Shown: positions 1-64,000 of the stretch, piece after piece
Numbering within the stretch: position 1 is the first letter of the stretch
Layout: the number at the start of each line of letters is the position of its first letter
From: Bolinopsis microptera
Lineage: Eukaryota > Ctenophora > Tentaculata > Lobata > Bolinopsidae
Reading direction: 5' to 3'
DNA length: 64,000 bases
Assembly: GCF_026151205.1 (NCBI RefSeq)
Contig: NC_087084.1
Coordinates: forward strand, 7,985,394-8,049,393
The notes under the pieces: generated by a model
Database searches by the model: none
What the model saw: only the letters and a program-made list of their open reading frames with translations
What the model was told of the DNA's origin: nothing
Position numbers and translations under genes: made by a program

Positions 1-404
1 TTAGTCCCCATTTAGATTTATCCTACTCTTATCTTGGACAAAACATCTCGATCGTATCGTTATTAAACTAACTTGAAAACCATAAATAACTGTCAAAAAT
101 TCTGGGGACTTATGGGGACAAATGGTGAATTACGTCAACGAGTTGACCTCTAGTCCCCACGATTTTTAGTCCCCATTAGTCCCCAAAAGTCTCCATTGGT
201 AGTCATTTCCCTTCCCCCCCCCCCCCCCCTACTAAAGTCAACGAACTCATAAGTAATATACCTTTAATCTAGCAAGTTAATTAGCTATTTAATTTAAAAT
301 AGGTTAACATTTAAAATAAACCCCACTTTTACCAGCTCTATCCCTCTCAGGACCCAACGCTACTTCTTGGTGGGACGACTAACTCGACAGTCTACTAACT
401 GTTC
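1..404. other. Non-coding region with repeated AGTCCCCA motif
   Basis: No gene is visible. The first 200 bases contain several copies of AGTCCCCA or its complement TGGGGACT (for example near 3, 103, 154, 168 and 177), suggesting a decayed foldback or simple repeat. A C run of about 16 bases lies at 214-229, and homopolymer runs of this kind recur through the window. The remainder is AT-rich and shows no open frame with recognisable protein similarity. Confidence 0.4.
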
Positions 405-980
405 TCGTGACGTCACGACGACGTCACCTTTTGCGGTGACGTCACTGTCTGCTCTGATGACGTCACTGTTTTGCTGTGATGACGTCATGCTGTTATCTTG
501 ACGTTGTCACTCTCAAATGTCCCCTTTTAAAGACACTAGGTGTAGCATCTGGCCCTCTTACTTCGAGCTATATGAGGCCGCACGTGCGAGAGGTGACATC
601 CTCTCAGAGACATTGTCACAACGTCACGTGTCCGAATGTCACGTGTCAGAGCCCGAACCCTGCTCTGTGCAGTGTCTCCACGGCGGTCTTCTTTATTGTT
701 AGAGTTTACTGTTCCCCGGGCAGGAGAATAGTTTCCTAAGTTTTTTAGTGAGGTGATGGGAGGAAAATAACTCAGTAACTGCAGTTAACTAACTAATTAA
801 CTAATTAACTGATTAACAACAGATACCTCGGTGCTCCACAGTACGATAAGATACAGAACATTAACTGAGTTTTCCCCCTTCACCTCCTCAAAACTTAAAT
901 TTCTTTATCCTACTCTATCTGCCCCGACTAAACGGAAGATGACGTCATCACACGTGATATGACGTCACAGCACGTGATTT
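405..980. promoter_or_regulatory. Cluster of CRE (TGACGTCA) and CACGTG E-box sites
   Basis: Six perfect TGACGTCA octamers occur at 408-415, 437-444, 458-465, 480-487, 940-947 and 960-967, with one near-match beside the first. CACGTG hexamers lie at 581-586, 625-630, 640-645, 951-956 and 971-976. TGACGTCA is the classical CREB/ATF site and CACGTG the USF/MITF/Myc-type E-box. A random octamer is expected about once per 65 kb, so the density is far above chance. It could be the promoter or enhancer of a gene whose exons I cannot recognise, or a repeat-borne cluster. No coding exon is seen immediately next to it. Confidence 0.6.
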
Positions 981-3732
981 GCGTGTGCCTGTCATCAGCC
1001 GTTTTAGTTACCGTTGGTGCGGTTTAGGATACAAATTTATTCAATTGTGGTGTGTTTCTTACCATATTTTAATATCAGTTATTTTGTGCCGGGATATTAA
1101 TCCGTGTCCTGATATAACATCAAGATGGTATCTAGTTCTTTTCACCAAGATATACTATATTTCTCACAATGCATGTATGTCGTTCCTCTCCACCCCTTAC
1201 AAGCTAAATGTTTCTATCCTTATCACAGAGTTCGTTGATAGGTTACAGTTATAGGCCGTAAAAATATCAGATTTAAGAAAGTTATATTATGAGTCGGCAT
1301 CACAAACTTAAATGTATAGTAGCCTTGGCATTCACATCTCACAGTAAGTTAGTTACAGCCAATTTCAAATCAATAAATAGTTGTTTCTTAACCATTGCAC
1401 AACCTACTTTATAGTTTCCACTTGATAACTTCTACAACAAAGGTTGTGTTGCATACCAGCCGATTGAAACTGGTTGTACCGCGGGCACACACACTTATAT
1501 ATTGGTTTTATTATAGTAATAACGTTATGGTGGTAATATCATTTACAAAATTGTTTATTTTCCAGGGGGCGTTGTCCACGTGTTATTTAATAGTGTTTCC
1601 TTTTTTCGTGATGGTTTGATTTTTCGAGTCAACTATAAATCTTAAAGTTAAAGACTACTGGTTTGCTGCCATGGTAGCCTGTTGTTGGTAACTTGTTGTT
1701 AGTAACTTGTTGTCATGGTTACGATGAATAAGCTGACTACTAGGTAGTCCCCATGTGCTTAATTTAATATATCTGGTAGTTTTAGTCGACTATTAGCTGT
1801 TAAGAAATTGATGTTTTAAATTTAAATTTGATTTTATTGAAAGTGAAACCGCATAGATGTTCTCGATCGGTCGGAATATTGGTGATAATTACCGCCCCCC
1901 AGTGGTTTAAATTGTATCGTTGATTTCAATTTTAGGGAGTTGAAAACATTATATTATTATAATTTGTTATAATATTAAAAGCTATCTCTAATGTAATACA
2001 GGTATTACTATATAGCGTTTACAGAAAAAAGTGTTATAGTGTTATAGATGTTATTTTTTTAAATATGTAAATAGAACACACCACAATTTTTATGACCCGA
2101 AAATGAAGGCTCTCCCCTGGCAAGATTGGTCTGATTCTCCGAAATCGCACAACCAATTTCCCACCTGTTGGTATAATCTGCCAGAGAACGAGAGCTCTGA
2201 TCGTACGAAGTTTTACGTTCGGGTGTTAGTTATGATCATGGGCCCACAAAACGGTGGTTGCAGCCTGAAAACTCGAACCACCCACTTGTACGCTACCATG
2301 ATGATGTTGTAATATTTCGGGCTTTCTCTTCTGCCCGGAAATCTACCTGATTAATAATTCTAGGTCCTGAGCTCCTTGTCCGAGAGTGTTGCAAATTACA
2401 GTGTAATTTGTACAGATAACGACCCAGTGATTTCTACATCCCGTAGATGAAAAAATCATCAGCTGTATATCTCTCGGGTACTGGGGGTTTTGGGCACTGT
2501 TTCATTGGCTACTGTTATTTATGTATATAGATTGCTATACCTATTTGTGCTAAATTGTTTAATGTAGATAAGAGCGTTTTACTTGTTCTACACGCATTTA
2601 TCGTATATTTATAGCGCACGTCTACTGATTGGCAGTTCTGATAACACACCGGTTACCTCATTGCTCATATCCGTATTATACCAAACGGTTGCAAGATATT
2701 GCGCGGCCGAACACTGGAACTGCCACTCATCTGCATCAGCCATCTATGACTATATCATTGGACGATATTTGACATTCCTTATCTGGACTGACAATTATGG
2801 ACAGAAAGATTTGTTCGAACTTATATGATAGTAACCGACATAATGTTAACGCTGAGCTGAAAATTGGTGACATATGATCATGAATAATATTGATACATGT
2901 TTCGTATCCCGCCTTCGGCGGCGCGCGCTTCGCGCGCGAAAAGTGGCATGCAACGTATGTCAAGAATAATACGTAATAAAGTTTATTGCCTGGGACCCCG
3001 CAATTTAATTTTTATAATGTTCATAAACATATGTTTAAACATTACCTGGGGACCTCAGGCTATCATGTTCATAAACATAGAGATTCGGCGGAATGACAGG
3101 CTGAGCGCGGCCCAGTATAATAGTAAGTTCAAACACTGAATGTTTCAAATGAAGTTTTAGGGAAAATTGAAGGACGCAGTTATTTAAGCAATAGTAAGGC
3201 CGAGAGACAAAATGAATATTTTTGGTTTCATCCTTATGTGTTAAAAAAGCGTTTTGTAAATACTTATTCCACTGGGAAGTTTTAATGAATTATTTATATA
3301 TAATGTATTGGATTTTACTAATTAATAAAATTGAATTCGATAAATTATTGTAGCGCGATGCGTTACTGTGCCGCGCCGCGCATGGCGCAATCAATGCGCT
3401 ACTGTGCCTTTGTCATTTGTAGGTTTACAACCTACCAGGACGCGCGCCGAGTTGGACTCGTCGACGGTCCTAATATATATATCAGATATTATACGAGAAT
3501 CACCCGTTAACTGTGTCTCGCCGAGCTGCGATGAATTGACATCGTCAATTAAAGAAATTATTAATGTCGATGGAAAAAAGATATTCATTTCAATTATTTT
3601 TCTATTTAGTGCAATGATATGTTGTTGACACTTGTAATGGTGTTATGTCATAATTTTTACTTGTAGCGCGATGCACTACTTATACTGGGCCGCGCCGCGC
3701 ATCCAATATAATGCCTCTCGCAACCACAAATC
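981..3732. other. No recognisable gene
   Basis: Only short open frames without recognisable similarity are present. The region is mostly AT-rich. Short GC-rich palindromic islands made of GGCGCGCGC-type sequence occur near 2918-2938, 3370-3400 and 3685-3700; similar GC-rich blocks form the arms of the foldback that follows, so these are probably fragments of the same repeat family. Confidence 0.35.
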
Positions 3733-4232
<500 letters not shown>

Positions 4233-4689
4233 GTCAATTACTTACTGAATAAAGAAATTCGGCGGAATGACATGCCCAATAATGAGTAAACATTAAAAAA
4301 CTCAGAATAAATTTAACTTTCATTTTTATTTTTATATATCTTGCAGAGATATATAAAAGCATGTGCATGGATGGCGAACAATTTCATGAGACTGAACGAA
4401 ACGATGACAAAACGAAGACAAAACGAAGACAAAACTACTGGTGTTAGGAAAGAGCCATGTTCTAAAAAAGTGTGAACTCAGTGTCAGACTGGAATTTGGA
4501 AACACTAAAATTCTACCTACGGAGTGCAAAGGAGACAGCTGAAAGAGTCTAGGTAAGGTGTTAAATTTGATAAAACTTTAAATATAGAAAGACAAATCAA
4601 TAGTACGAAAAGGAAATGTAGCTGGACAATGATGAACCTAAGAACAACGAACTATTGGCAATTGGTTGTTACCTGGATGAAGGCATTAA
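4233..4689. other. No recognisable gene
   Basis: AT-rich non-coding sequence with no open frame of recognisable type. It leads into the LINE fragment that starts near 4690, and its last part may be decayed LINE sequence. Confidence 0.3.
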
Positions 4690-5455
4690 ACTGATGTTGG
4701 CGAAACAACTGGTTATATTTAAGTTAGATTACTGTAATTTGCTGTACATGAATCTACCCAAGACCACATCAAACAAACTAAGATCAATCCTTAATGGGGC
4801 AGTTCGTTTCACTATAACATAGAAGATAGAACCACGGACTTGGTCCCCTTCTATAAAAAGACCCACATACCAGTGGCGTAACGTTGCCTGTTGGCGCCCC
4901 CCTGCCGAAAAAAGCGCCCCCCCTGTTGGCGCCCCCTCCCCTTTTGGTGCCCCTCCCTAAAATTGAACAAATTAGGTGATTTTAGAGAATACGCCGGTAA
5001 AATCTCTAAAAAAGTGTGTATCTAGAGCAAAACGCGCAGTTTTGCTAGTACTTTAGTTAAGTTTTCGAAATGGTCCCACATTCAAACGACGATTTGGCGC
5101 CCCCCTAAGACGGCGCCCCCCTGCACAGCGGGGTCAGCAGGGCCTTTCGTTACGCCACTGCCACATACTCCCTATGGACCAGCGAATCTTCTTTAAAGTT
5201 TGTCTACTAACCCACAAATAAGTTCACGGTACTGCCCCTGGTTACCTCAAAGCATTACTGGATGTGGATGTAGTGGCTACTGAACTCTCAAACACCGTGA
5301 CCAGGTCAAAGAGACCGGATGACCATCTCATGCTCAAGATACCAAAGAATAAAAAGTCCAAAGTTTATGACAGACGTTTCTCAAGCCATGCACTGGTTGC
5401 ATGGAACTCTCTTCCAGTGATGTTGAGACGTAATTACTGATACAAACTTTTTCGA
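4690..5455 (+). mobile_element. Decayed CR1/L2-type LINE fragment (RT C-terminus), split by a hAT MITE
   Basis: On the plus strand the segment before 4870 encodes KLDYCNLLYMNLPKTTSNKL, and the segment from 5161 encodes HILPMDQRIFFKVCLL, then HGTAPGYLKALL and later YDRRFSSHALVAWNSLP. These match the C-terminal part of CR1/L2-like reverse transcriptase polyproteins (the SRLDYCNSLL, LPV..RI.FK..LL and WNSLP.. blocks). An in-frame stop follows THK, so it is a relic. It is 5'-truncated and interrupted by the 290-bp hAT MITE. The clade assignment is from motif memory, not from a search. Confidence 0.75.
4871..5160. mobile_element. hAT-type MITE with perfect 8-bp target duplication
   Basis: The element begins CAGTGGCGTAACG and ends with the inverted CGTTACGCCACTG. 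It is flanked by identical 8-bp copies CCACATAC at 4863-4870 and 5161-5168. CAGTGGC-type termini and 8-bp duplications are hallmarks of the hAT superfamily. The interior is rich in GGCGCCCCC blocks and has no coding capacity. It sits inside the LINE fragment, whose frame resumes across the excised element, so it is younger than that LINE. A related copy lies at 28634-28946. Confidence 0.93.
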
Positions 5456-6060
5456 ATGTTAAAGAAGGCCAAGAGTGCTGGGGATGTTGGCAAAACAAAG
5501 GATCTATTGGGGCACCTTGGAGTTGAGATAACAATTGTTGGTCTTGTGGTGGTGTTAGCTTACACTATTTGTAATCAGAAACTGTCGCTTATTCTTTCTT
5601 GGAGGCTGACCGCCATGAAAGGATTATGGGAATTATGTGAACGAAAATAGTCAAATATCATTTTTATATAAAGGATTAGAGCCTAGTATAGAGGTAAATT
5701 TTAAGTCAATAGCTTGTCGCGTGTGAAGCTCATCTCTCTTGAAGCCAACATACATGCTACTTGTACAACAACGTGTCCGTACCACCGCAGTCTGGCAGAT
5801 CCAATATTGGTCTCGATAAACTTAACACCAGTACACCTGTGAACTTCATCATTGGAGACATGGTAGAACCACTTTGTGTTCAGGATTCTTCTCAGGGAGG
5901 TCTGATGGAAAACGACAACATGCTCCCTCTGCTTCTTGGAACTATGTTCCAGACTTCAGGATTGTGAGATCAGCAGCTCCAGAGGTGCGGATTTTGGTAA
6001 GTGTTTTTATAATTTTGCTGTTCCAGATCTCGTTCAATGCAAAATTGACTTATTGAATTC
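5456..6060. other. Region without assignable gene
   Basis: Short plus-strand open frames occur (for example 5761-5967), but they lack recognisable motifs. The first part may be 3' sequence of the LINE fragment that ends near 5455. A potential donor (GGTAAGTG) follows at about 5996, so a host exon cannot be excluded, but no partner exon is visible. Confidence 0.25.
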
Positions 6061-9000
6061 CTAGCTCAGGGACAGGAGTGGCTACCTTCGGGTAGTGTCG
6101 GAGAAGAAGAAGAAGAAGAAGAAGAACTCACCACATCATTTACCCTGAGCAGACAGTTCGATTGGTTAAAGTCTGATAAAAAGTTCAACTCAAGTTGATG
6201 TTCCTGCGGTTCAAACCCAAATGTTCCGGTAGCGTGGCTTTGGGAAATGACCATTTGCCACCATGGAGGGGACTCCATGGGGTCATTTAGCTATTTGAAA
6301 AACAACTATGATGAATTTAAACAGCACTAGGGTTAAAACACGAATCTTGTGGAGGGTCGGCAGTTTTATGACTTGGTTGGCTTAAAACCCAATCTGGGAG
6401 GGCCAGGCGATGATGTACTGTCGTACCCAACACAACACAACAGGATAAGTACAGAACCGGAAAAGAAGAGCAGTAATAGTGGCAGCGTTGTGTCGTGTAG
6501 TAGGAAAACGTTCATCGGGACACTGAACGTTCGTACTGTTAGGGAACAGTATAAGAGGATAGAGTTAGCATCGCTCTTCCTTGAGAGTAGAGTTGCAGTT
6601 TTAGGGGTACAAGAGCACCGGATGGTGCATGAGGAGGAGATCAAGATCCAGAGTTTTGAGAAGGGTGTGCACCTGGTGACCACACCTGCTTGGAGAAACA
6701 CCCGACAAGCTGCTACTGGTGGAGTTGGGTTTATGCTGACCAAGCAGGCCTACAAAGCAGTGAGTCTCATGAAATCGTTTGGGAAGCGAATTTTTCTCAT
6801 ATCCTTTGATGGAAACCCACGGCTTACAGTAATAACGGTGTACAGTCCCACTGAAGCAGCATCAAATGAAGAGGCAGAGGACTTTCACGAGGGACTAAGA
6901 TCTGCATTAGGAGAGGTACCAGCCCATCATCTGCTAATGGTTGTTGGTGATCTTAACGCCCATTTTAGCAGATTAAATGAGGAGGATTCAGGTTGGTACT
7001 GGCATCGAGTATCCAACAGAAACGGATCGCTTCTCAGGGATACTTTGTTGGAGGGAAACCTTGAGGCAACTAACCACCGATTCCAGAAACGTCCCTGTAA
7101 ACTATGGACGTATCTCTCTGACGGAACACTGAGCAAGAGTCAGATTGATTACATCCTGATAAGGAAGAAGTGGCGTAACTCAGTCAAGGACACTGTTGTG
7201 TCCAATTCTTTTAACTCTCTTGGGTCGGACCACCGTCTAGTAGTTAGTTCAGTCAAACTCATCCTGCGAAAGTGCCAGAATGCACCTAGAGTAGTAAGAT
7301 ATGACTACAGACTGCTCAAAGAGAATAAGGAGTTGCAAGCCTTGTATTCTGTGGAGGTGAAAAACAGATTCTCTATGCTACTGGAGGAAAAATCTAGTGA
7401 GCAGAACAATCCCACGATTCAGTACGGAAAGCTTATGGATGCCGTGAAAGCAACCAATCATAAGTTGCTTAAGCCCATCCCAAGAAGACAACGTAACAAC
7501 CCCTCCCAAGATCCTAGGGTATCGGAGAGGAGGAGAACTCTGTTTCAGGCCAAAGACGCATATCATGAGAATCCTACAGAGGAGAGTAGAGAGGTAGTTA
7601 AGGAGTGTAAGGATGCACTTGCAGTGAGCTACAAAGAGGTTGAGGAGGAGACTCTTGTTTCTAGGATCAGGCGGGCTGAGGATGCTGCTGGCAGGTGCAA
7701 GAATAAGGAAAGCTGGGACCTTATTAATGACATAAATGGCAGGAAAAGCAAGCCATGCAGCCTGGTTGATGGAGGTAGTGCAGAGGGGAGATTGAAGAGC
7801 TGGAAGGACCACTTCACTAAGCTCCTGGGTCAACCACCATCTGTACCTGACCAGAAAATAGTTATCCAAACCATCCACCCCCAGCAGGATATAGAGACTG
7901 GTCTGTTTTGCAGGGAGGAGTTAGCGGAGGCGAGGAAACAGATCAAGGAGGGTAAGGCCTATGGTGATGATGGCATAGCTCCAGAGATTCTCAAAAGAGT
8001 GGACATGGACGACCTGATTCTAGAGTTCTGTAACAGCGCTCTGGTTGATGGAGAAATCCCCGATCAATGGCGGCAACTCAACATCGTGCCTGTGCCAAAG
8101 AAAGGAAATCTAACTAAAGTGGATAACTACAGAGGAATCGCTCTTACGTCCATTGTTAGTAAGACCCTGAATCGTATGATCCTTAACAGAATCAAACCAG
8201 CGATGGAGAAAATCCTGAGGATCAACCAAAACGGATTTCGGGAGGGACGCAGTACCACCAGCCACATTCTGTGTCTAAGGAGGATCTTGGAGGGGGCTAG
8301 AGACAAAAACCTGACCGCCCTTCTCTTGTTCATCGATTTTAAGAAGGCCTTTGATAGCATTCATAGGGGTATATTGATGAAGATACTCCTGGCATATGGG
8401 ATACCAGAGCCCATTGTTAGGCTGATAGATGCTATGTACAAGGACACCATGGCACGAGTCATCACGGAGGATGGTCTGACTGAAGCTTTCCTTATACTTG
8501 CTGGAGTTATGCAGGGAGATACACTGGCGCCCTACCTCTACGTGATTGTCATTGACTATGTGATGACAACAGCACTTAGAGGCAAAGATCTGGGCTTCAC
8601 AGTCAACCCCAGAAGAAGCAGGAGATACCCAGCAGTTAAGATGACAGATGTCGACTTTGCTGACGATCTTGCACTGACAACAGACACCGCAGAGCAAGCG
8701 CAAGATCTTCTCCTCAGTGTGGAGCTGGCTGCCAACTCCGTTGGACTTCACCTCAACGAGAATAAGACGAAGTACATCAGTGTCAATCTCTCTGAGTCTG
8801 ACTCTACCGTCATTAAAGCAGCAAGTGGGCAGGAGATAGAGCAAGTAGATGACTTTGTCTACCTTGGAAGCAGAATAATGAGTGCGGAGAAGGACTTTGA
8901 TGTTAGGAAAGCAAAGGCATGGGGGGCCTGTCATCAGTTAAAGACAACCTGGAAGTCTGGAATGCGCAGGGACTTAAAGATCCGTGTCTTTCGAGCAACG

Positions 9001-9430
9001 GTTGAGCCCGTACTCCTGTACGGCTCTGAAGCTTGGACGATAAGCCAATCCATGACTAATCGGATCAATGGATGCTACACTAGAATGCTCCGGATGGCCT
9101 TGAACATACGTTGGCCACAAATCATCAACAACAGTGATTTATACGGCAACATCCCCAAGCCATCAGCGATGATAGCCTCCAGAAGAATGAGACTGGCTGG
9201 ACATGTAGCCAGGCATGACGACCTTCTGGCAAACCAACTTCTGTTCTGGGACCCTCAGCATGGATACAGGAGACCGGGGAGGCCCCACCTTACGTTTCTG
9301 GACATGCTAAAGAAGGACACCAGTCTTTCCTGTGTTGAAGAGATAAGATCTGTTATGCTTGACCGCGACGTGTGGCGAGGAATTGTAGTTGCTCGGACCA
9401 AGAAGCCGACTTAAGTCAGTCAGTAAGTCA
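6061..9430 (+). mobile_element. RTE-like non-LTR retrotransposon (nearly full length)
   Basis: One long plus-strand frame encodes an AP-type endonuclease followed by a reverse transcriptase. It is preceded by a short leader containing a GAAGAAGAA tract (about 6101-6126) and followed by a very short 3' tail reading AAGTCAGTCAGTAAGTCAG. The same tail motif ends a second, truncated fragment near 19630 on the minus strand, which supports it as the true 3' end. The 5' boundary is not defined and no clear target duplication was found. The right end abuts the mariner-like MITE that starts at 9443. Confidence 0.85.
6349..9414 (+). CDS. RTE-type LINE polyprotein: AP endonuclease + reverse transcriptase
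   Basis: The frame is open for about 1020 codons without interruption. The endonuclease/exonuclease/phosphatase fold spans about residues 53-300, with LNVRT, GVQEHR, GDLNAHF (about 200), SQIDYIL (about 263) and SDHR (about 293). The reverse transcriptase spans about 575-800, with YRGIALTS, NGFREGRSTTSH, FIDFKKAFDSI (about 661), GVMQGDTLAP (about 718) and the FADD catalytic box (about 769). The C-terminal block RRMRLAGHVARHDD and WRGIVVA is typical of RTE-like elements. The frame opens at 6337, but the first in-frame ATG is at 6622, inside the endonuclease. The GTG at 6349 may therefore be a mutated start, or the 5' end is lost. Without a good ATG the copy may be immobile although all catalytic motifs remain. 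Confidence 0.9.
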   Translation: MEGRQFYDLVGLKPNLGGPGDDVLSYPTQHNRISTEPEKKSSNSGSVVSCSRKTFIGTLNVRTVREQYKRIELASLFLESRVAVLGVQEHRMVHEEEIKIQSFEKGVHLVTTPAWRNTRQAATGGVGFMLTKQAYKAVSLMKSFGKRIFLISFDGNPRLTVITVYSPTEAASNEEAEDFHEGLRSALGEVPAHHLLMVVGDLNAHFSRLNEEDSGWYWHRVSNRNGSLLRDTLLEGNLEATNHRFQKRPCKLWTYLSDGTLSKSQIDYILIRKKWRNSVKDTVVSNSFNSLGSDHRLVVSSVKLILRKCQNAPRVVRYDYRLLKENKELQALYSVEVKNRFSMLLEEKSSEQNNPTIQYGKLMDAVKATNHKLLKPIPRRQRNNPSQDPRVSERRRTLFQAKDAYHENPTEESREVVKECKDALAVSYKEVEEETLVSRIRRAEDAAGRCKNKESWDLINDINGRKSKPCSLVDGGSAEGRLKSWKDHFTKLLGQPPSVPDQKIVIQTIHPQQDIETGLFCREELAEARKQIKEGKAYGDDGIAPEILKRVDMDDLILEFCNSALVDGEIPDQWRQLNIVPVPKKGNLTKVDNYRGIALTSIVSKTLNRMILNRIKPAMEKILRINQNGFREGRSTTSHILCLRRILEGARDKNLTALLLFIDFKKAFDSIHRGILMKILLAYGIPEPIVRLIDAMYKDTMARVITEDGLTEAFLILAGVMQGDTLAPYLYVIVIDYVMTTALRGKDLGFTVNPRRSRRYPAVKMTDVDFADDLALTTDTAEQAQDLLLSVELAANSVGLHLNENKTKYISVNLSESDSTVIKAASGQEIEQVDDFVYLGSRIMSAEKDFDVRKAKAWGACHQLKTTWKSGMRRDLKIRVFRATVEPVLLYGSEAWTISQSMTNRINGCYTRMLRMALNIRWPQIINNSDLYGNIPKPSAMIASRRMRLAGHVARHDDLLANQLLFWDPQHGYRRPGRPHLTFLDMLKKDTSLSCVEEIRSVMLDRDVWRGIVVARTKKPT

Positions 9431-9455
9431 GAATTCTGTATAATAGGGTGGCCCA

Positions 9456-9704
9456 TGTTATTGGAATAAAACGACTTGATGATGATAAACAATCTGAAAG
9501 GAAAATATATCAAACATATAAAACATATAAATCATATAAATGAATCCATAACAATTAGCAGGGTGAAATCAAACGAACGAAAAGGTGTGAGTAAACAATT
9601 AAATACTTAAACTCACAAACTTACCACTGGGTAGATCTCATAAACATTGCTAAAATATAAACAGATTAGATAATTGAAATAATAAGAACTATTTCAATAT
9701 AACA
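9456..9704 (-). repeat. LTR (3' LTR of the minus-strand copia TRIM)
   Basis: 249 bp with TG...CA ends (TGTTATT...AATATAACA), near-identical to 10476-10724 (one T/C difference, near 9514). On the minus strand it is the downstream LTR, preceded by the polypurine tract. Confidence 0.95.
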
Positions 9705-10267
9705 ATCTCCCGCCAAACAAAAGCCAAATATAAAAAATTGTCTACCCAGTCAAATGCTACAAAAACTACATAGCTTCATGTACCCAGAGGAACAGTGATT
9801 GTTTAAATTAAAACTTTAGAGTTTTCCCATGAATAAAATATTAAAATACTAATCATGCACAAACAACACACTTACAAGTTGGAAACAACTTGTTTAAAAT
9901 AAATTAAAAACTTAAGGTTTTACATTGAATTACAAATGAGCTACTCAAAGTACAACTTTTAAAAGAACAATTCAATTCACCGGATACAACAGTTTTCATC
10001 TAAAATTCAGTTTATATTGAAACACATCTGTACACTTTATGTAAACCCAAAATATATACTTTAAGTGGAAATCAACAATCTCCTCACAACCAGTCCTCTA
10101 AAACAAACCTCACTACTAGTCCATAATTCCCACCTCAAAAAAAATGGAGCCCACACAAATTAAACACAGTGCTTCAACACAACAGAACCAAACTTCTCCT
10201 GCAATCCAGTGAAGTGTCTGAACAGAAACAAAAGAGACTTTTCGAAGACTGATGAAGGAGTTCTTTT

Positions 10268-10435
10268 CTACAGCTGGATGTTAAACTCTCCTGTGGTGAG
10301 GACATGAATCAATGACTCATTTGGAGCAGTAGTCTTGGTCAGACAATCAGTAACTTTTTCCCACAGGTTAACAAGTAATTTCCATCGCGTATAGTTTGAT
10401 CCATCAAACTTTGGCGTTGCATACTTCCGAGACAT
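10268..10435 (-). pseudogene. Truncated copia gag start (55 codons)
   Basis: Immediately downstream of the primer-binding site on the minus strand, an ATG at 10435 opens a 55-codon frame beginning MSRKYATPKFDGSNYTRWK. FDGxNYxxWK is the conserved N-terminal start of Ty1/copia gag. The frame stops at 10268 and no nucleocapsid, protease, integrase or RT follows, so this is the remnant kept by a non-autonomous derivative. It may persist because the packaging signal overlaps it (inference). Confidence 0.85.
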
Positions 10436-10475
10436 GGTGACAGTTCGTTTCTCTCCAACTCCGTTCTGCTACCAA

Positions 10476-10724
10476 TGTTATTGGAATAAAACGACTTGAT
10501 GATGATAAACAATCTGAAAGGAAAATATATCAAACACATAAAACATATAAATCATATAAATGAATCCATAACAATTAGCAGGGTGAAATCAAACGAACGA
10601 AAAGGTGTGAGTAAACAATTAAATACTTAAACTCACAAACTTACCACTGGGTAGATCTCATAAACATTGCTAAAATATAAACAGATTAGATAATTGAAAT
10701 AATAAGAACTATTTCAATATAACA
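10476..10724 (-). repeat. LTR (5' LTR of the minus-strand copia TRIM)
   Basis: 249 bp, near-identical to 9456-9704. On the minus strand it is the upstream LTR, followed by the tRNA-Met-type primer site at 10461-10475. Confidence 0.95.
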
Positions 10725-11227
10725 GCCCATAAGTGACTACCCACACGCAACCTCTTAATAACTCACGTAATTCGTCTCCAAATTGCACCAAAATTTCAGA
10801 GATTATAGATATGGGTCAAACTTAGATGTCCTGAAAGTTTCGTAAGCCACGCCCAATAACTGTGGGCGTGGCGTGACACTCCCTCTTTTTCACTATTGTC
10901 TTCATAAAATGAGAACGCTTTAAGCTAAGAACTCCAAATTTTTTGCACACATTTGGCTTGATAATTGAAAACCTTTCCCAAAGTTTCAAGTTCATTGGTT
11001 AAAATATGGCTAAGTTATGACCATTTCAAAACTCATCGGATACGTGATCCGAGCACTCAGTCAGTGATCTCGTCACTTGGTTAATGGCCCACTGTAATTG
11101 GGCGTGGCTTACGAAACTTTCAGGAAATCTAAGTTTGACCCATATCTATAATCTCTGAAATTTTGGTGCAATTACGTGAGTTATTAAGAGGTTGCGTGTG
11201 GGTAGTCACTTATGGGCCACCCTATTA

Positions 11228-12699
11228 TTATCTATATATTTTGTATACTTGAAACATTATGTTCCGTTGATTGCATAGTGGTTAATACATATTTTAAAAA
11301 TTCAATAAATCAGATAATGCTTCAATCTAATCAAATTTTTAATTTTGTATTAGCATCAAAGTTGCTGCTGCCTGCTTGCACTATATAATAATCAAATTTA
11401 TAATATAAGTTGTATTTATATATTGGTTGCAATTTATGATATAAGTTGCATCTTCAAAATTTGCTGTCATATATTATCTTTAACTCTCAGTTCACTAATG
11501 ATTCACTCAAATATGTACATAAATAACAAACAGGACAGGTAACTAGACCAAAATATTATTAAAATTGATTTTATTGCAAATAAAATGAACCATTTGTTTT
11601 CCTTAAACCATCTGCTCTACACAAAGCAGTGTCCTAACAACTAGACAATAGTAGTAACTTGGCTAAGTGGACCACACAAAACGCAAAATCATAAAACTAT
11701 CAATGTTAACTGTTGACTGCTAAAAAACGTCTTCCACATTGTCCCTGTCTATTCACAGTTCTTTTATTCAAATTTCTGATTGTTTCTGAATAGACTCAGT
11801 GACTGAGTCTATTTAGAAACAATCAGAAATTTGAATAAAAGAACTATCAAATCATGAGACTCAATAACACTACACGAATCCACCAGATTGTCTATTCACA
11901 GTTTATTCGATGAGATCAAAATATGACATGAAAAGGAGGAAAATGCTTTTACTCCAGTATGAGAAGAGAGCCTTTGATCCACTTATATTTCCACAATATC
12001 TTGAGGAATGTTATGAAACCCCTGTGTTTGATAATACATAGTTGGACAAATCTCAGACTCAGGTCAAGAAGCACATCAGAACTTGATTCAGTTTTGACTT
12101 GTTTATTTATTTATTACTTATTATAGTACATTGTTATAAGTATATATACTTAGAATGTGATCTGTACAGAATGTCATCGTTAGTTGCTTTATGTCCCCAA
12201 TTTTAATAACTTTTAAAACTAGAAGAGTGAAAGCAAGGCATGGGATTAGGTACTTGGATTTTGTTTTATTTTGATTACACCCTAAAGATTTGTCATTTGT
12301 GCAATGAAACTCTGTACAATGAATGTAAGAAGTAATGAAAGTGGGACACAAGTTATATTTGCACATATTGTAATGTTCGTAAACTACAAATTAAGAAGTT
12401 AATTTCATGCTCAAAATCTTCACTCATGATCTAATTTTCATTATTTTAGAGTAGACAAAATTTGCTTTATTTTTGTGCTGGTTATCTACAATAAGTTACT
12501 GGAAATCACACCCACTAGCACCTTCTCTTACGAAAAGTCTAAAATTGGTCAATCTCAAAGTAATATATCCTACTGAATTTTGGCTGTTGTTTGGCTAAGT
12601 CAGGCTAAAATAATTTATTTTGTACTAAATGGTAGATGTGTGGAATACAACAAGTTTACACTTCACACTACTTAATAAAAGTACATAAAATCACTTGAC
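11228..12699. other. AT-rich intergenic region with one long hairpin
   Basis: No gene is recognised. The only strong structure is the 89-bp palindrome at 11757-11845. Short open frames (for example 12121-12366 on the minus strand) have no recognisable motifs. The right end contains the likely poly(A) signal of the minus-strand gene that stops at 12867: AATAAA, read as TTTATT at 12700-12705. Confidence 0.4.
11757..11845. repeat. Near-perfect 44-bp palindrome (hairpin)
   Basis: The arm 11757-11800 (AGTTCTTTTATTC...GACTCAGT) is repeated inverted at 11802-11845 with one mismatch and a single-base spacer. The flanks share a direct repeat TGTCTATTCACAGTT (about 11747 and 11889). It could be a recent palindromic duplication, a minimal foldback element or a small-RNA hairpin. 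The sequence alone does not decide. Confidence 0.85.
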
Positions 12700-12866
12700 T
12701 TTATTTTCAAAATGTTTAAAAATCATGTTATTCAAATCATCAAATTTTCTTTACCAATATCATCATGAATATGATCCACCATTAATTTTTTTAGTCTCAC
12801 AATGTTCAGAGAATATATTTATAATGTTATTAACAATATGTGTCTTAGTTTGCTCTTGCAGCAACC

Positions 12867-14366
12867 TCATAATGCTTGTTCAAGCAATTCATCATAACAG
12901 TCAAAATCCTCCAACAGCTCAAGCAGGCAATGCACCTTCATCTTAACCTTATGTGACAACTTAGCTTCGTTACTGTACTTTGTCTTGAGCTTAGTGATGA
13001 GCTTGTCAGCATTGAAGTCTTTGTTCTTGATGTAGTTGATGGCTTCATTGAGTTGCGCCAGTTCCGAGTCATGAGACGAGCTGCTGGTGCTGGCGCTCGC
13101 TGTGCTACCCACCTCATCATCATCATTCTTTGTCTCCTGGTGTTAAACAACGTTAATGTGGGTTAGATAATTAATTTGTATAAGAGTTTCATTTCAAGTC
13201 ACACCACTTTTTAGCTTGTGATTTTTGTTAGCTGAAGTGACTTGGTGGTTGATGGTTACTTTAACGTGCTATCTAAAGTGCCACATTAGTGCTGAGGTTT
13301 GCTTTAAGTATAAGATTGTTAAAGCATTCGGTGACAGAATAATCTAGAAATTTGTTGCAGTTTATTGTAGCATGAATGATATTAAACTATCGTATGAGCT
13401 TAATAGAAGAGATGTTTTCTGAAAATAAACTGACCTTGTCCATTTCGAAAGTAACATGGTTTGTGTCCGGCACCTGTTCCATAACTTTCACTTTGTTCAC
13501 TGACTTCTTTTGCCCGGGTCCATATTTGCTTCTATCAAAGTATAGGTCATCATCTTCATCATAAGCGCTTCTATCGTAGTATAAACCATCTGGACCTTCG
13601 TCTTTTTTTCCATAGCGCAGTTCGTCAAAGAATTTTATCAACTGAAAAGTTTCTCATGATAATATGGAATCTTGTTGTTCACTCAGATGTAACTGCTGAA
13701 ATCTTGTTCTTCAATGATACATACTTCATACTATTAGGTGTTTTTTTTTTCAGAAAAAAACAATTTTACTTAAAAAATATTTCGTCAGCTCACCTGATCT
13801 TTATCGATATTGTGGATATTCTTCTTGAGCTGAAGTATATCATAGATAGCCTTTGCAACAAGCTTGGTATACGTGTCAGCATTGTAACCCTGGTTGTAGG
13901 CACAATTCTCAATTTCGCCCGCTGTCGGAAACCCATACTGCTCTAAACCTCTTAATACCTGAAATTAGTAACATCAGTGAAACAGAACTAAGGATTTGGT
14001 CAACTGTTAATCACACTACACAGGGTGCTACTAATTCTATTCCCTAAAGAAAATGATAAAACCACTTTAATCCTATCAGCAATTAAGAATGAAAAAAAGA
14101 CAAGTTAGAATGAATGGAACAGCCCTTTCATTGCAACAAAAATATAAATTCAGCATTAAACTGTTAATACCAAAAGATTCCTCTTCAATCAACCGAAACG
14201 AACAACACTCTAAAACTCAAACTATTCACAATGATCCATTAAACTGTTAATAAAAACATTCACTGCATATCTCAAGCAAACATCTACTCACATGAGTTAG
14301 CTTAGTAAGTGACAACTGACAAAGTCTCTGAGTACACCAAGGTTTTCTGCTGTCTATAAATGACAT
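12867..14366 (-). CDS. Four-exon gene, 239-aa protein of unrecognised family
   Basis: The exons on the minus strand are 14366-14292 (ATG start), 13958-13794, 13641-13435 and 13136-12867 (TGA). All junctions are phase 0 with good sites: donors GTGAGT, GTGAGC and GTCAGT, acceptors TTTCAG, TTTCAG and CCAG. The protein starts MSFIDSRKPWCTQRLCQLS and continues into VLRGLEQYGFPTAGEIENC, an apparently helical region. The third exon has an acidic tyrosine-rich repeat (LYYDRSAYDEDDDLYFDRSK). The last exon has a Ser/Thr-rich linker, then an amphipathic helical C-terminus (LNEAINYIKNKDF ... LLELLEDFDCYDELLEQAL). I do not recognise the family. A CCAAT/CACGTG promoter lies 185-460 bp upstream, and a poly(A) signal about 165 bp downstream of the stop. 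Exon 1 is the least certain part; the phase match and strong donor support it. Confidence 0.8.
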
Positions 14367-14549
14367 CAATGTAATCCACGAGTAGCTGATCAATTATTAC
14401 TGAAACAAAACAAATCTCCTCCTGATAACAAATGAGTTGAGAGCAAGCCTGGCTGCGACGTCAAAACATGTTTTATACAGATCAAAGTTTTTAAACTTTC
14501 CAATCCGTGACTTGCTACTTAACAATAAACTCATGATACAGTGAGTGTC

Positions 14550-14830
14550 CACGTGATTTGAACTGGCTGTTCTGATTGGTTCTCTTGAGAAATACTGGTC
14601 AGTGATTGGTCGGATGGTGGAGGGAGAGAGTGTTGAAATAGCACGCCATTATGTGGGATGTATCGAGGATGAGAGCTTGTTGTGATTGGTAGCAAGCAGG
14701 GCAATTGTGCTCATCAAGCATCAATCATCAGTTAAACAAGTTTACCATTTTAATGTCACGTGACTGATTCTCGTTGTCTGATTGGTTGGTGGATGTCATG
14801 GGATTGTGATGGTGGGGTGTGATTGGTTGA
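14550..14830 (-). promoter_or_regulatory. CCAAT/E-box promoter of the 239-aa gene
   Basis: Five CCAAT boxes on the minus strand (ATTGG on plus at 14575, 14605, 14685, 14781 and 14822) and two CACGTG E-boxes (14550-14555, 14757-14762) lie 185-460 bp upstream of the ATG at 14366. CCAAT is the NF-Y site. The same combination occurs upstream of the Ariadne-like gene and of array copy G. Confidence 0.65.
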
Positions 14831-15688
14831 TGTGATACGGTCTTGTTATGGTTCTATCTGTGGAAGTGGATGTGAAACTGTTGTTTGGTTCGATTGAATT
14901 AGTGGAGAAATGTGTGTTTGTGATTTGTACAAACGCATTGTTTGATCTAGCAATACTTGGATAAAATATTTTCAATTTTTGTGGCACTGGACACGGAGAT
15001 GAAAGTGTTTAAAAGTCAACTTTTCCGGTTGGGAATATCGAGTTTGGTTGGCAGCATGGCTTTTTTCCGCCCGGCTCACCAAGTTTAAATGGTTAAAACA
15101 TGAGCATTTCCTGTACACAGTTACACGAAAGCTGTTCTCATCATCATAAAGTATCAAACAAAACCACAAAAAGTTAAATGATCAAGATAACTCAAAGAAG
15201 TGCCCCGATCTTTGTACAAAAAAAAGATCATCAATAATGCATTGAAATGGTTAAAGCTTCCGAATTTTCATTTAAAGGATTTTAAAAGTTGTTTTATCTT
15301 GTTGTGGTTGTGCAACTAACATAACTGATATTTAAATTAACGAAGGAGCACTGGATATCATTTATCGATCAATAGATTTTGTTCTATTTTGATTATTCTT
15401 AAAATGAGTAAGATTTTAAAAATAAATTTCACATGCTTTAAATGATTTTATGCGTTACATATTATGTTAAACGTTTGTTTGATAGGCTACTTGAAGTTTT
15501 AAAAATTGAATTATCTAATATATTCTGTTCATACATATCACAACTATTCCGGTAAGGAGTGGGAGGTGTCTAATTTTATTAAGAGCACGATTTTGAGCAC
15601 GCATTTGAATAAAAAAGTAGCAGAATTTGATAAGGTGCTATTAAAATTAAGTAATTCAAGATTAGTAGCCACATTGATAGATACTGTA
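14831..15688. other. No recognisable gene
   Basis: AT-rich sequence between the promoter and a large TIR element. Short open frames are present, but none shows protein-like composition or splice partners. Confidence 0.35.
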
Positions 15689-17301
15689 GGGCAATTCCAC
15701 GGTAAGGTTCCACTTGGTGAAAATGAAAAATGTTAAGATAGGCACCTAATTTTGGTTAAAATATGTTCATTAGACTCTTAACCTTACAAGTCAACAAAAG
15801 TTTTTTGTTTCATATTGCGTTAACTTTTGATTTTTCTCATTCAAAGGAACACTACTCGGAAATGAAAAAAATCGTTCAAATTTTTAAAGGGCCATAGTTT
15901 GGGTATGCAGCAATATTTCTCTATGAAATTCCATACACTTAGGCATATGCATAAGAATGAGAGCTATGCAAAGTTTCAAAACCGTTACTCAAATACTTTT
16001 TCTAAAAAATTTCCACAAAGATGGTGTCACGTCCGTCACAAAATTAAGCAAAAAAGTTTTTTCAGAGCCACATAGTGCTATTTATATTCAAAAAACCACT
16101 GTAACCTATCTCTTCTGAAGGTAAGGGAGTACCGTAGAAATTATCAGGCTTGTATCTTTTAAGAAAAAAATTTTGTAAGGGGGGTCCCAACTTGTCGCGT
16201 CCGTCACATTTTTTTGAAAATGCTCCAAAAAATCTTTAAACAGACTTTAAAGGCATTTTTCCTAAAGCTGAGGCCGTCCTCAACAAAACTATGTCGTCAA
16301 ATCAAAAATTGGACAGAAAATGACCGAGTTATGTATAATTTTGTATATGCCCATATATGGGCATACGGCTCACTTTTAGCCATTTTTATCCATATTTCCA
16401 TTATTTTGACTAAAACCAAGACGAATAGAAGTCAAATAAGGTTGGATTGTGTTGATTATGTTGACTAGACTATCAAAGAACATCATATGCAATTCAATAA
16501 TTTAATTTACTGATTTTTTGCCATTTTATTTGCTTACAACTTTTTCAGAGGTAAAAGGCACAAAAAATGGACTTAACCCTATTTTCGCATATTTTTGAAG
16601 TAAAAATTCAATATCTTCCACATTTTAAACACTAAAGTAATGAAACTTTTAGGAGATGGTCTCAACAGTATGATGCGTTGAACAGTGATGAATGTTTTAC
16701 CAGAGTTATAAATTTGTTCTAGTAAAGAAATAATTGATGCCCCTAGACTGATACCCTAGCGTATGCCCAAAATGGACGATTTTGGCTGTTGCAGACCTCT
16801 TGGGGGTATTTGAGGCCTAAAAATTGGCATGAATACAGAGTAGATGTCACTGAACAAGATAAAAGTGTCAAGTGGAAGATTTGGAAAAATTGAAAAAAAA
16901 CGTGTGTCCGTCACAGTCACGTCTGTCACAATTTGAAAATGGCGCCACGCAAACAAAAATTGAGCAATCTCTAAGAAAATGGCATCTCAGAAATCCCTAA
17001 ACCTTCTTCTATCATTGTAATTTTAAATTAGATACAATAGATAACTTTTTGAGATAAATTTGGGTACCATCTGAGTAGACACCCAAAAAAAGTGTCATAT
17101 TTACGTCACGTCCGTCACAGGGGTGCTATCTCAGAAAGTAATAATAGTAGGGGTCTGAAATTTTCACACAACCTGTAGAAAGGTTAAATGTGGACTAATA
17201 AACAGTTGGAGCTGATAAATAAACAACATCTCGAGTACAACATTCGTTTGAACTTTAAAAAACAGCAAAATCGTGGTGTCCGTCACGGTGGAATTGCCCT
17301 G
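15689..17301. mobile_element. 1.6-kb non-autonomous TIR element with internal TCCGTCAC motifs
   Basis: The left end GGGCAATTCCACGGT (15689-15703) is matched at the right by CGGTGGAATTGCCCTG (17286-17301), with TA on each side (15687-15688 and 17302-17303). The interior has no transposase and no long reading frame. It carries repeated GTCCGTCACA-like motifs near 16026, 16197, 16905, 17107 and 17278, related to the right terminus, where the motif abuts the TIR. A TATGCCCATATATGGGCATA palindrome lies at about 16346. TA target site and short TIRs suggest Tc1/mariner-type mobilisation, but the assignment is tentative. Confidence 0.65.
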
Positions 17302-17339
17302 TAGTGAGTACTGTACTAGTGAGAGATGAAACATATTTG

Positions 17340-17415
17340 TGTTGACACGTGACAGTGATTCTGGGTGTTCATTGGTCAATATAGTAAGCTGATTGGTTAA
17401 TCTCTGTCACGTGTC
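17340..17415 (+). promoter_or_regulatory. Palindromic CACGTG-CCAAT-CCAAT-CACGTG promoter module of the Ariadne-like gene
   Basis: CACGTG at 17346-17351 and 17408-17413 bracket two CCAAT boxes (ATTGG at 17371-17375 and 17392-17396), about 200 bp upstream of the ATG at 17614. The stretch CTGATTGGTTAATCTCTG plus TCACGTGTC recurs as its exact reverse complement at about 56347-56373, upstream of array copy G. Confidence 0.7.
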
Positions 17416-17613
17416 TGAGAAAACATAGTTCATCTCCTTATCAATATCTCTATCATCAGTAGTTCACTTATCTCAATATTTTGAGTCTCATGAACTATAT
17501 CTGTGGGAAGAAATCAATATTTACCTCAATAATCCTGTATAAACTTAAATAGTAAAACTTTATTTTATTTATCTAATTATTCACCGCCGGCAGGCTGTTA
17601 TTATAAATGTTAA

Positions 17614-18902
17614 ATGTTCTCGGATCATGATGAAGACTTCTCTTTCGACGATGATCTTGAATACAGTAACTCTGAAACCAGTGATACTCATCAGGTCAGT
17701 TTGTCTTGTTTCGTTTTGCCAGGACCTCGTGCCCCAAAGCTCTATCATAACCCTAACCGTAACACTAGTCGCTAATCCCAACCACAACCTTAATCCCAAT
17801 CCTAACCTTAACCACATCATTAACCACAATCTCAACCACAACCTTAACCACAATCCCAATCCCAACCACATCCTAAATCACAACCACAGCCTTAACCACA
17901 ATCCCAATCCCAACCACATCCTGAATCACAACCACAATCCCCATCCTAACCACAACCTTAACCTTAACCAAAACCACAAACTCAACCACAATCCAACCAC
18001 AACCTTAATCCAAACCACAACCCCAAAGTTAGGGGCGCTTATTTTTAAGGTACTTAAAAACCTGAGCGGAGCTAGCATGATAACGTAAAAGAATGACTAG
18101 TAACTACCCTTCCCATCACTCTATTATTTCAACCAATTTATTGCAGCAAGAAAGAAGATACAACATCGTGGCGGCATCGGACGTTATCAGCGAGATGAAC
18201 AAATATATAGACAGAGTTAATGAAATATTTAAAGTGGGTAACATTTAGTTCAGTTTATTATTGGATGGAAATGTCTTCCATGATTTGATTATTATTCATT
18301 GAATTCATTTAATTGTAATTTTATAGCTAATCATATTTTAGCTATTTGATAATTATTTGATAATTAATTGTTAATAAATTAGTAATTACTGACTCTATCA
18401 GATAAAAAGATCGTTAGTTCGTCGACTGTTAGTTCACTTCAAGTGGAACCCTGAACGACTTATTGAAAAGTACGTACAGTTTATTTTTTAATATTTTTTA
18501 ACATTTTACTGTAAAAGTTATGAAAAAAAGCAGAGATCAGAAAAAAGGTAGATATTCTGGTTCCATAAACCAGAATTTTAGAAGGATGTTTTGAAAGATG
18601 GTTTTCAAGATGAGATGAGGCAAAAAGGAAAAAATGTACCTAATTTATCTTTTCACATATAATCCAGTATCCTCAAACAGAATTGTTTGTTATAATAATA
18701 ATAATTAATAATTTTGCTAAATACACCTATAAAATTAGTAAATATTTAATTTAATTAACAATTTTTAATAATAGAATGAGGTGGAATTTAATTGGAATGT
18801 CATTTGACCAGGTATTACGAGAGTCAGGACAACTGTGAGGAATTGTTCAGAGAGGCTGGTCTCGTGTACGTTCCTGAGTGTACCGACACATACCGTAGAC
18901 AG
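17614..18902 (+). CDS. Ariadne-like RBR E3 ubiquitin ligase, exons 1-4 (N-terminal UBA-like region)
   Basis: The exons are 17614-17694, 18147-18233, 18402-18469 and 18812-18902, with consistent phases (0, 0, 2, 0) and GT-AG junctions (donors GTCAGT, GTGGGT, GTACGT, GTAGAT). The translated product has an acidic start (MFSDHDEDFSFDDDLEY). It is followed by DVISEMNKYIDRVNEIF, RRLLVHFKWNPERLIEKYYE and ELFREAGLVYV, which align by eye with the UBA-like domain of Ariadne proteins (HMVECIREVNEV, LLSHFNWDKEKLMERYF). Ariadne proteins are RING-between-RING ligases that transfer ubiquitin and work with neddylated cullins. The protein continues into RING1 in the exon at 58158-58211. Later exons (rest of RING1, IBR, RING2, Ariadne domain) are not in the window. 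Whether it is the ARIH1 or ARIH2 type is not decided. Confidence 0.87.
17743..18023 (+). repeat. Degenerate hexamer repeat (AACCCT/AACCAC-like) in intron 1
   Basis: About 280 bp of imperfect six-base units such as ATCCCA, ACCACA and ACCTTA fill most of intron 1. The left edge (ATAACCCTAACCGTAAC) resembles the metazoan telomere repeat CCCTAA, but most units have diverged. The resulting Asn/Pro/His open frame is not a gene. It is best described as a telomere-like satellite remnant. Confidence 0.8.
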
Positions 18903-19629
18903 GTAGATTATTAATTTACTATTTATTCATTTACTAAATTGATTTGTAATTTAATTTTTAGTATTTTTAGTATTTATACTAGTGGGAGTGGTTTAACATG
19001 TTTAGACACATACCGTAGAAACTAAAAAGGGTAAATTACCAATTTACTGAAATGATTGAGTATTTTAGCGATCAACAATTAATAAAACAAATATTTAATA
19101 AAACAAATATTTATTTTTACGGCACAATCAAACAATATCAATAACAAATAAATCAGGGGAGGTGGAGGTTTGAAGAGGTTTCAAGTGGCGAAGGCCACTG
19201 CTTATCTTTAAGATTTTAGAGTGACCTGTGCTTGAAACCCCCTCAACCATCCACTACGTCATTATACTCGTTATACAAATTATATAGGAAAATATAATAA
19301 TCTAAAATTACTTATTGGTTTAGTTTGGTGACATAGGAGAGCCCAGTTGAGTTTTAGTTTAGGTTTAGGATTTAAATCATAGTTTAAAAGGTTAGCCATG
19401 TTTCATGGCCGAGAGAGATATCATGTGTGCAGAGCCGTACCGGATTTAGAATTTGAGATATAATATAAATTAGTTACCATGTATTAAGGGTCATCTCGAT
19501 TTTGGAGGGATAGCAAGTGCTTTTTAAGGTTAGATTTAATAATACCTGACGAGGCTGACAAATCTGAATTCTTGGAAGAACCCGGGATTATTATCCCATC
19601 TTCATTAGCATCACATATTTCGAATACAT

Positions 19630-19990
19630 AGGGGCTGACTTACTGACTTGACTTAAGGCGGGTAGTATTCCCGAGATCCATTGACAACAGTTCTCCACAG
19701 CTTTCTGTCCTCCATCAGTCTAGCTATCTCATCTACTGATTTCAGCCCAGTATCTGCTTTTAGGTTATCTAGTAGTGTTAGGTAAGGTCGCCCCCTGTTA
19801 GTATGCCCATGACTCGGCTTCCAGAGGATCAGTTTGTTCAGTGTCAGCTCCGGATGTCGGTGAGCATGGCCTGCAAGTCTGAGCCTTCGTTGGGTTATCT
19901 TGGAGCTGACTTTAGGAAGATCACCGTACAGACTGTGGTTGCTGACATGGTCTCGATATTGATTGATGTTAAGGGCCATAGGGGCTGAGG
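19630..19990 (-). mobile_element. 5'-truncated RTE-like LINE fragment
   Basis: The minus-strand frame 19653-19990 encodes the C-terminal end of an RTE-like polyprotein: MALNINQYRDHVSNHSLYGD, then QRRLRLAGHAHRHPELTLNK and LWRTVVNGSREYYPP. It is clearly related to the end of the polyprotein at 6349-9414 (RRMRLAGHVARHDD, RPHLTFLDML). It terminates in the same AAGTCAGTAAGTCAG-type tail, so it is a truncated insertion whose 3' end is near 19630. Confidence 0.85.
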
Positions 19991-20540
19991 TCATTCCAAA
20001 TTTTCGTAGAGGTGTACAAAAAGTTCTGTTGGGAGATATCTAACCTCAGTAATGGGACAATCAGACGAAGTTTTTCATTTCTAGGACAGAACTGGAAAAG
20101 ATCTTTAATCGACTGGGGGACATCAAATTTAAGAATTTTGAATAGTTCCATAAATGTATGGTACATGTGCAGATTCTCCAGGTTCATAATATCTGCTCAG
20201 TGAATAGCGGTTTAGTGTGTTCAAGACAGTAGTTCTTGCTAGCCATATGTTCGTTATAAGTTCTTGAACGTGCACAGGTTAAATAGTATTCCTTATGATC
20301 AAAATTTGGAATGTTACCAAATAGCAGTCTTATACATCGTTTTTGAATTGCAAAGATTTTATTCAGCTTATGTTTAGGGATCTCACCCCAGCAACTTATA
20401 CAATAGCTAAATGGTGACATAAAAAGAGCATTGTATAGATTCAAATATTCAGATTTGGGAATGAATTTGCAAATTCTCTTAATCGATACAATACTGGAGT
20501 TCAGCTTAAAGATAAATGATTAAGATGTGGTTCCCAGCTT
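19985..20540 (-). mobile_element. LINE fragment of a different clade (RT C-terminus)
   Basis: Two overlapping minus-strand frames (20184-20444 and 19969-20187) encode YNALFMSPFSYCISCWGEIP, then LNKIFAIQKRCIRLLFGN, then LENLHMYHTFMELFKILK and FLYTSTKIWNDLSPY. This order (SYCISCWG, LQKR.IR, FLYTSTKIWN) is typical of the C-terminus of CR1, jockey or L2-like elements and differs from the RTE fragment that abuts it. A frameshift between the two frames marks it as dead. Confidence 0.75.
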
Positions 20541-20967
20541 AGCTGATCGTCTATTATACAATTAAATCAGGCCAAGAAGTTCACGTTTACTTTAATTGAG
20601 CTACTATATAAAACTTGATTTTATTTATATTTTAGTAATAATAATAATCTAATTTGATAAGTGGAAGTAACAAGTTACATAACGAGACAATTGTAATAAT
20701 TTTGTTACAATGTAAGGTATAATAATAATTCTGTTCAACTTTCAAAAGTTACTTCTACATAAAACAAAAAAAAAGCCATTTCATAGCTTCGTCTAAAATA
20801 TCATAAATATAAAATCAGTAGTATGGTAATATCATCAACTACATAGTAAAATAAAACAGTACAAACATGAAGCAATTCATTCTGATGTTAATTCACAAGA
20901 TATTTAAATCCCTAATTAATAAATTAATCTCATTCAATTAATAAATTGTATTTTAAAGTTTGAAGTG
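20541..20967. other. 3' flank of array copy A
   Basis: AT-rich sequence shared in part with the 3' flanks of the other array copies (ATTAATAAATTGTATTTTAAAG just downstream of the stop). No gene is seen. Confidence 0.4.
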
Positions 20968-23218
20968 TTAGTGATATCTTACTTCAACAGAATCTTTGAG
21001 TTTATCAAGTAGACTACACATGCGATGATAATCCTCAAGTATCGTACCTTTTTCAGGATACATTATTACTGTGCACTTAACTCGTGCTCGTGACATGGCC
21101 ATATATAAATGTTCTGAATCAAATGACATGGCCATATATAAATGTTCTGAATCAAATGACAACTTTTCAGGCCCTTCAATAAGTGTATCAGCTTCATAAT
21201 CATATAATTGCTGCAGTGTTATAACTGCTGGCCATTCTTGTGAATATGTTGACACCACCCCCCTTGGTGTAATATCTTTTGAAAATAATATCCTTTCCAC
21301 AATGGTTTTAACTAAATTTGTTGTGTCATTTTCACTGAGAGTATAAAGAATACCCACATCATTACCATCTATCATATCATCAAAACATAATTCATGAAAT
21401 TCGTTGTCAAAAATAGAATATATAAGTTCCTCGTTAAACTTTTGCAGAACATGCACGATAGTTTTTGGTCCATGTATGTAGTGCCCGGGGACTTGTAAAA
21501 TTGCGAAATCATTTCTAAATTTTGATACAAGGTTTCCCGGCTCAATGATATGTTCTCGAATTACTGACAATGTTCTCGACAAATCAGAGGTGTTTCTCAA
21601 GTTCTTTGATAAACTTACAGGTTGTGTAGATGATAATTTGTCGTTAAAAAGTGCTGCTAGTCTAGAGGCATGTCCAAACATTTCCTCCTCATCAGCATCA
21701 TAAATAGGGCTTTGTAACGTGTCACATGAGATCCAAACATGACAAGAACATGGCAGTTCTAAAAATGCTCTAAATATCTCATAGATTTTATTGATGTCTT
21801 CTTTTACTCTATTCCACCTGAACAGTCCTTGAATATCGTCGAAAAACACGTGAATTCCTTTTCCTTGAAATAAACGTATTAAGATTATTAACGATGTATT
21901 ATCTATGCCTTCGATATAGTTAGTTTCAGCATTAAAATCCTTAAGCATCATTATGACAACTTGATTGTCATTAAGATAGCCTCTTATTGTACTCCAGAGT
22001 TCATCAGCAGGTTTATCAGCTATTTCTGTTACAAAAATAAAAACGTGCTTAACACCTGCTTTTTCTAACGGCTTATGTAGATGCTCTGGGGATGTCATGA
22101 CTTCATCAGTGTGACACGTTTCACAGAATAAAACAATTATGTTTTCTTCATTTGACAATGCTAGTTGTAGCATCTTAGCTAGTAGTACAACAGTTTTACC
22201 AGCTCCAGCGGGTCCATTGATCCACAAGAACTTCTCATCTGAATTTATCAAATCGTACTGTTGTTTAGTCAAGTTGTCTATTCCTAAAAAGTCCTTGACA
22301 ATCGTGGGTGATGGAATGACGTCAGGGTTATTGCTTCTGAAGGTAAATCTTCCTGAACGCAGTTGCTCGCCGATTTTTACTATATACACTTACCCAAACT
22401 ACATTTGGACTTATCACAAATGGTCTTGTCTGTACACCATATAGCTAATAATAAGTTCCTAACATTTTCATGTTTGGTGCGAAACTCAGGACGCAAAGGC
22501 TCATCCAAGACTAGATCACTTACATTGTCTTTCCACCAATCACTAAAATCTTCTAAATCTTCTTTGAAAATTATTGACGAAAGTTTATCTCTGCTTATCG
22601 GAAATTCTTTCTTGAATGCTCTTTCAAAGTTGGGGTAATATATGGTAAACTGGAGAACTGTTAACCGTTTACAAAATCTCTTAACAAATTGTACCATCTT
22701 GTTCCTCTGGTCCAATGATTTCTGGAAAGTTTTGGCCAACGCTTGCGACTGTTGATTATTGTTACACCCAGGGTCTGATTGATTCCTGATATGACCCATA
22801 TTCTTCACTTCAATAATTACAAAGCAGTTTGGTGCTATAACTACAAAGTCGCACTCGCCTTCTCGGTTAGTTGCTCTCTTCTTACACTCTGTACATTTTC
22901 GTTTAACATGGGTTAAATCTCCCAGATAATATTGGAAATGAGTATATTCAAAACTATGAAGAACAATAAAATCTCCTCCACTCAGTTTCTCTAAAGCTCT
23001 GTATACAATAACCTCAGCCTCATAGTTGAGTTGCTGGTTTCTGTCATTTTCAAAACTACATCCGGGCTTATCTTCAGGGTAAAGGTCTACATACTTTTGT
23101 TGAGGAGCTCTAGGTAACATGATGGGATCTTTGTCTCCATGCCAGTTGAACAGTATGTTTCAAATATCTCATTTCCATTCCGCAGATATTTCTCGTACTG
23201 TGTTTCTTTCTTGGTCAT
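20968..23218 (-). pseudogene. NERD-helicase array copy A (frameshifted)
   Basis: This is the distal copy of the array, about 735 codons if read through its breaks. The nuclease half is in 22380-23120 and the helicase half in 20968-22389. Two frameshifts break it: a 5-bp insertion near 23141 just after the start region, and a 2-bp insertion (TATATA for TATA) near 22381 between the nuclease and helicase halves. A 33-bp tandem duplication (21092-21157) repeats SFDSEHLYMAM next to helicase motif VI. Nuclease residues (ECDFVVI, IIEVK) and Walker A (GPAGAGKT) remain. The N-terminal half is closest to copy C and the middle (ETNYIEGIDNTSLIILI) to copy D. The two halves could still produce separate polypeptides, but a pseudogene is likelier. 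Confidence 0.85.
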
Positions 23219-26109
23219 AGCAATCGTTACTGTAGTGCAAACGTTTAGTACTTTAGTCTTAATTAACCTTGTCAGCTAAACAAATTAAGAATAATACGGA
23301 GGTTCTGATGCTAGGAGTTATCACCCATCAAGTATCAGTACTTAGGGTTTTAGCGAAAAATATATTTATATACAGGGCCCAGGGGGGGGGGGGGGCCAAA
23401 CTCAGTACCCATACGTTGGGTCTTATACCACCGCCGTGTTTTATATTTGAGAGTTGTTGCTTTGCAGATGGCATACTTTACCTACTTGTTTGAGGATTCC
23501 GTCACCAAAATTTGAAATTTCGATTTTTGGGGCCCACACCCAATCAGCATTGAATTGCTTATACTCGTGTTTGTGAACATGTCAGAGACTCTGTTGTAAC
23601 ATAATATTGCAATAGGTCATTTAATCCGGAATATGATCTGAAAAGATGGTGCGAAACGGATTTAAAATGACAAAGTTATCAAGCAATTTTTTTATCTAGT
23701 TAGCAAAATTGATTGGGTAATCAGTGATTACCTAATTACGACACCGTAATTGGGCTCTCTGCACGATTCCCATAATGCGGATCTAGCCTCAACCTAATCA
23801 CCTGATCAAGTGATCACATCTGAGAAGCTAGAACTCTCATTTTTTCAGGACAATTTTAATTTAAATGACCAAACACCATTCAATAATATTTGGCTCGATC
23901 CGACTATCCAAACTATCAAATAAATGCGAAAATGAATCTTCATTTGGAAAAATTAACACGAATATTTTTCGATTTGACAAATTCCTCGAACCAGTGGTGG
24001 TAGTAAGTCATACCGGAAAGAATTATTTCAATTGGGGACTCAATGACTGAGCTATTAAGGCCAACGTATGGGTACTGACTTTTGCCCCCCGGCTCCCTTC
24101 CCTGTACATTTTAAAAAATACCTTAATCAACATAGTTATTAATAACTACGACTTAGTTATTACTAACTTTACAACGCAAGATAATGAAATAACACGAAGA
24201 ATTATACCTCACGAAACACAGAAAGCACAAAGAGAAATGACAGAAAAGTTACACTCACTAATTATAACACGGCTCATCTCCCGGTATTACATAATTCACA
24301 TTCCAGAACAACAGAACTACTCTTCTTAGATCATGGTACTGGAATGTGCGTGTGTAGTGTACGCTTGTGAGTCGTGCGTTCAAGCAAACGAGATTTTACG
24401 ACAAACAAGCGCTCTGGTGGGCTAGGGGTAGCGTGCATGTGCCGTATAGGATATGGCCTGTCAACTGGGAAAAACATTTTTCGTCCTCGGACCCCCAACC
24501 CCCCCCCCACCTTCATAATATTGTAATAATTTAATTATTTAGTACTGATGTTATAGTGACGTATTTAAGTTGTAATGACATTCTAACTCGATATACGGAA
24601 CCGACTGGACTGGGATTTGGGCTCCCAGACCGGTAACTGCCGGATATCAATCTTTTTCCCGGTAAACCGGATCTTAACTCTAAGTTCAACCGAATTGAGT
24701 TTAAATGTCTAATGTTGTAGTAGTAATGGTGTGCAATAAATACAAATTAAAAAAACTTTAAAAGCATTTTAGTTAACTTAGATCTGCGATAAAGTTATCA
24801 TTAACTTTACAACGTAAGATAATCAAGTAACACGAAGAAATATACCTCACGAAGCACAGAGAGCACAAAGAGAAATGACAGAAAAGTTACACTCACTAAT
24901 TATAACACGGCTCATCTCCAGGTATTACATAATTCACATTCCAGAACAACAAGAGAATTACTCTTATTATATCATGGTACTTGAAATTTGAATGTGTGTT
25001 TGTGACGTGTATGATCGTGAGTCAAGTGTGTGCGTCATGTGTGTGTGTGCACGAAACTAAGCCGAAATGTTTTACAGAACCTTTCATGTAATCCAATAAT
25101 AACGGTCATAACACAAGGCATAATATCTTGCTAATAATTCAAAACGAACGGGGCTCAACCAAAGGAATATAACAACAATATAAATATACATGTTATGGGA
25201 CCAAAATTATAGTGTCCATTAAAGAATTAAGGCCACAGAGGCCAGAGGGGGGGGGGGGGGGGTCAATTTTGATATTTTGGGATATGTTGTAGAGCTCGGC
25301 ATACATTTTCTAATGCTTTTGTTCTTATCGAAAGAGAACTAGTTTCCGTTTTTAAAATAAAAACTTCAATGAATGCATACTGACAAAAAGGGAACTAGAA
25401 CGAACACCGATGGGACATTAAGACAACATTAAGACAATAATAAGACAACAATAAGACAACATTAAGACAACAATAACTATAAGACAACATTAAGACAACG
25501 TTAACGCAACAAACACCAATAAGACAACAAACGATAAGACAACATTAAGACAACATTAAGGCAACATTAAGGCAACATTAAAGCTTTAAAGCAAAAATAT
25601 TGTTCTTGGACCCCACCCCCCCCCCCCCCCCCCCCCCCCTTCATAATGGGAGATGAACAACAACAGAACTACACTTCTTAGATCATGGTATTGCAGTGCT
25701 CGTGTATAATCTCTGGACGGTTTGAAATTTTCAGTTGATTTCTGGCAACTTTTAAACCGGACCAGGGCTTAAACCGGATTAAGTTTTAGACGGATATTTA
25801 ATTTTAGATGTTGTAAAGTGAAAAATATAAACCAGTTATTACACGTCATGATAACTTAATAAAACAGTTATAATGCAATTTTTACATATTATATATGATA
25901 AATATTCTGTTAAACTGACAAGGTCACTGCAACTGTGTTCCGGCTCAATCATATCATCAACTACAAGCGAAGATAAAGTAATACAACATCAGGCTTTATC
26001 AAGTTTATACTTTTCAAATTATACCGATGTTTATTCACGAGATATTTAAATCCCTAATTAATAAAGTAATCTGGTTCAGTTAATTAATTGCATTTTAAAG
26101 TTTGAAGTG
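23219..26109. other. Array spacer between copies A and B
   Basis: It contains the 5' flank of copy A and decayed spacer repeats. The recurring 5'-flank block (ACACGAAGAAATATACCTCAC and CACAAAGAGAAATGACAG, leading to CGGTATTACATAATTCAC) occurs at about 24170-24330 and again at about 24830-24985. G or C runs of 13-27 bases lie near 23380, 25242-25262 and 25613-25639. No independent gene is recognised. Confidence 0.5.
25417..25585 (+). repeat. Short tandem repeat of TAAGACAACAT-like units
   Basis: Imperfect 10-11-bp units (TAAGACAACAT, TAAGACAATAA, TAAGGCAACAT) repeat about 14 times with small variations. It lies in the spacer between array copies A and B, and I do not see it in the other spacers. 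Confidence 0.8.
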
Positions 26110-28314
26110 TTAATGATATCTTACTTCAACAGAATCTTTGAGTTTATCAAGTAGACTACACATGCGATGATAATCATCAAGTATAGTACCTTTCAAATTA
26201 GGAAACATTATTACTGTGCACTTAACTCGTGCTCGTGACATGGCAAGATATAAAAGTTCTGAAGCGACAGATAAAAGTGTCTCAGTTTCACTTGAATTAA
26301 ATAACTGTTGCAAAAATATAACTGCTGCAGGCAATTCTTTTGAATATGTTGACAGCACAAACCATGGTGTAACATCGCGATCGTTTGAAAATAATATCCC
26401 ATCCACAATGGTTTTAACTAAATTGTCTTTGCCATTACCCTCAAGATTGTAAAGAATACCCACATCATTACTATCTATCATATCATCAAAACATAATTCT
26501 TTAAATTCCTTGTCAAAAATAGAATATATAAGTTCCTCGTTATACTTTTGCAGAACATGCACGACAGTTTTTGGTCCATGTATGTAGTGCCCGGGGGCTT
26601 GTAAAATGGCGAAATCCTTTCTAAATGTTGAAACTATGTTTCCCGGCTCAATGATATGTTCTCGAATGACTGACAATGTTCTCGCCAAATCAGAGGTGTT
26701 TCTCAAGTTCTTTGATAGACTTACAAGCTGTGTAGATGATAATTCGTAGTTAAAAAGTCTGGTTAGTCTACAGTCATTTCCGAACCTTTCCTCCTCATCA
26801 GTGATATAAAGAGGACTTTGTAACGTGTCACATGAGATCCAAACGAGACAAGAACATGACAGTTCGAACAATGTTTTGAGTAATTCATAGTATTTATTTG
26901 TGCCTTCTTTTACATTATCCCAACTGAACGTTCCTTGAATATCGTCGAAAAACAAGTGAATTCCTCTTCCTTAAAATAAACGTATAAAGTACGTTAGCGA
27001 TGGATTATTGATATTGTTGATACCCCCAGTTTTAGCATTTGAATCGCTGACCATTATTATGACAACTTGATTGTCATGAAGATAGTCTCTTGTTCTACAA
27101 TAGACTTCATCAGCAGTGTTATAGAATATTTCTCTACCAAAAATAAAAATGTGCTTAACACCTGCTTTTTCTAGCGGTTTATGTAGATGCTCTGGGGATA
27201 TCATGGCGTCACCAATGTTACACGTTTCACAGAATAACACAATTTTGTTGTCTTCACTTGACAATGCTAGTTGTAGTATCTTAGCTAGTAGTACAACAGT
27301 TTTACCAGCTCCAGCGGGTCCATTGATCCACAAGAACTTCTCATTTGAATGTATCAAATCGAACTGTTGTTTAGTCAAGTTGTCTATTCCTAAAAAGTCC
27401 TTGACAATTGTGGGTGATGGAGTAACTTGAGGGTTATTGATTCTGAAGGTAAATTTTCCTGAACGCAGTTGTTTGTTGATATTCACTACACGCTTACCCA
27501 AACTACATTTGGACTTATCACAAATGGTCTTGTCTGTACACCATATAGCTAATAATAAGTTCCTAACATCTTCATGTTTGGTGCGAAACTCAGGATGTAA
27601 AGGCTCATCCAAGACTAGATCACTTACATTGTCTGTCCACCAATCACTAAAATCGTCCAAATCTTCTTTGAAAATTATTGATGAAAGTTGATCCCTGCTT
27701 AGCGGAAATTCTTTCTTGAATGCTTTTTGAAAGTTGGGGTAAACGGTAAACTGGAGTACTGTTAACCGTTTACAAAATCTCTTAATAAATTGTAGCATCT
27801 TGTTCCTCTGGTCCAGTGATTTCTGGAAAGTTTTGCACAACGCTTGCGACTGTTGATTTTTGTTACACCCAGGGTCTGATTGATTCCCGATATGACCCAT
27901 ATTCTTCACTTCAATAATTACAAAGTAGTTTGGTGAAATCACTACAAAGTCGCACTCGCCCTCCCTGTTAGTTGCTCTCTGCTTACACTCTGTACATTTT
28001 CGTTTAACATGGGTTAAATTTCCCAGATAATATTGGAAATGAGTATATTCAAAACTATGAAGAACAATAAAATCTCCTTCACTCAGTTTCTCTAAAGCTC
28101 TGTATACAATAACCTCAGCCTCGTAGTTGAGTTGCTGGTTTCTGTCGTTTTCAAAACTACATCCGGGCTGATCTTCAGGGTAAAGGTCTACATACTTTTG
28201 TTGAGGAGCTCTGGGTAACATGATGGGATGTTTGTCTCCAGTTGAACAGTAGGTTTCAAATATATCATTTCCATTCCGCAGGTATTTCTCGTACTGTGTT
28301 TCTTTCTTGGTCAT
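26110..28314 (-). pseudogene. NERD-helicase array copy B (single nonsense mutation)
   Basis: Otherwise full length, this copy is cut by one stop: the Gln codon of the conserved IRLFQGKG block just before Walker B is TAA instead of CAA, at about 26956-26958. The nuclease half (26959-28314) and the helicase C-terminal half (26110-26955) are each intact. Two conservative changes follow the stop (QGKG to stop-GRG, HVFFDD to HLFFDD). The last cysteine of the CSLGKC cluster is Arg. It is closest to copy F (VNINxQLRSGKFTFRI, HVLQKYNEELIYSIFDKEFK). The start is the ATG shared by all copies (MTKKETQYEKYL). A TATA box lies 145 bp upstream. Confidence 0.88.
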
Positions 28315-28456
28315 AGCAATCTTCACTGTAGTGCAAATGTTTTGTACTTTAGTATAAATTAACCTTGTCAGCTAAAGAAATATAAAACAATACCGAGGTT
28401 CTGACGCTAGGAGTTATCACCCATCAAGTATCAGTACTTGGGGTTTTAGCGGAACT

Positions 28457-28465
28457 ATTTTTATA
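28457..28465 (-). promoter_or_regulatory. TATA box of copy B (TATAAAAAT)
   Basis: On the minus strand CTTTATAAAAATAG lies about 145 bp upstream of the shared ATG. Copy F has the identical element at the same distance (51921-51929). Copies C and D read TATCAAAAA there, copy E has lost it, and copy G has a different upstream region. Confidence 0.6.
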
Positions 28466-28633
28466 AAGATACAACCTGGTAGTAAGAGGAGTCCCGGATT
28501 TGCCCCTTGCTAAACTCCTTCTCACTTTCTTAGTAGAAAAGCAGCAGTCACCACTTATATTATTGAGGTGACAACCAGCCCCCTTTAATGACAGGTACAG
28601 AAAGTGGAATTTAAGATGCAGAGTGATAACGAG

Positions 28634-28946
28634 TCGTGGCGTAACGTTGTCTGTTGGCGCCCTCCCGCTGAAAAAGCGCCCCCAAGTTGGCGCCCCCTCC
28701 CCTTTTGGTGCCCCTCCCTAAAATTGAATAAATTAAGTGATTTTAGAGCATACGCCGGTAAAATCTCTAAAAAAGTGTGCATCTAGAGTAAAATGCGCAG
28801 TTTTGCTAGTACTTTAGTTAAGTTTACGAAATTGTCCCACATTCAAACAACGATTTGGCGCCCCCCCCCCCCCCCCCCCAAGACGGCGCCCCCCCCCCCC
28901 CTCTCCCCGCACAGCGGGATCAGCGGGGCCCTTCGTTACGCCACTG
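28634..28946. mobile_element. Second hAT-type MITE, older copy
   Basis: It shares the GTGGCGTAACG start, the GGCGCCCCCTCCCCTTTTGG block and the CGTTACGCCACTG end with the element at 4871-5160. The first bases of the left terminus have mutated, and the 8-bp duplication is no longer clear (left ATAACGAG, right AATTAAAG). It interrupts a spacer sequence that is unbroken in other array units (GCAGAGTGATGAAGACACG). Long C runs inside it make its exact length uncertain. Confidence 0.85.
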
Positions 28947-30828
28947 AATTAAAGACACGTACAAATAAAGACAAATGTTGAAATACCTTAAGTAACATAA
29001 TATATCTTAATAACTACGACTAAGTTATCACTAACTTTGCAACGTAAGATAATCAAATAACACGAAGAAATAAACCTCACGAAACACAGAGAGCACAAAG
29101 AGAAATGACAGAAAAGTTACACTCGCTAATTATAACACGGTCCATCTCCCGGTATTACATAATTCACATTCCAGAACAACAACACACAACAGAACTACTC
29201 TTCTTAGATCATGGTACTTGAAATTTGAATTTATGTGTGTGATGTGTATGCTCGTAAGTCGTGAGTGTGCGTGCACGAAACTAAGCCGAAACGTTTCACA
29301 GAACCTTCCATGTAATCCAATAATAACGGTCATAACGCAAGGTATAATATCTTGCTAATAATTCAAAACTAACGGGGCTCAACCAAAGGAATATAACTAC
29401 AGTATAGTTATACATGTTATAGGACCAACATTCAAGTGTCCATTAAAGAAGGCCACAGAGAGAGGGGGGGGGGGGGGGGCGAGGTCAATTTTGACATTTT
29501 GGGATATGTTGTAGAGCTTGGCATAAATTTTCTAATGCTTTTGTTCTTATCGAAAAAGAAGAAGTTTCCGTTTCTAAAATTAAGGTTTACATTTAATTTT
29601 ATTGTAAATGAAAACTTCGAATGAAATTTTGTTTGAAAGATCTTCTTTTACAGTTGTAAAGTTAAGACCTTGTTACTTAGGTCACGTGTTCTTCAAGTCT
29701 TGTAGAGATGAAAATGATAATATAGATAGCAGGAACCCGTATAATATAACCCTAAACGGTGTCAAGACTCAAGAGACTAAAATGATTATTACCTATTTAA
29801 TTGGCGTTTTTGACACCACTTGCGGGTCCAAATTTTGGGCTCTAAAATCATTATTCCTTGGCCAATTTTTTATTTGTTCATGCTGATTTGTAGGCCATTA
29901 AAGTATTTGACCCAGTCAAAAAAGTTTCAGTTGTATATCTTTTACGGTTTTTGCAGAAAGTCACGTTAAAGTTGATGCCGTGGTGTCAGTAAAATGGCAC
30001 AGATATATATATATATATATATATCGTCTCGCTTTATATATAGTAAGATAACAGATATGTGGGCGTGGGATGACCGATTGACTGCTATAGAAAATCTTGA
30101 CTTTAGATTTGAGCAACAAAATATTAAGAATCTGTAATTTACGAGCTTAAAAGGTTAATTGATTAAAGGGTCAACTGTTAACGTCAATTTCACAACAAAC
30201 TAGGCGCTCTGGTGAGCTAGGCGTTGAGGGTAGGCGCCGGGTAGGACAAAGCCTGCCTACTGACAAAAATATTTATTGTTCTCGAACCCCCCCTCCCCCT
30301 CATAATGGGAGATGAACAACAACACTACTCTTCTTAGATCATGGTATTGCAGTGCTCGTGTATGATCTCTGGACGGTTTGATATTTCCGGTTGATTTCCG
30401 GCAGCTTTTACACCGGACCAGGGCTGAAACCGGATTTAGCCGGATATTTAATTTTAGATGTTGTAAAGTGATAATTATAAAGCAGTTGGTACACATAATA
30501 ACTTATTAAAACAGTTATAATGCAATTTTTACACATAATAATAATTTTGTTAAACTAACAAGGTCACTACTACATAATACAACTGGTTGACAAAGTTTTA
30601 AAATTAATTTGATAGAATCGTCTAAAATATCATGCTTATATAAAATCACATACATTTACTATTATTAGAATTATCATCAATTACAAACAAATATAAAGCA
30701 GTACAACTTCAGGCTGTACACTTTTCAAATTTATCATGACGTGATGATGTTTATTCACAAAATATTTGGATTATGAATTATAAATTAATCTGGTTCAGTT
30801 AATAAATTGTATTTTAAAGTTTGAAGTG
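28947..30828. other. Array spacer between copies B and C
   Basis: The 5'-flank block of copy B is at 29035-29220. A G run lies near 29465. The right half (GGGCGTGGGATGACC, then ACAAACTAGGCGCTCTGG and GCCGGGTAGGACAAAGCC) is shared with the spacer at about 38800-39010. A short (AT)n tract lies at 30004-30024. The poly(A) signal of copy C (AATAAA on minus) is at 30750-30755. No gene is recognised. Confidence 0.5.
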
Positions 30829-33081
30829 TTAATGACATCTTACTTCAGCAAAATCTTTGAGCTTATTAAGTAGACTTTTCATGCGATGATAATCCTCACG
30901 TATATTACCTTTTTCAGGAAACATAATTACTGTGCACTTACCTCTTGCTCGTGACATGGCAAGATATAAATGTTCTGTATCGATTGAAAACTCTTTACTT
31001 TTATTTTGAAAATCAAGTGTATGATCAACTAACATCTGCAATGCTATAACTGCAGGCCATTCTTGTGAATATGTCGATAACACCATCCTTGGTGTAATAT
31101 CTTTTGAAAATAATATCCCATCCACAATGGCTTTAACTAAATTTCCTGTTTCCTTATTACAAAGAGTATAAAGAATACCTACATCATTATCATCTATCAT
31201 ATCATCAAAACATAATTCATTAAATTCTTTGTCAAAAATAGAATATATAAGTTTCTCATTAAACTTCTGCAGAACATGTACGATAATTTTTGGTCCATGT
31301 ATGTAGTGTCCATGGGTTTGTATAATTGCGAAATCATTTCTAAACGTTGATACAATGTGTCCCGGCTCAATGATATGTTCTCGAATGACTGACAATATTA
31401 TCGACAAATCAGAGGTATTTCTCAAGTTCTTTGAAAGACTTACAAGCTGTGTAGATGATAATTCGTCGCTAAAAAGTCTTGCTAGTCTAGAGTCATGTCC
31501 GAACTTACCTTCCTCATCAGATATATAAATATGACTTTGTAACGTGTCACATGAGATCCAAACGTGACAAGAACATGACAGTTCTAACAATGCTTTAAAT
31601 GTCTCATAGTCTTTAATTTCGTTCGCTATGTCCCACCTGAACGTTCCTTGAATATCGTCAAAAAACACGTGAATTCCTTTTCCTTGAAATAAGCGTATAA
31701 AGGATATTAGCGGCTCATTATCCATACTTTTGATCCTCCCTGTTTTAGCATCACACGCACTTAGATTTATTATGACAACCTGATTGTCATTAAGATAGTC
31801 TCTTATTCTACGATAGAATTCATAACCAGGTTCATCAATCATTTCTCTATCGAGGGTATATAGATAGCTTTCAGAGAAGGGTTTGTTCCACATTAATTCT
31901 GTAGCAACAGCAAAAACGTGCTTAACACCTGCTTTTTCTAGCGGCTTATGTAGATGCTCTGGGGATGTCATGACTTCATCAGTGTCACAAATTTCACAGA
32001 ATAGCACTATTTTGTTGTCCTCACTTGACAATGCTAGTTGTAGTATCTTGGCTAGTAGTACAACAGTTTTACCGGCTCCAGCGGGTCCATTGATCCACAA
32101 GAACTTCTCATTTGAATTTATCACGTCGTACTGTTGTTTAGTCAAGTTGTCTATTCCTAAAAAGTCCTTGACTATCTTGGGTGATGGAATGACTTCAGGG
32201 TTATTGCTCCTGAAGGTAAATCTTCCTGAACGCAGTTGCTCGCCAATTTTTACTATACACTTACCCAAACTACATTTGGACTTATCACAAATGGTCTTGT
32301 CTGTACACCATATAGCTAATAATAAGTTCCTAACATCTTCATGTTTGGTGCGAAACTCAGGACGCAAAGGCTCATCCAAGACTAGATCACTTACATTGTC
32401 TTTCCACCAATCACTAAAATCTTCTAAATCTTCTTTGAAAATTATTGACGAAAGTTTATCTCTGCTTATCGGAAATTCTTTCTTGAATGCTCTTTCAAAG
32501 TTGGGGTAAATGGTAAACTGGAGAACTGTTAACCGTTTACAAAATCTCTTAACAAATTGTACCATCTTGTTCCTCTGGTCCAATGATTTCTGGAAAGTTT
32601 TGGCCAACGCTTGCGAATGTTGATTATTGTTACACCCAGGGTCTGATTGATTCCTGATATGACCCATATTCTTCACTTCAATAATTACAAAGCAATTTGG
32701 TGCTATCACTACAAAGTCGCACTCGCCTTCTCGGTTAGTTGCTCTCTTCTTACACTCTGTACATTTTCGTTTAACATGGGTTAAATCTCCCAGATAATAT
32801 TGGAAATGAGTATATTCAAAACTATGAAGAACAATATAATCTCCACCACTCAGTTTCTCCAAAGCTCTGTATACAATAACCTCAGCCTCGTAGTTGAGTT
32901 GCTGATTTCTGTCGTTTTCAAAACTACATCCGGGCTGATCTCCAGGGTAAAGGTCTACATACTTTTGTTGAGGAGCTCTGGGTAACATGATGGGATGTTT
33001 GGCTCCAGTTGAACAGTAGGTTTTAAATATCTCATTTCCATTCTGCAGGTATTTCTCGTACTGTGTTTCATTCCTGGTCAT
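30829..33081 (-). CDS. NERD-helicase array copy C, intact nuclease-helicase protein
   Basis: An intronless frame of 750 aa from the ATG shared by all copies (33081); an in-frame ATG at 33105 would add 8 residues. The nuclease domain (about residues 60-190) has NYEAEVIVYRALEKL, the acid in GECDFVVI and the IIEVK pair, as in NERD and other PD-(D/E)XK nucleases. A CTEC pair and a four-cysteine cluster (CTDKTICDKSKCSLGKC) could bind metal. The helicase part has Walker A GPAGAGKT, Walker B FFDDIQ, a CDTLQS motif III, LSKNLRN and LAMSRARGK (motif VI). Unique to this copy is an extra loop (LYTLDREMIDEPG) between Walker A and B. The likely role is a nuclease-helicase acting on foreign or damaged nucleic acid; this is inference from domains. 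Confidence 0.9.
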   Translation of the reverse strand: MTRNETQYEKYLQNGNEIFKTYCSTGAKHPIMLPRAPQQKYVDLYPGDQPGCSFENDRNQQLNYEAEVIVYRALEKLSGGDYIVLHSFEYTHFQYYLGDLTHVKRKCTECKKRATNREGECDFVVIAPNCFVIIEVKNMGHIRNQSDPGCNNNQHSQALAKTFQKSLDQRNKMVQFVKRFCKRLTVLQFTIYPNFERAFKKEFPISRDKLSSIIFKEDLEDFSDWWKDNVSDLVLDEPLRPEFRTKHEDVRNLLLAIWCTDKTICDKSKCSLGKCIVKIGEQLRSGRFTFRSNNPEVIPSPKIVKDFLGIDNLTKQQYDVINSNEKFLWINGPAGAGKTVVLLAKILQLALSSEDNKIVLFCEICDTDEVMTSPEHLHKPLEKAGVKHVFAVATELMWNKPFSESYLYTLDREMIDEPGYEFYRRIRDYLNDNQVVIINLSACDAKTGRIKSMDNEPLISFIRLFQGKGIHVFFDDIQGTFRWDIANEIKDYETFKALLELSCSCHVWISCDTLQSHIYISDEEGKFGHDSRLARLFSDELSSTQLVSLSKNLRNTSDLSIILSVIREHIIEPGHIVSTFRNDFAIIQTHGHYIHGPKIIVHVLQKFNEKLIYSIFDKEFNELCFDDMIDDNDVGILYTLCNKETGNLVKAIVDGILFSKDITPRMVLSTYSQEWPAVIALQMLVDHTLDFQNKSKEFSIDTEHLYLAMSRARGKCTVIMFPEKGNIREDYHRMKSLLNKLKDFAEVRCH

Positions 33082-33929
33082 AGCAATCCTCACTGTAGTG
33101 CACATGTTAAGTACTTTAGTCACAATTAACCTTGTCAGCTAAACAAATGTAAAATAATACTGAGGCCCTGACACTACTAGAGCTATCACCCATCAAGTAT
33201 CAGTAAATAGAGTTTTAGCGGAACTCTTTTTGATACAACCTGGTCGTGAAAGGACTCCCGGATTTACCACTTGCCAAACTCTGTCACTGTCTTAGGGGTC
33301 ACCACTTATTGATAGGTACAGAAAATGGAACTTAAGGTCCAAAGTGAAAAAGAAACGGACAAATAAAAAGACAACTTTAAAAATATCTTTATTAACGTAG
33401 ATCTTTATAACTACGACTAAGTTATCACTAACTTTACAACGTAAGATAATCAAATAACACGAAGAAATATACCTCACGAAACACAGAGAGCACAAAGAGA
33501 AATGACAGAAAATGTACACTCAGTAATTGAAACTAGAGGATGCTGCTAGCTTGACAGGTGTTGACAACATCAGCCGAGATGCAGTACGACAGTTAGCTCT
33601 GAACCGAGTGGAATGGAAGAACCTGTTTCGCCGTAAAAGGGATGTGCAGAGTTAGAGTTTTAGCCCAAACTACATTTTTATATCACTAACTTAACAACGT
33701 TAGATATTGAAATCGTCACAATATAGCGACTTGAATCGCTAGGTAGCCGACATTGTCGCACATATATCGCTATTATATGTTGCTGTTACACTATCGCAGT
33801 ACAACCACACGAAGAATTTTACCTCTCGAAACACAGAGAGCACAAAGAGAAATGACAGAAAAGTTACACTCACTCATTGTAACACGGCTCATGTCCCGGT
33901 ATAACATAATTCACATTCCAGCTTTCCAG
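33082..33929. other. 5' flank of copy C and spacer
   Basis: It contains the shared array 5'-flank block at about 33415-33515 and a second partial copy at about 33800-33920. Between them (33533-33655) is a short sequence that translates as GVDNISRDAVRQLALNRVEW followed by KNLFRRKRD, resembling the extreme C-terminus of an RTE-like LINE. It recurs at 37593-37715. Copy C has TATC in place of the TATA found in copies B and F. Confidence 0.45.
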
Positions 33930-34720
33930 GGGGGTGATGCAACGTCAATTAATGTCAGTATTCCATAAAAACCCCAAACTGACATTGACATTAATTGACA
34001 TTAATTGACATTAATTGAAATTAATTTGTCTTGAAATTTGAGATTATCATTATTCGATAAATATTCAAGATATTCACGTCTATGCTTCTATGTAAGTTAG
34101 ACCGGTTCAAAAAAACAAAATGTCCTTGAATAATTATGAGTATGTTTTTATCTGTTGATCCTTAGGTTCAAAGACCACCAAAAAAATTTCAGCTTCCAAC
34201 TCTTCCATCTTCGGTCCCCACCGGCCACGCCTATATTTTATTGGTTTCTTATACAGGTAAAATATATAGAATCGGCTTTTTTAGTATGAAGGAGTAATGT
34301 TAGCTGTTTAAGATTCGTTATTCAAATATAAATGTCATGAAGGCATTTCGTTTAATGTGGGTTTTAAGTTCTGATGATGTTGAGAACCACGCCCTTGGAT
34401 GACCACGCCCATTAAAGAAAATTAAATTTCGGAAAACCGTATTATTTTAGTTTTATTGTTTAATGATCTGAATTTTTTTCACATTTCACATTTCCATATG
34501 TGATAGTAGTGAATAAATTGATGATATAAACGTTCTAATGTGCTAAAAATATGGTAGAACTACATAATCTCTGGTCGAAAAATATCGTGTCAATTAATGT
34601 CAGTATTCCAAAATTTTGCAAAACTGACATTGACATTAATTGACATTAATTGACATTAATTGACATTAATTGACATTAATTGACATTAATTGACATTAAT
34701 TGACGTTGCATCACCCCCCA
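33930..34720. mobile_element. Foldback element built of TTGACATTAA repeats
   Basis: It starts GGGGGTGATGCAACGTCAAT and ends with the inverted complement ATTGACGTTGCATCACCCCC. It is flanked by TTCCAG at 33924-33929 and 34721-34726. Each arm continues inward as tandem 10-bp units TTGACATTAA (especially 34618-34704). No coding capacity is present. A related sequence with many indels appears at 59020-59830, but that lies in the doubtful inverted segment. Confidence 0.8.
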
Positions 34721-34898
34721 TTCCAGAACAACAAGAGAACTACTCTTCTAAGATCATGGTATTGCAGTGCTCGTGAATTATCTCTGGACGGTTTGAAATT
34801 TCCGATGAAATACCGATGTTTAATCACAAGATATTTAAATCCCTAATTAATTAATTAATTTGGTTCAGTTAATACATTTTATTTTAAAGTTTGAAGTG

Positions 34899-37111
34899 TT
34901 AATGATATCTTACTTCAACAGAATCTTTGAGCTTATCAAGTAGACTACTCATGCGATGATAATCCTCAAGAATATCACCTTCTACAGGAAACATTATTAT
35001 TGTGCACTTAACTCGTGCTCGTGACATGGCAAGATATAAAAGGTCTGGATCAAATGAAAACGGTCGCGGTCCAGACACTTCAATCTGTGTCTTAGCTTCA
35101 CAATCATATAACCGTTGCAAAACTATAACTGCAGGCCATTCTTGTGAATATGTTGACATCACCCTCCTTGGTGTAATATCTTTTGATAATAAAATCCCAT
35201 CCACAATGGTTTTAACTAAATTGTCTGTGCCATTATCAGGATCACAGAGAGTATAAAGAATACCCACATTATTACCATCTATCATATAATCAAAACATAA
35301 TTCATTAAATTCTTTGTCAAAAATAGAATATATAAGTTCCTTGTTTAACTTTTGCAGAACATGCACGATAGATTTTGGTCCATGTATGTAGTGCCCGGGG
35401 GCTTGTAAAATGGCGAAATCCTTTGTAAATGGTAATACAAGGTTTCCCGGCTCAATGATATGTTCTCGAATTACTGACAATGTTCTTGACAAATCACTGG
35501 TGTTTCTTAAATTCTTTGATAGACTTACACGCTGTGTAGATGATAATTAAGAAATCTAGTTAGTCTAGAGTCATGTCTTAACCTTTCCTCCTCATCAGCA
35601 ATATAAATAGGGCTTTGTAACGTGTCACATGAGATCCAAACGTGACAAGAACATGACAGTTCGAACAATGCTTTATATACATCATACTCCTTAATCATTT
35701 TTCCTTTTACTTTATCCCACCTTAACACTCCTTGAATATCGTCGAAAAACACGTGAACTCCTTTTCCTTGAAATAAACGTATTAAGATTATTAGCGATGT
35801 ATTATCGATGCCTTTGATATAGTTAGTTTCAGTATTAAAATCCTTAAGCATCATTATGACAACTTGTTTGTCCTTAAGATAGCCTCTTATTTTACGCCAG
35901 ATTTCATGAGCAGGTTTACCAATCATTTCTTCAAAACAAATAGAAACGTGCTTAACACCTGCTTTTTCTAGCGGCTTATGTAGATACTCTGGGGATATCA
36001 TGTTTTCATCAATAACACACGTTTCACAGAATAACACAATTTTGTTATCTTCACTTGACAATGCTAGTTGTAGTATCTTAGCTAGTAGTACAACAGTTTT
36101 ACTAGCTCCAGCGGGTCCATTGATCCACAAGAACTTCTCATCGGAATTTATCAAGTCGTACTGTTGTTCAGTCAAGTTGTCTATTCCTAAAAAGTCCTTG
36201 ACGATCTTGGGTGATGGAATAACGTCAGGGTTATTGCTCCTGAAGGTAAATCTTCCTAAACGCAGTTGCTCGCCGATTTTTACTATACACTTACCCAAAC
36301 TACATTTGGACTTATCGCAAATGGTCGTATCTGTACACGATATAGCTAATAATAAGTTCCGAACATGTTCATGTTTGGTACGAAACTCAGGACGCAAAGG
36401 CTCATCCAAGACTAGATAACTTACATTGTCTTTCCACCAATCACTGAAATCGTCTAAATCTTCTTTGACAATGATTGATGAAAGTTGACCCCTGCTGAGC
36501 GGAAATTCTTTCTTGAATGCTTTTTCAAAGTTGGGGTAAACAGTAAACTGGAGAACTGTTAACCGTTTACAAAATCTCTTAACAAATTGTGCCATCTTGT
36601 TCCTCTGGTCCAGTGATTTCTGGAACGTTTTGGCCAATGTTTGTGACTGTTGATCTTTGTTACACCCAGGGTCTGATTGATTCCCGATATGACCCATATT
36701 CTTCACTTCAATAATTACAAAGCAGTTTGGTGTTATCACTACAAAATCGCACTCGCCTTCTCGGTTAGTTGCTCTCTTCTTACACTCTGTACATTTTCGT
36801 TTAACATGGGTTAAATCTCTCAGATAATATTGGAAATGAGTATATTCAAAACTATGAAGAACAATATAATCTCCACCACTCAGTTTCTCTAAAGCTCTGT
36901 ATACAATTACCTCAGCCTCATAGTTGAGTTGCTGGTTTCTATCATTTTCAAAACTACATCCGGGCTGATCTTCAGGGTAAAGGTCTACATACTTTTGTTG
37001 AGGAGCTCTGGGTAACATGATGGGATGTTTGTCTCCAGTTGAACAGTAGGTTTCAAATATCTCACTCCCATTCCGCAGGTATTTCTCATACTGTGTTTCC
37101 TTCTTGGTCAT
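34899..37111 (-). pseudogene. NERD-helicase array copy D (deletion frameshift, altered Walker A)
   Basis: The nuclease half and most of the helicase (35525-37111) are open, then a deletion of several bases near 35545 (DDELSSTQ region) shifts the frame. The remaining C-terminus is in 34899-35492. Walker A reads GPAGASKT, with Ser in place of the invariant glycine before Lys-Thr, which should harm nucleotide binding even without the frameshift. The middle is closest to copy A (ETNYIKGIDNTSLIILI) and the C-terminal part to copy G (CDPDN...VMSTYSQEWPAVIVLQRLYD). It is a probable pseudogene. Confidence 0.87.
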
Positions 37112-39497
37112 AGCAATCTTCACTGTAGTGCAAATGTTTAGTACTTTAGTCCAAATTAACCTTGTCAGCTAAACAAATGTAAAATAATACCGAGGCCTTG
37201 ACACTACTAGAGCTATTGCCCATCAAGTATCAGTAAATAGAGTTTTGGCGGAACTATTTTTGATACAACCTGGTAGTGAAAGGACTCCCGGATTTACCAC
37301 TTGCCAAACTCTGTCACTGTCTTAGTGGAAAACCAGCGGTCACCACTTATTGAATATTGATAGGTATAGAAAATGGAATTTAAGGTCCAGAGTGAAAAAG
37401 AAACGTACAAATAAAATCAACTGTAAAATATCTGAAATAACATAGATCTAAATAACTACGAGTTTGCTGGTTTGCACTAACTTATCACCAACTGTACAAC
37501 GTAAGATAATCAAATAACACGAAGAAATATACCTCACGAAACACAGAGAGCACAAAGAGAAATGACAGAAAATGTACACTCAGTAATTGAAACTAGAGGA
37601 TGCTGCTAGCTTTACAGGTGTTGACAACATCAGCCGAGATGCAGTACGACAGTTAGCTCTGAACCGAGTGGAATGGAAGAACCTGTTACACCGTAAAAGG
37701 GATGTGTAGATTTATAGTTTTAGCCGAAACTATTTTTATAAAGATGGAACCTGGTTGTAAGAGGAGTCCCGGATTCTGCCACTTGCTAAGCTCTGTCTCA
37801 CTTTCTTAGTAAAAAACCAGCAGTCACCACTTATTGAGGTGATCACCAGCCCCCGTTAATGACATGTACAGAAAGTGGAAAGTAAGATGCAGAGTGATGA
37901 AGACACGTACAAATAAAAAGACAACTTTTAAAAAATTTGTTAATTAACATATATCTTAATAATTACGATTAAGTTATCACTAACTTAACAACGTTAGATA
38001 TTGAAATCGTCACAATAAAGTGACTTGAATCGCTAGGTAGCCGACATTGTCGCACATATATCGCTATATGTTGCTGTTACTCAATCGCAGTACAACCACA
38101 CGAAGAATTATACCTCACGAAACACAGTGAGCACAAAGAGAAATGACAGAAAAGTTACACTCGCTAATTATAATACGGCTCATCTCCCGGTATTACATAA
38201 TTCACATTCCAGAACAACAACAGAACTACTCTTCTAAGATCATGCTACTTGAATGTGTGTGTGCCGTGTATGCTCGTGAGTCATATGTGTGCGTCATGTG
38301 TGTGTGTGCACGAAACTAAGCCGAAACGTTTCACAGAACCTTCCATGTAATCCAATAATAACGGTCATAACGCAAGGCATAATATCTTGCTTATGCTAAT
38401 AATTCAAAACGAACAGGGCTCAACCAAAGGAATATAACAACAATATAATTATGATGTTATAGGACCAAAATTTAAGTGTCCATTAAAGAATTAAGGCCAC
38501 AGAGGGGGGGGGGGGGGCGAAGTCAATTTTGACATTTTGGGATATGTTGTAGAACTGGGCATAAATTTTTTAATGCTTTTGTTCTTATCGAAAAAGAAGA
38601 AGTTTCCGTTACTGAAATTGAGGTTTACATGTAATTTTATTGTAAATAAAAACTTCGAATGAAATTTTGTTTGAAAGATCTTCTTTTACAGTTGTAAAGT
38701 TGAGGCCTTGTTACTTAGGTCACGTGTCTTTAAGGTCTTGTAGAGATGAAAATGATAATATAATTAGCTCTAGGGAAAGTTAAGGCTTATAGCAGATATG
38801 TGGGCGTGGGCCGTGGGATGACCAATTGACTGCTATAGAAAATTTTGACTTAAGATTTGAGCAACAAAATGTTAAGAATCTGTAATATGCAAGCTTACAA
38901 GGTTAACTGATTAAAGGGTAAACTGTCAATTTCACGACAAACTAGGCGCTCTGGTGAGCTAGGCGTTGCAAGCAGGCGCCGGGTAGGACAAAGCCTGCCT
39001 ACTGACAAAAATATTTATTGTTCTCGGACCCCCCCTCCCCCTCATAATGGGAGATAAACAACAACACTACTCTTCTTAGATCATGGTATTGCAGTGCTCG
39101 TGTATTATCTATGGACGGTTTGAAATTTCCGCTTGATTTCCGGCAGGGCTGAAACCGGATTTAGACGGATATTTAATTTTAGATGTTGTAAAGTGATAAT
39201 TATAAAGCAGTTGTTACACGTTATAATAACTTAATAAAACAGTTATAATGCAATTTTCACATATTATCATATTATATATATGATGAATATTCTGTTAAAC
39301 TGACAAGGTCACTGCAACTGTGTCCCGGCTCAATCATATCATCAACTACAAGCTAAGATAAAGTAGTACAACATCAGGCTTTATACTTTTCAAATTATAC
39401 AGATGTTTATTCACAAGATATTTAAATCCTTAATTAATAAAGTAATCTGGTTTAGTTAATTAATTGTATTTTAAAGTTTGAAGTGTTAGTGATATCT
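37112..39497. other. Array spacer between copies D and E
   Basis: The 5'-flank block of copy D is at about 37495-37575. The LINE-like tail repeat is at 37593-37715, and a second 5'-flank block at about 38095-38245. A G run lies near 38504-38516, and the TAGGCGCTCTGGTGAGC block shared with the B-C spacer is at about 38940. The poly(A) signal of copy E is at 39406-39411. No independent gene is seen. Confidence 0.5.
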
Positions 39498-41696
39498 TTA
39501 GTGATATCTTACTTCAACAGAATCTTTAAGCTTATCCAGTAGATTACACATGCGATGATAATCCTCAGGTATCATACCTTCTAAAGGAAACATTATTACT
39601 GTGCACTTAACTCGTGCTCGTGACATGGCCATATATAAAAATTCTGAACTACACCAAACCTTTGCTGACCCTTCAATAAATGCTTCACGATCAAATTTCA
39701 ATTGAAATACTATAACTGCAGACCATTCTTGTGAATATGTTGACAACAGCTGCCTTGGTGTAATATCTTTTGATGATAATATCCCATCCGTAATAGATTT
39801 AATTAAATTCAGTGTGTATGAATCCTGAGAAGTGTAAATAATACCCACATCATTACTATCTATCATATTATCGAAACATAATTCATTAAATTCGTTGACA
39901 AAAATATCATACAGAAGTTTCTCATCAAAATTTTGCAGAACATGAACAATAGATTTTGGTCCATGTATGTAGTGCCCAGGGGCTTGTAAAATTGCGAAAT
40001 CATTTCTAAATGTTGATACAAGGTTTCCCGGCTCAATGATATGTTCTCGAATGATTGACAATGTTCTCGACAAATCAGAGGTGTTTCTCAAGTTCTTAGA
40101 TAGACTTACAAGCTGTGTAGATGATAATTCGTCTTTAACAAATCCGGTCAGTATAGAGTCATGTCTTAACCTTTCCTCCTCATCAGCAATGTAAAGCGGA
40201 TTTTGTAACGTGTCACATGTGATCCAAACGTGACAAGAACATGACAGTTCGAACAATGCTTTAAATATCTTATAGTCTCTATTGATTTTGTCTTTTACCA
40301 TATCCCACCTGAATGCTCCTTGAATATCGTCGAAAAACACGTGAATTTCTTTTCCTTGCAGTAAACGTATAAATTTTATTAGTGATGCATTGCTAAGACC
40401 TTTGATAGTCGTAGGTTTAACATTTAAACCCCTAAGCATTATTATGACAACTTGATTGTCATTAAGATAGCCTCTTATTTTACGCCAGAATTCATCAACA
40501 TGTTTGTAACCAATAATTTCTGTAGAAAAAATAGGAACGTGCTTAACACCTGCTTTTTCTAGCGGCTTATGTAGATGCTCTGGGTATGTCATGGTGCCAT
40601 CAATGACAGACGTTTCACAGAATAACACAATTTTATTGTCTTCACTAGTTGACAATGCTAGTTGTAGTATCTTGGCTAGTAGAACAACAGTTTTACCGGC
40701 TCCAGCGGGTCCATTGATCCACAAGAACTTCTCGTCTGAATTTATTAAATCGTACTGTTGTTTAGTCAAGTTTTCTATCCCTAAAAAGTCCTTGACGATC
40801 TTGGGTGATGGAATGACGTCAGGGTTATTGCTCCTGAAGGTAAATCTTCCTGCACGCAGTTGCTCCCCGATTTTTACTATACACTTGCCCAAACTACATT
40901 TGGACTTATCACAATTGGTCTTGTCTGTGCACCAAATAGCTAATAATAAATTCTTAACATGTTCATGTTTGGTGCCAAACTCAGGATGTAAAGGTTTATC
41001 TAAGACAAGGTCACTTACATTGTCTTTCCACCAATTACTAAAATGTTCCAAATCTTCTTTGAAAATTATTGTTGAAAGTAGATCCCTTCTTAGCTGAAAA
41101 TCTTTCTTGAATGCTTTTTGAAAGTTGGGATAAACGGTAAACTGGAGAACTGTTAATCGTTTACAAAATCTTTTAACAAATTCTACCATCTTGTTCCTCT
41201 GGTTCAGTGATTTCTGGAACGTTTCGCCCAATGCTTGCGACTGTTTATCTTTGTTACACCCAGGGTCTGATTGATTCCCGATATGACTAATATTCTTCAC
41301 TTCAATAATTACAAAGCAGTTTGGTGCTATCACTACAAAGTCGCACTCGCCTTCTCGGTTAGTTGCTCTCTTCTTACACTCAGTACATTTTCGTTTAACA
41401 TGGGTTAAATCTCCCAGATAATATTGGAAATGAGTATATTCAAAACCATGAAGAACAATAAAGTCGCCACCAATTAGTTTCTCTAAAGCTCTGTATACAA
41501 TAACCTCAGCCTCGTAGTTGAGTTGCTGGTTTCTGTCGTCTTCAAAACTACATCCGGCAGGGTAAAGGTCTACATACTTTTGTTTAGGAGCTCTGGGTAA
41601 CATGATGGGATGTTTGTCTCCAGTTGAACTGTAAGTTTTAAATATCTCATTTCCATTCCGCAGATATTTCTCGTACTGTGTTTCCTTCTTGGTCAT
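39498..41696 (-). CDS. NERD-helicase array copy E, intact nuclease-helicase protein
   Basis: 732 aa from the shared ATG (41696); an ATG two codons upstream (41702) is also possible. All nuclease residues (EAEVIVYRALEKL, GECDFVVI, IIEVK) and helicase motifs (GPAGAGKT, FFDDIQ, CDTLQN, LSKNLRN, LAMSRARVK-like MAMSRARVK) are present. It is the most divergent intact copy: four residues (EDQP) are missing near residue 47, and HFSNWWKDN replaces DFSDWWKDN. Both variable loops differ strongly from the others (VPIFSTEIIGYKHVDEFW and FDREAFIEGSAKVWCSSEF). The TATA position upstream has been lost. The mariner-like MITE at 42011 sits about 315 bp upstream of the start and may separate the gene from its ancestral 5' flank. 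Confidence 0.9.
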   Translation of the reverse strand: MTKKETQYEKYLRNGNEIFKTYSSTGDKHPIMLPRAPKQKYVDLYPAGCSFEDDRNQQLNYEAEVIVYRALEKLIGGDFIVLHGFEYTHFQYYLGDLTHVKRKCTECKKRATNREGECDFVVIAPNCFVIIEVKNISHIGNQSDPGCNKDKQSQALGETFQKSLNQRNKMVEFVKRFCKRLTVLQFTVYPNFQKAFKKDFQLRRDLLSTIIFKEDLEHFSNWWKDNVSDLVLDKPLHPEFGTKHEHVKNLLLAIWCTDKTNCDKSKCSLGKCIVKIGEQLRAGRFTFRSNNPDVIPSPKIVKDFLGIENLTKQQYDLINSDEKFLWINGPAGAGKTVVLLAKILQLALSTSEDNKIVLFCETSVIDGTMTYPEHLHKPLEKAGVKHVPIFSTEIIGYKHVDEFWRKIRGYLNDNQVVIIMLRGLNVKPTTIKGLSNASLIKFIRLLQGKEIHVFFDDIQGAFRWDMVKDKINRDYKIFKALFELSCSCHVWITCDTLQNPLYIADEEERLRHDSILTGFVKDELSSTQLVSLSKNLRNTSDLSRTLSIIREHIIEPGNLVSTFRNDFAILQAPGHYIHGPKSIVHVLQNFDEKLLYDIFVNEFNELCFDNMIDSNDVGIIYTSQDSYTLNLIKSITDGILSSKDITPRQLLSTYSQEWSAVIVFQLKFDREAFIEGSAKVWCSSEFLYMAMSRARVKCTVIMFPLEGMIPEDYHRMCNLLDKLKDSVEVRYH

Positions 41697-42010
41697 AGCC
41701 ATCCTTACTGTAGTGCAAATGTTAATTACTTTAGTCACAATTAACCTTGTCAGCTAAACAAATGTAAAATAATACCGAGGCCCTGATGCTAGGAGCTATC
41801 ACCCATCAAGTATCAGTACTTAGGGATTTAGCGGAACTTAACGAAACCTGGTTTCCCGAATTTTGTTAAATTAAGCTCTGTCTCACTTTATTTGTAGAAA
41901 ACCAGCGGTCACCTCTTATTCAATTACAGGTACAGAAAGTGGAATGTAACATGCAGAGTGATGAAGACATGTACAAATAAAAACAATTTTAAAATATCTT
42001 AATTAACATA

Positions 42011-43824
42011 CAGGTTGGCCCAAAAGTAACTGCCCACACGCAACCCTTTAATAACTCACGTAATTCGTGTCAGAATTGCACACAAATTTCAATAAATATA
42101 GATATGAGTCAAACTTAAATTTCCCGACAGTTTCGTAAAATTCCATTGATTAAAGCTTTAAAGAGGGTGTGGCACGCCTCACCATAAAGTGAGAACGCTT
42201 TCAGCTAGGAACTTCAAAGTTTCTAGACACATTTGGTTTGATAATTAAAGTGCTTTCCTAAAATTTCAATTCGATTGTTTACAACTAAGTCAAGTTACGA
42301 CCACTTTAAGATCTTGCAGATACGTGATTTAATCAGTGATATATTCACTCAATCAATGGTCTGATTTAACTAACAGATAAACAGGTTTCCAAATACCGCT
42401 CTAGTTTAGCTGCTGCCTGGTTTCTAGTGCTATAATTTCGTTGGCAGAGCTGGACTTTGGTGCTTGTGATCTTTGGACAATTCTCGCGAGGGACTCTAGT
42501 TTTGGTAGTTCCACGTTGATTTCGGGTAGGCATTAGATAGGGCTTCGTATCGGTGAGGAGGTTTTGTCTTACTGAGAGGAGTTGGTCGGCAGCTTTCCGC
42601 TTCAATTATGCTCTGAACTCTGTCCGTGCCAAAAAGGATACGATCCACTACTCCTCAAGCATCGAGATCCGACCCAAGGCTCGAGATCTGTACCATGGCA
42701 GGCCCTCCCAAAGCATCAGAAGACACGAGATCTGAGTTAATTAACCTGAGCCAAGTAATCAGAGCCATTGAGCCAAGTAACCTGACAGGTAACGAAAATG
42801 CAGACTCTCTTACCGAAAAAGGCTCTGACAATGAGGGAAAGATGGAGAACGTTGCCCAACACTCATTTCAAACGAGTATGGAGACATGGAAGAGGAGACA
42901 ATTAACCACTTTATTGGCCAGTGCAGTGCCCGAAGTGGTCTTACCAACGAGGAGGATACTTTGACTCCTTCTACCTTAGTGTGACAGACATAGTGGATAA
43001 TTTCTCACTACAAAGGATTATCGCCTTGTCATACAAGCAACAAAACAATTCACCAAATGCGGAGAAAAATAAGTTTAACTTTTTTCTCCACTTCTGAATA
43101 TTTTACCGGGGTAAGCACAGGGCTCCAATGCTCTAAATTACAGTGATCATGATCTATCCTATAGTGATAATGACCACATGCACAGTCCCCTCGGAAGAAG
43201 GAGAACCTGAAAATCCGATCGTTGGGTTCAGTTGTCGTATTTCCGATTTCGGGGCAGTTGTGATATGACATGGGTTCAGTTGTCGTTTTGGGATTTAAGC
43301 TGATTGGTCACCCAATTAAGCTGATTGGGTGCCTGTTAACTGCGTGGGAACTAGGTTCAATTGGGTTCAGTTGTCGGTCACCCTCACTATCAGTATTCTG
43401 CCCTCACTATCAGTATATTGCACGCTAGCGAATAGCTCCCGATGAGATTACTGATTGGGTGACGAAATCACTGATTAAGTGCCGGGATCACGTATCTGAA
43501 AGATCTTAAAAGGGCCATAACTCTGTAAAATTGTGAACAACCAAATTAAAATTTTGGGAAAGCACTTCAAAGTTCAATTATCAAACCAAATGTGTCTAGA
43601 ATCTTTGAAGTTTCTAACTGAAATCGTTATCATTTTATGGTGAAAATAGTGAACATAAGGGAGTGGCGTGCCACACCCTCTTTAATCTTTGAAATTTATC
43701 GAAACTTTCAGGAAATTTAAGTTTGACCCGTATCTATGTTCTCTGAAATTTTTGTGTAATTCTGAAACGAATAACGTTAGTTATAAAAGGGTTGCGTGTG
43801 GGCTGTTACTTTTGGGCCACCCTG
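42011..43824. mobile_element. Mariner-like long MITE, 1.8 kb, TA target duplication
   Basis: It starts CAGGTTGGCCCAAAAGTAAC and ends with the inverted GTTACTTTTGGGCCACCCTG, with TA at 42009-42010 and 43825-43826. The empty site (AACATAGATCTTAATAAC) is visible in other array spacers. The long inverted arms match those of the element at 9443-11225 (GCCCACACGCAACC, TAATAACTCACGTAATTCG). No transposase is present. The central part (about 42366-42964) is unrelated to the first copy and has two short frames of unknown origin, one starting at an ATG in good context (42694, ACCATGG). It may be captured sequence. Confidence 0.9.
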
Positions 43825-43826
43825 TA

Positions 43827-44415
43827 GATCTCAATAACTACGATTAAGTTGGCACTAATTTAACAAATAGTAAGTATTTTAATCCCGATTAACCTTGTCA
43901 GCCAATCAGATTAAGAATAATAGCAAGGCTCTGATGCTAGAAGCTACATTAGTTTATTACAGAAACATTTCCTAAACCTTCCCTAACGGCTAACATTCCC
44001 TAAAATTCCCAATCAATTATCATTCAATAATAACGGCTAACGGTTATAATGCAAAGTTGAACATCATGTTGTTGAATTTAAAACGAACAAAGCACAGCCA
44101 AAGGAAGAACACGAGCATTTATATTAATGTAAGTTGATATGACCTCTAACATTCATAAACACCTGGTGCAGTGTCAGGTTTCATTTTACGGAGAAACTAT
44201 CGTTATTACAGCTTAATATAATGATTTAATTAGTTTAGTACTCATGTTATAGTGAGTTGTTTAAGTACTCTTTACAATTTAGCTCGATTTATGTTAGACC
44301 GACTGGTCTGGGGTTTCGGCAACTGAACCGGAAACTGCCGGATGTCGATCCCTTTTTCGGTTAAACGTATCTTAACTCAAGAAACCGAATTGAGAGTTAA
44401 TTATTTTATGTAGAA
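43827..44415. other. Array spacer sequence
   Basis: Continuation of the array spacer interrupted by the MITE (the GATCTCAATAACTACG motif resumes immediately). No gene is seen. A block with GACCGACTGGTCTGGGGTTT is shared with spacers at about 24600 and 52615. Confidence 0.4.
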
Positions 44416-45807
44416 TTAAGGGGGCATACACCAAATCTGTCCAGACCAAATGACCTCATATGCAGTTCAGTGACCTTCTAGCGCACCGTTTCCACACCAA
44501 AAATATTATTTTGAGAATACCTATTTTTGTAATCGAGCATTTCCTGGTTAAGAGTGCAATTTTCGGACAAAATTATTTTGTGGTTGAGACGCTATAAATT
44601 AATCATTTCTTGCGGTATTGGGTTGAAACTTTGCTCGCCGTTTATTGACATCTATTTCAAGGTGTGTGTAAAATCTTGATATCGTATCTAAAAAGGCTGG
44701 TGTGTTATGAATTTGTAAAGTCAAAAAGCTAAAATTGTCCTTTTCAAGCTTATTTTAACAAAAAGACAGTCAGGGAAGATCGGATTGATTTGATGCTCGA
44801 CATCAAATTGTTCTCTGAATTCTGGCGCAGTTTTTGATGCCCTCAAAAATGTTTTTACTCATTCAGCTTCAGATCTATTGGACCTAAAAGCCAAAATTTT
44901 GATAGGAATGTGCTAGTGACTTTTTGAAGGGTGCAAAATAACCGCAACTAGCACATTTATATATGAGTTATGAACAACAAAACACCCTAAAATGCTTCCC
45001 TTTGAAGTTATGGGAGGAAATGTGATTTTTTGGCTATGCAGATAAAAAATCACATTTTCTGATCTGAAGCTGAATGAGTAAAAACATTTTTGAGGGCATC
45101 AAAAACTGCGCCAGAATTCAGAGAACAATTTGATGTCAAGCATCAAATCAATCCGATTTTCCCTGACTGTCTTTTTGTTAAAATAAGCCTGAAAAGGACA
45201 ATTTTAGCTTTTTGACTTTAAAAATTCATAACACACCAGCCTTTTTAGATACGATATCAAGATTTTACACACACCTTGAAATACTGGTAATCTTGTTTTG
45301 CTCTTATGAGTGGGTCAATCATTTATTTTTAATTGTAGTTGACGAAATGAGAGTCTCCACTCAGTGTGTTAAAACATAATTCTTTGTCGACGTTTCGGCT
45401 ACATGCCTTTGTCATAAACAGGACGTACTGAAAACTTACATAGCTGCAAAGATACAATGTTAAAATAATCTATTAATACTACGAAATATAACAACAAAAA
45501 AATAACATCTTGAAACACAACAACAATCACAAATTTATCCAAAAGAAACATAAAATATAATGGCTAAAAGAATCCACACCGCAACAAACCGTGAACAATT
45601 CCTCATAGTACTACAAACATTTTACCAAGATAGCTCCTTCATAAAACTGATTAATCAAAAATAATCTAGGTTTATAAGTTCAATATTACATTAACTTCCA
45701 AGTATATTTTATCCAATCACCTTCATTTACGGACTCAGACAATTGAGTATTTATTTCTGGGTTTTCACGTTTTATTAGAACCGACTGCCACAATTGACGG
45801 TCCACAT

Positions 45808-46532
45808 TTTTGTTTTGAAACCCCACGGTGGAGGTTGGCGTGTGCCGCAATTTATTAATCAATGGTTATTACATAAATGAAATTATAGAAGTCACACTAA
45901 AATATAATAATGTAAAATAAAATATATTAAAATAAATGCCCTACTAAAAGTACTATATAACTAACGGTCTGCAAAACTGGTTGAAGTCGCAATTTGTAAA
46001 CATGCTAATTACTATTTAATAATAATAGATAAAAAGTTTTGCGCGGCAGATGTAAATTCGGCATTGCATAATGGCAGTGAAATTAAAATGATATGTTGTT
46101 GATAAAAGATCATGGTCATTTGTCGCGAGTGATCTTTCTTTACGCGTTGTCGCTTACTAACTCGGTGTTGTAGTCTATCTGCGAGCGCCCTTCTCTTTGA
46201 GACTTTCTTAGCCCAGGTATACTATAAAGTAAGAAATTTGGCCAATTTTCATCGTCTCCTGAGCTTTGCAGCTTGAGGAGTTCGCGCTTAGCTGAATTTT
46301 TAAAGATTTCAATTGAAAAGGTAGAACTTGGAATAGTTACATCCTTACTTTGTTTTGTAATAGAGAGCATGGGTCCTTTGAAGAAAAGAGTATTTCTAAA
46401 TGTTGGGCCGTTGTAAGTTGTGAACCAAGAAAGGTTATGTTCGTATGTGGAATTATAGGTGGGAATATCGTGAGGGAAAAGTTCTTTGATGGATTTAGGG
46501 AGAAGGCTTGGCATGTTCCTTACTCTTTTTAG
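45808..46532 (-). mobile_element. 5'-truncated LINE inserted in the left Penelope copy
   Basis: This 725-bp block is absent from the right Penelope copy, which reads straight through the site (ACTATGTGGACCGTC). It is bounded by ACAT at 45804-45807 and 46533-46536. On the minus strand a 124-codon frame (46140-46514) reads LPKSIKELFPHDIPTYNSTY, then FTTYNGPTFRNTLFFKGPML and WPNFLLYSIPGLRKSQ. The RNTLFFKGPML block resembles the last part of CR1/jockey-like polyproteins. The minus-strand 3' end is A-rich (CAAAACAAAAA). The LINE identity is inferred. Confidence 0.65.
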
Positions 46533-46833
46533 ACATAGTCTTTACATCTTTTTCGAACTATAAACCAAAACGGTATGTTTGGCATTGAAATGTCTGCATG
46601 CTCCTCTAGGTAGTGCTTCCCCATGGCCGTAGATTTGTTGCCATCCCTTACTGATTTGTAGTGTTCCCAGGCTCTACTTCTTTTAAACCTACAGGTTTCC
46701 CCAATGTAGGACTTATTACATATTTGGCATATTAATTGGTAGCAAATGTTTTTGATCATGCAGGATTTATCGCACTGGAAGCATTTGCTGTCACTTTGTT
46801 TATTGCATTTTGTTTGCTGTAGGCTAGATCTAC
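46529..46833 (-). pseudogene. Penelope GIY-YIG endonuclease domain, left copy
   Basis: The minus strand encodes MIKNICYQLICQICNKSYIG followed by ETCRFKRSRAWEHYKSV and HADISMPNIPFWFIVRKRC. ICQICNKSYIGET...R..R..EH is the signature of the Penelope GIY-YIG endonuclease, which nicks the target and primes reverse transcription. The domain is cut by the LINE insertion after KDYV and lacks the reverse transcriptase, so the copy is dead. Confidence 0.85.
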
Positions 46834-46835
46834 CT

Positions 46836-47374
46836 TATATAAATGAACAGACGTGTCGAAAAGTCTACTATACCCTAAGAAATCAAAACCTCTTGGATTC
46901 CACCAGGGTAACATTCACATCAGGAAAACGTCTCATGGAAGCTTTAACAAGATCTAGCCTACAGCAAACAAAATGCAATAAACAAAGTGACAGCAAATGC
47001 TACCAGTGCGATAAATCCTGCATGATCAAAAACATTTGCTACCAATTAATATGCCAAATATGTAATAAGTCCTACATTGGGGAAACTGGTAGGTTTAAAA
47101 GAAGTAGAGCCTGGGAACACTACAAATCAGTAAGGGATGGCAACAAATCTACGGCCATGGGGAAGCACTACCTAGAGCTCTAGAGGAGCATGCAGACATT
47201 TCAATGCCAAACATACCGTTTCGGTTTATAGTTCGAAAAAGATGTAAAGACTATGTGGACCGTCAATTGTGGCAGTCGGTTCTAATAAAACGTGAAAACC
47301 CAGAAATAAATACTCAATTGTCTGAGTCCGTAAATGAAGGTGATTGGATAAAATATACTTGGAAGTTAATGTAA
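46836..47374 (+). pseudogene. Penelope C-terminal fragment with GIY-YIG endonuclease, right copy
   Basis: Plus-strand sequence includes LPYINEQTCRKVYYTLRN, then TSGKRLMEALTRSSLQQTKC, a CYQCDKSC pair and ICQICNKSYIGETGRFKRSR, ending KYTWKLM at 47374. This is the linker and GIY-YIG part of Penelope-like proteins. A small insertion after GKHYLE (CTAGAGCTCTAGAGG) introduces a stop and frameshift near 47183. The reverse transcriptase is absent. Confidence 0.85.
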
Positions 47375-48004
47375 TATTGAACTTATAAACCTAGATTATT
47401 TTTGATTAATCAGTTTTATGAAGGAGCTATCTTGGTAAAATGTTTGTAGTACTATGAGGAATTGTTCACGGTTTGTTGCGGTGTGGATTCTTTTAGCCAT
47501 TATATTTTATGTTTCTTTTGGATAAATTTGTGATTGTTGTTGTGTTTCAAGATGTTATTTTTTTGTTGTTATATTTCGTAGTATTAATAGATTATTTTAA
47601 CATTGTATCTTTGCAGCTATGTAAGTTTTCAGTACGTCCTGTTTATGACAAAGGCATGTAGCCGAAACGTCGACAAAGAATTATGTTTTAACACACTGAG
47701 TGGAGACTCTCATTTCGTCAACTACAATAAAAAAAAAAAAAAAACACCTTGAAATAGATGTCAATAAACGACGAGCAAAATTTCAACCCGATACCGCAAG
47801 AAATGATTAACTTATAGCGTCTCAACCACAAAATAATTTTGTCCGAAAATTGCACTCTCAACCAGAAAATGCTCGATTACAAAAATAGGTATTCTCAAAA
47901 TAATTTTTTTGTGTGGAAACGGTGCGCTAGTAGGTCACTGAACTGCCTATGAGGTCATTTGGTCTGGACGGCACAAACCACTGTTTTGGTGTATGCCCAC
48001 TTAA

Positions 48005-48378
48005 AGGTACTAAGAGACAAAGAAGGACACATACAAATTAAGACAACTTTAACTTAATTACAATTAAGTTTTTACTGACTTTACAACGCAAGATATTGAA
48101 ATAACACGAAGAGATAGACCTCACGAAACACAGAGAGCACAAAGAGAAATTACAAAAAAGTTACACTCAATAATTCTAACACGGATTAGCTCCAGCTATT
48201 AAATAATTCACATTCCAGAACAACAGAACTACTCTTCTTAAATCATGGTACTGGAATGTGCGTGTATTATCTCTGGACGGTTTGAAATTTCCGGTTGATT
48301 TCCTGCAGCTTTTAAACCGGACCAGGGCTGAAACCGGATTTAGACGGATATTTAATTTAAGATGTTGTAATGTGATAA
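48005..48378. other. Array 5'-flank block and spacer
   Basis: Another copy of the shared array 5'-flank (ACACGAAGAGATAGACCTCAC at about 48100, TTAAATAATTCACATTCCAG at about 48200), followed by the GGACGGTTTGAAATTTCCGG spacer block. It lies downstream of copy F with no gene attached, which suggests loss of an array gene or duplication of the flank. Confidence 0.5.
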
Positions 48379-48384
48379 TTATAA

Positions 48385-48557
48385 CACACATAACCCCGGC
48401 ATGCGCAGGGATTATATTTCAATTTTTCCCGCGACGTGCGGGAAAAATTTATAATAATTTCGAGTGCGAAGCACGAGGGATCATTATGAAAATAACCCCG
48501 ACGTGCTTTAGCACGAGGGGTTATTTTAATATAACTTAAGCGTGCCGGTGTTATGTG
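48385..48557. mobile_element. Short MITE flanked by TTATAA
   Basis: Inverted ends (CACACATAACCCCGGCATGC and GCGTGCCGGTGTTATGTG) are bounded by TTATAA at 48379-48384 and 48558-48563. Internal palindromes (CCCGCGACGTGCGGG, GTGCGAAGCAC, GTGCTTTAGCAC) give it a strongly folded structure. No coding capacity. It shares its right TTATAA with the next element. Confidence 0.7.
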
Positions 48558-48563
48558 TTATAA

Positions 48564-49309
48564 ACCCCTCCGGGTTAGTGCTAGGACCAACAAATTTGAC
48601 ATTTTACTCTTAATTCTAGCTATATGAGATCATTATGGAAAATATGAAATGGAATTGGGGACTACCAAATAAATACAACTAAGGTACTATGACTTTTGAA
48701 ATTGGCGTTATATCTTAACATTATTCCTCAGTCAGAACGTTGAATGAATATGAATATCGATAAGGGGCGTCGAGTTAAGCCTGGCAAGCGATAAAAGCTA
48801 ATAATGATATCGTGTCATGAAGTTCATCAAAGTAGACGACTATAATACATGGCTTATATCAAACACGACAAAATTAACCGAACCAGACAAAATCAAATGT
48901 AACCGTCGAGACAAGTTATGGAACTGGTCCAATTAATGTAAGAGTTTAAGTAATGTAAGCAGTGTGCTGGAGTTTTGCCAGCGCTTGCAATTAGACCGAT
49001 ACGTAGATCGAGTGTATTTATAGTTCTTACGTTAAGCCATAGGTCACGTGACATTTTTTACCAATGCGCGTCGTAGTAGTTAGTCACGTGATACACGTCA
49101 TAAAAACACGTGACAGTGCGCGGTTGAAATTCTCATGGAATATCAAAACAAAACAAATCTTGTTGAGCCAAATTAGCGGGGCGGGATTATAAAAGCTGTG
49201 CCGGGGTTATTTATTCAGCGGGAAAAAACTAACAGCTGGGAGCCTGGATTATCAGAATCTATTTAGCTGGAGCCGGGATTTTCAGAATCTTATTCTATCC
49301 CGGAGGTGT
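48564..49309. mobile_element. Second TTATAA-flanked element carrying E-boxes
   Basis: It starts ACCCCTCCGGG and ends CCCGGAGGTGT, bounded by TTATAA at 48558-48563 and 49310-49315. The uninserted spacer (ATAATTATAAAGCAGTTG) occurs elsewhere in the array. CACGTG is present at 49045-49050, 49085-49090 and 49107-49112, with one CCAAT at 49061-49065, a combination like the host promoters in this window. No open frame is recognised. Confidence 0.65.
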
Positions 49310-49579
49310 TTATAAAGCAGTTGGTACACATAATAACTTACTAAAACAGTTATAATGCAATTTTTACATATATATGATAAATATTCTGTTAAATTGACAA
49401 GGTCACTGCAACTGTGTCCCGGCTCAATTATATCATCAACTACAAGCGAAGATACAGTAGTACAACATCAGGCTTTATACTTTTCAAATTATACCGATGT
49501 TTATTTACAAGATATTTAAATCCTTAAATAATAAAGTAATCTGGTTCAGTTAATTAATTGTATTTTAAAGTTTGAAGTG

Positions 49580-51778
49580 TTAATGATATCTTACTTCAAC
49601 AGAATCTTTAAGTTTATCAAGTAGACTACACATGCGATGATAATCCTCAAGTATTGCACCTTTTACAGGAAACATTATTACTGTGCACTTAACTCGTGCT
49701 CGTGATATGGCAAGGTATAAAAGTTCTGAATCAAATGAAACATTTTGAACAGACACTCCAGTCAGTATCTCAGCTTTATAATCAAATAACTGTTGCAGTG
49801 CTACAACTGCAGGCCATTCTTTTGAATATGTTGACGTCACCTTCCTTGGTGTAATATTTTTTGAAGATAATATCCCATCCACAATGGTTTTACTTAAATT
49901 ATCTGTGTTATTATCCCAAAGATTGTAAAGAATACCCACATCATTACCATCTATCATACCATCAAAACATAATTCTTTAAATTCCTTGTCAAAAATAGAA
50001 TATATAAGTTCCTCGTTATACTTTTGCAGAACATGCACGACAGTTTTTGGTCCGTGTATGTAGTGCCCGGGGGTTTGTAAAATGTCGAAATCGTTTGTAA
50101 ATGTTGATACAAGGTTTTCCGATTCAATAATATGTTCTCGAATGACTGACAATGCTCTCGACAAATCAGAGGTGTTTCTTAAGTTCTTTGATAGACTTAC
50201 AAGCTGTGTAGATGACAATTCGTCGTTAAAAAGTTTGGCTAGTCTAGAGTCATGTCTTAACCTTTCCTCCTCATCAGCAATATAAAGAGGACTTTGTAAC
50301 GTGTCACATGAGATCCAAACGTGACAAGAACATGACAGTTCTAATAATACTTTAAATATATCATAGTTTTTATTGATGTCTTTTTTTACTTCATCCCACC
50401 TGAACACTCCTTGAATATCGTCGAAAAACACGTGAATTCCTTTTCCTTGAAATAAACGTATTAAGTATATTAGCGATATGTTATTGATATGTTCGATATC
50501 CTCAGTTGTACCATTTAAACTCTGAAGCATTATTATGACAACTTGATAGCCTTTTATTTTACGCCAGATCTCATCAGCAGAAATACCAACCATTTCTGTA
50601 CGACAAATAGAAACGTGCTTAACACCTGCTTTCTCAAGCGGCTTATGTAAATGCTCTGGGGATGTCATGTTTCCATCAATAACATACGTTTCACAGAATA
50701 ACACAATTTTGTTGTCTTCACTTGACAATGCTAGTTGTAGTATCTTAGCTAGTAGTACAACAGTTTTACCGGCTCCAGCGGGTCCATTGATCCACAAGAA
50801 CTTCTCATTTGAATTAATCAAATCGTACTGTTGTTTAGTCAAGTTGTCGATTCCTAAAAAGTCCTTGATGATCTTGGGTGATGGAATAACTTGAGGGTTA
50901 ATGATTCTGAAGGTGAATTTTCCTGAACGCAGTTGTTCGTTTATGTTCACTATACACTTTCCCAAACTACACTTGGACTTATCACAAATGGTCGTATCTG
51001 TACACCATATAGCTAATAATAAGTTCCTGACATCTTCATGTTTGGTGCGAAACTCAGGATGCAAAGGCTCATCCAAGATTAGATCACTTACATTGTTGTT
51101 CCACCAATCACTAAAATCTGCCAAATCTTCTTTGAAAATTATTGACGAAAGTTTATCCCTGCTTATCAGAAATTCTTTCTTGAATGCTTTTTCAAAGTTG
51201 GGGTAAACGGTAAATTGGAGAACTGTTAACCGTTTACAAAATCTTTTAACAAATTGTACCATCTTGTTCCTCTGGTCCAGTGATTTCTGGAACGTTTTGG
51301 CCAATGCTTGCGATTGTTGATCTTTGTTACACCCAGGGTCTGATTGATTTCCGATATGACCCATATTCTTCACTTCAATAATTACAAAGCAGTTTGGTGT
51401 TATCACTACAAAATCGCACTCGCCTTCTCTGTTAGTTGCTGTCTTTTTGCACGTTTTACAGTTTCGTTTATCATGGGTTAAATCTCCCAGATAATATTGG
51501 AAATGAGTATATTCAAAACCATGAAGAACAATAAAATCTCCTCCAATCAGTTTTTCTAAAGCTCTGTATACAATAACCTCAGCCTCATAGTTGAGTTGCT
51601 GGTTTCTGTCGTTTTCAAAACTACATCCGGGCTGATCTTCAGGGTAAAGGTCTACATACTTTTGCTGAGGAGCTCTGGGTAACATGATGGGATGTTTGTC
51701 TCCAGTTGAACAGTAGGTTTCAAATATCTCACTCCCATTCCGCAGGTATTTCTCGTACTGTGTTTCCTTCTTGGTCAT
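49580..51778 (-). CDS. NERD-helicase array copy F, intact nuclease-helicase protein
   Basis: 732 aa in one exon from the shared ATG. By residue: E65/E67 in NYEAEVIVYRALEKL; CKTC 107-110; the nuclease acid D122 in GECDFVVI; E135 and K137 in IIEVK; cysteine cluster 259-275; Walker A GPAGAGKT 332-339; variable loop about 365-445; Walker B FFDDIQ 451-456; CDTLQSPLY 491-499; LSKNLRN 529-535; second variable loop about 660-685; motif VI LAISRAR 689-695. The layout is that of NERD-type nuclease plus UvrD-like SF1 helicase. There is no signal peptide or membrane segment, so it is cytosolic or nuclear. The TATA box is 145 bp upstream, and the poly(A) signal about 75 bp past the stop (49500-49505). The helix between nuclease and helicase is unassigned. 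A Schlafen-like role is possible but not shown. Confidence 0.92.
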   Translation of the reverse strand: MTKKETQYEKYLRNGSEIFETYCSTGDKHPIMLPRAPQQKYVDLYPEDQPGCSFENDRNQQLNYEAEVIVYRALEKLIGGDFIVLHGFEYTHFQYYLGDLTHDKRNCKTCKKTATNREGECDFVVITPNCFVIIEVKNMGHIGNQSDPGCNKDQQSQALAKTFQKSLDQRNKMVQFVKRFCKRLTVLQFTVYPNFEKAFKKEFLISRDKLSSIIFKEDLADFSDWWNNNVSDLILDEPLHPEFRTKHEDVRNLLLAIWCTDTTICDKSKCSLGKCIVNINEQLRSGKFTFRIINPQVIPSPKIIKDFLGIDNLTKQQYDLINSNEKFLWINGPAGAGKTVVLLAKILQLALSSEDNKIVLFCETYVIDGNMTSPEHLHKPLEKAGVKHVSICRTEMVGISADEIWRKIKGYQVVIIMLQSLNGTTEDIEHINNISLIYLIRLFQGKGIHVFFDDIQGVFRWDEVKKDINKNYDIFKVLLELSCSCHVWISCDTLQSPLYIADEEERLRHDSRLAKLFNDELSSTQLVSLSKNLRNTSDLSRALSVIREHIIESENLVSTFTNDFDILQTPGHYIHGPKTVVHVLQKYNEELIYSIFDKEFKELCFDGMIDGNDVGILYNLWDNNTDNLSKTIVDGILSSKNITPRKVTSTYSKEWPAVVALQQLFDYKAEILTGVSVQNVSFDSELLYLAISRARVKCTVIMFPVKGAILEDYHRMCSLLDKLKDSVEVRYH

Positions 51779-53913
51779 AGCAATCTTCACTGTAGTGCAA
51801 ATGTTAAGTACTTTAGTCTTAATTAACCTTGTCAGCTAATCAAATGTAAAATAATACCGGGGCCCTAACGCTAGAAGCTATCGCCCATCAAGTATCAGTA
51901 CTTAGGGTTTTAGCGAAACTATTTTTATAAAGATACAACCTGGTAGTGAGAGGACTCCCGGATTTTGCCACTTGCTAATTCTGTCACTTTCTTAGTAGAA
52001 AAGCAGTGGTCATTACTTATTGCTTGATTGAGGTGAAAACCAGCCCCCCTTAATTACAGGTACAGAAAGTGGAATGTAACATGCAGAGTGATAAAGACAC
52101 GTACAAATGAAGACAAATGTTGAAATACCTTAATTAACTTAGATCTTAATAACTACAACAAAGTTATCACTAACTTAACAACGTAAGATAATCAAGTAAC
52201 ACGAAGAAATATACCTCACGAAACACAGAGAGCACAAAGAGAAATGACAGAAAAGTTACACTCACTTATTATAACACGGCTCATATTCCGGTATTACATA
52301 ATTCACATTCCAGAACAACAGAACTACTCTTCTTAGATCATGGTACTGGAATGTGCGTGTGGTGTGTACGTTCGTGAGTCGCGACTTCAAGCTAACGAGA
52401 TTTTACGGCAAACAAGCGCTCTGGTTGGCTAGGGGTAGCGTGCAATGTGCATGCGCCATGTAAGATATGGCCTGTTAACTGGGAAAAATTATTTTTGTCC
52501 TCGGACCCCCCCCCCCCCCCCCCACTTTCATAATGTAATAATTTAATTAGTTTAGTACGGATGTTATAGTGATTTGTTTAAGTACTATTACCAATTTATC
52601 TCGATTTATGTGGAACCGACTGGTCTGGGGTTTGGGCAACCGGACCGGAAAGTGCCGGATATCAATCTCTTTTTCGGTTAAACGGATCTTAACTCTAGAA
52701 ACTGAATTGAGAGTAAATCTTTTTATGTAGAATTAAAGGTGCTAAGAGACATAGAAAGACACATACAAATGAAGACAACTTCAACAGCATCTGATTAACT
52801 ACGACTAAGTTATCACTAACTTTGCAACGTAAGATAATCAAATAACACGAAGAAATAAACCTCACGAAACACAGAGAGCACAAAGAGAAATGACAGAAAA
52901 GGTACACTCACTAATTGTTACACGGCTCATCTCCGGCCGGTATTACATAATTCACATTCCAGAACAACAAGAGAACTACTCTTCTTATATCATGGTACTT
53001 GAAATTTGAATTTGTGTGTGTGTGACGTGTATGCTCGTTAGTCAAGTGTGTGCGTCATGTGTGTGCGTGCAAGAAACTAAGCCGAAACGTTTCACAGAAC
53101 CTTCCATGTAATCCAATAATAACGGTCATAACACAAGGCATAATATCTTGCTAATAATTCAAAACGAACGGGGCTCAACCAAAGGAATATAACAACAATA
53201 TAATTATACATGTTATAGGACCAACATTTAAGTGTCCATTAAAAAATTAAGGCCACAGAGAGAGGGGGGAGGTCAATTTTGACATTTTGGGACATGTTGT
53301 AGAGCTCGGCACAAATTTTTTAATGCTTTTGTTCTTATCGAAAGAGAAGTAGTTTCCGTTTCCGTTTCATGTTATTTTATTGTAAATGAAAACTTTAAAT
53401 GAATGCACTCTAACAAAAATATTTATTGTTCTTGGACCCCCCACCCCCCCCCCCCCCCTTCATAATGGGAGATGAAAAACAGCAAAACTATTCTTATTAG
53501 ATCATGGTATTGCAGTGCTCGTGTATTATCTCTGGACGGTTTGAAATTTCCGGTTGATTTCCGGCAGCTTTTAAACCGGACCAGGGCTGAAACCGGATTT
53601 AGACGGATATTTAATTTTAGATGTTGTAAAGTGATAATTATAAAGCAGTTGTTACACGTTATAATAACTTGATAAAACAGTTATAATGCAATTTTCACAT
53701 ATTATATATGATAAATATTTTGTTAAACTGACAAGGTCACTGCAACTGTGTCCCGTCTCAATCATATCATCAACTACAAGCGAAGATAATGTAGTACAAC
53801 ATTAGGCCTTATACTTTTCAAATTTTACCGATGTTTATTCACAAGATATTTAAATCCCTAATTAATAAAGTAATCTGGTTCAGTTAATAAATTGTATTTT
53901 AAAGTTTGAAGTA
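51779..53913. other. Array spacer between copies F and G
   Basis: It holds the copy F promoter region and two array 5'-flank blocks (about 52190-52350 and 52830-52990). A C run lies near 52507-52523 and another near 53439-53459, and the GGACGGTTTGAAATTTCCGG block near 53535. No independent gene is recognised. Confidence 0.5.
51921..51929 (-). promoter_or_regulatory. TATA box of copy F (TATAAAAAT)
   Basis: CTTTATAAAAATAG on the minus strand, 145 bp upstream of the copy F ATG; sequence and spacing match copy B. Confidence 0.6.
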
Positions 53914-56121
53914 TTAGTGATATCTTACTTCAGCAGAATCTTTGAGTTTATCAAGTAGACTACACATGCAATGATAATCCTCAAATTTCGTACCTTCATC
54001 AAAAAACATTATTACTGTGCACTTAACTCGTGCTCGTGACATGGCAAGGTATAAAAGTTCTGAATCAAATGAAACATTCTCAGTCCCTCCAGTCAGTGTA
54101 TCAAGTTTATAATCATACAACCGTTGCAAAACTATAACTGCAGGCCATTCTTTTGAATATGTTGACATCACCCTCCTTGGTGTAATATCTTTTGAAAATA
54201 ATATCCCATCCACAAATGTTTTGACTAAATTTTCTATGTTACTATCAGGATCACAGAGAGTATAAAGAAATCCCACATCATTACCATCTATCATATAATC
54301 AAAACATAATTCATTAAATTCTTTGTCAAAAATAGAATATATAAGTTCCTCGTTAAACTTTTGCAGAACATGCACGATAGATTTTGGTCCATGTATGTAG
54401 TGCCCGGGGGCTTGCAAAATGGCTAAATCATTTTTATATATTGATACTATGTGTCCCGGCTCAATGATATGTTCTCGAATTGCTGACAATGTTTTCGACA
54501 AATCAGAGGTGTTTCTCAAGTTCTTTGATAGACTTACAAGCTGTGTAGATGACAATTTGTCGTTAAAAAGTTCTGCTAGTTTAGAGTCATTTCCGAACAT
54601 TTCCTCCTCATCAGCCTTGTAACTGGGGCTTTGTAACGTGTCACATGAGATGCAAACATGCAGACAAGAACATGACAGTTCTAACAATGCGTTTAATATC
54701 TCATAGTCTTTATTTGTGCTGTCTTTTGGCATATCCCACCTAAACACTCCTTGAATATCGTCGAAAAACACGTGAATTCCTTTTCCTTGAAATAAACGTA
54801 TTAAGGTTATTAGCCACGCATTGCCAAGACATTCGATATGCGTAGTTTCAGTTTTAAAATCCCTAATCATTATTATGACAACTTGATTGTCATTAAGATA
54901 GCTTTTTATTTTACGCCAGAGTTCATCAATAGGTTCTGTATCAGAATAAATAGGAACGTGCTTAACACCTGCTTTTTCTAGCGGCTTTTGTAGATGCTCT
55001 GGGGATGTCATGGCGTCACCAATGTTACACGTTTCACATAATAGTACAATTTTGTTGTCCTCATTTGACAGTGCTAGTTGTAGCATCTTGGCTAGTAGTA
55101 CAACAGTTTTACCAGCTCCAGCGGGTCCATTGATCCACAAAAACTTCTCGTCTGAATTTATCAAATCTTACTGTTGTTTAGTCAAGTTGTCTATTCCTAA
55201 AAAGTCCTTGACAATCGTGGGTGATGGAATGACGTCAGGGTTATTGCTCCTGAAGGTAAATATTCCTGAACGCAGTTGTTCGCCGATTTTAACTATACAC
55301 TTACCCAAACTACATTTGGACTTCGTACAAATGGTCTTATCTGTACACCATATAGCTAATAATAAGTTCCTAACATGTTCATGCTTGGTGCGAAACTCAG
55401 GATGTAAAGGCTCATCCAATGTTAGATCACTTACATTGTCTTTCCACCAATCACTAAAATCTTCCAAATCTTCTTTGAAAATTATTGACGAAAGTTTATC
55501 CCTGCTTAGCGGAAATTCTTTCTTGAATACTTTTTCAAAGTTGGGGTAAACGGTAAACTGGAGAACTGTTAACCGTTTACAAAATCTTTTAACAAATTGT
55601 ACCATCTTGTTCCTCTGGTCCAGTGATTTCTGGAAAGTTTTGCCCAATGCTTGCGACTGTTGATTATTGTTACACACAGGGTCTGATTGATTCCCGATAT
55701 GACCCATATTCTTCACTTCAATAATTACAAAGCAGTTTGGTGTTATCACTACAAAATCGCACTCGCCTTCTCGGTTAGTTGCTCTCTTCTTACACTCTGT
55801 ACATTTTCGTTTAACATGGGTTAAATCTTCCAGATAATATTGGAAATGAGTATATTCAAAACTATGAAGAACAATAAAATCTCCCCCACTCAGTTTCTCT
55901 AAAGCTCTGTATACAATAACCTCAGCCTCGTAGTTGAGTTGCTGGTTTCTATCATTTTGAAAACTACATCCGGGCTGATCTTCAGGGTAAAGGTCTACAT
56001 ACTTTTGTTGAGGAGCTCTGGGTAACATGATGGGATGTTTGTCTTTAGTTGAACAGTAGGTTTCAAATATATCATTTCCATTCTGCAGGTATTTCTCGTA
56101 CTGTGTTTCATTTCTGGTCAT
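53914..56121 (-). pseudogene. NERD-helicase array copy G (single nonsense mutation)
   Basis: This is the copy nearest the 5' end of the array on its strand. One codon in the conserved LTKQQYDLINS block before Walker A is TAA instead of TAC (55165-55167); both sides are otherwise open (55168-56121 and 53914-55164). All catalytic motifs remain. Its upstream sequence departs from the other copies just before the ATG (CTGCAGCGAAGATTACTATG against CTACAGTGAAGATTGCTATG), which marks the edge of the duplicated unit or a splice acceptor. A CACGTG/CCAAT module lies about 225 bp upstream. Confidence 0.88.
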
Positions 56122-56342
56122 AGTAATCTTCGCTGCAGGGCTAGTGTTAATTGATAATTGTCTCAAATTACCTCGTCGGAAAATAAAATCAGAAATGGTA
56201 GCAATACTCTTGGCCCCGAAGCTGTCATTACTTTTTGGTCAAAGTAGAACCAGCAAATTCCTTAATAAATTCTGATAATTGTTAATATCGGTTTATCGCA
56301 CAATATTGATATGACTACTGGTGGAGAGGTGAAACATATTGG

Positions 56343-56420
56343 TTTTGACACGTGACAGAGATTAACCAATCAGATTCCAGAATTAACCAATCAAAGCCCA
56401 GAATTATTGTCATGTGTCGA
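56343..56420 (-). promoter_or_regulatory. CACGTG-CCAAT-CCAAT module upstream of copy G
   Basis: CACGTG at 56349-56354, CCAAT at 56366-56370 and 56387-56391, and a related CATGTG near 56411. The first part is the exact reverse complement of the promoter module of the Ariadne-like gene (17389-17414). The surrounding 150 bp is palindromic (GGAGAGGTGAAACATATT against AATATTGTTCACCTCC), so it could also be a small MITE. Confidence 0.6.
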
Positions 56421-56608
56421 ACAAATATTGTTCACCTCCCCGCCAGTATCCTCATCTAATATATCTAGTTATCAATATAAAACCTAAACGACTGACCAAA
56501 GGAAACGGACAATATTTTAGAACATTCTTATTTTCTGATAACATAAGTTAATTTGCTGTTATCAATCACCTGCTGTAGTGTTATGTTTCATTTAGTACGT
56601 GGAAAACA
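56421..56608. other. Intron sequence upstream of copy G
   Basis: AT-rich intronic sequence with no gene or repeat recognised. Confidence 0.3.
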
Positions 56609-56615
56609 CAGTATG

Positions 56616-57890
56616 GGGGGGGGGGGGGGGGGGGGAACCATATTAAAGTATATTAAAGTATATCCCCGGGTCAAAATCGGAAAAAATCCAACATTTTAAT
56701 ATACTTTAATATACCTACAATTAGAAGATTTATATTCTTCGTTAAGATTTACATGATGAACTATATTTTTCACTCAGATTCGCAAGATAAGCCTGTTTTA
56801 GGACTAGTACATGAATTTCCATCCAGATTGGTCAAAAATTGGCTGAGCTATGAGCTTAAAAGAAGAAATGCGGCCGCTTTTCTTTTGTGGATGGCCGCTC
56901 AATTTCCCGATCCGTGATGGCGTATTTTTCATATTCCGTACAAGTACAACCTGGGGACGGCCCAGTCTTTACTGTTTATATAAACATGCAAATATGGCGA
57001 AGTGACATGCGGACTGCCGAGCGCCGCCCAGTTAATATAATTATATATTGAATTTGAAAATCGTGTATACTTCTATGTAACCATATGTTTATTGTTTATG
57101 CAACCTGACACGGATCTGTGCAAAATAGTAATACTAACTCAAAATAATAATAATATGCTATCAATTAGTGCCTAGTGGGATACGCACATGATGAAATTAA
57201 TAATGTACTTGGTTGGTTCAGCGCCGCGCGCCAACAATTATAATTAAGATTATCACGCAAAATAACTTTGCGCAGGTAGTCACGTGGGCGATAACAGTGC
57301 TCGCAGGCACGTACGGCGGTCGCACGCTTGCAGGCACGGTCGCAAAGCTACCATATAAAAAAAACCTCGATCGCTAACCCTTGTCCTTGACTCTTTTGTG
57401 CCTTCAGCATCTTTGAGTCATGGATCGGGAAAAAATATGCCCATATTTGGGCATACACTTTTGCCCAAATTCGCTTTTGCCCAAATTCGATAAAATTTCA
57501 ATATTTTTTAATGAGACTAACTCTATGTGAAAGATATAATTCAGTGTTTGTTGAATATAGTGGATACTAAGTAAAAAGACCTCCATGAACAAAATTGGGC
57601 AAATTGCACATAATATCTCGGTTCGGAATACTAGCCAAAATGACTTCGTTAAAATTAAAATAACTCGATCAGTTTTCAATATTTTTTCATGAACTTTTTG
57701 GAATCGATTAAGAATTGCATTTCAAGCTTATTTTGGGCAACAATTTTTGATGTAGGCCTCCAAGGAGATAGGGATATATTAAAGTATATTGTAGGTATAT
57801 TAAAGTATATTAAAGTATATCCACGGGTCAAAATCGGGAAAAATCCTACATTTTAATATACTTTAATATGGTTGGCCCCCCCCCCCCCCC
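56616..57890. mobile_element. Foldback element with poly-G/poly-C ends
   Basis: Bounded by CAGTATG at 56609-56615 and 57891-57897. It starts with a G run then AACCATATTAAAGTATATTA, and ends with the inverted TAATATACTTTAATATGGTT and a C run. Subterminal inner repeats (GGGTCAAAATCGG, TATTAAAGTATAT) occur on both sides. The interior has GC-rich islands (GGCGATAACAG, GCGCCGCGCGCC) and no gene. The exact length of the G/C runs is unreliable. Confidence 0.8.
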
Positions 57891-58157
57891 CAGTATGTTT
57901 GTAGAAAAAATAGCCGTTAGAATTAAATTAAATGATAATATATTGGAACCAAGATCCGCTTTATTTGAACCGGAGATTTCCGGTACTTTATTTTTTAAAC
58001 CCATGACCAGTCTTCGGTAATTTCACTTACGTGTCAGTTATCATAAACAGTATCTACTCAAATAAACTGATTTACCGCTGAGTTTGGGAAACAGAGGCAG
58101 CCGTGGAAAATCGGAGTTTGCAGTGAATCATGATTTTTACTGTACCCTCTTTTTCAG

Positions 58158-58211
58158 GTTTCTCGCAATACAATTAACGGAACGTGTATGGTCTGCTACA
58201 CGACTAACCTT
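58158..58211 (+). CDS. Ariadne-like RBR E3 ubiquitin ligase, exon 5 (start of RING1)
   Basis: 54 bp between TTTTTCAG and GTGAGT, phase 0 on both sides. It encodes VSRNTINGTCMVCYTTNL, whose CxxC pair begins RING1, the E2-binding ring of RBR ligases. It continues exons 1-4 across the 39-kb intron. The next exon (the Cys-Gly-His part of RING1) is not visible before the sequence becomes unreliable near 58715. Confidence 0.8.
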
Positions 58212-58714
58212 GTGAGTAGTAATTAACATATTATACATCATAATTACATATATATATATATCATCATAATCGTATATAATTTAATTTGATAATAATTGTC
58301 CTAGTGCTTCCTAATTATTGAAATTAAAATGCTTTTAAAAACACTACACAGAAAAAACCGTACCAATCTTATAATCTTGCATTAAAAATCCCAGCTTTGC
58401 AAGATTCATGAATCATGCCAATAATCTAGAACTTTACACAAAAATGTACGCTATAAATTTATTTATAATGGAGAGGTCCTCTCCTAGCCTGGGGTGAGCC
58501 ATATTAGTTTTTTAACGTGATATTGGCTCTTCCTCCCCCCTCTTCATCAGTATCCACAACTATGGACAATGTATTACGAGGTACAACACACCCAAATACC
58601 AATGGCGAAAATCAAAAATAACTTCTTACAATGCCCTACTCATTACTCAATCATATTTAACTAAATCTAATACTCTAATAACATTTGTTGACAATTTAAA
58701 ATGTACTCATCTCG
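58212..58714. other. Intron sequence of the Ariadne-like gene
   Basis: AT-rich, with an (AT)n stretch near 58251-58262. A block at about 58476-58556 (GGTGAGCCATATTAGTTTT, CTTCATCAGTATCC) resembles the edges of the palindromic modules at 17310-17450 and 56315-56450. No exon is recognised. Confidence 0.35.
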
Positions 58715-61700
58715 TGGAACCATAAGTGCCACAATAAAATGTTGTCCTGTAGAAAGGTGATATCTGAGGATTATCATCGCAAGAGTAGTCTACATGGATA
58801 GCTCAAGATTCTGTGAAGTAAGATATCATTAACAACTTCACACTTTAAAATAAAATGTATTAACTGAACCAAATTAATTAATTAATGAGGGATTTAAATA
58901 TCTTGTGATTAAACACGGTATTTCATCGGTAAATTTTCAAACCGTCCAAGATAATTCACGAGCACTGGCAATACCATGATCTTAGAAAGTAGTTCTCTGG
59001 TTTGTCTGAATGGGGTGCTGCAACGTCATTAAATGTCCAATTAATCAATTATTGTCCAATTAAAGGTCAATTAATGTCAATTAATGTCAATTAATGTCAA
59101 TGTCAGTTTGCAAAATTTTGGAATACTACCATAAATTTGACACGATATTTTTCGACCATAGATTATGGAGTTCTACCATATTTTTGCACATTAGAACGTT
59201 TATATCATCAAGTATTCACTACTACTATCACAATGGAAATGTAAATGTGAATAAAATTCAGATCATTAAACAATAAAACTAAAATAATATACGGGTTTTC
59301 CGAAATTTAATTTTTCTTAATGGGCTTGTCATCCAAGGCGTGGTTCTCAACATCATCAGAACTTAAAACCACATTAATCGAAATGCCTTCATGCACTTAT
59401 ATTTGAATAACGAATTCTTAAACAGCTAACATTACTCCTTCTACGAAAAAAAGCCGATTCTATATATTTTACGCTGTATAAGAAACCCGAATTTTTTTTA
59501 AAAATTTTAAAAAAGGGGGACCACCTCGTGGCCGTGGGTACCGAAGATGGAAGAGTTGGAAGCTGAAATTATTTTGGGTGGTTCTTTTGAACAAAGGATC
59601 AACAGATAAAAACATACTCATAATTATTCAAGGACAGTTTGTTTTTTTTGAACGATCTAACTACATAGAAGCAAAGACGTGAATATCTTGAATATTTTTC
59701 GATTAATGATAATCTCAAATTACAAGACAAATTTAATTTCAACTTAATGTCAATAATGTCATTAATGTCAATGTCAGTTTGGGGTTTTTATGGAATACTG
59801 ACATTAATTGTCTTGCATCACCCACCCCCCTGAAACTGGAATGTGAATTAGTTATACCGGACTGAGCCGTGTTACAATGAGTGAGTGTAACTTCGTCATT
59901 TCTCTTTGTGCACTTCCTGTGTTTTCGAGAGGTAAAATTCTTACGTGTGGTTGTACTGCGATAGAGTAACAGCAACATATAATAGCGATATATGTGCGAC
60001 AATGTCGGCTACCTAGCGATTCAATGTCGCTATATTGAGACGAATTCAATATCTAACGTTGTTAAGTTATGTGGATATAAAAATGTAGTTTTGGCTAAAA
60101 CTCTAACTCAGCACATCCTTTTTACGCGAAAAGGTTCTTTCATCCACTCGGTTCAGCGCTAACTGTCCGTACTGCATCTCGTCTGATGTTGTCAACACCA
60201 GTCAAGCAACAGCATCCTCTAGTTCAATTACTGAGTTTACATTTTCTGTCATTTCTCTTTGTGCCACTCTTGTGTTTCGTGAGGTATATTTCTTCGTGTT
60301 ATTTGATTAGCTACGTGAAAAGTTAGTGATAACTTATCGTAGTTTTATAAAGATCTACGTAAATAAGATATTTTTAAAGTTGGCCTTTTATTTGCCCGTT
60401 TCTTTTTCACTTTGGGACCTAGTTCCATTTAGTACCTATCAATAATGGGTGACCCCTAAGACATTGACAGTGTTTGGCAAGTGGTAAATCCGGGAGTCCT
60501 TTACGACCAGGTTGTATCAAAAAGAGTTCCCTAAAACTCTATTTACTGATACTTGATGGTGAAGCTTCAAGTAGTGGTCATGCCTCAGTATTTATTTTTA
60601 CATTTGGTTTACGACAAGGTTTAATTGTGACTAAAAGTAACTTAACATGTGCACTACAGTGAGGATTGCTATTACCAGGAAGAAACACAGTGACGAGAAA
60701 TACCTGCAGAAAGGAAATGAGATATTAAAACCTTCTGTTCAACTGGAGCAAACATCCCATCTAGTGACACCAGAGCTCCTCCAACACAAGTATGATAGGA
60801 ACCTTTACCCTGGAGATCAGCCCGGTATGTATTTTGAAAACGACAAGAAATCAGCAACTCAACTACGAGGCTGAGGTTATTGTATAACAGAGCTATGGAG
60901 AAACTGAGTGGTGGAGATATATTGTTCTTCATAGGTTTGAATATACTCATTTCCATATTATCTGGGAGATGTAACCCTTGTTAAAACAAAATGTACAGAG
61001 TGTAAGAGAGAGGCAACTAACCGAGAAGCGAGTGCGACTTTAGTACACCCAAATTGCTTTGTAAGTATGAGTGAAAATATGGTCCATATCAGGAATCAAT
61101 CAGACACTGGTTGAACAATAATCAAGCATTCGCAGCGTTGGCCAAAACTTTCCGAGAATCATTGGACCAGAGAACAAGATGGTACAATTTGTATAAGAGA
61201 TTTTGTAAACGGTTAACAGTTCCCAGTTTAACCATTTACCCCAACTTGAAAGAGCAACCAAGAAGAATTCGATAACAGAGATAAACTTTCGAGTCAATAA
61301 TGTTTCAAGAAGATTTAGAAGATTTTAGTGATTGGTGGAAAGACAATGTAAGTGAATCTAGTCTGGATGAGCCTTTGCTCTGAGTTTCGCACTCAAACTG
61401 AAGATGTTAGGAACTTATTATTAAGCGATATGTGTACAGACACGACGATTTGTTATAAGTCCCAAATGTAGTTTTATGGGTAAGTTAAAGTAAATATTGG
61501 CGAGCAAACTGCGTTCAGTAAGATTTACCTTCAGGAGCAATAACCCGAAGTCATTCCCATCACCCAAGATATACAAGGACTTTTTAGGAATTAGACAACT
61601 GACTAAACAACAGTACGACGTGATAAATTCAAATGAAAGTTCTTTGTGGATCAATGGACCCCTGGAGCCGGTAAAAAACTGTTGTACTACTACCAAGATA

Positions 61701-64000
61701 CTACAACTAGCATTTGTCAAGTGAGGAACAAACAAAATAGTGCTATTTCTGTGAAATTGGGTACACAGTATAAGTCATGACAATCCCCAGAGCATCTACA
61801 TATGCCGCTAGAAAAAGCAGGTGTTTAGCACGTTTTTGCTGTTGCTACAGAATTAATGTTGGAACAAACCATTCCTCTGAAAGCTATCTATATACCCTCG
61901 ATAGAGAATGATTGAATGAACCTGGGTTATGAATTCTACTATCGTAGAATAAGAGACTATCTTAATGACAATCAGGTGTCAAATAAATCTAAGTGCGTGT
62001 GATGCTAAAAACAGGGAGGATCAAAAGTATGGAAAATGAGCCCTAATATCCCTTTATAACGCTTATTTCAAGGAAAGAATTCACGTGTTTTTTGCACGAT
62101 AATCAAGGAAACGTTCAGGTGGGAGCAAGCGTACGAAATTAAAGACTTGAGACTTAAAGCAGTGTTAGAACTGTCCCATGTTTCTTTGTCACTTTGGATC
62201 TCATGTGACCCGTTTCAAAGTCAAATTTATAATCTGAGAGGAAGGTAAGGTTTTCGCCGATGACTCCTAGACAAGCAAGACTTTTTAGCGACGAATAATC
62301 ATCTACACAGCTTGTAAGTCTATCAAAGAACTTGAGAAATACCTCTGATTTGTCGATAATATTGTCATTCCATTCGAGAACATATCATTGAGCAGGACAC
62401 ATTGTATCAACGTTTAGAAAATGTTTCGCAATTATACAAACCCAAGACACTACAATACATGAGCCAAAAATTATCGTACATGTTCTGCAGAAGATTAATG
62501 AAAACTTAATATAATCCGATTTTGACAAAAATTTAATGAATTAAATGTTTTTGATGAGATGATCGATGATAATGATGTAGGTATTCTTTATACTCTTGTA
62601 ATAAGGAAACAGGAATTTAGATTTAAAGCCATTGGTGGATGGGATATTATTTTCAAGATATTACACGAAGATGGTGTTATCGACATATTCCCAAGAATGG
62701 CCTGCAGTATAGCATTGCAGAATTAGTTGATCTTACACCTTGATTTTCAAAAATAAAATTAAAGAGTTTTCAATCGATACAGAACATTTATATCTTGGCC
62801 ATGTCACGAGCAAGAGGTAAGTGCACAGATAATTATGTTTCCTGAAAAGGGAATATCGTGAGGATTATCATCGCATGAAAAGTCTACTTATAAGCTTCAA
62901 AATTTTGCTGAAGTAAGATGTCATTAACACTTCAAGACTTGAAAATACAATTTATTAACTGAACCAGATTAATTATAATTTCGTAATCCCAAATATTTTG
63001 TGAATAAACATCATCACGTCATGATAAATTTGAAAAGTGTAAGCTGAAGTTGTACTGCTTATATTTGGTTGTAATTTGATGATAATTCTAATAAAAGTAA
63101 ATGTATGTGATTTTATATAAGCCTGATATTTAGACGATTCCTTTCAAATTAATTTTAAAACTTTGTCACCCATTTGGATTTATGTATAGTGACCATTGTT
63201 CGTTTAACAAAATATTAGTTATGTGGTAAAAATTGCATTATACTGTTTAATATTTATTATGTGTACAACTGCTTATAATTATCACGTTTTCAACATCTAA
63301 AATTAAATATCCGGCGAAATCCGTTCAGCCCTGGTCCGGTGTAAAAGCTGCCGTAAATTCAACCGAAATATCAAACCGTCCAGAGATCATACACGAGCAC
63401 TGCAATACATGATAGAAGAGTATGTTGTTGTCATCTCCATTATGAGGGGGAGGGGTTTCGAGAAACAATACATATTTTTGCAGTAGGCAGGCTTTGTCCT
63501 ACCCGGCGCCACCCCAACGCCTAGCTCACCAGAGCGCCTAGTTTGTTGTGAAATTGACGTTAACAGTTTGACCCGTTTAATCAATTAACCTTTTAGAAAG
63601 CTCGTAAATTACAGATTCTTAATATTTGTTGCTCAAATCTTAAGTCAATGAGTTTTCTATAGGCCAGTCAATCGTCTCCACGCCCACATATCTGTTATCT
63701 AACTATATATAAATGCGAGACTATATATATATATATATATATATCTGTGCCATTTTACTGACACACGCCATCAACGTTAACGTGACGTTCTGCAAAAACC
63801 GTAAAAAGATAACAAACCTGAAACTTTTTATGACTGGGTCAAATAACTTTAATGGCCTAACCATCAGCATGAACAAATAGAAAAATTGGCCAAGAATAAT
63901 ATTTTAGAGCCCAAAATTTGGACCCGCAAGTGGTGTCCAAAAACGCCAATTTAAATAGGTACTAATCATTTTAGGTCTCTTGAGTCCTTGGCACCGTTTA
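58715..64000. repeat. Inverted, indel-rich copy of 29750-35000 (probable assembly artefact)
   Basis: Position 58751 aligns as reverse complement to about 34971, 60647 to 33105, and the window end to about 29750. Order and spacing are kept throughout, including the foldback at 33930-34720, the whole of copy C, its unique loop and the (AT)n tract. Differences are about one in ten bases, and about half are single-base insertions or deletions scattered equally over coding and non-coding sequence. Natural decay gives mostly substitutions. Raw long-read sequence gives this pattern. Confidence 0.85.
60647..62918 (+). pseudogene. Degraded mirror copy of NERD-helicase copy C
   Basis: The sequence runs colinear with copy C in inverse orientation, from ATGTGCACTACAGTGAGGATT to the terminal GAAGTAAGATGTCATTAAC. 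It includes the REMIDEPG loop found only in copy C (near 61900). Dozens of frameshifts leave no frame longer than about 100 codons. It is listed as a pseudogene for completeness, but it most probably does not exist as a separate locus. Confidence 0.8.

Follow-up and report, generated by a model that had tools for sequence, protein, structure and literature searches.

The comb jelly Bolinopsis microptera carries a tandem multigene family of nuclease-helicase fusions, in which an N-terminal NERD domain is followed by a C-terminal SF1 helicase-like module. Judging from sequence comparisons, the family is a eukaryotic version of an architecture already known from bacteria, that of the NERD-UvrD proteins, and a role in immunity or genome defence would be the best explanation of its features. 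The helicase motor is degenerate, lacking both a canonical Walker B motif (DExQ) and the GLE of motif V, a feature absent from the preliminary description of this DNA; in this it brings human Schlafen 5 to mind.

The array and its proteins

The window (the whole stretch analysed, 64,000 nucleotides long) was searched by tblastn with the three intact proteins, and its open reading frames were inspected. Seven copies, as had been claimed, lie on the minus strand between 20968 and 56121, and the proposed tally of three intact and four broken members held as well. Copies C (30829..33081, 750 amino acids from its methionine), E (39498..41696, 732 amino acids) and F (49580..51778, 732 amino acids, our reference) are intact. 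Copy A (20968..23218) is broken by two frameshifting indels and matched by tblastn in three frames; copy D (34899..37111) by a 7-bp deletion; copies B (26110..28314) and G (53914..56121) by one in-frame stop each, at codons 463 and 337 in F numbering. Residue numbers of copy F refer to its stop-to-stop frame, where the methionine is residue 20. Aligned gene pieces of copies A to G are 86.4-90.8% identical (21 pairs). The motifs that had been listed are indeed there: GECDFV, IIEVK, FFDDIQ, CDTLQ, NLRNT and SRAR in all seven copies, GPAGAGKT in six, copy D having GPAGASKT (GKT changed to SKT).

The proposed fusion of a NERD nuclease with an SF1 helicase-like core is borne out by Pfam, PADLOC, tblastn and matches to a bacterial profile. 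Pfam family PF08378 is found in each intact copy (33.8, 33.0 and 38.6 bits against a cut-off of 22.1; E-values 1.7e-9 to 9.1e-8), and the domain of copy F spans 51236..51589 (minus strand, residues 83-200, E 5.3e-8). Residues D141 and E154-x-K156, which we take to be the catalytic residues of the PD-(D/E)XK fold, are kept in 7/7 copies and, in an alignment, are invariant across eight bacterial NERD regions as well. A weak structure model (block-mean pLDDT 32-60) orders this region as a helix (55-77), three strands (83-89, 120-127 and 130-136), a helix (152-180) and a strand (185-192).

Motifs Q and I of the helicase half (50762..50842, minus strand, residues 332-358 of copy F) run from LTKQQ to GPAGAGKT. 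None of the seven copies has the canonical motif II, DE[AGC]Q, the nearest string being DDIQ, and none has motif V in the form F-x-G-L/M-E, a pattern of our own making. Pfam matches this half to UvrD no better than to generic P-loop families. Two registers compete for motifs II and III: in one, preferred on spacing judged by eye, FFDDIQ is motif II and CDTLQ motif III; in the other, chosen by MAFFT and hhalign, FFDDIQ is motif III and motif II is lost. DExQ is missing under both. A structure model built from three copies was useless (pLDDT 31.7) and was discarded; adding five bacterial proteins gave a second, low-confidence model (pLDDT 48, pTM 0.39), which lends weak support only. Its register for motifs II and III follows the input alignment, so the model does not settle the choice. 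Given the state of Walker B and motif V, ATPase activity may have been lost.

Bacterial relatives and other known systems

Kinship with bacterial NERD-UvrD proteins of the defence type, suggested at the outset, is upheld by PADLOC, tblastn and profile matches. The best PADLOC family for all three intact copies is RTasNERD-Hel (PDLC03813; 1.5e-9 to 2.2e-7), and tblastn gives a collinear bacterial match (E 3e-4) that spans residues 63-381. Scored with a profile built from 12 bacterial proteins, copy F reaches 54.9 bits, C 49.0 and E 42.7; in the shuffle control 583 of 1500 shuffles were reported, the best at 5.0. Left out of this profile were a protein with a long C-terminal extension (L009), a short one of 345 amino acids (L016) and one from a phage scaffold where the ORF start is unclear (L017). 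Profile-profile comparison of the array with bacterial NERD-UvrD proteins yields a probability of 99.2 and an E-value of 1.6e-19 over 493 columns, at 21% identity. Over these columns the array proteins are collinear with their bacterial counterparts (for example WP_014431258.1 of Selenomonas and WP_143714759.1 of Thermomicrobium), with the same domain order, and both have the NERD D and ExK, the Q motif, motif I, the RNT of motif IV and the SRAR of motif VI. They differ in that identity is only about 20%, that the array is a tandem gene family and that its intact proteins (732-750 amino acids) are some 160-215 residues longer, owing to N-terminal, NERD and helicase insertions. DE[AGC]Q is present in 11 of the 12 bacterial proteins and our motif V pattern in 9 of the 12, against no array copy in either case.

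Within the prokaryotic and viral collections searched, the relatives detected are all bacterial or phage. No relatives appeared when the array alignment was run against genome contigs and against viral contigs, when the joint array and bacterial alignment was run against viral contigs (among 600 stretches examined), when bacterial queries were run against viral contigs (three scans, one of 600 stretches examined), or when query P0001 was run against phages. The neighbourhoods inspected (7 of 29 plasmid records, plus the Selenomonas and Thermomicrobium records) include genes for DUF1998 proteins, helicases and members of the DarT family; those of the first two relatives, from Selenomonas and Thermomicrobium, are mixed, with no clear defence islands.

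Several other systems resemble the array in part. Gabija GajB has a UvrD-like SF1 core, and the array proteins give P-loop matches to it in PADLOC. GajB, which acts together with GajA, is not known to contain NERD. Cyanobacterial Mokosh MkoA matches the array proteins around the P-loop, over 10-15% of the query, its kinase-helicase architecture being unlike theirs; cyanobacterial plasmid matches were accordingly rejected as whole-length relatives, the two inspected of five being MkoA with similarity in the P-loop region only. Nhi follows the same logic of a single-protein nuclease-helicase. Nhi-like proteins are listed together with PF08378 in an excerpt of PMC10952713, and PMC12904381 links Nhi activation to phage SSB. 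Similarity of the array proteins to Nhi past the P-loop was not found, the best stretch of the PADLOC Nhi model being residues 330-383 in 3/3 intact copies. To judge by their titles, the BFVD structure matches are mostly a varied set of viral helicases and replicases.

Group III Schlafens (SLFN5, SLFN11 and SLFN14) also join a nuclease to an SF1-like helicase lobe in one chain; they are antiviral in mammals, and the Walker B aspartate of the array proteins is as in SLFN5, according to excerpts of two articles (PMC9482658, PMC12499436). The array could belong to the Schlafen lineage, as kin of the C-terminal halves (linker and helicase) of these proteins, NERD having replaced the RNase core; we deem this improbable. 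SLFN11 is matched by a mixed profile (E 7.6e-15) and by the bacterial profile (E 7.3e-18), whereas the array copies alone retrieve nothing; PF09848 is matched at E 0.083 only, by one of the three intact copies. The nuclease is NERD in the array and the Schlafen core in group III: no Pfam family of that core (AlbA_2 RNase) appears among matches at E up to 1 in any of the three intact copies, and the SWAVDL-type (SWAxDx) string is found in none of the array copies. The Schlafen linker overlaps structurally with the low-confidence array model (pLDDT 48); the idea of a tie between this linker and NERD drew no sequence match from the NERD profile. That no animal system of this exact layout has been described agrees with the open-access library searched, among the matches listed (for several queries the top 12-20 of many); unannotated animal homologues, or descriptions in papers elsewhere, may exist.

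Gene structure and surroundings

The genes had been called intronless. This holds for the coding sequence, a single exon, but an intron in the 5' leader appears likely from acceptor-like and donor-like sites before the ATG. The acceptor-like TGCACTACAG ends 12 nt upstream of the ATG in six of the seven copies, with donor-like sites further upstream. The putative leader of copy F (51790..52380, minus strand), of a pattern common to several copies, has a donor-like TCGTGAG/GT at 52215 and an acceptor-like TTTGCACTACAG ending at 51790, between which splicing would take place.

A polyadenylation-type signal lies 74-87 nt past the stop in 6/7 copies, and no poly(A) tail was seen at any copy in the 300 bases inspected, which makes a retrocopy origin unlikely. 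The copies might nevertheless have arisen by transposition, carried or spread by a mobile element: a LINE (6337-9414) was identified in the window by a Pfam scan that covered one ORF outside the array, and repeated intergenic units sit between the copies. Yet the seven genes all have the same orientation, flanking sequence is common to most of them, and the signals come without tails; we find a mobile origin quite unlikely. That the relatives are all bacterial or phage, in collections that are themselves prokaryotic and viral, could bring to mind bacterial contamination of the assembly. The nearby LINE, a GC content of 32-46% throughout the window, the long intergenic spaces and the polyadenylation-type signals make contamination extremely improbable.

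The tblastn search also gave an eighth match, inverted, at about 60.5-63.0 kb, which the preliminary description had overlooked. It belongs to a near-copy (58723..64000, plus strand) of 29753-35010, that is, of copy C and its flanks, and its differences look like errors: 9.8% substitutions, a transition to transversion count of 166:340 and 152 indel events, while 237 of the 283 gene differences from copy C are private. This segment is probably an assembly artefact, copy C re-read with random errors. The match (H) was omitted from the dN/dS windows, the dN/dS regions and the mosaic table, its pairs being only listed.

Variation among the copies and a possible role in defence

Over copies A to G, dN/dS is 0.32 in NERD, 0.15 around motif I and 0.61 for the whole gene. 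Two segments of the helicase half evolve faster. The first, which separates motif I from FFDDIQ (50459..50698 in copy F, minus strand, residues 380-459), has a dN/dS of 1.51 (bootstrap 0.99-2.39); the second (49676..49918, minus strand, residues 640-720), around the position of motif V and motif VI, one of 1.22 (bootstrap 0.84-1.83). Indels cluster in the first and occur in the second as well. Fast and slow blocks, picked after viewing the dN/dS windows, differ at Fisher p 4.3e-10 with seven copies and 1.2e-7 with C, E and F alone. Neither ratio lies significantly above 1: both bootstrap ranges take in that value, and a minimal-change test gives p 0.25 for each segment. Best-partner comparison shows that the copies are mosaics, A and C being 99.5% alike in columns 600-1000, which suggests gene conversion. 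Relaxed constraint together with gene conversion could yield the same dN/dS pattern.

Such a pattern might be that of a nuclease-helicase for DNA or RNA maintenance (repair), tandemly duplicated, with its extra copies decaying and its helicase lobe relaxed, and with no immune role. The four broken copies, the absence of canonical motifs II and V, the whole-gene ratio and fast segments not significantly above 1 all fit. Against this, the intact copies C, E and F on their own combine constraint (NERD 0.29, motif I 0.05) with rapid change (1.24-1.25 in the fast segments), and FFDDIQ, CDTLQ, NLRNT and SRAR are invariant in every copy, inside the faster half; a repair function strikes us as somewhat unlikely.

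The innate immunity suggested earlier is strengthened by the constrained catalytic parts, the two fast helicase segments and the mosaic copies, though not proven. We propose, with belief and doubt about evenly balanced, that the array proteins are cell-autonomous restriction factors against foreign nucleic acid, from a virus or a mobile element. ATP would bind to the SF1-like module, whose fast-evolving segments would take hold of DNA or RNA that is foreign or aberrant. The module would then change conformation, perhaps with no processive unwinding given its degenerate motifs (Walker B and V), and free the NERD domain to nick or cut that nucleic acid, in a reaction that needs metal. The substrate, the cutting itself, the use of ATP and a surface position of the fast segments are all predictions from sequence. 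Four broken copies out of seven, an ATPase possibly lost, the low identity to bacterial proteins, the lack of a Pfam preference for UvrD, the low-confidence model, the mixed neighbourhoods of the first two bacterial relatives and ratios not significantly above 1 count against restriction factors. More speculatively, and on balance unlikely, an animal lineage might have acquired an anti-phage enzyme of the NERD-UvrD kind from bacteria and made of it tandem, gene-converting, diversifying restriction factors, the motor becoming an ATP-bound sensor. In this reading the group III Schlafens may have descended in parallel from the same SF1 branch, with a linker that is a relic of NERD.

Defence genes that bacteria and animals have in common include CD-NTases, STING and viperin, as excerpted from PMC10732462. 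If immune, the array would add a nuclease-helicase class to them. It points experiments to specific catalytic residues and to two segments that vary, and the profile link between bacterial NERD-UvrD proteins and human SLFN11 gives a testable route to the origin of the Schlafen helicase half.

Seven copies and an inverted eighth match

An ORF search of the window found three long minus-strand ORFs with a common layout in the array, and tblastn of their proteins against the window placed seven minus-strand copies, A to G, within 20968-56151. In C, E and F the frame is uninterrupted from a common methionine (750, 732 and 732 aa). The others are broken: A by two frameshifting indels, B and G by stops (in frame at codon 463 and at codon 337, respectively, of the reference copy F), and D by a 7-bp deletion. 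The preliminary description had counted seven copies, three intact and four broken, and this is borne out. It had also called the genes intronless. This holds for the coding sequence, which is one exon, but a spliced 5′ leader is likely, as predicted from an acceptor-like TGCACTACAG that ends 12 nt upstream of the ATG in A-F, and from eight donor-like TCGTGAG|GT sites on the minus strand, within upstream repeated elements. In B-G the stop is followed after 74-87 nt by an A[AT]TAAA signal, which was not found behind copy A; no poly(A) tail was seen in the 300 bases examined 3′ of the copies.

The tblastn search of the window also revealed an eighth match, 58723-64000 (+), which is an inverted near-copy of 29753-35010, the region of copy C. 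Its 506 substitutions over 5147 aligned bases comprise 166 transitions and 340 transversions, as would result from all changes being equally likely; the ratio is 0.94-1.43 in all 21 pairs among A-G. There are 152 indel events, 105 of them single-base, while indels among A-G are infrequent and usually a multiple of three in length. The changes are distributed rather uniformly across genic and intergenic sequence, at 8-36 substitutions per 250 columns. Of the 283 differences that set the gene portion of the eighth match apart from C, 237 are private to it; the corresponding figures for five control pairs are 64-87 of 214-288. It carries 43 of the 56 C-private substitutions. Because of these features, it is probably copy C with random errors, of the kind seen in unpolished long reads, rather than an ordinary paralogue, and not a gene. 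A real inverted duplication under neutral decay is a conceivable alternative: the 43 shared substitutions are somewhat fewer than a pure 10% error would predict.

Genomic setting and uneven evolution of the array

The window is eukaryotic DNA, since its GC content is 32-46% and it contains a LINE-type ORF of 1025 residues with endonuclease and reverse transcriptase domains in Pfam (6337-9414, +). Still open, this ORF is possibly young, and we infer an animal host from the LINE-type elements. Just past it lies a direct repeat of 253 bases (9452-9704 / 10472-10724, 99.2% identical); a perfect TTAC microsatellite of 31.5 units occupies 3898-4023. Two ORFs adjoining copy A (19653-20519, -) look by eye like putative C-terminal remnants of retroelement reverse transcriptases. 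At 46140-47374 both strands have ORFs with a CNKSYIGET-like stretch, a putative GIY-YIG of Penelope-like elements. An inverted repeat of 486 bases (45322-45807 / 47253-47738, 99.6% identical) and a second pair nearby (44653-44875 / 45061-45283, 98.2%) are either recent or artefactual.

Nei-Gojobori counts over A-G gave a dN/dS of 0.32 for NERD (bootstrap 0.18-0.56), 0.30 for the linker and 0.15 for motifs Q/I, against 1.51 (0.99-2.39) for residues 380-459 and 1.22 (0.84-1.83) for 640-720, with dS at 0.13-0.21 in all regions. For C, E and F alone the values are 0.29, 0.27, 0.05, 1.24 and 1.25. Fast and slow blocks differ by Fisher p 4.3e-10 (seven copies) and 1.2e-7 (C, E, F), rough figures, as the blocks were picked after viewing dN/dS windows and neither sites nor copies are independent. 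Within the fast blocks, a test for nonsynonymous excess gave no significant result (p 0.25). Indels among the copies concentrate in these same two blocks. Each copy's closest partner differs from one part of the gene to the next, and in the NERD-linker part two 200-column windows show A and C at 99.5% identity; this pattern suggests gene conversion among copies.

Domains and bacterial relatives

Each intact protein carries a NERD domain (PF08378) that scores above the curated Pfam cut-off (E 1.7e-9 to 9.1e-8). Pfam matches of the helicase half are weak: ResIII passes its cut-off in one of the three (5.5e-5), and UvrD-helicase, at only 0.003-0.007, does no better than general P-loop families, NPHP3_N among them (1e-4 to 3e-4). 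The best PADLOC family for all three is RTasNERD-Hel, bacterial NERD-UvrD single proteins, in two matched stretches, with Nhi, GajB and the NERD+UvrD model C3a187 behind.

Among plasmids, tblastn with copy C found two collinear NERD-domain proteins, from Selenomonas ruminantium (residues 63-381, E 3e-4) and, weakly, Thermomicrobium roseum (E 3). Both have NERD and UvrD-type domains and are RTasNERD-Hel by PADLOC (E 4.8e-66 and 3.5e-63). The Selenomonas query matched 29 plasmid records, its own included, 18 of them with one place spanning at least 80% of its length, and one phage scaffold; the alignment of the NERD pair led to five genome loci. A 12-protein bacterial profile scored F, C and E at 54.9, 49.0 and 42.7 bits (E-values refer to a three-protein database). 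It also reported 583 of 1500 sequences made by shuffling the animal proteins, with a top score of 5.0 bits. Aligned by hhalign, the animal and bacterial families reach a probability of 99.2 (E 1.6e-19, 493 columns, 21% identity). Because the scores far exceed those of the shuffles and the alignment is this long, the homology, judged from sequence, extends beyond the common P-loop. DUF1998, helicase and DarT-family genes are among those found next to bacterial members, and the neighbourhoods in Selenomonas and Thermomicrobium are of mixed content. As a side observation, two cyanobacterial plasmid loci carry Mokosh MkoA genes (L001 1366-4812, L002 1402-4872), each directly followed by a phospholipase D-like gene.

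A putative sensor and its possible role

GECDFV and IIEVK (NERD), LT[KE]QQ (Q-motif), RNT and SRAR are kept in all seven copies, and GKT in six. The canonical Walker B DE[AGC]Q, present in 11 of the 12 bacterial proteins, and the motif V pattern FxG[LM]E, matched in nine, occur in none of the seven animal copies. Spacing favours reading FFDDIQ as motif II and CDTLQ as motif III; FFDDIQ can also be read as motif III, motif II being lost. By profile E-value against the PDB, human SLFN11 and HelD are roughly equally close to the bacterial NERD-UvrD proteins (L005-L008, L010, L013), with UvrD and Gabija chains more distant. The last Walker B residue of SLFN5 is reportedly aspartate, and ATP hydrolysis was not observed (PMC8789055); SLFN11 alone likewise shows none, its Walker B being nonetheless required in cells (PMC9482658, PMC11615386). 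Given the two missing motifs and these Schlafens without hydrolysis, we may reasonably infer by analogy that the helicase part would be an ATP-gated sensor, not a processive motor.

No animal NERD-helicase is described among the open-access literature matches listed; one of these matches, a Leishmania genome paper, contains the phrase 'nuclease-related domain'. With relatives drawn from plasmid, phage and prokaryotic genome collections, the novelty and origin of the animal family are provisional. The array itself consists of real, partly intact, fast-changing eukaryotic genes with a bacterial defence-type architecture, and immunity is its best explanation, with about an even chance of being correct.
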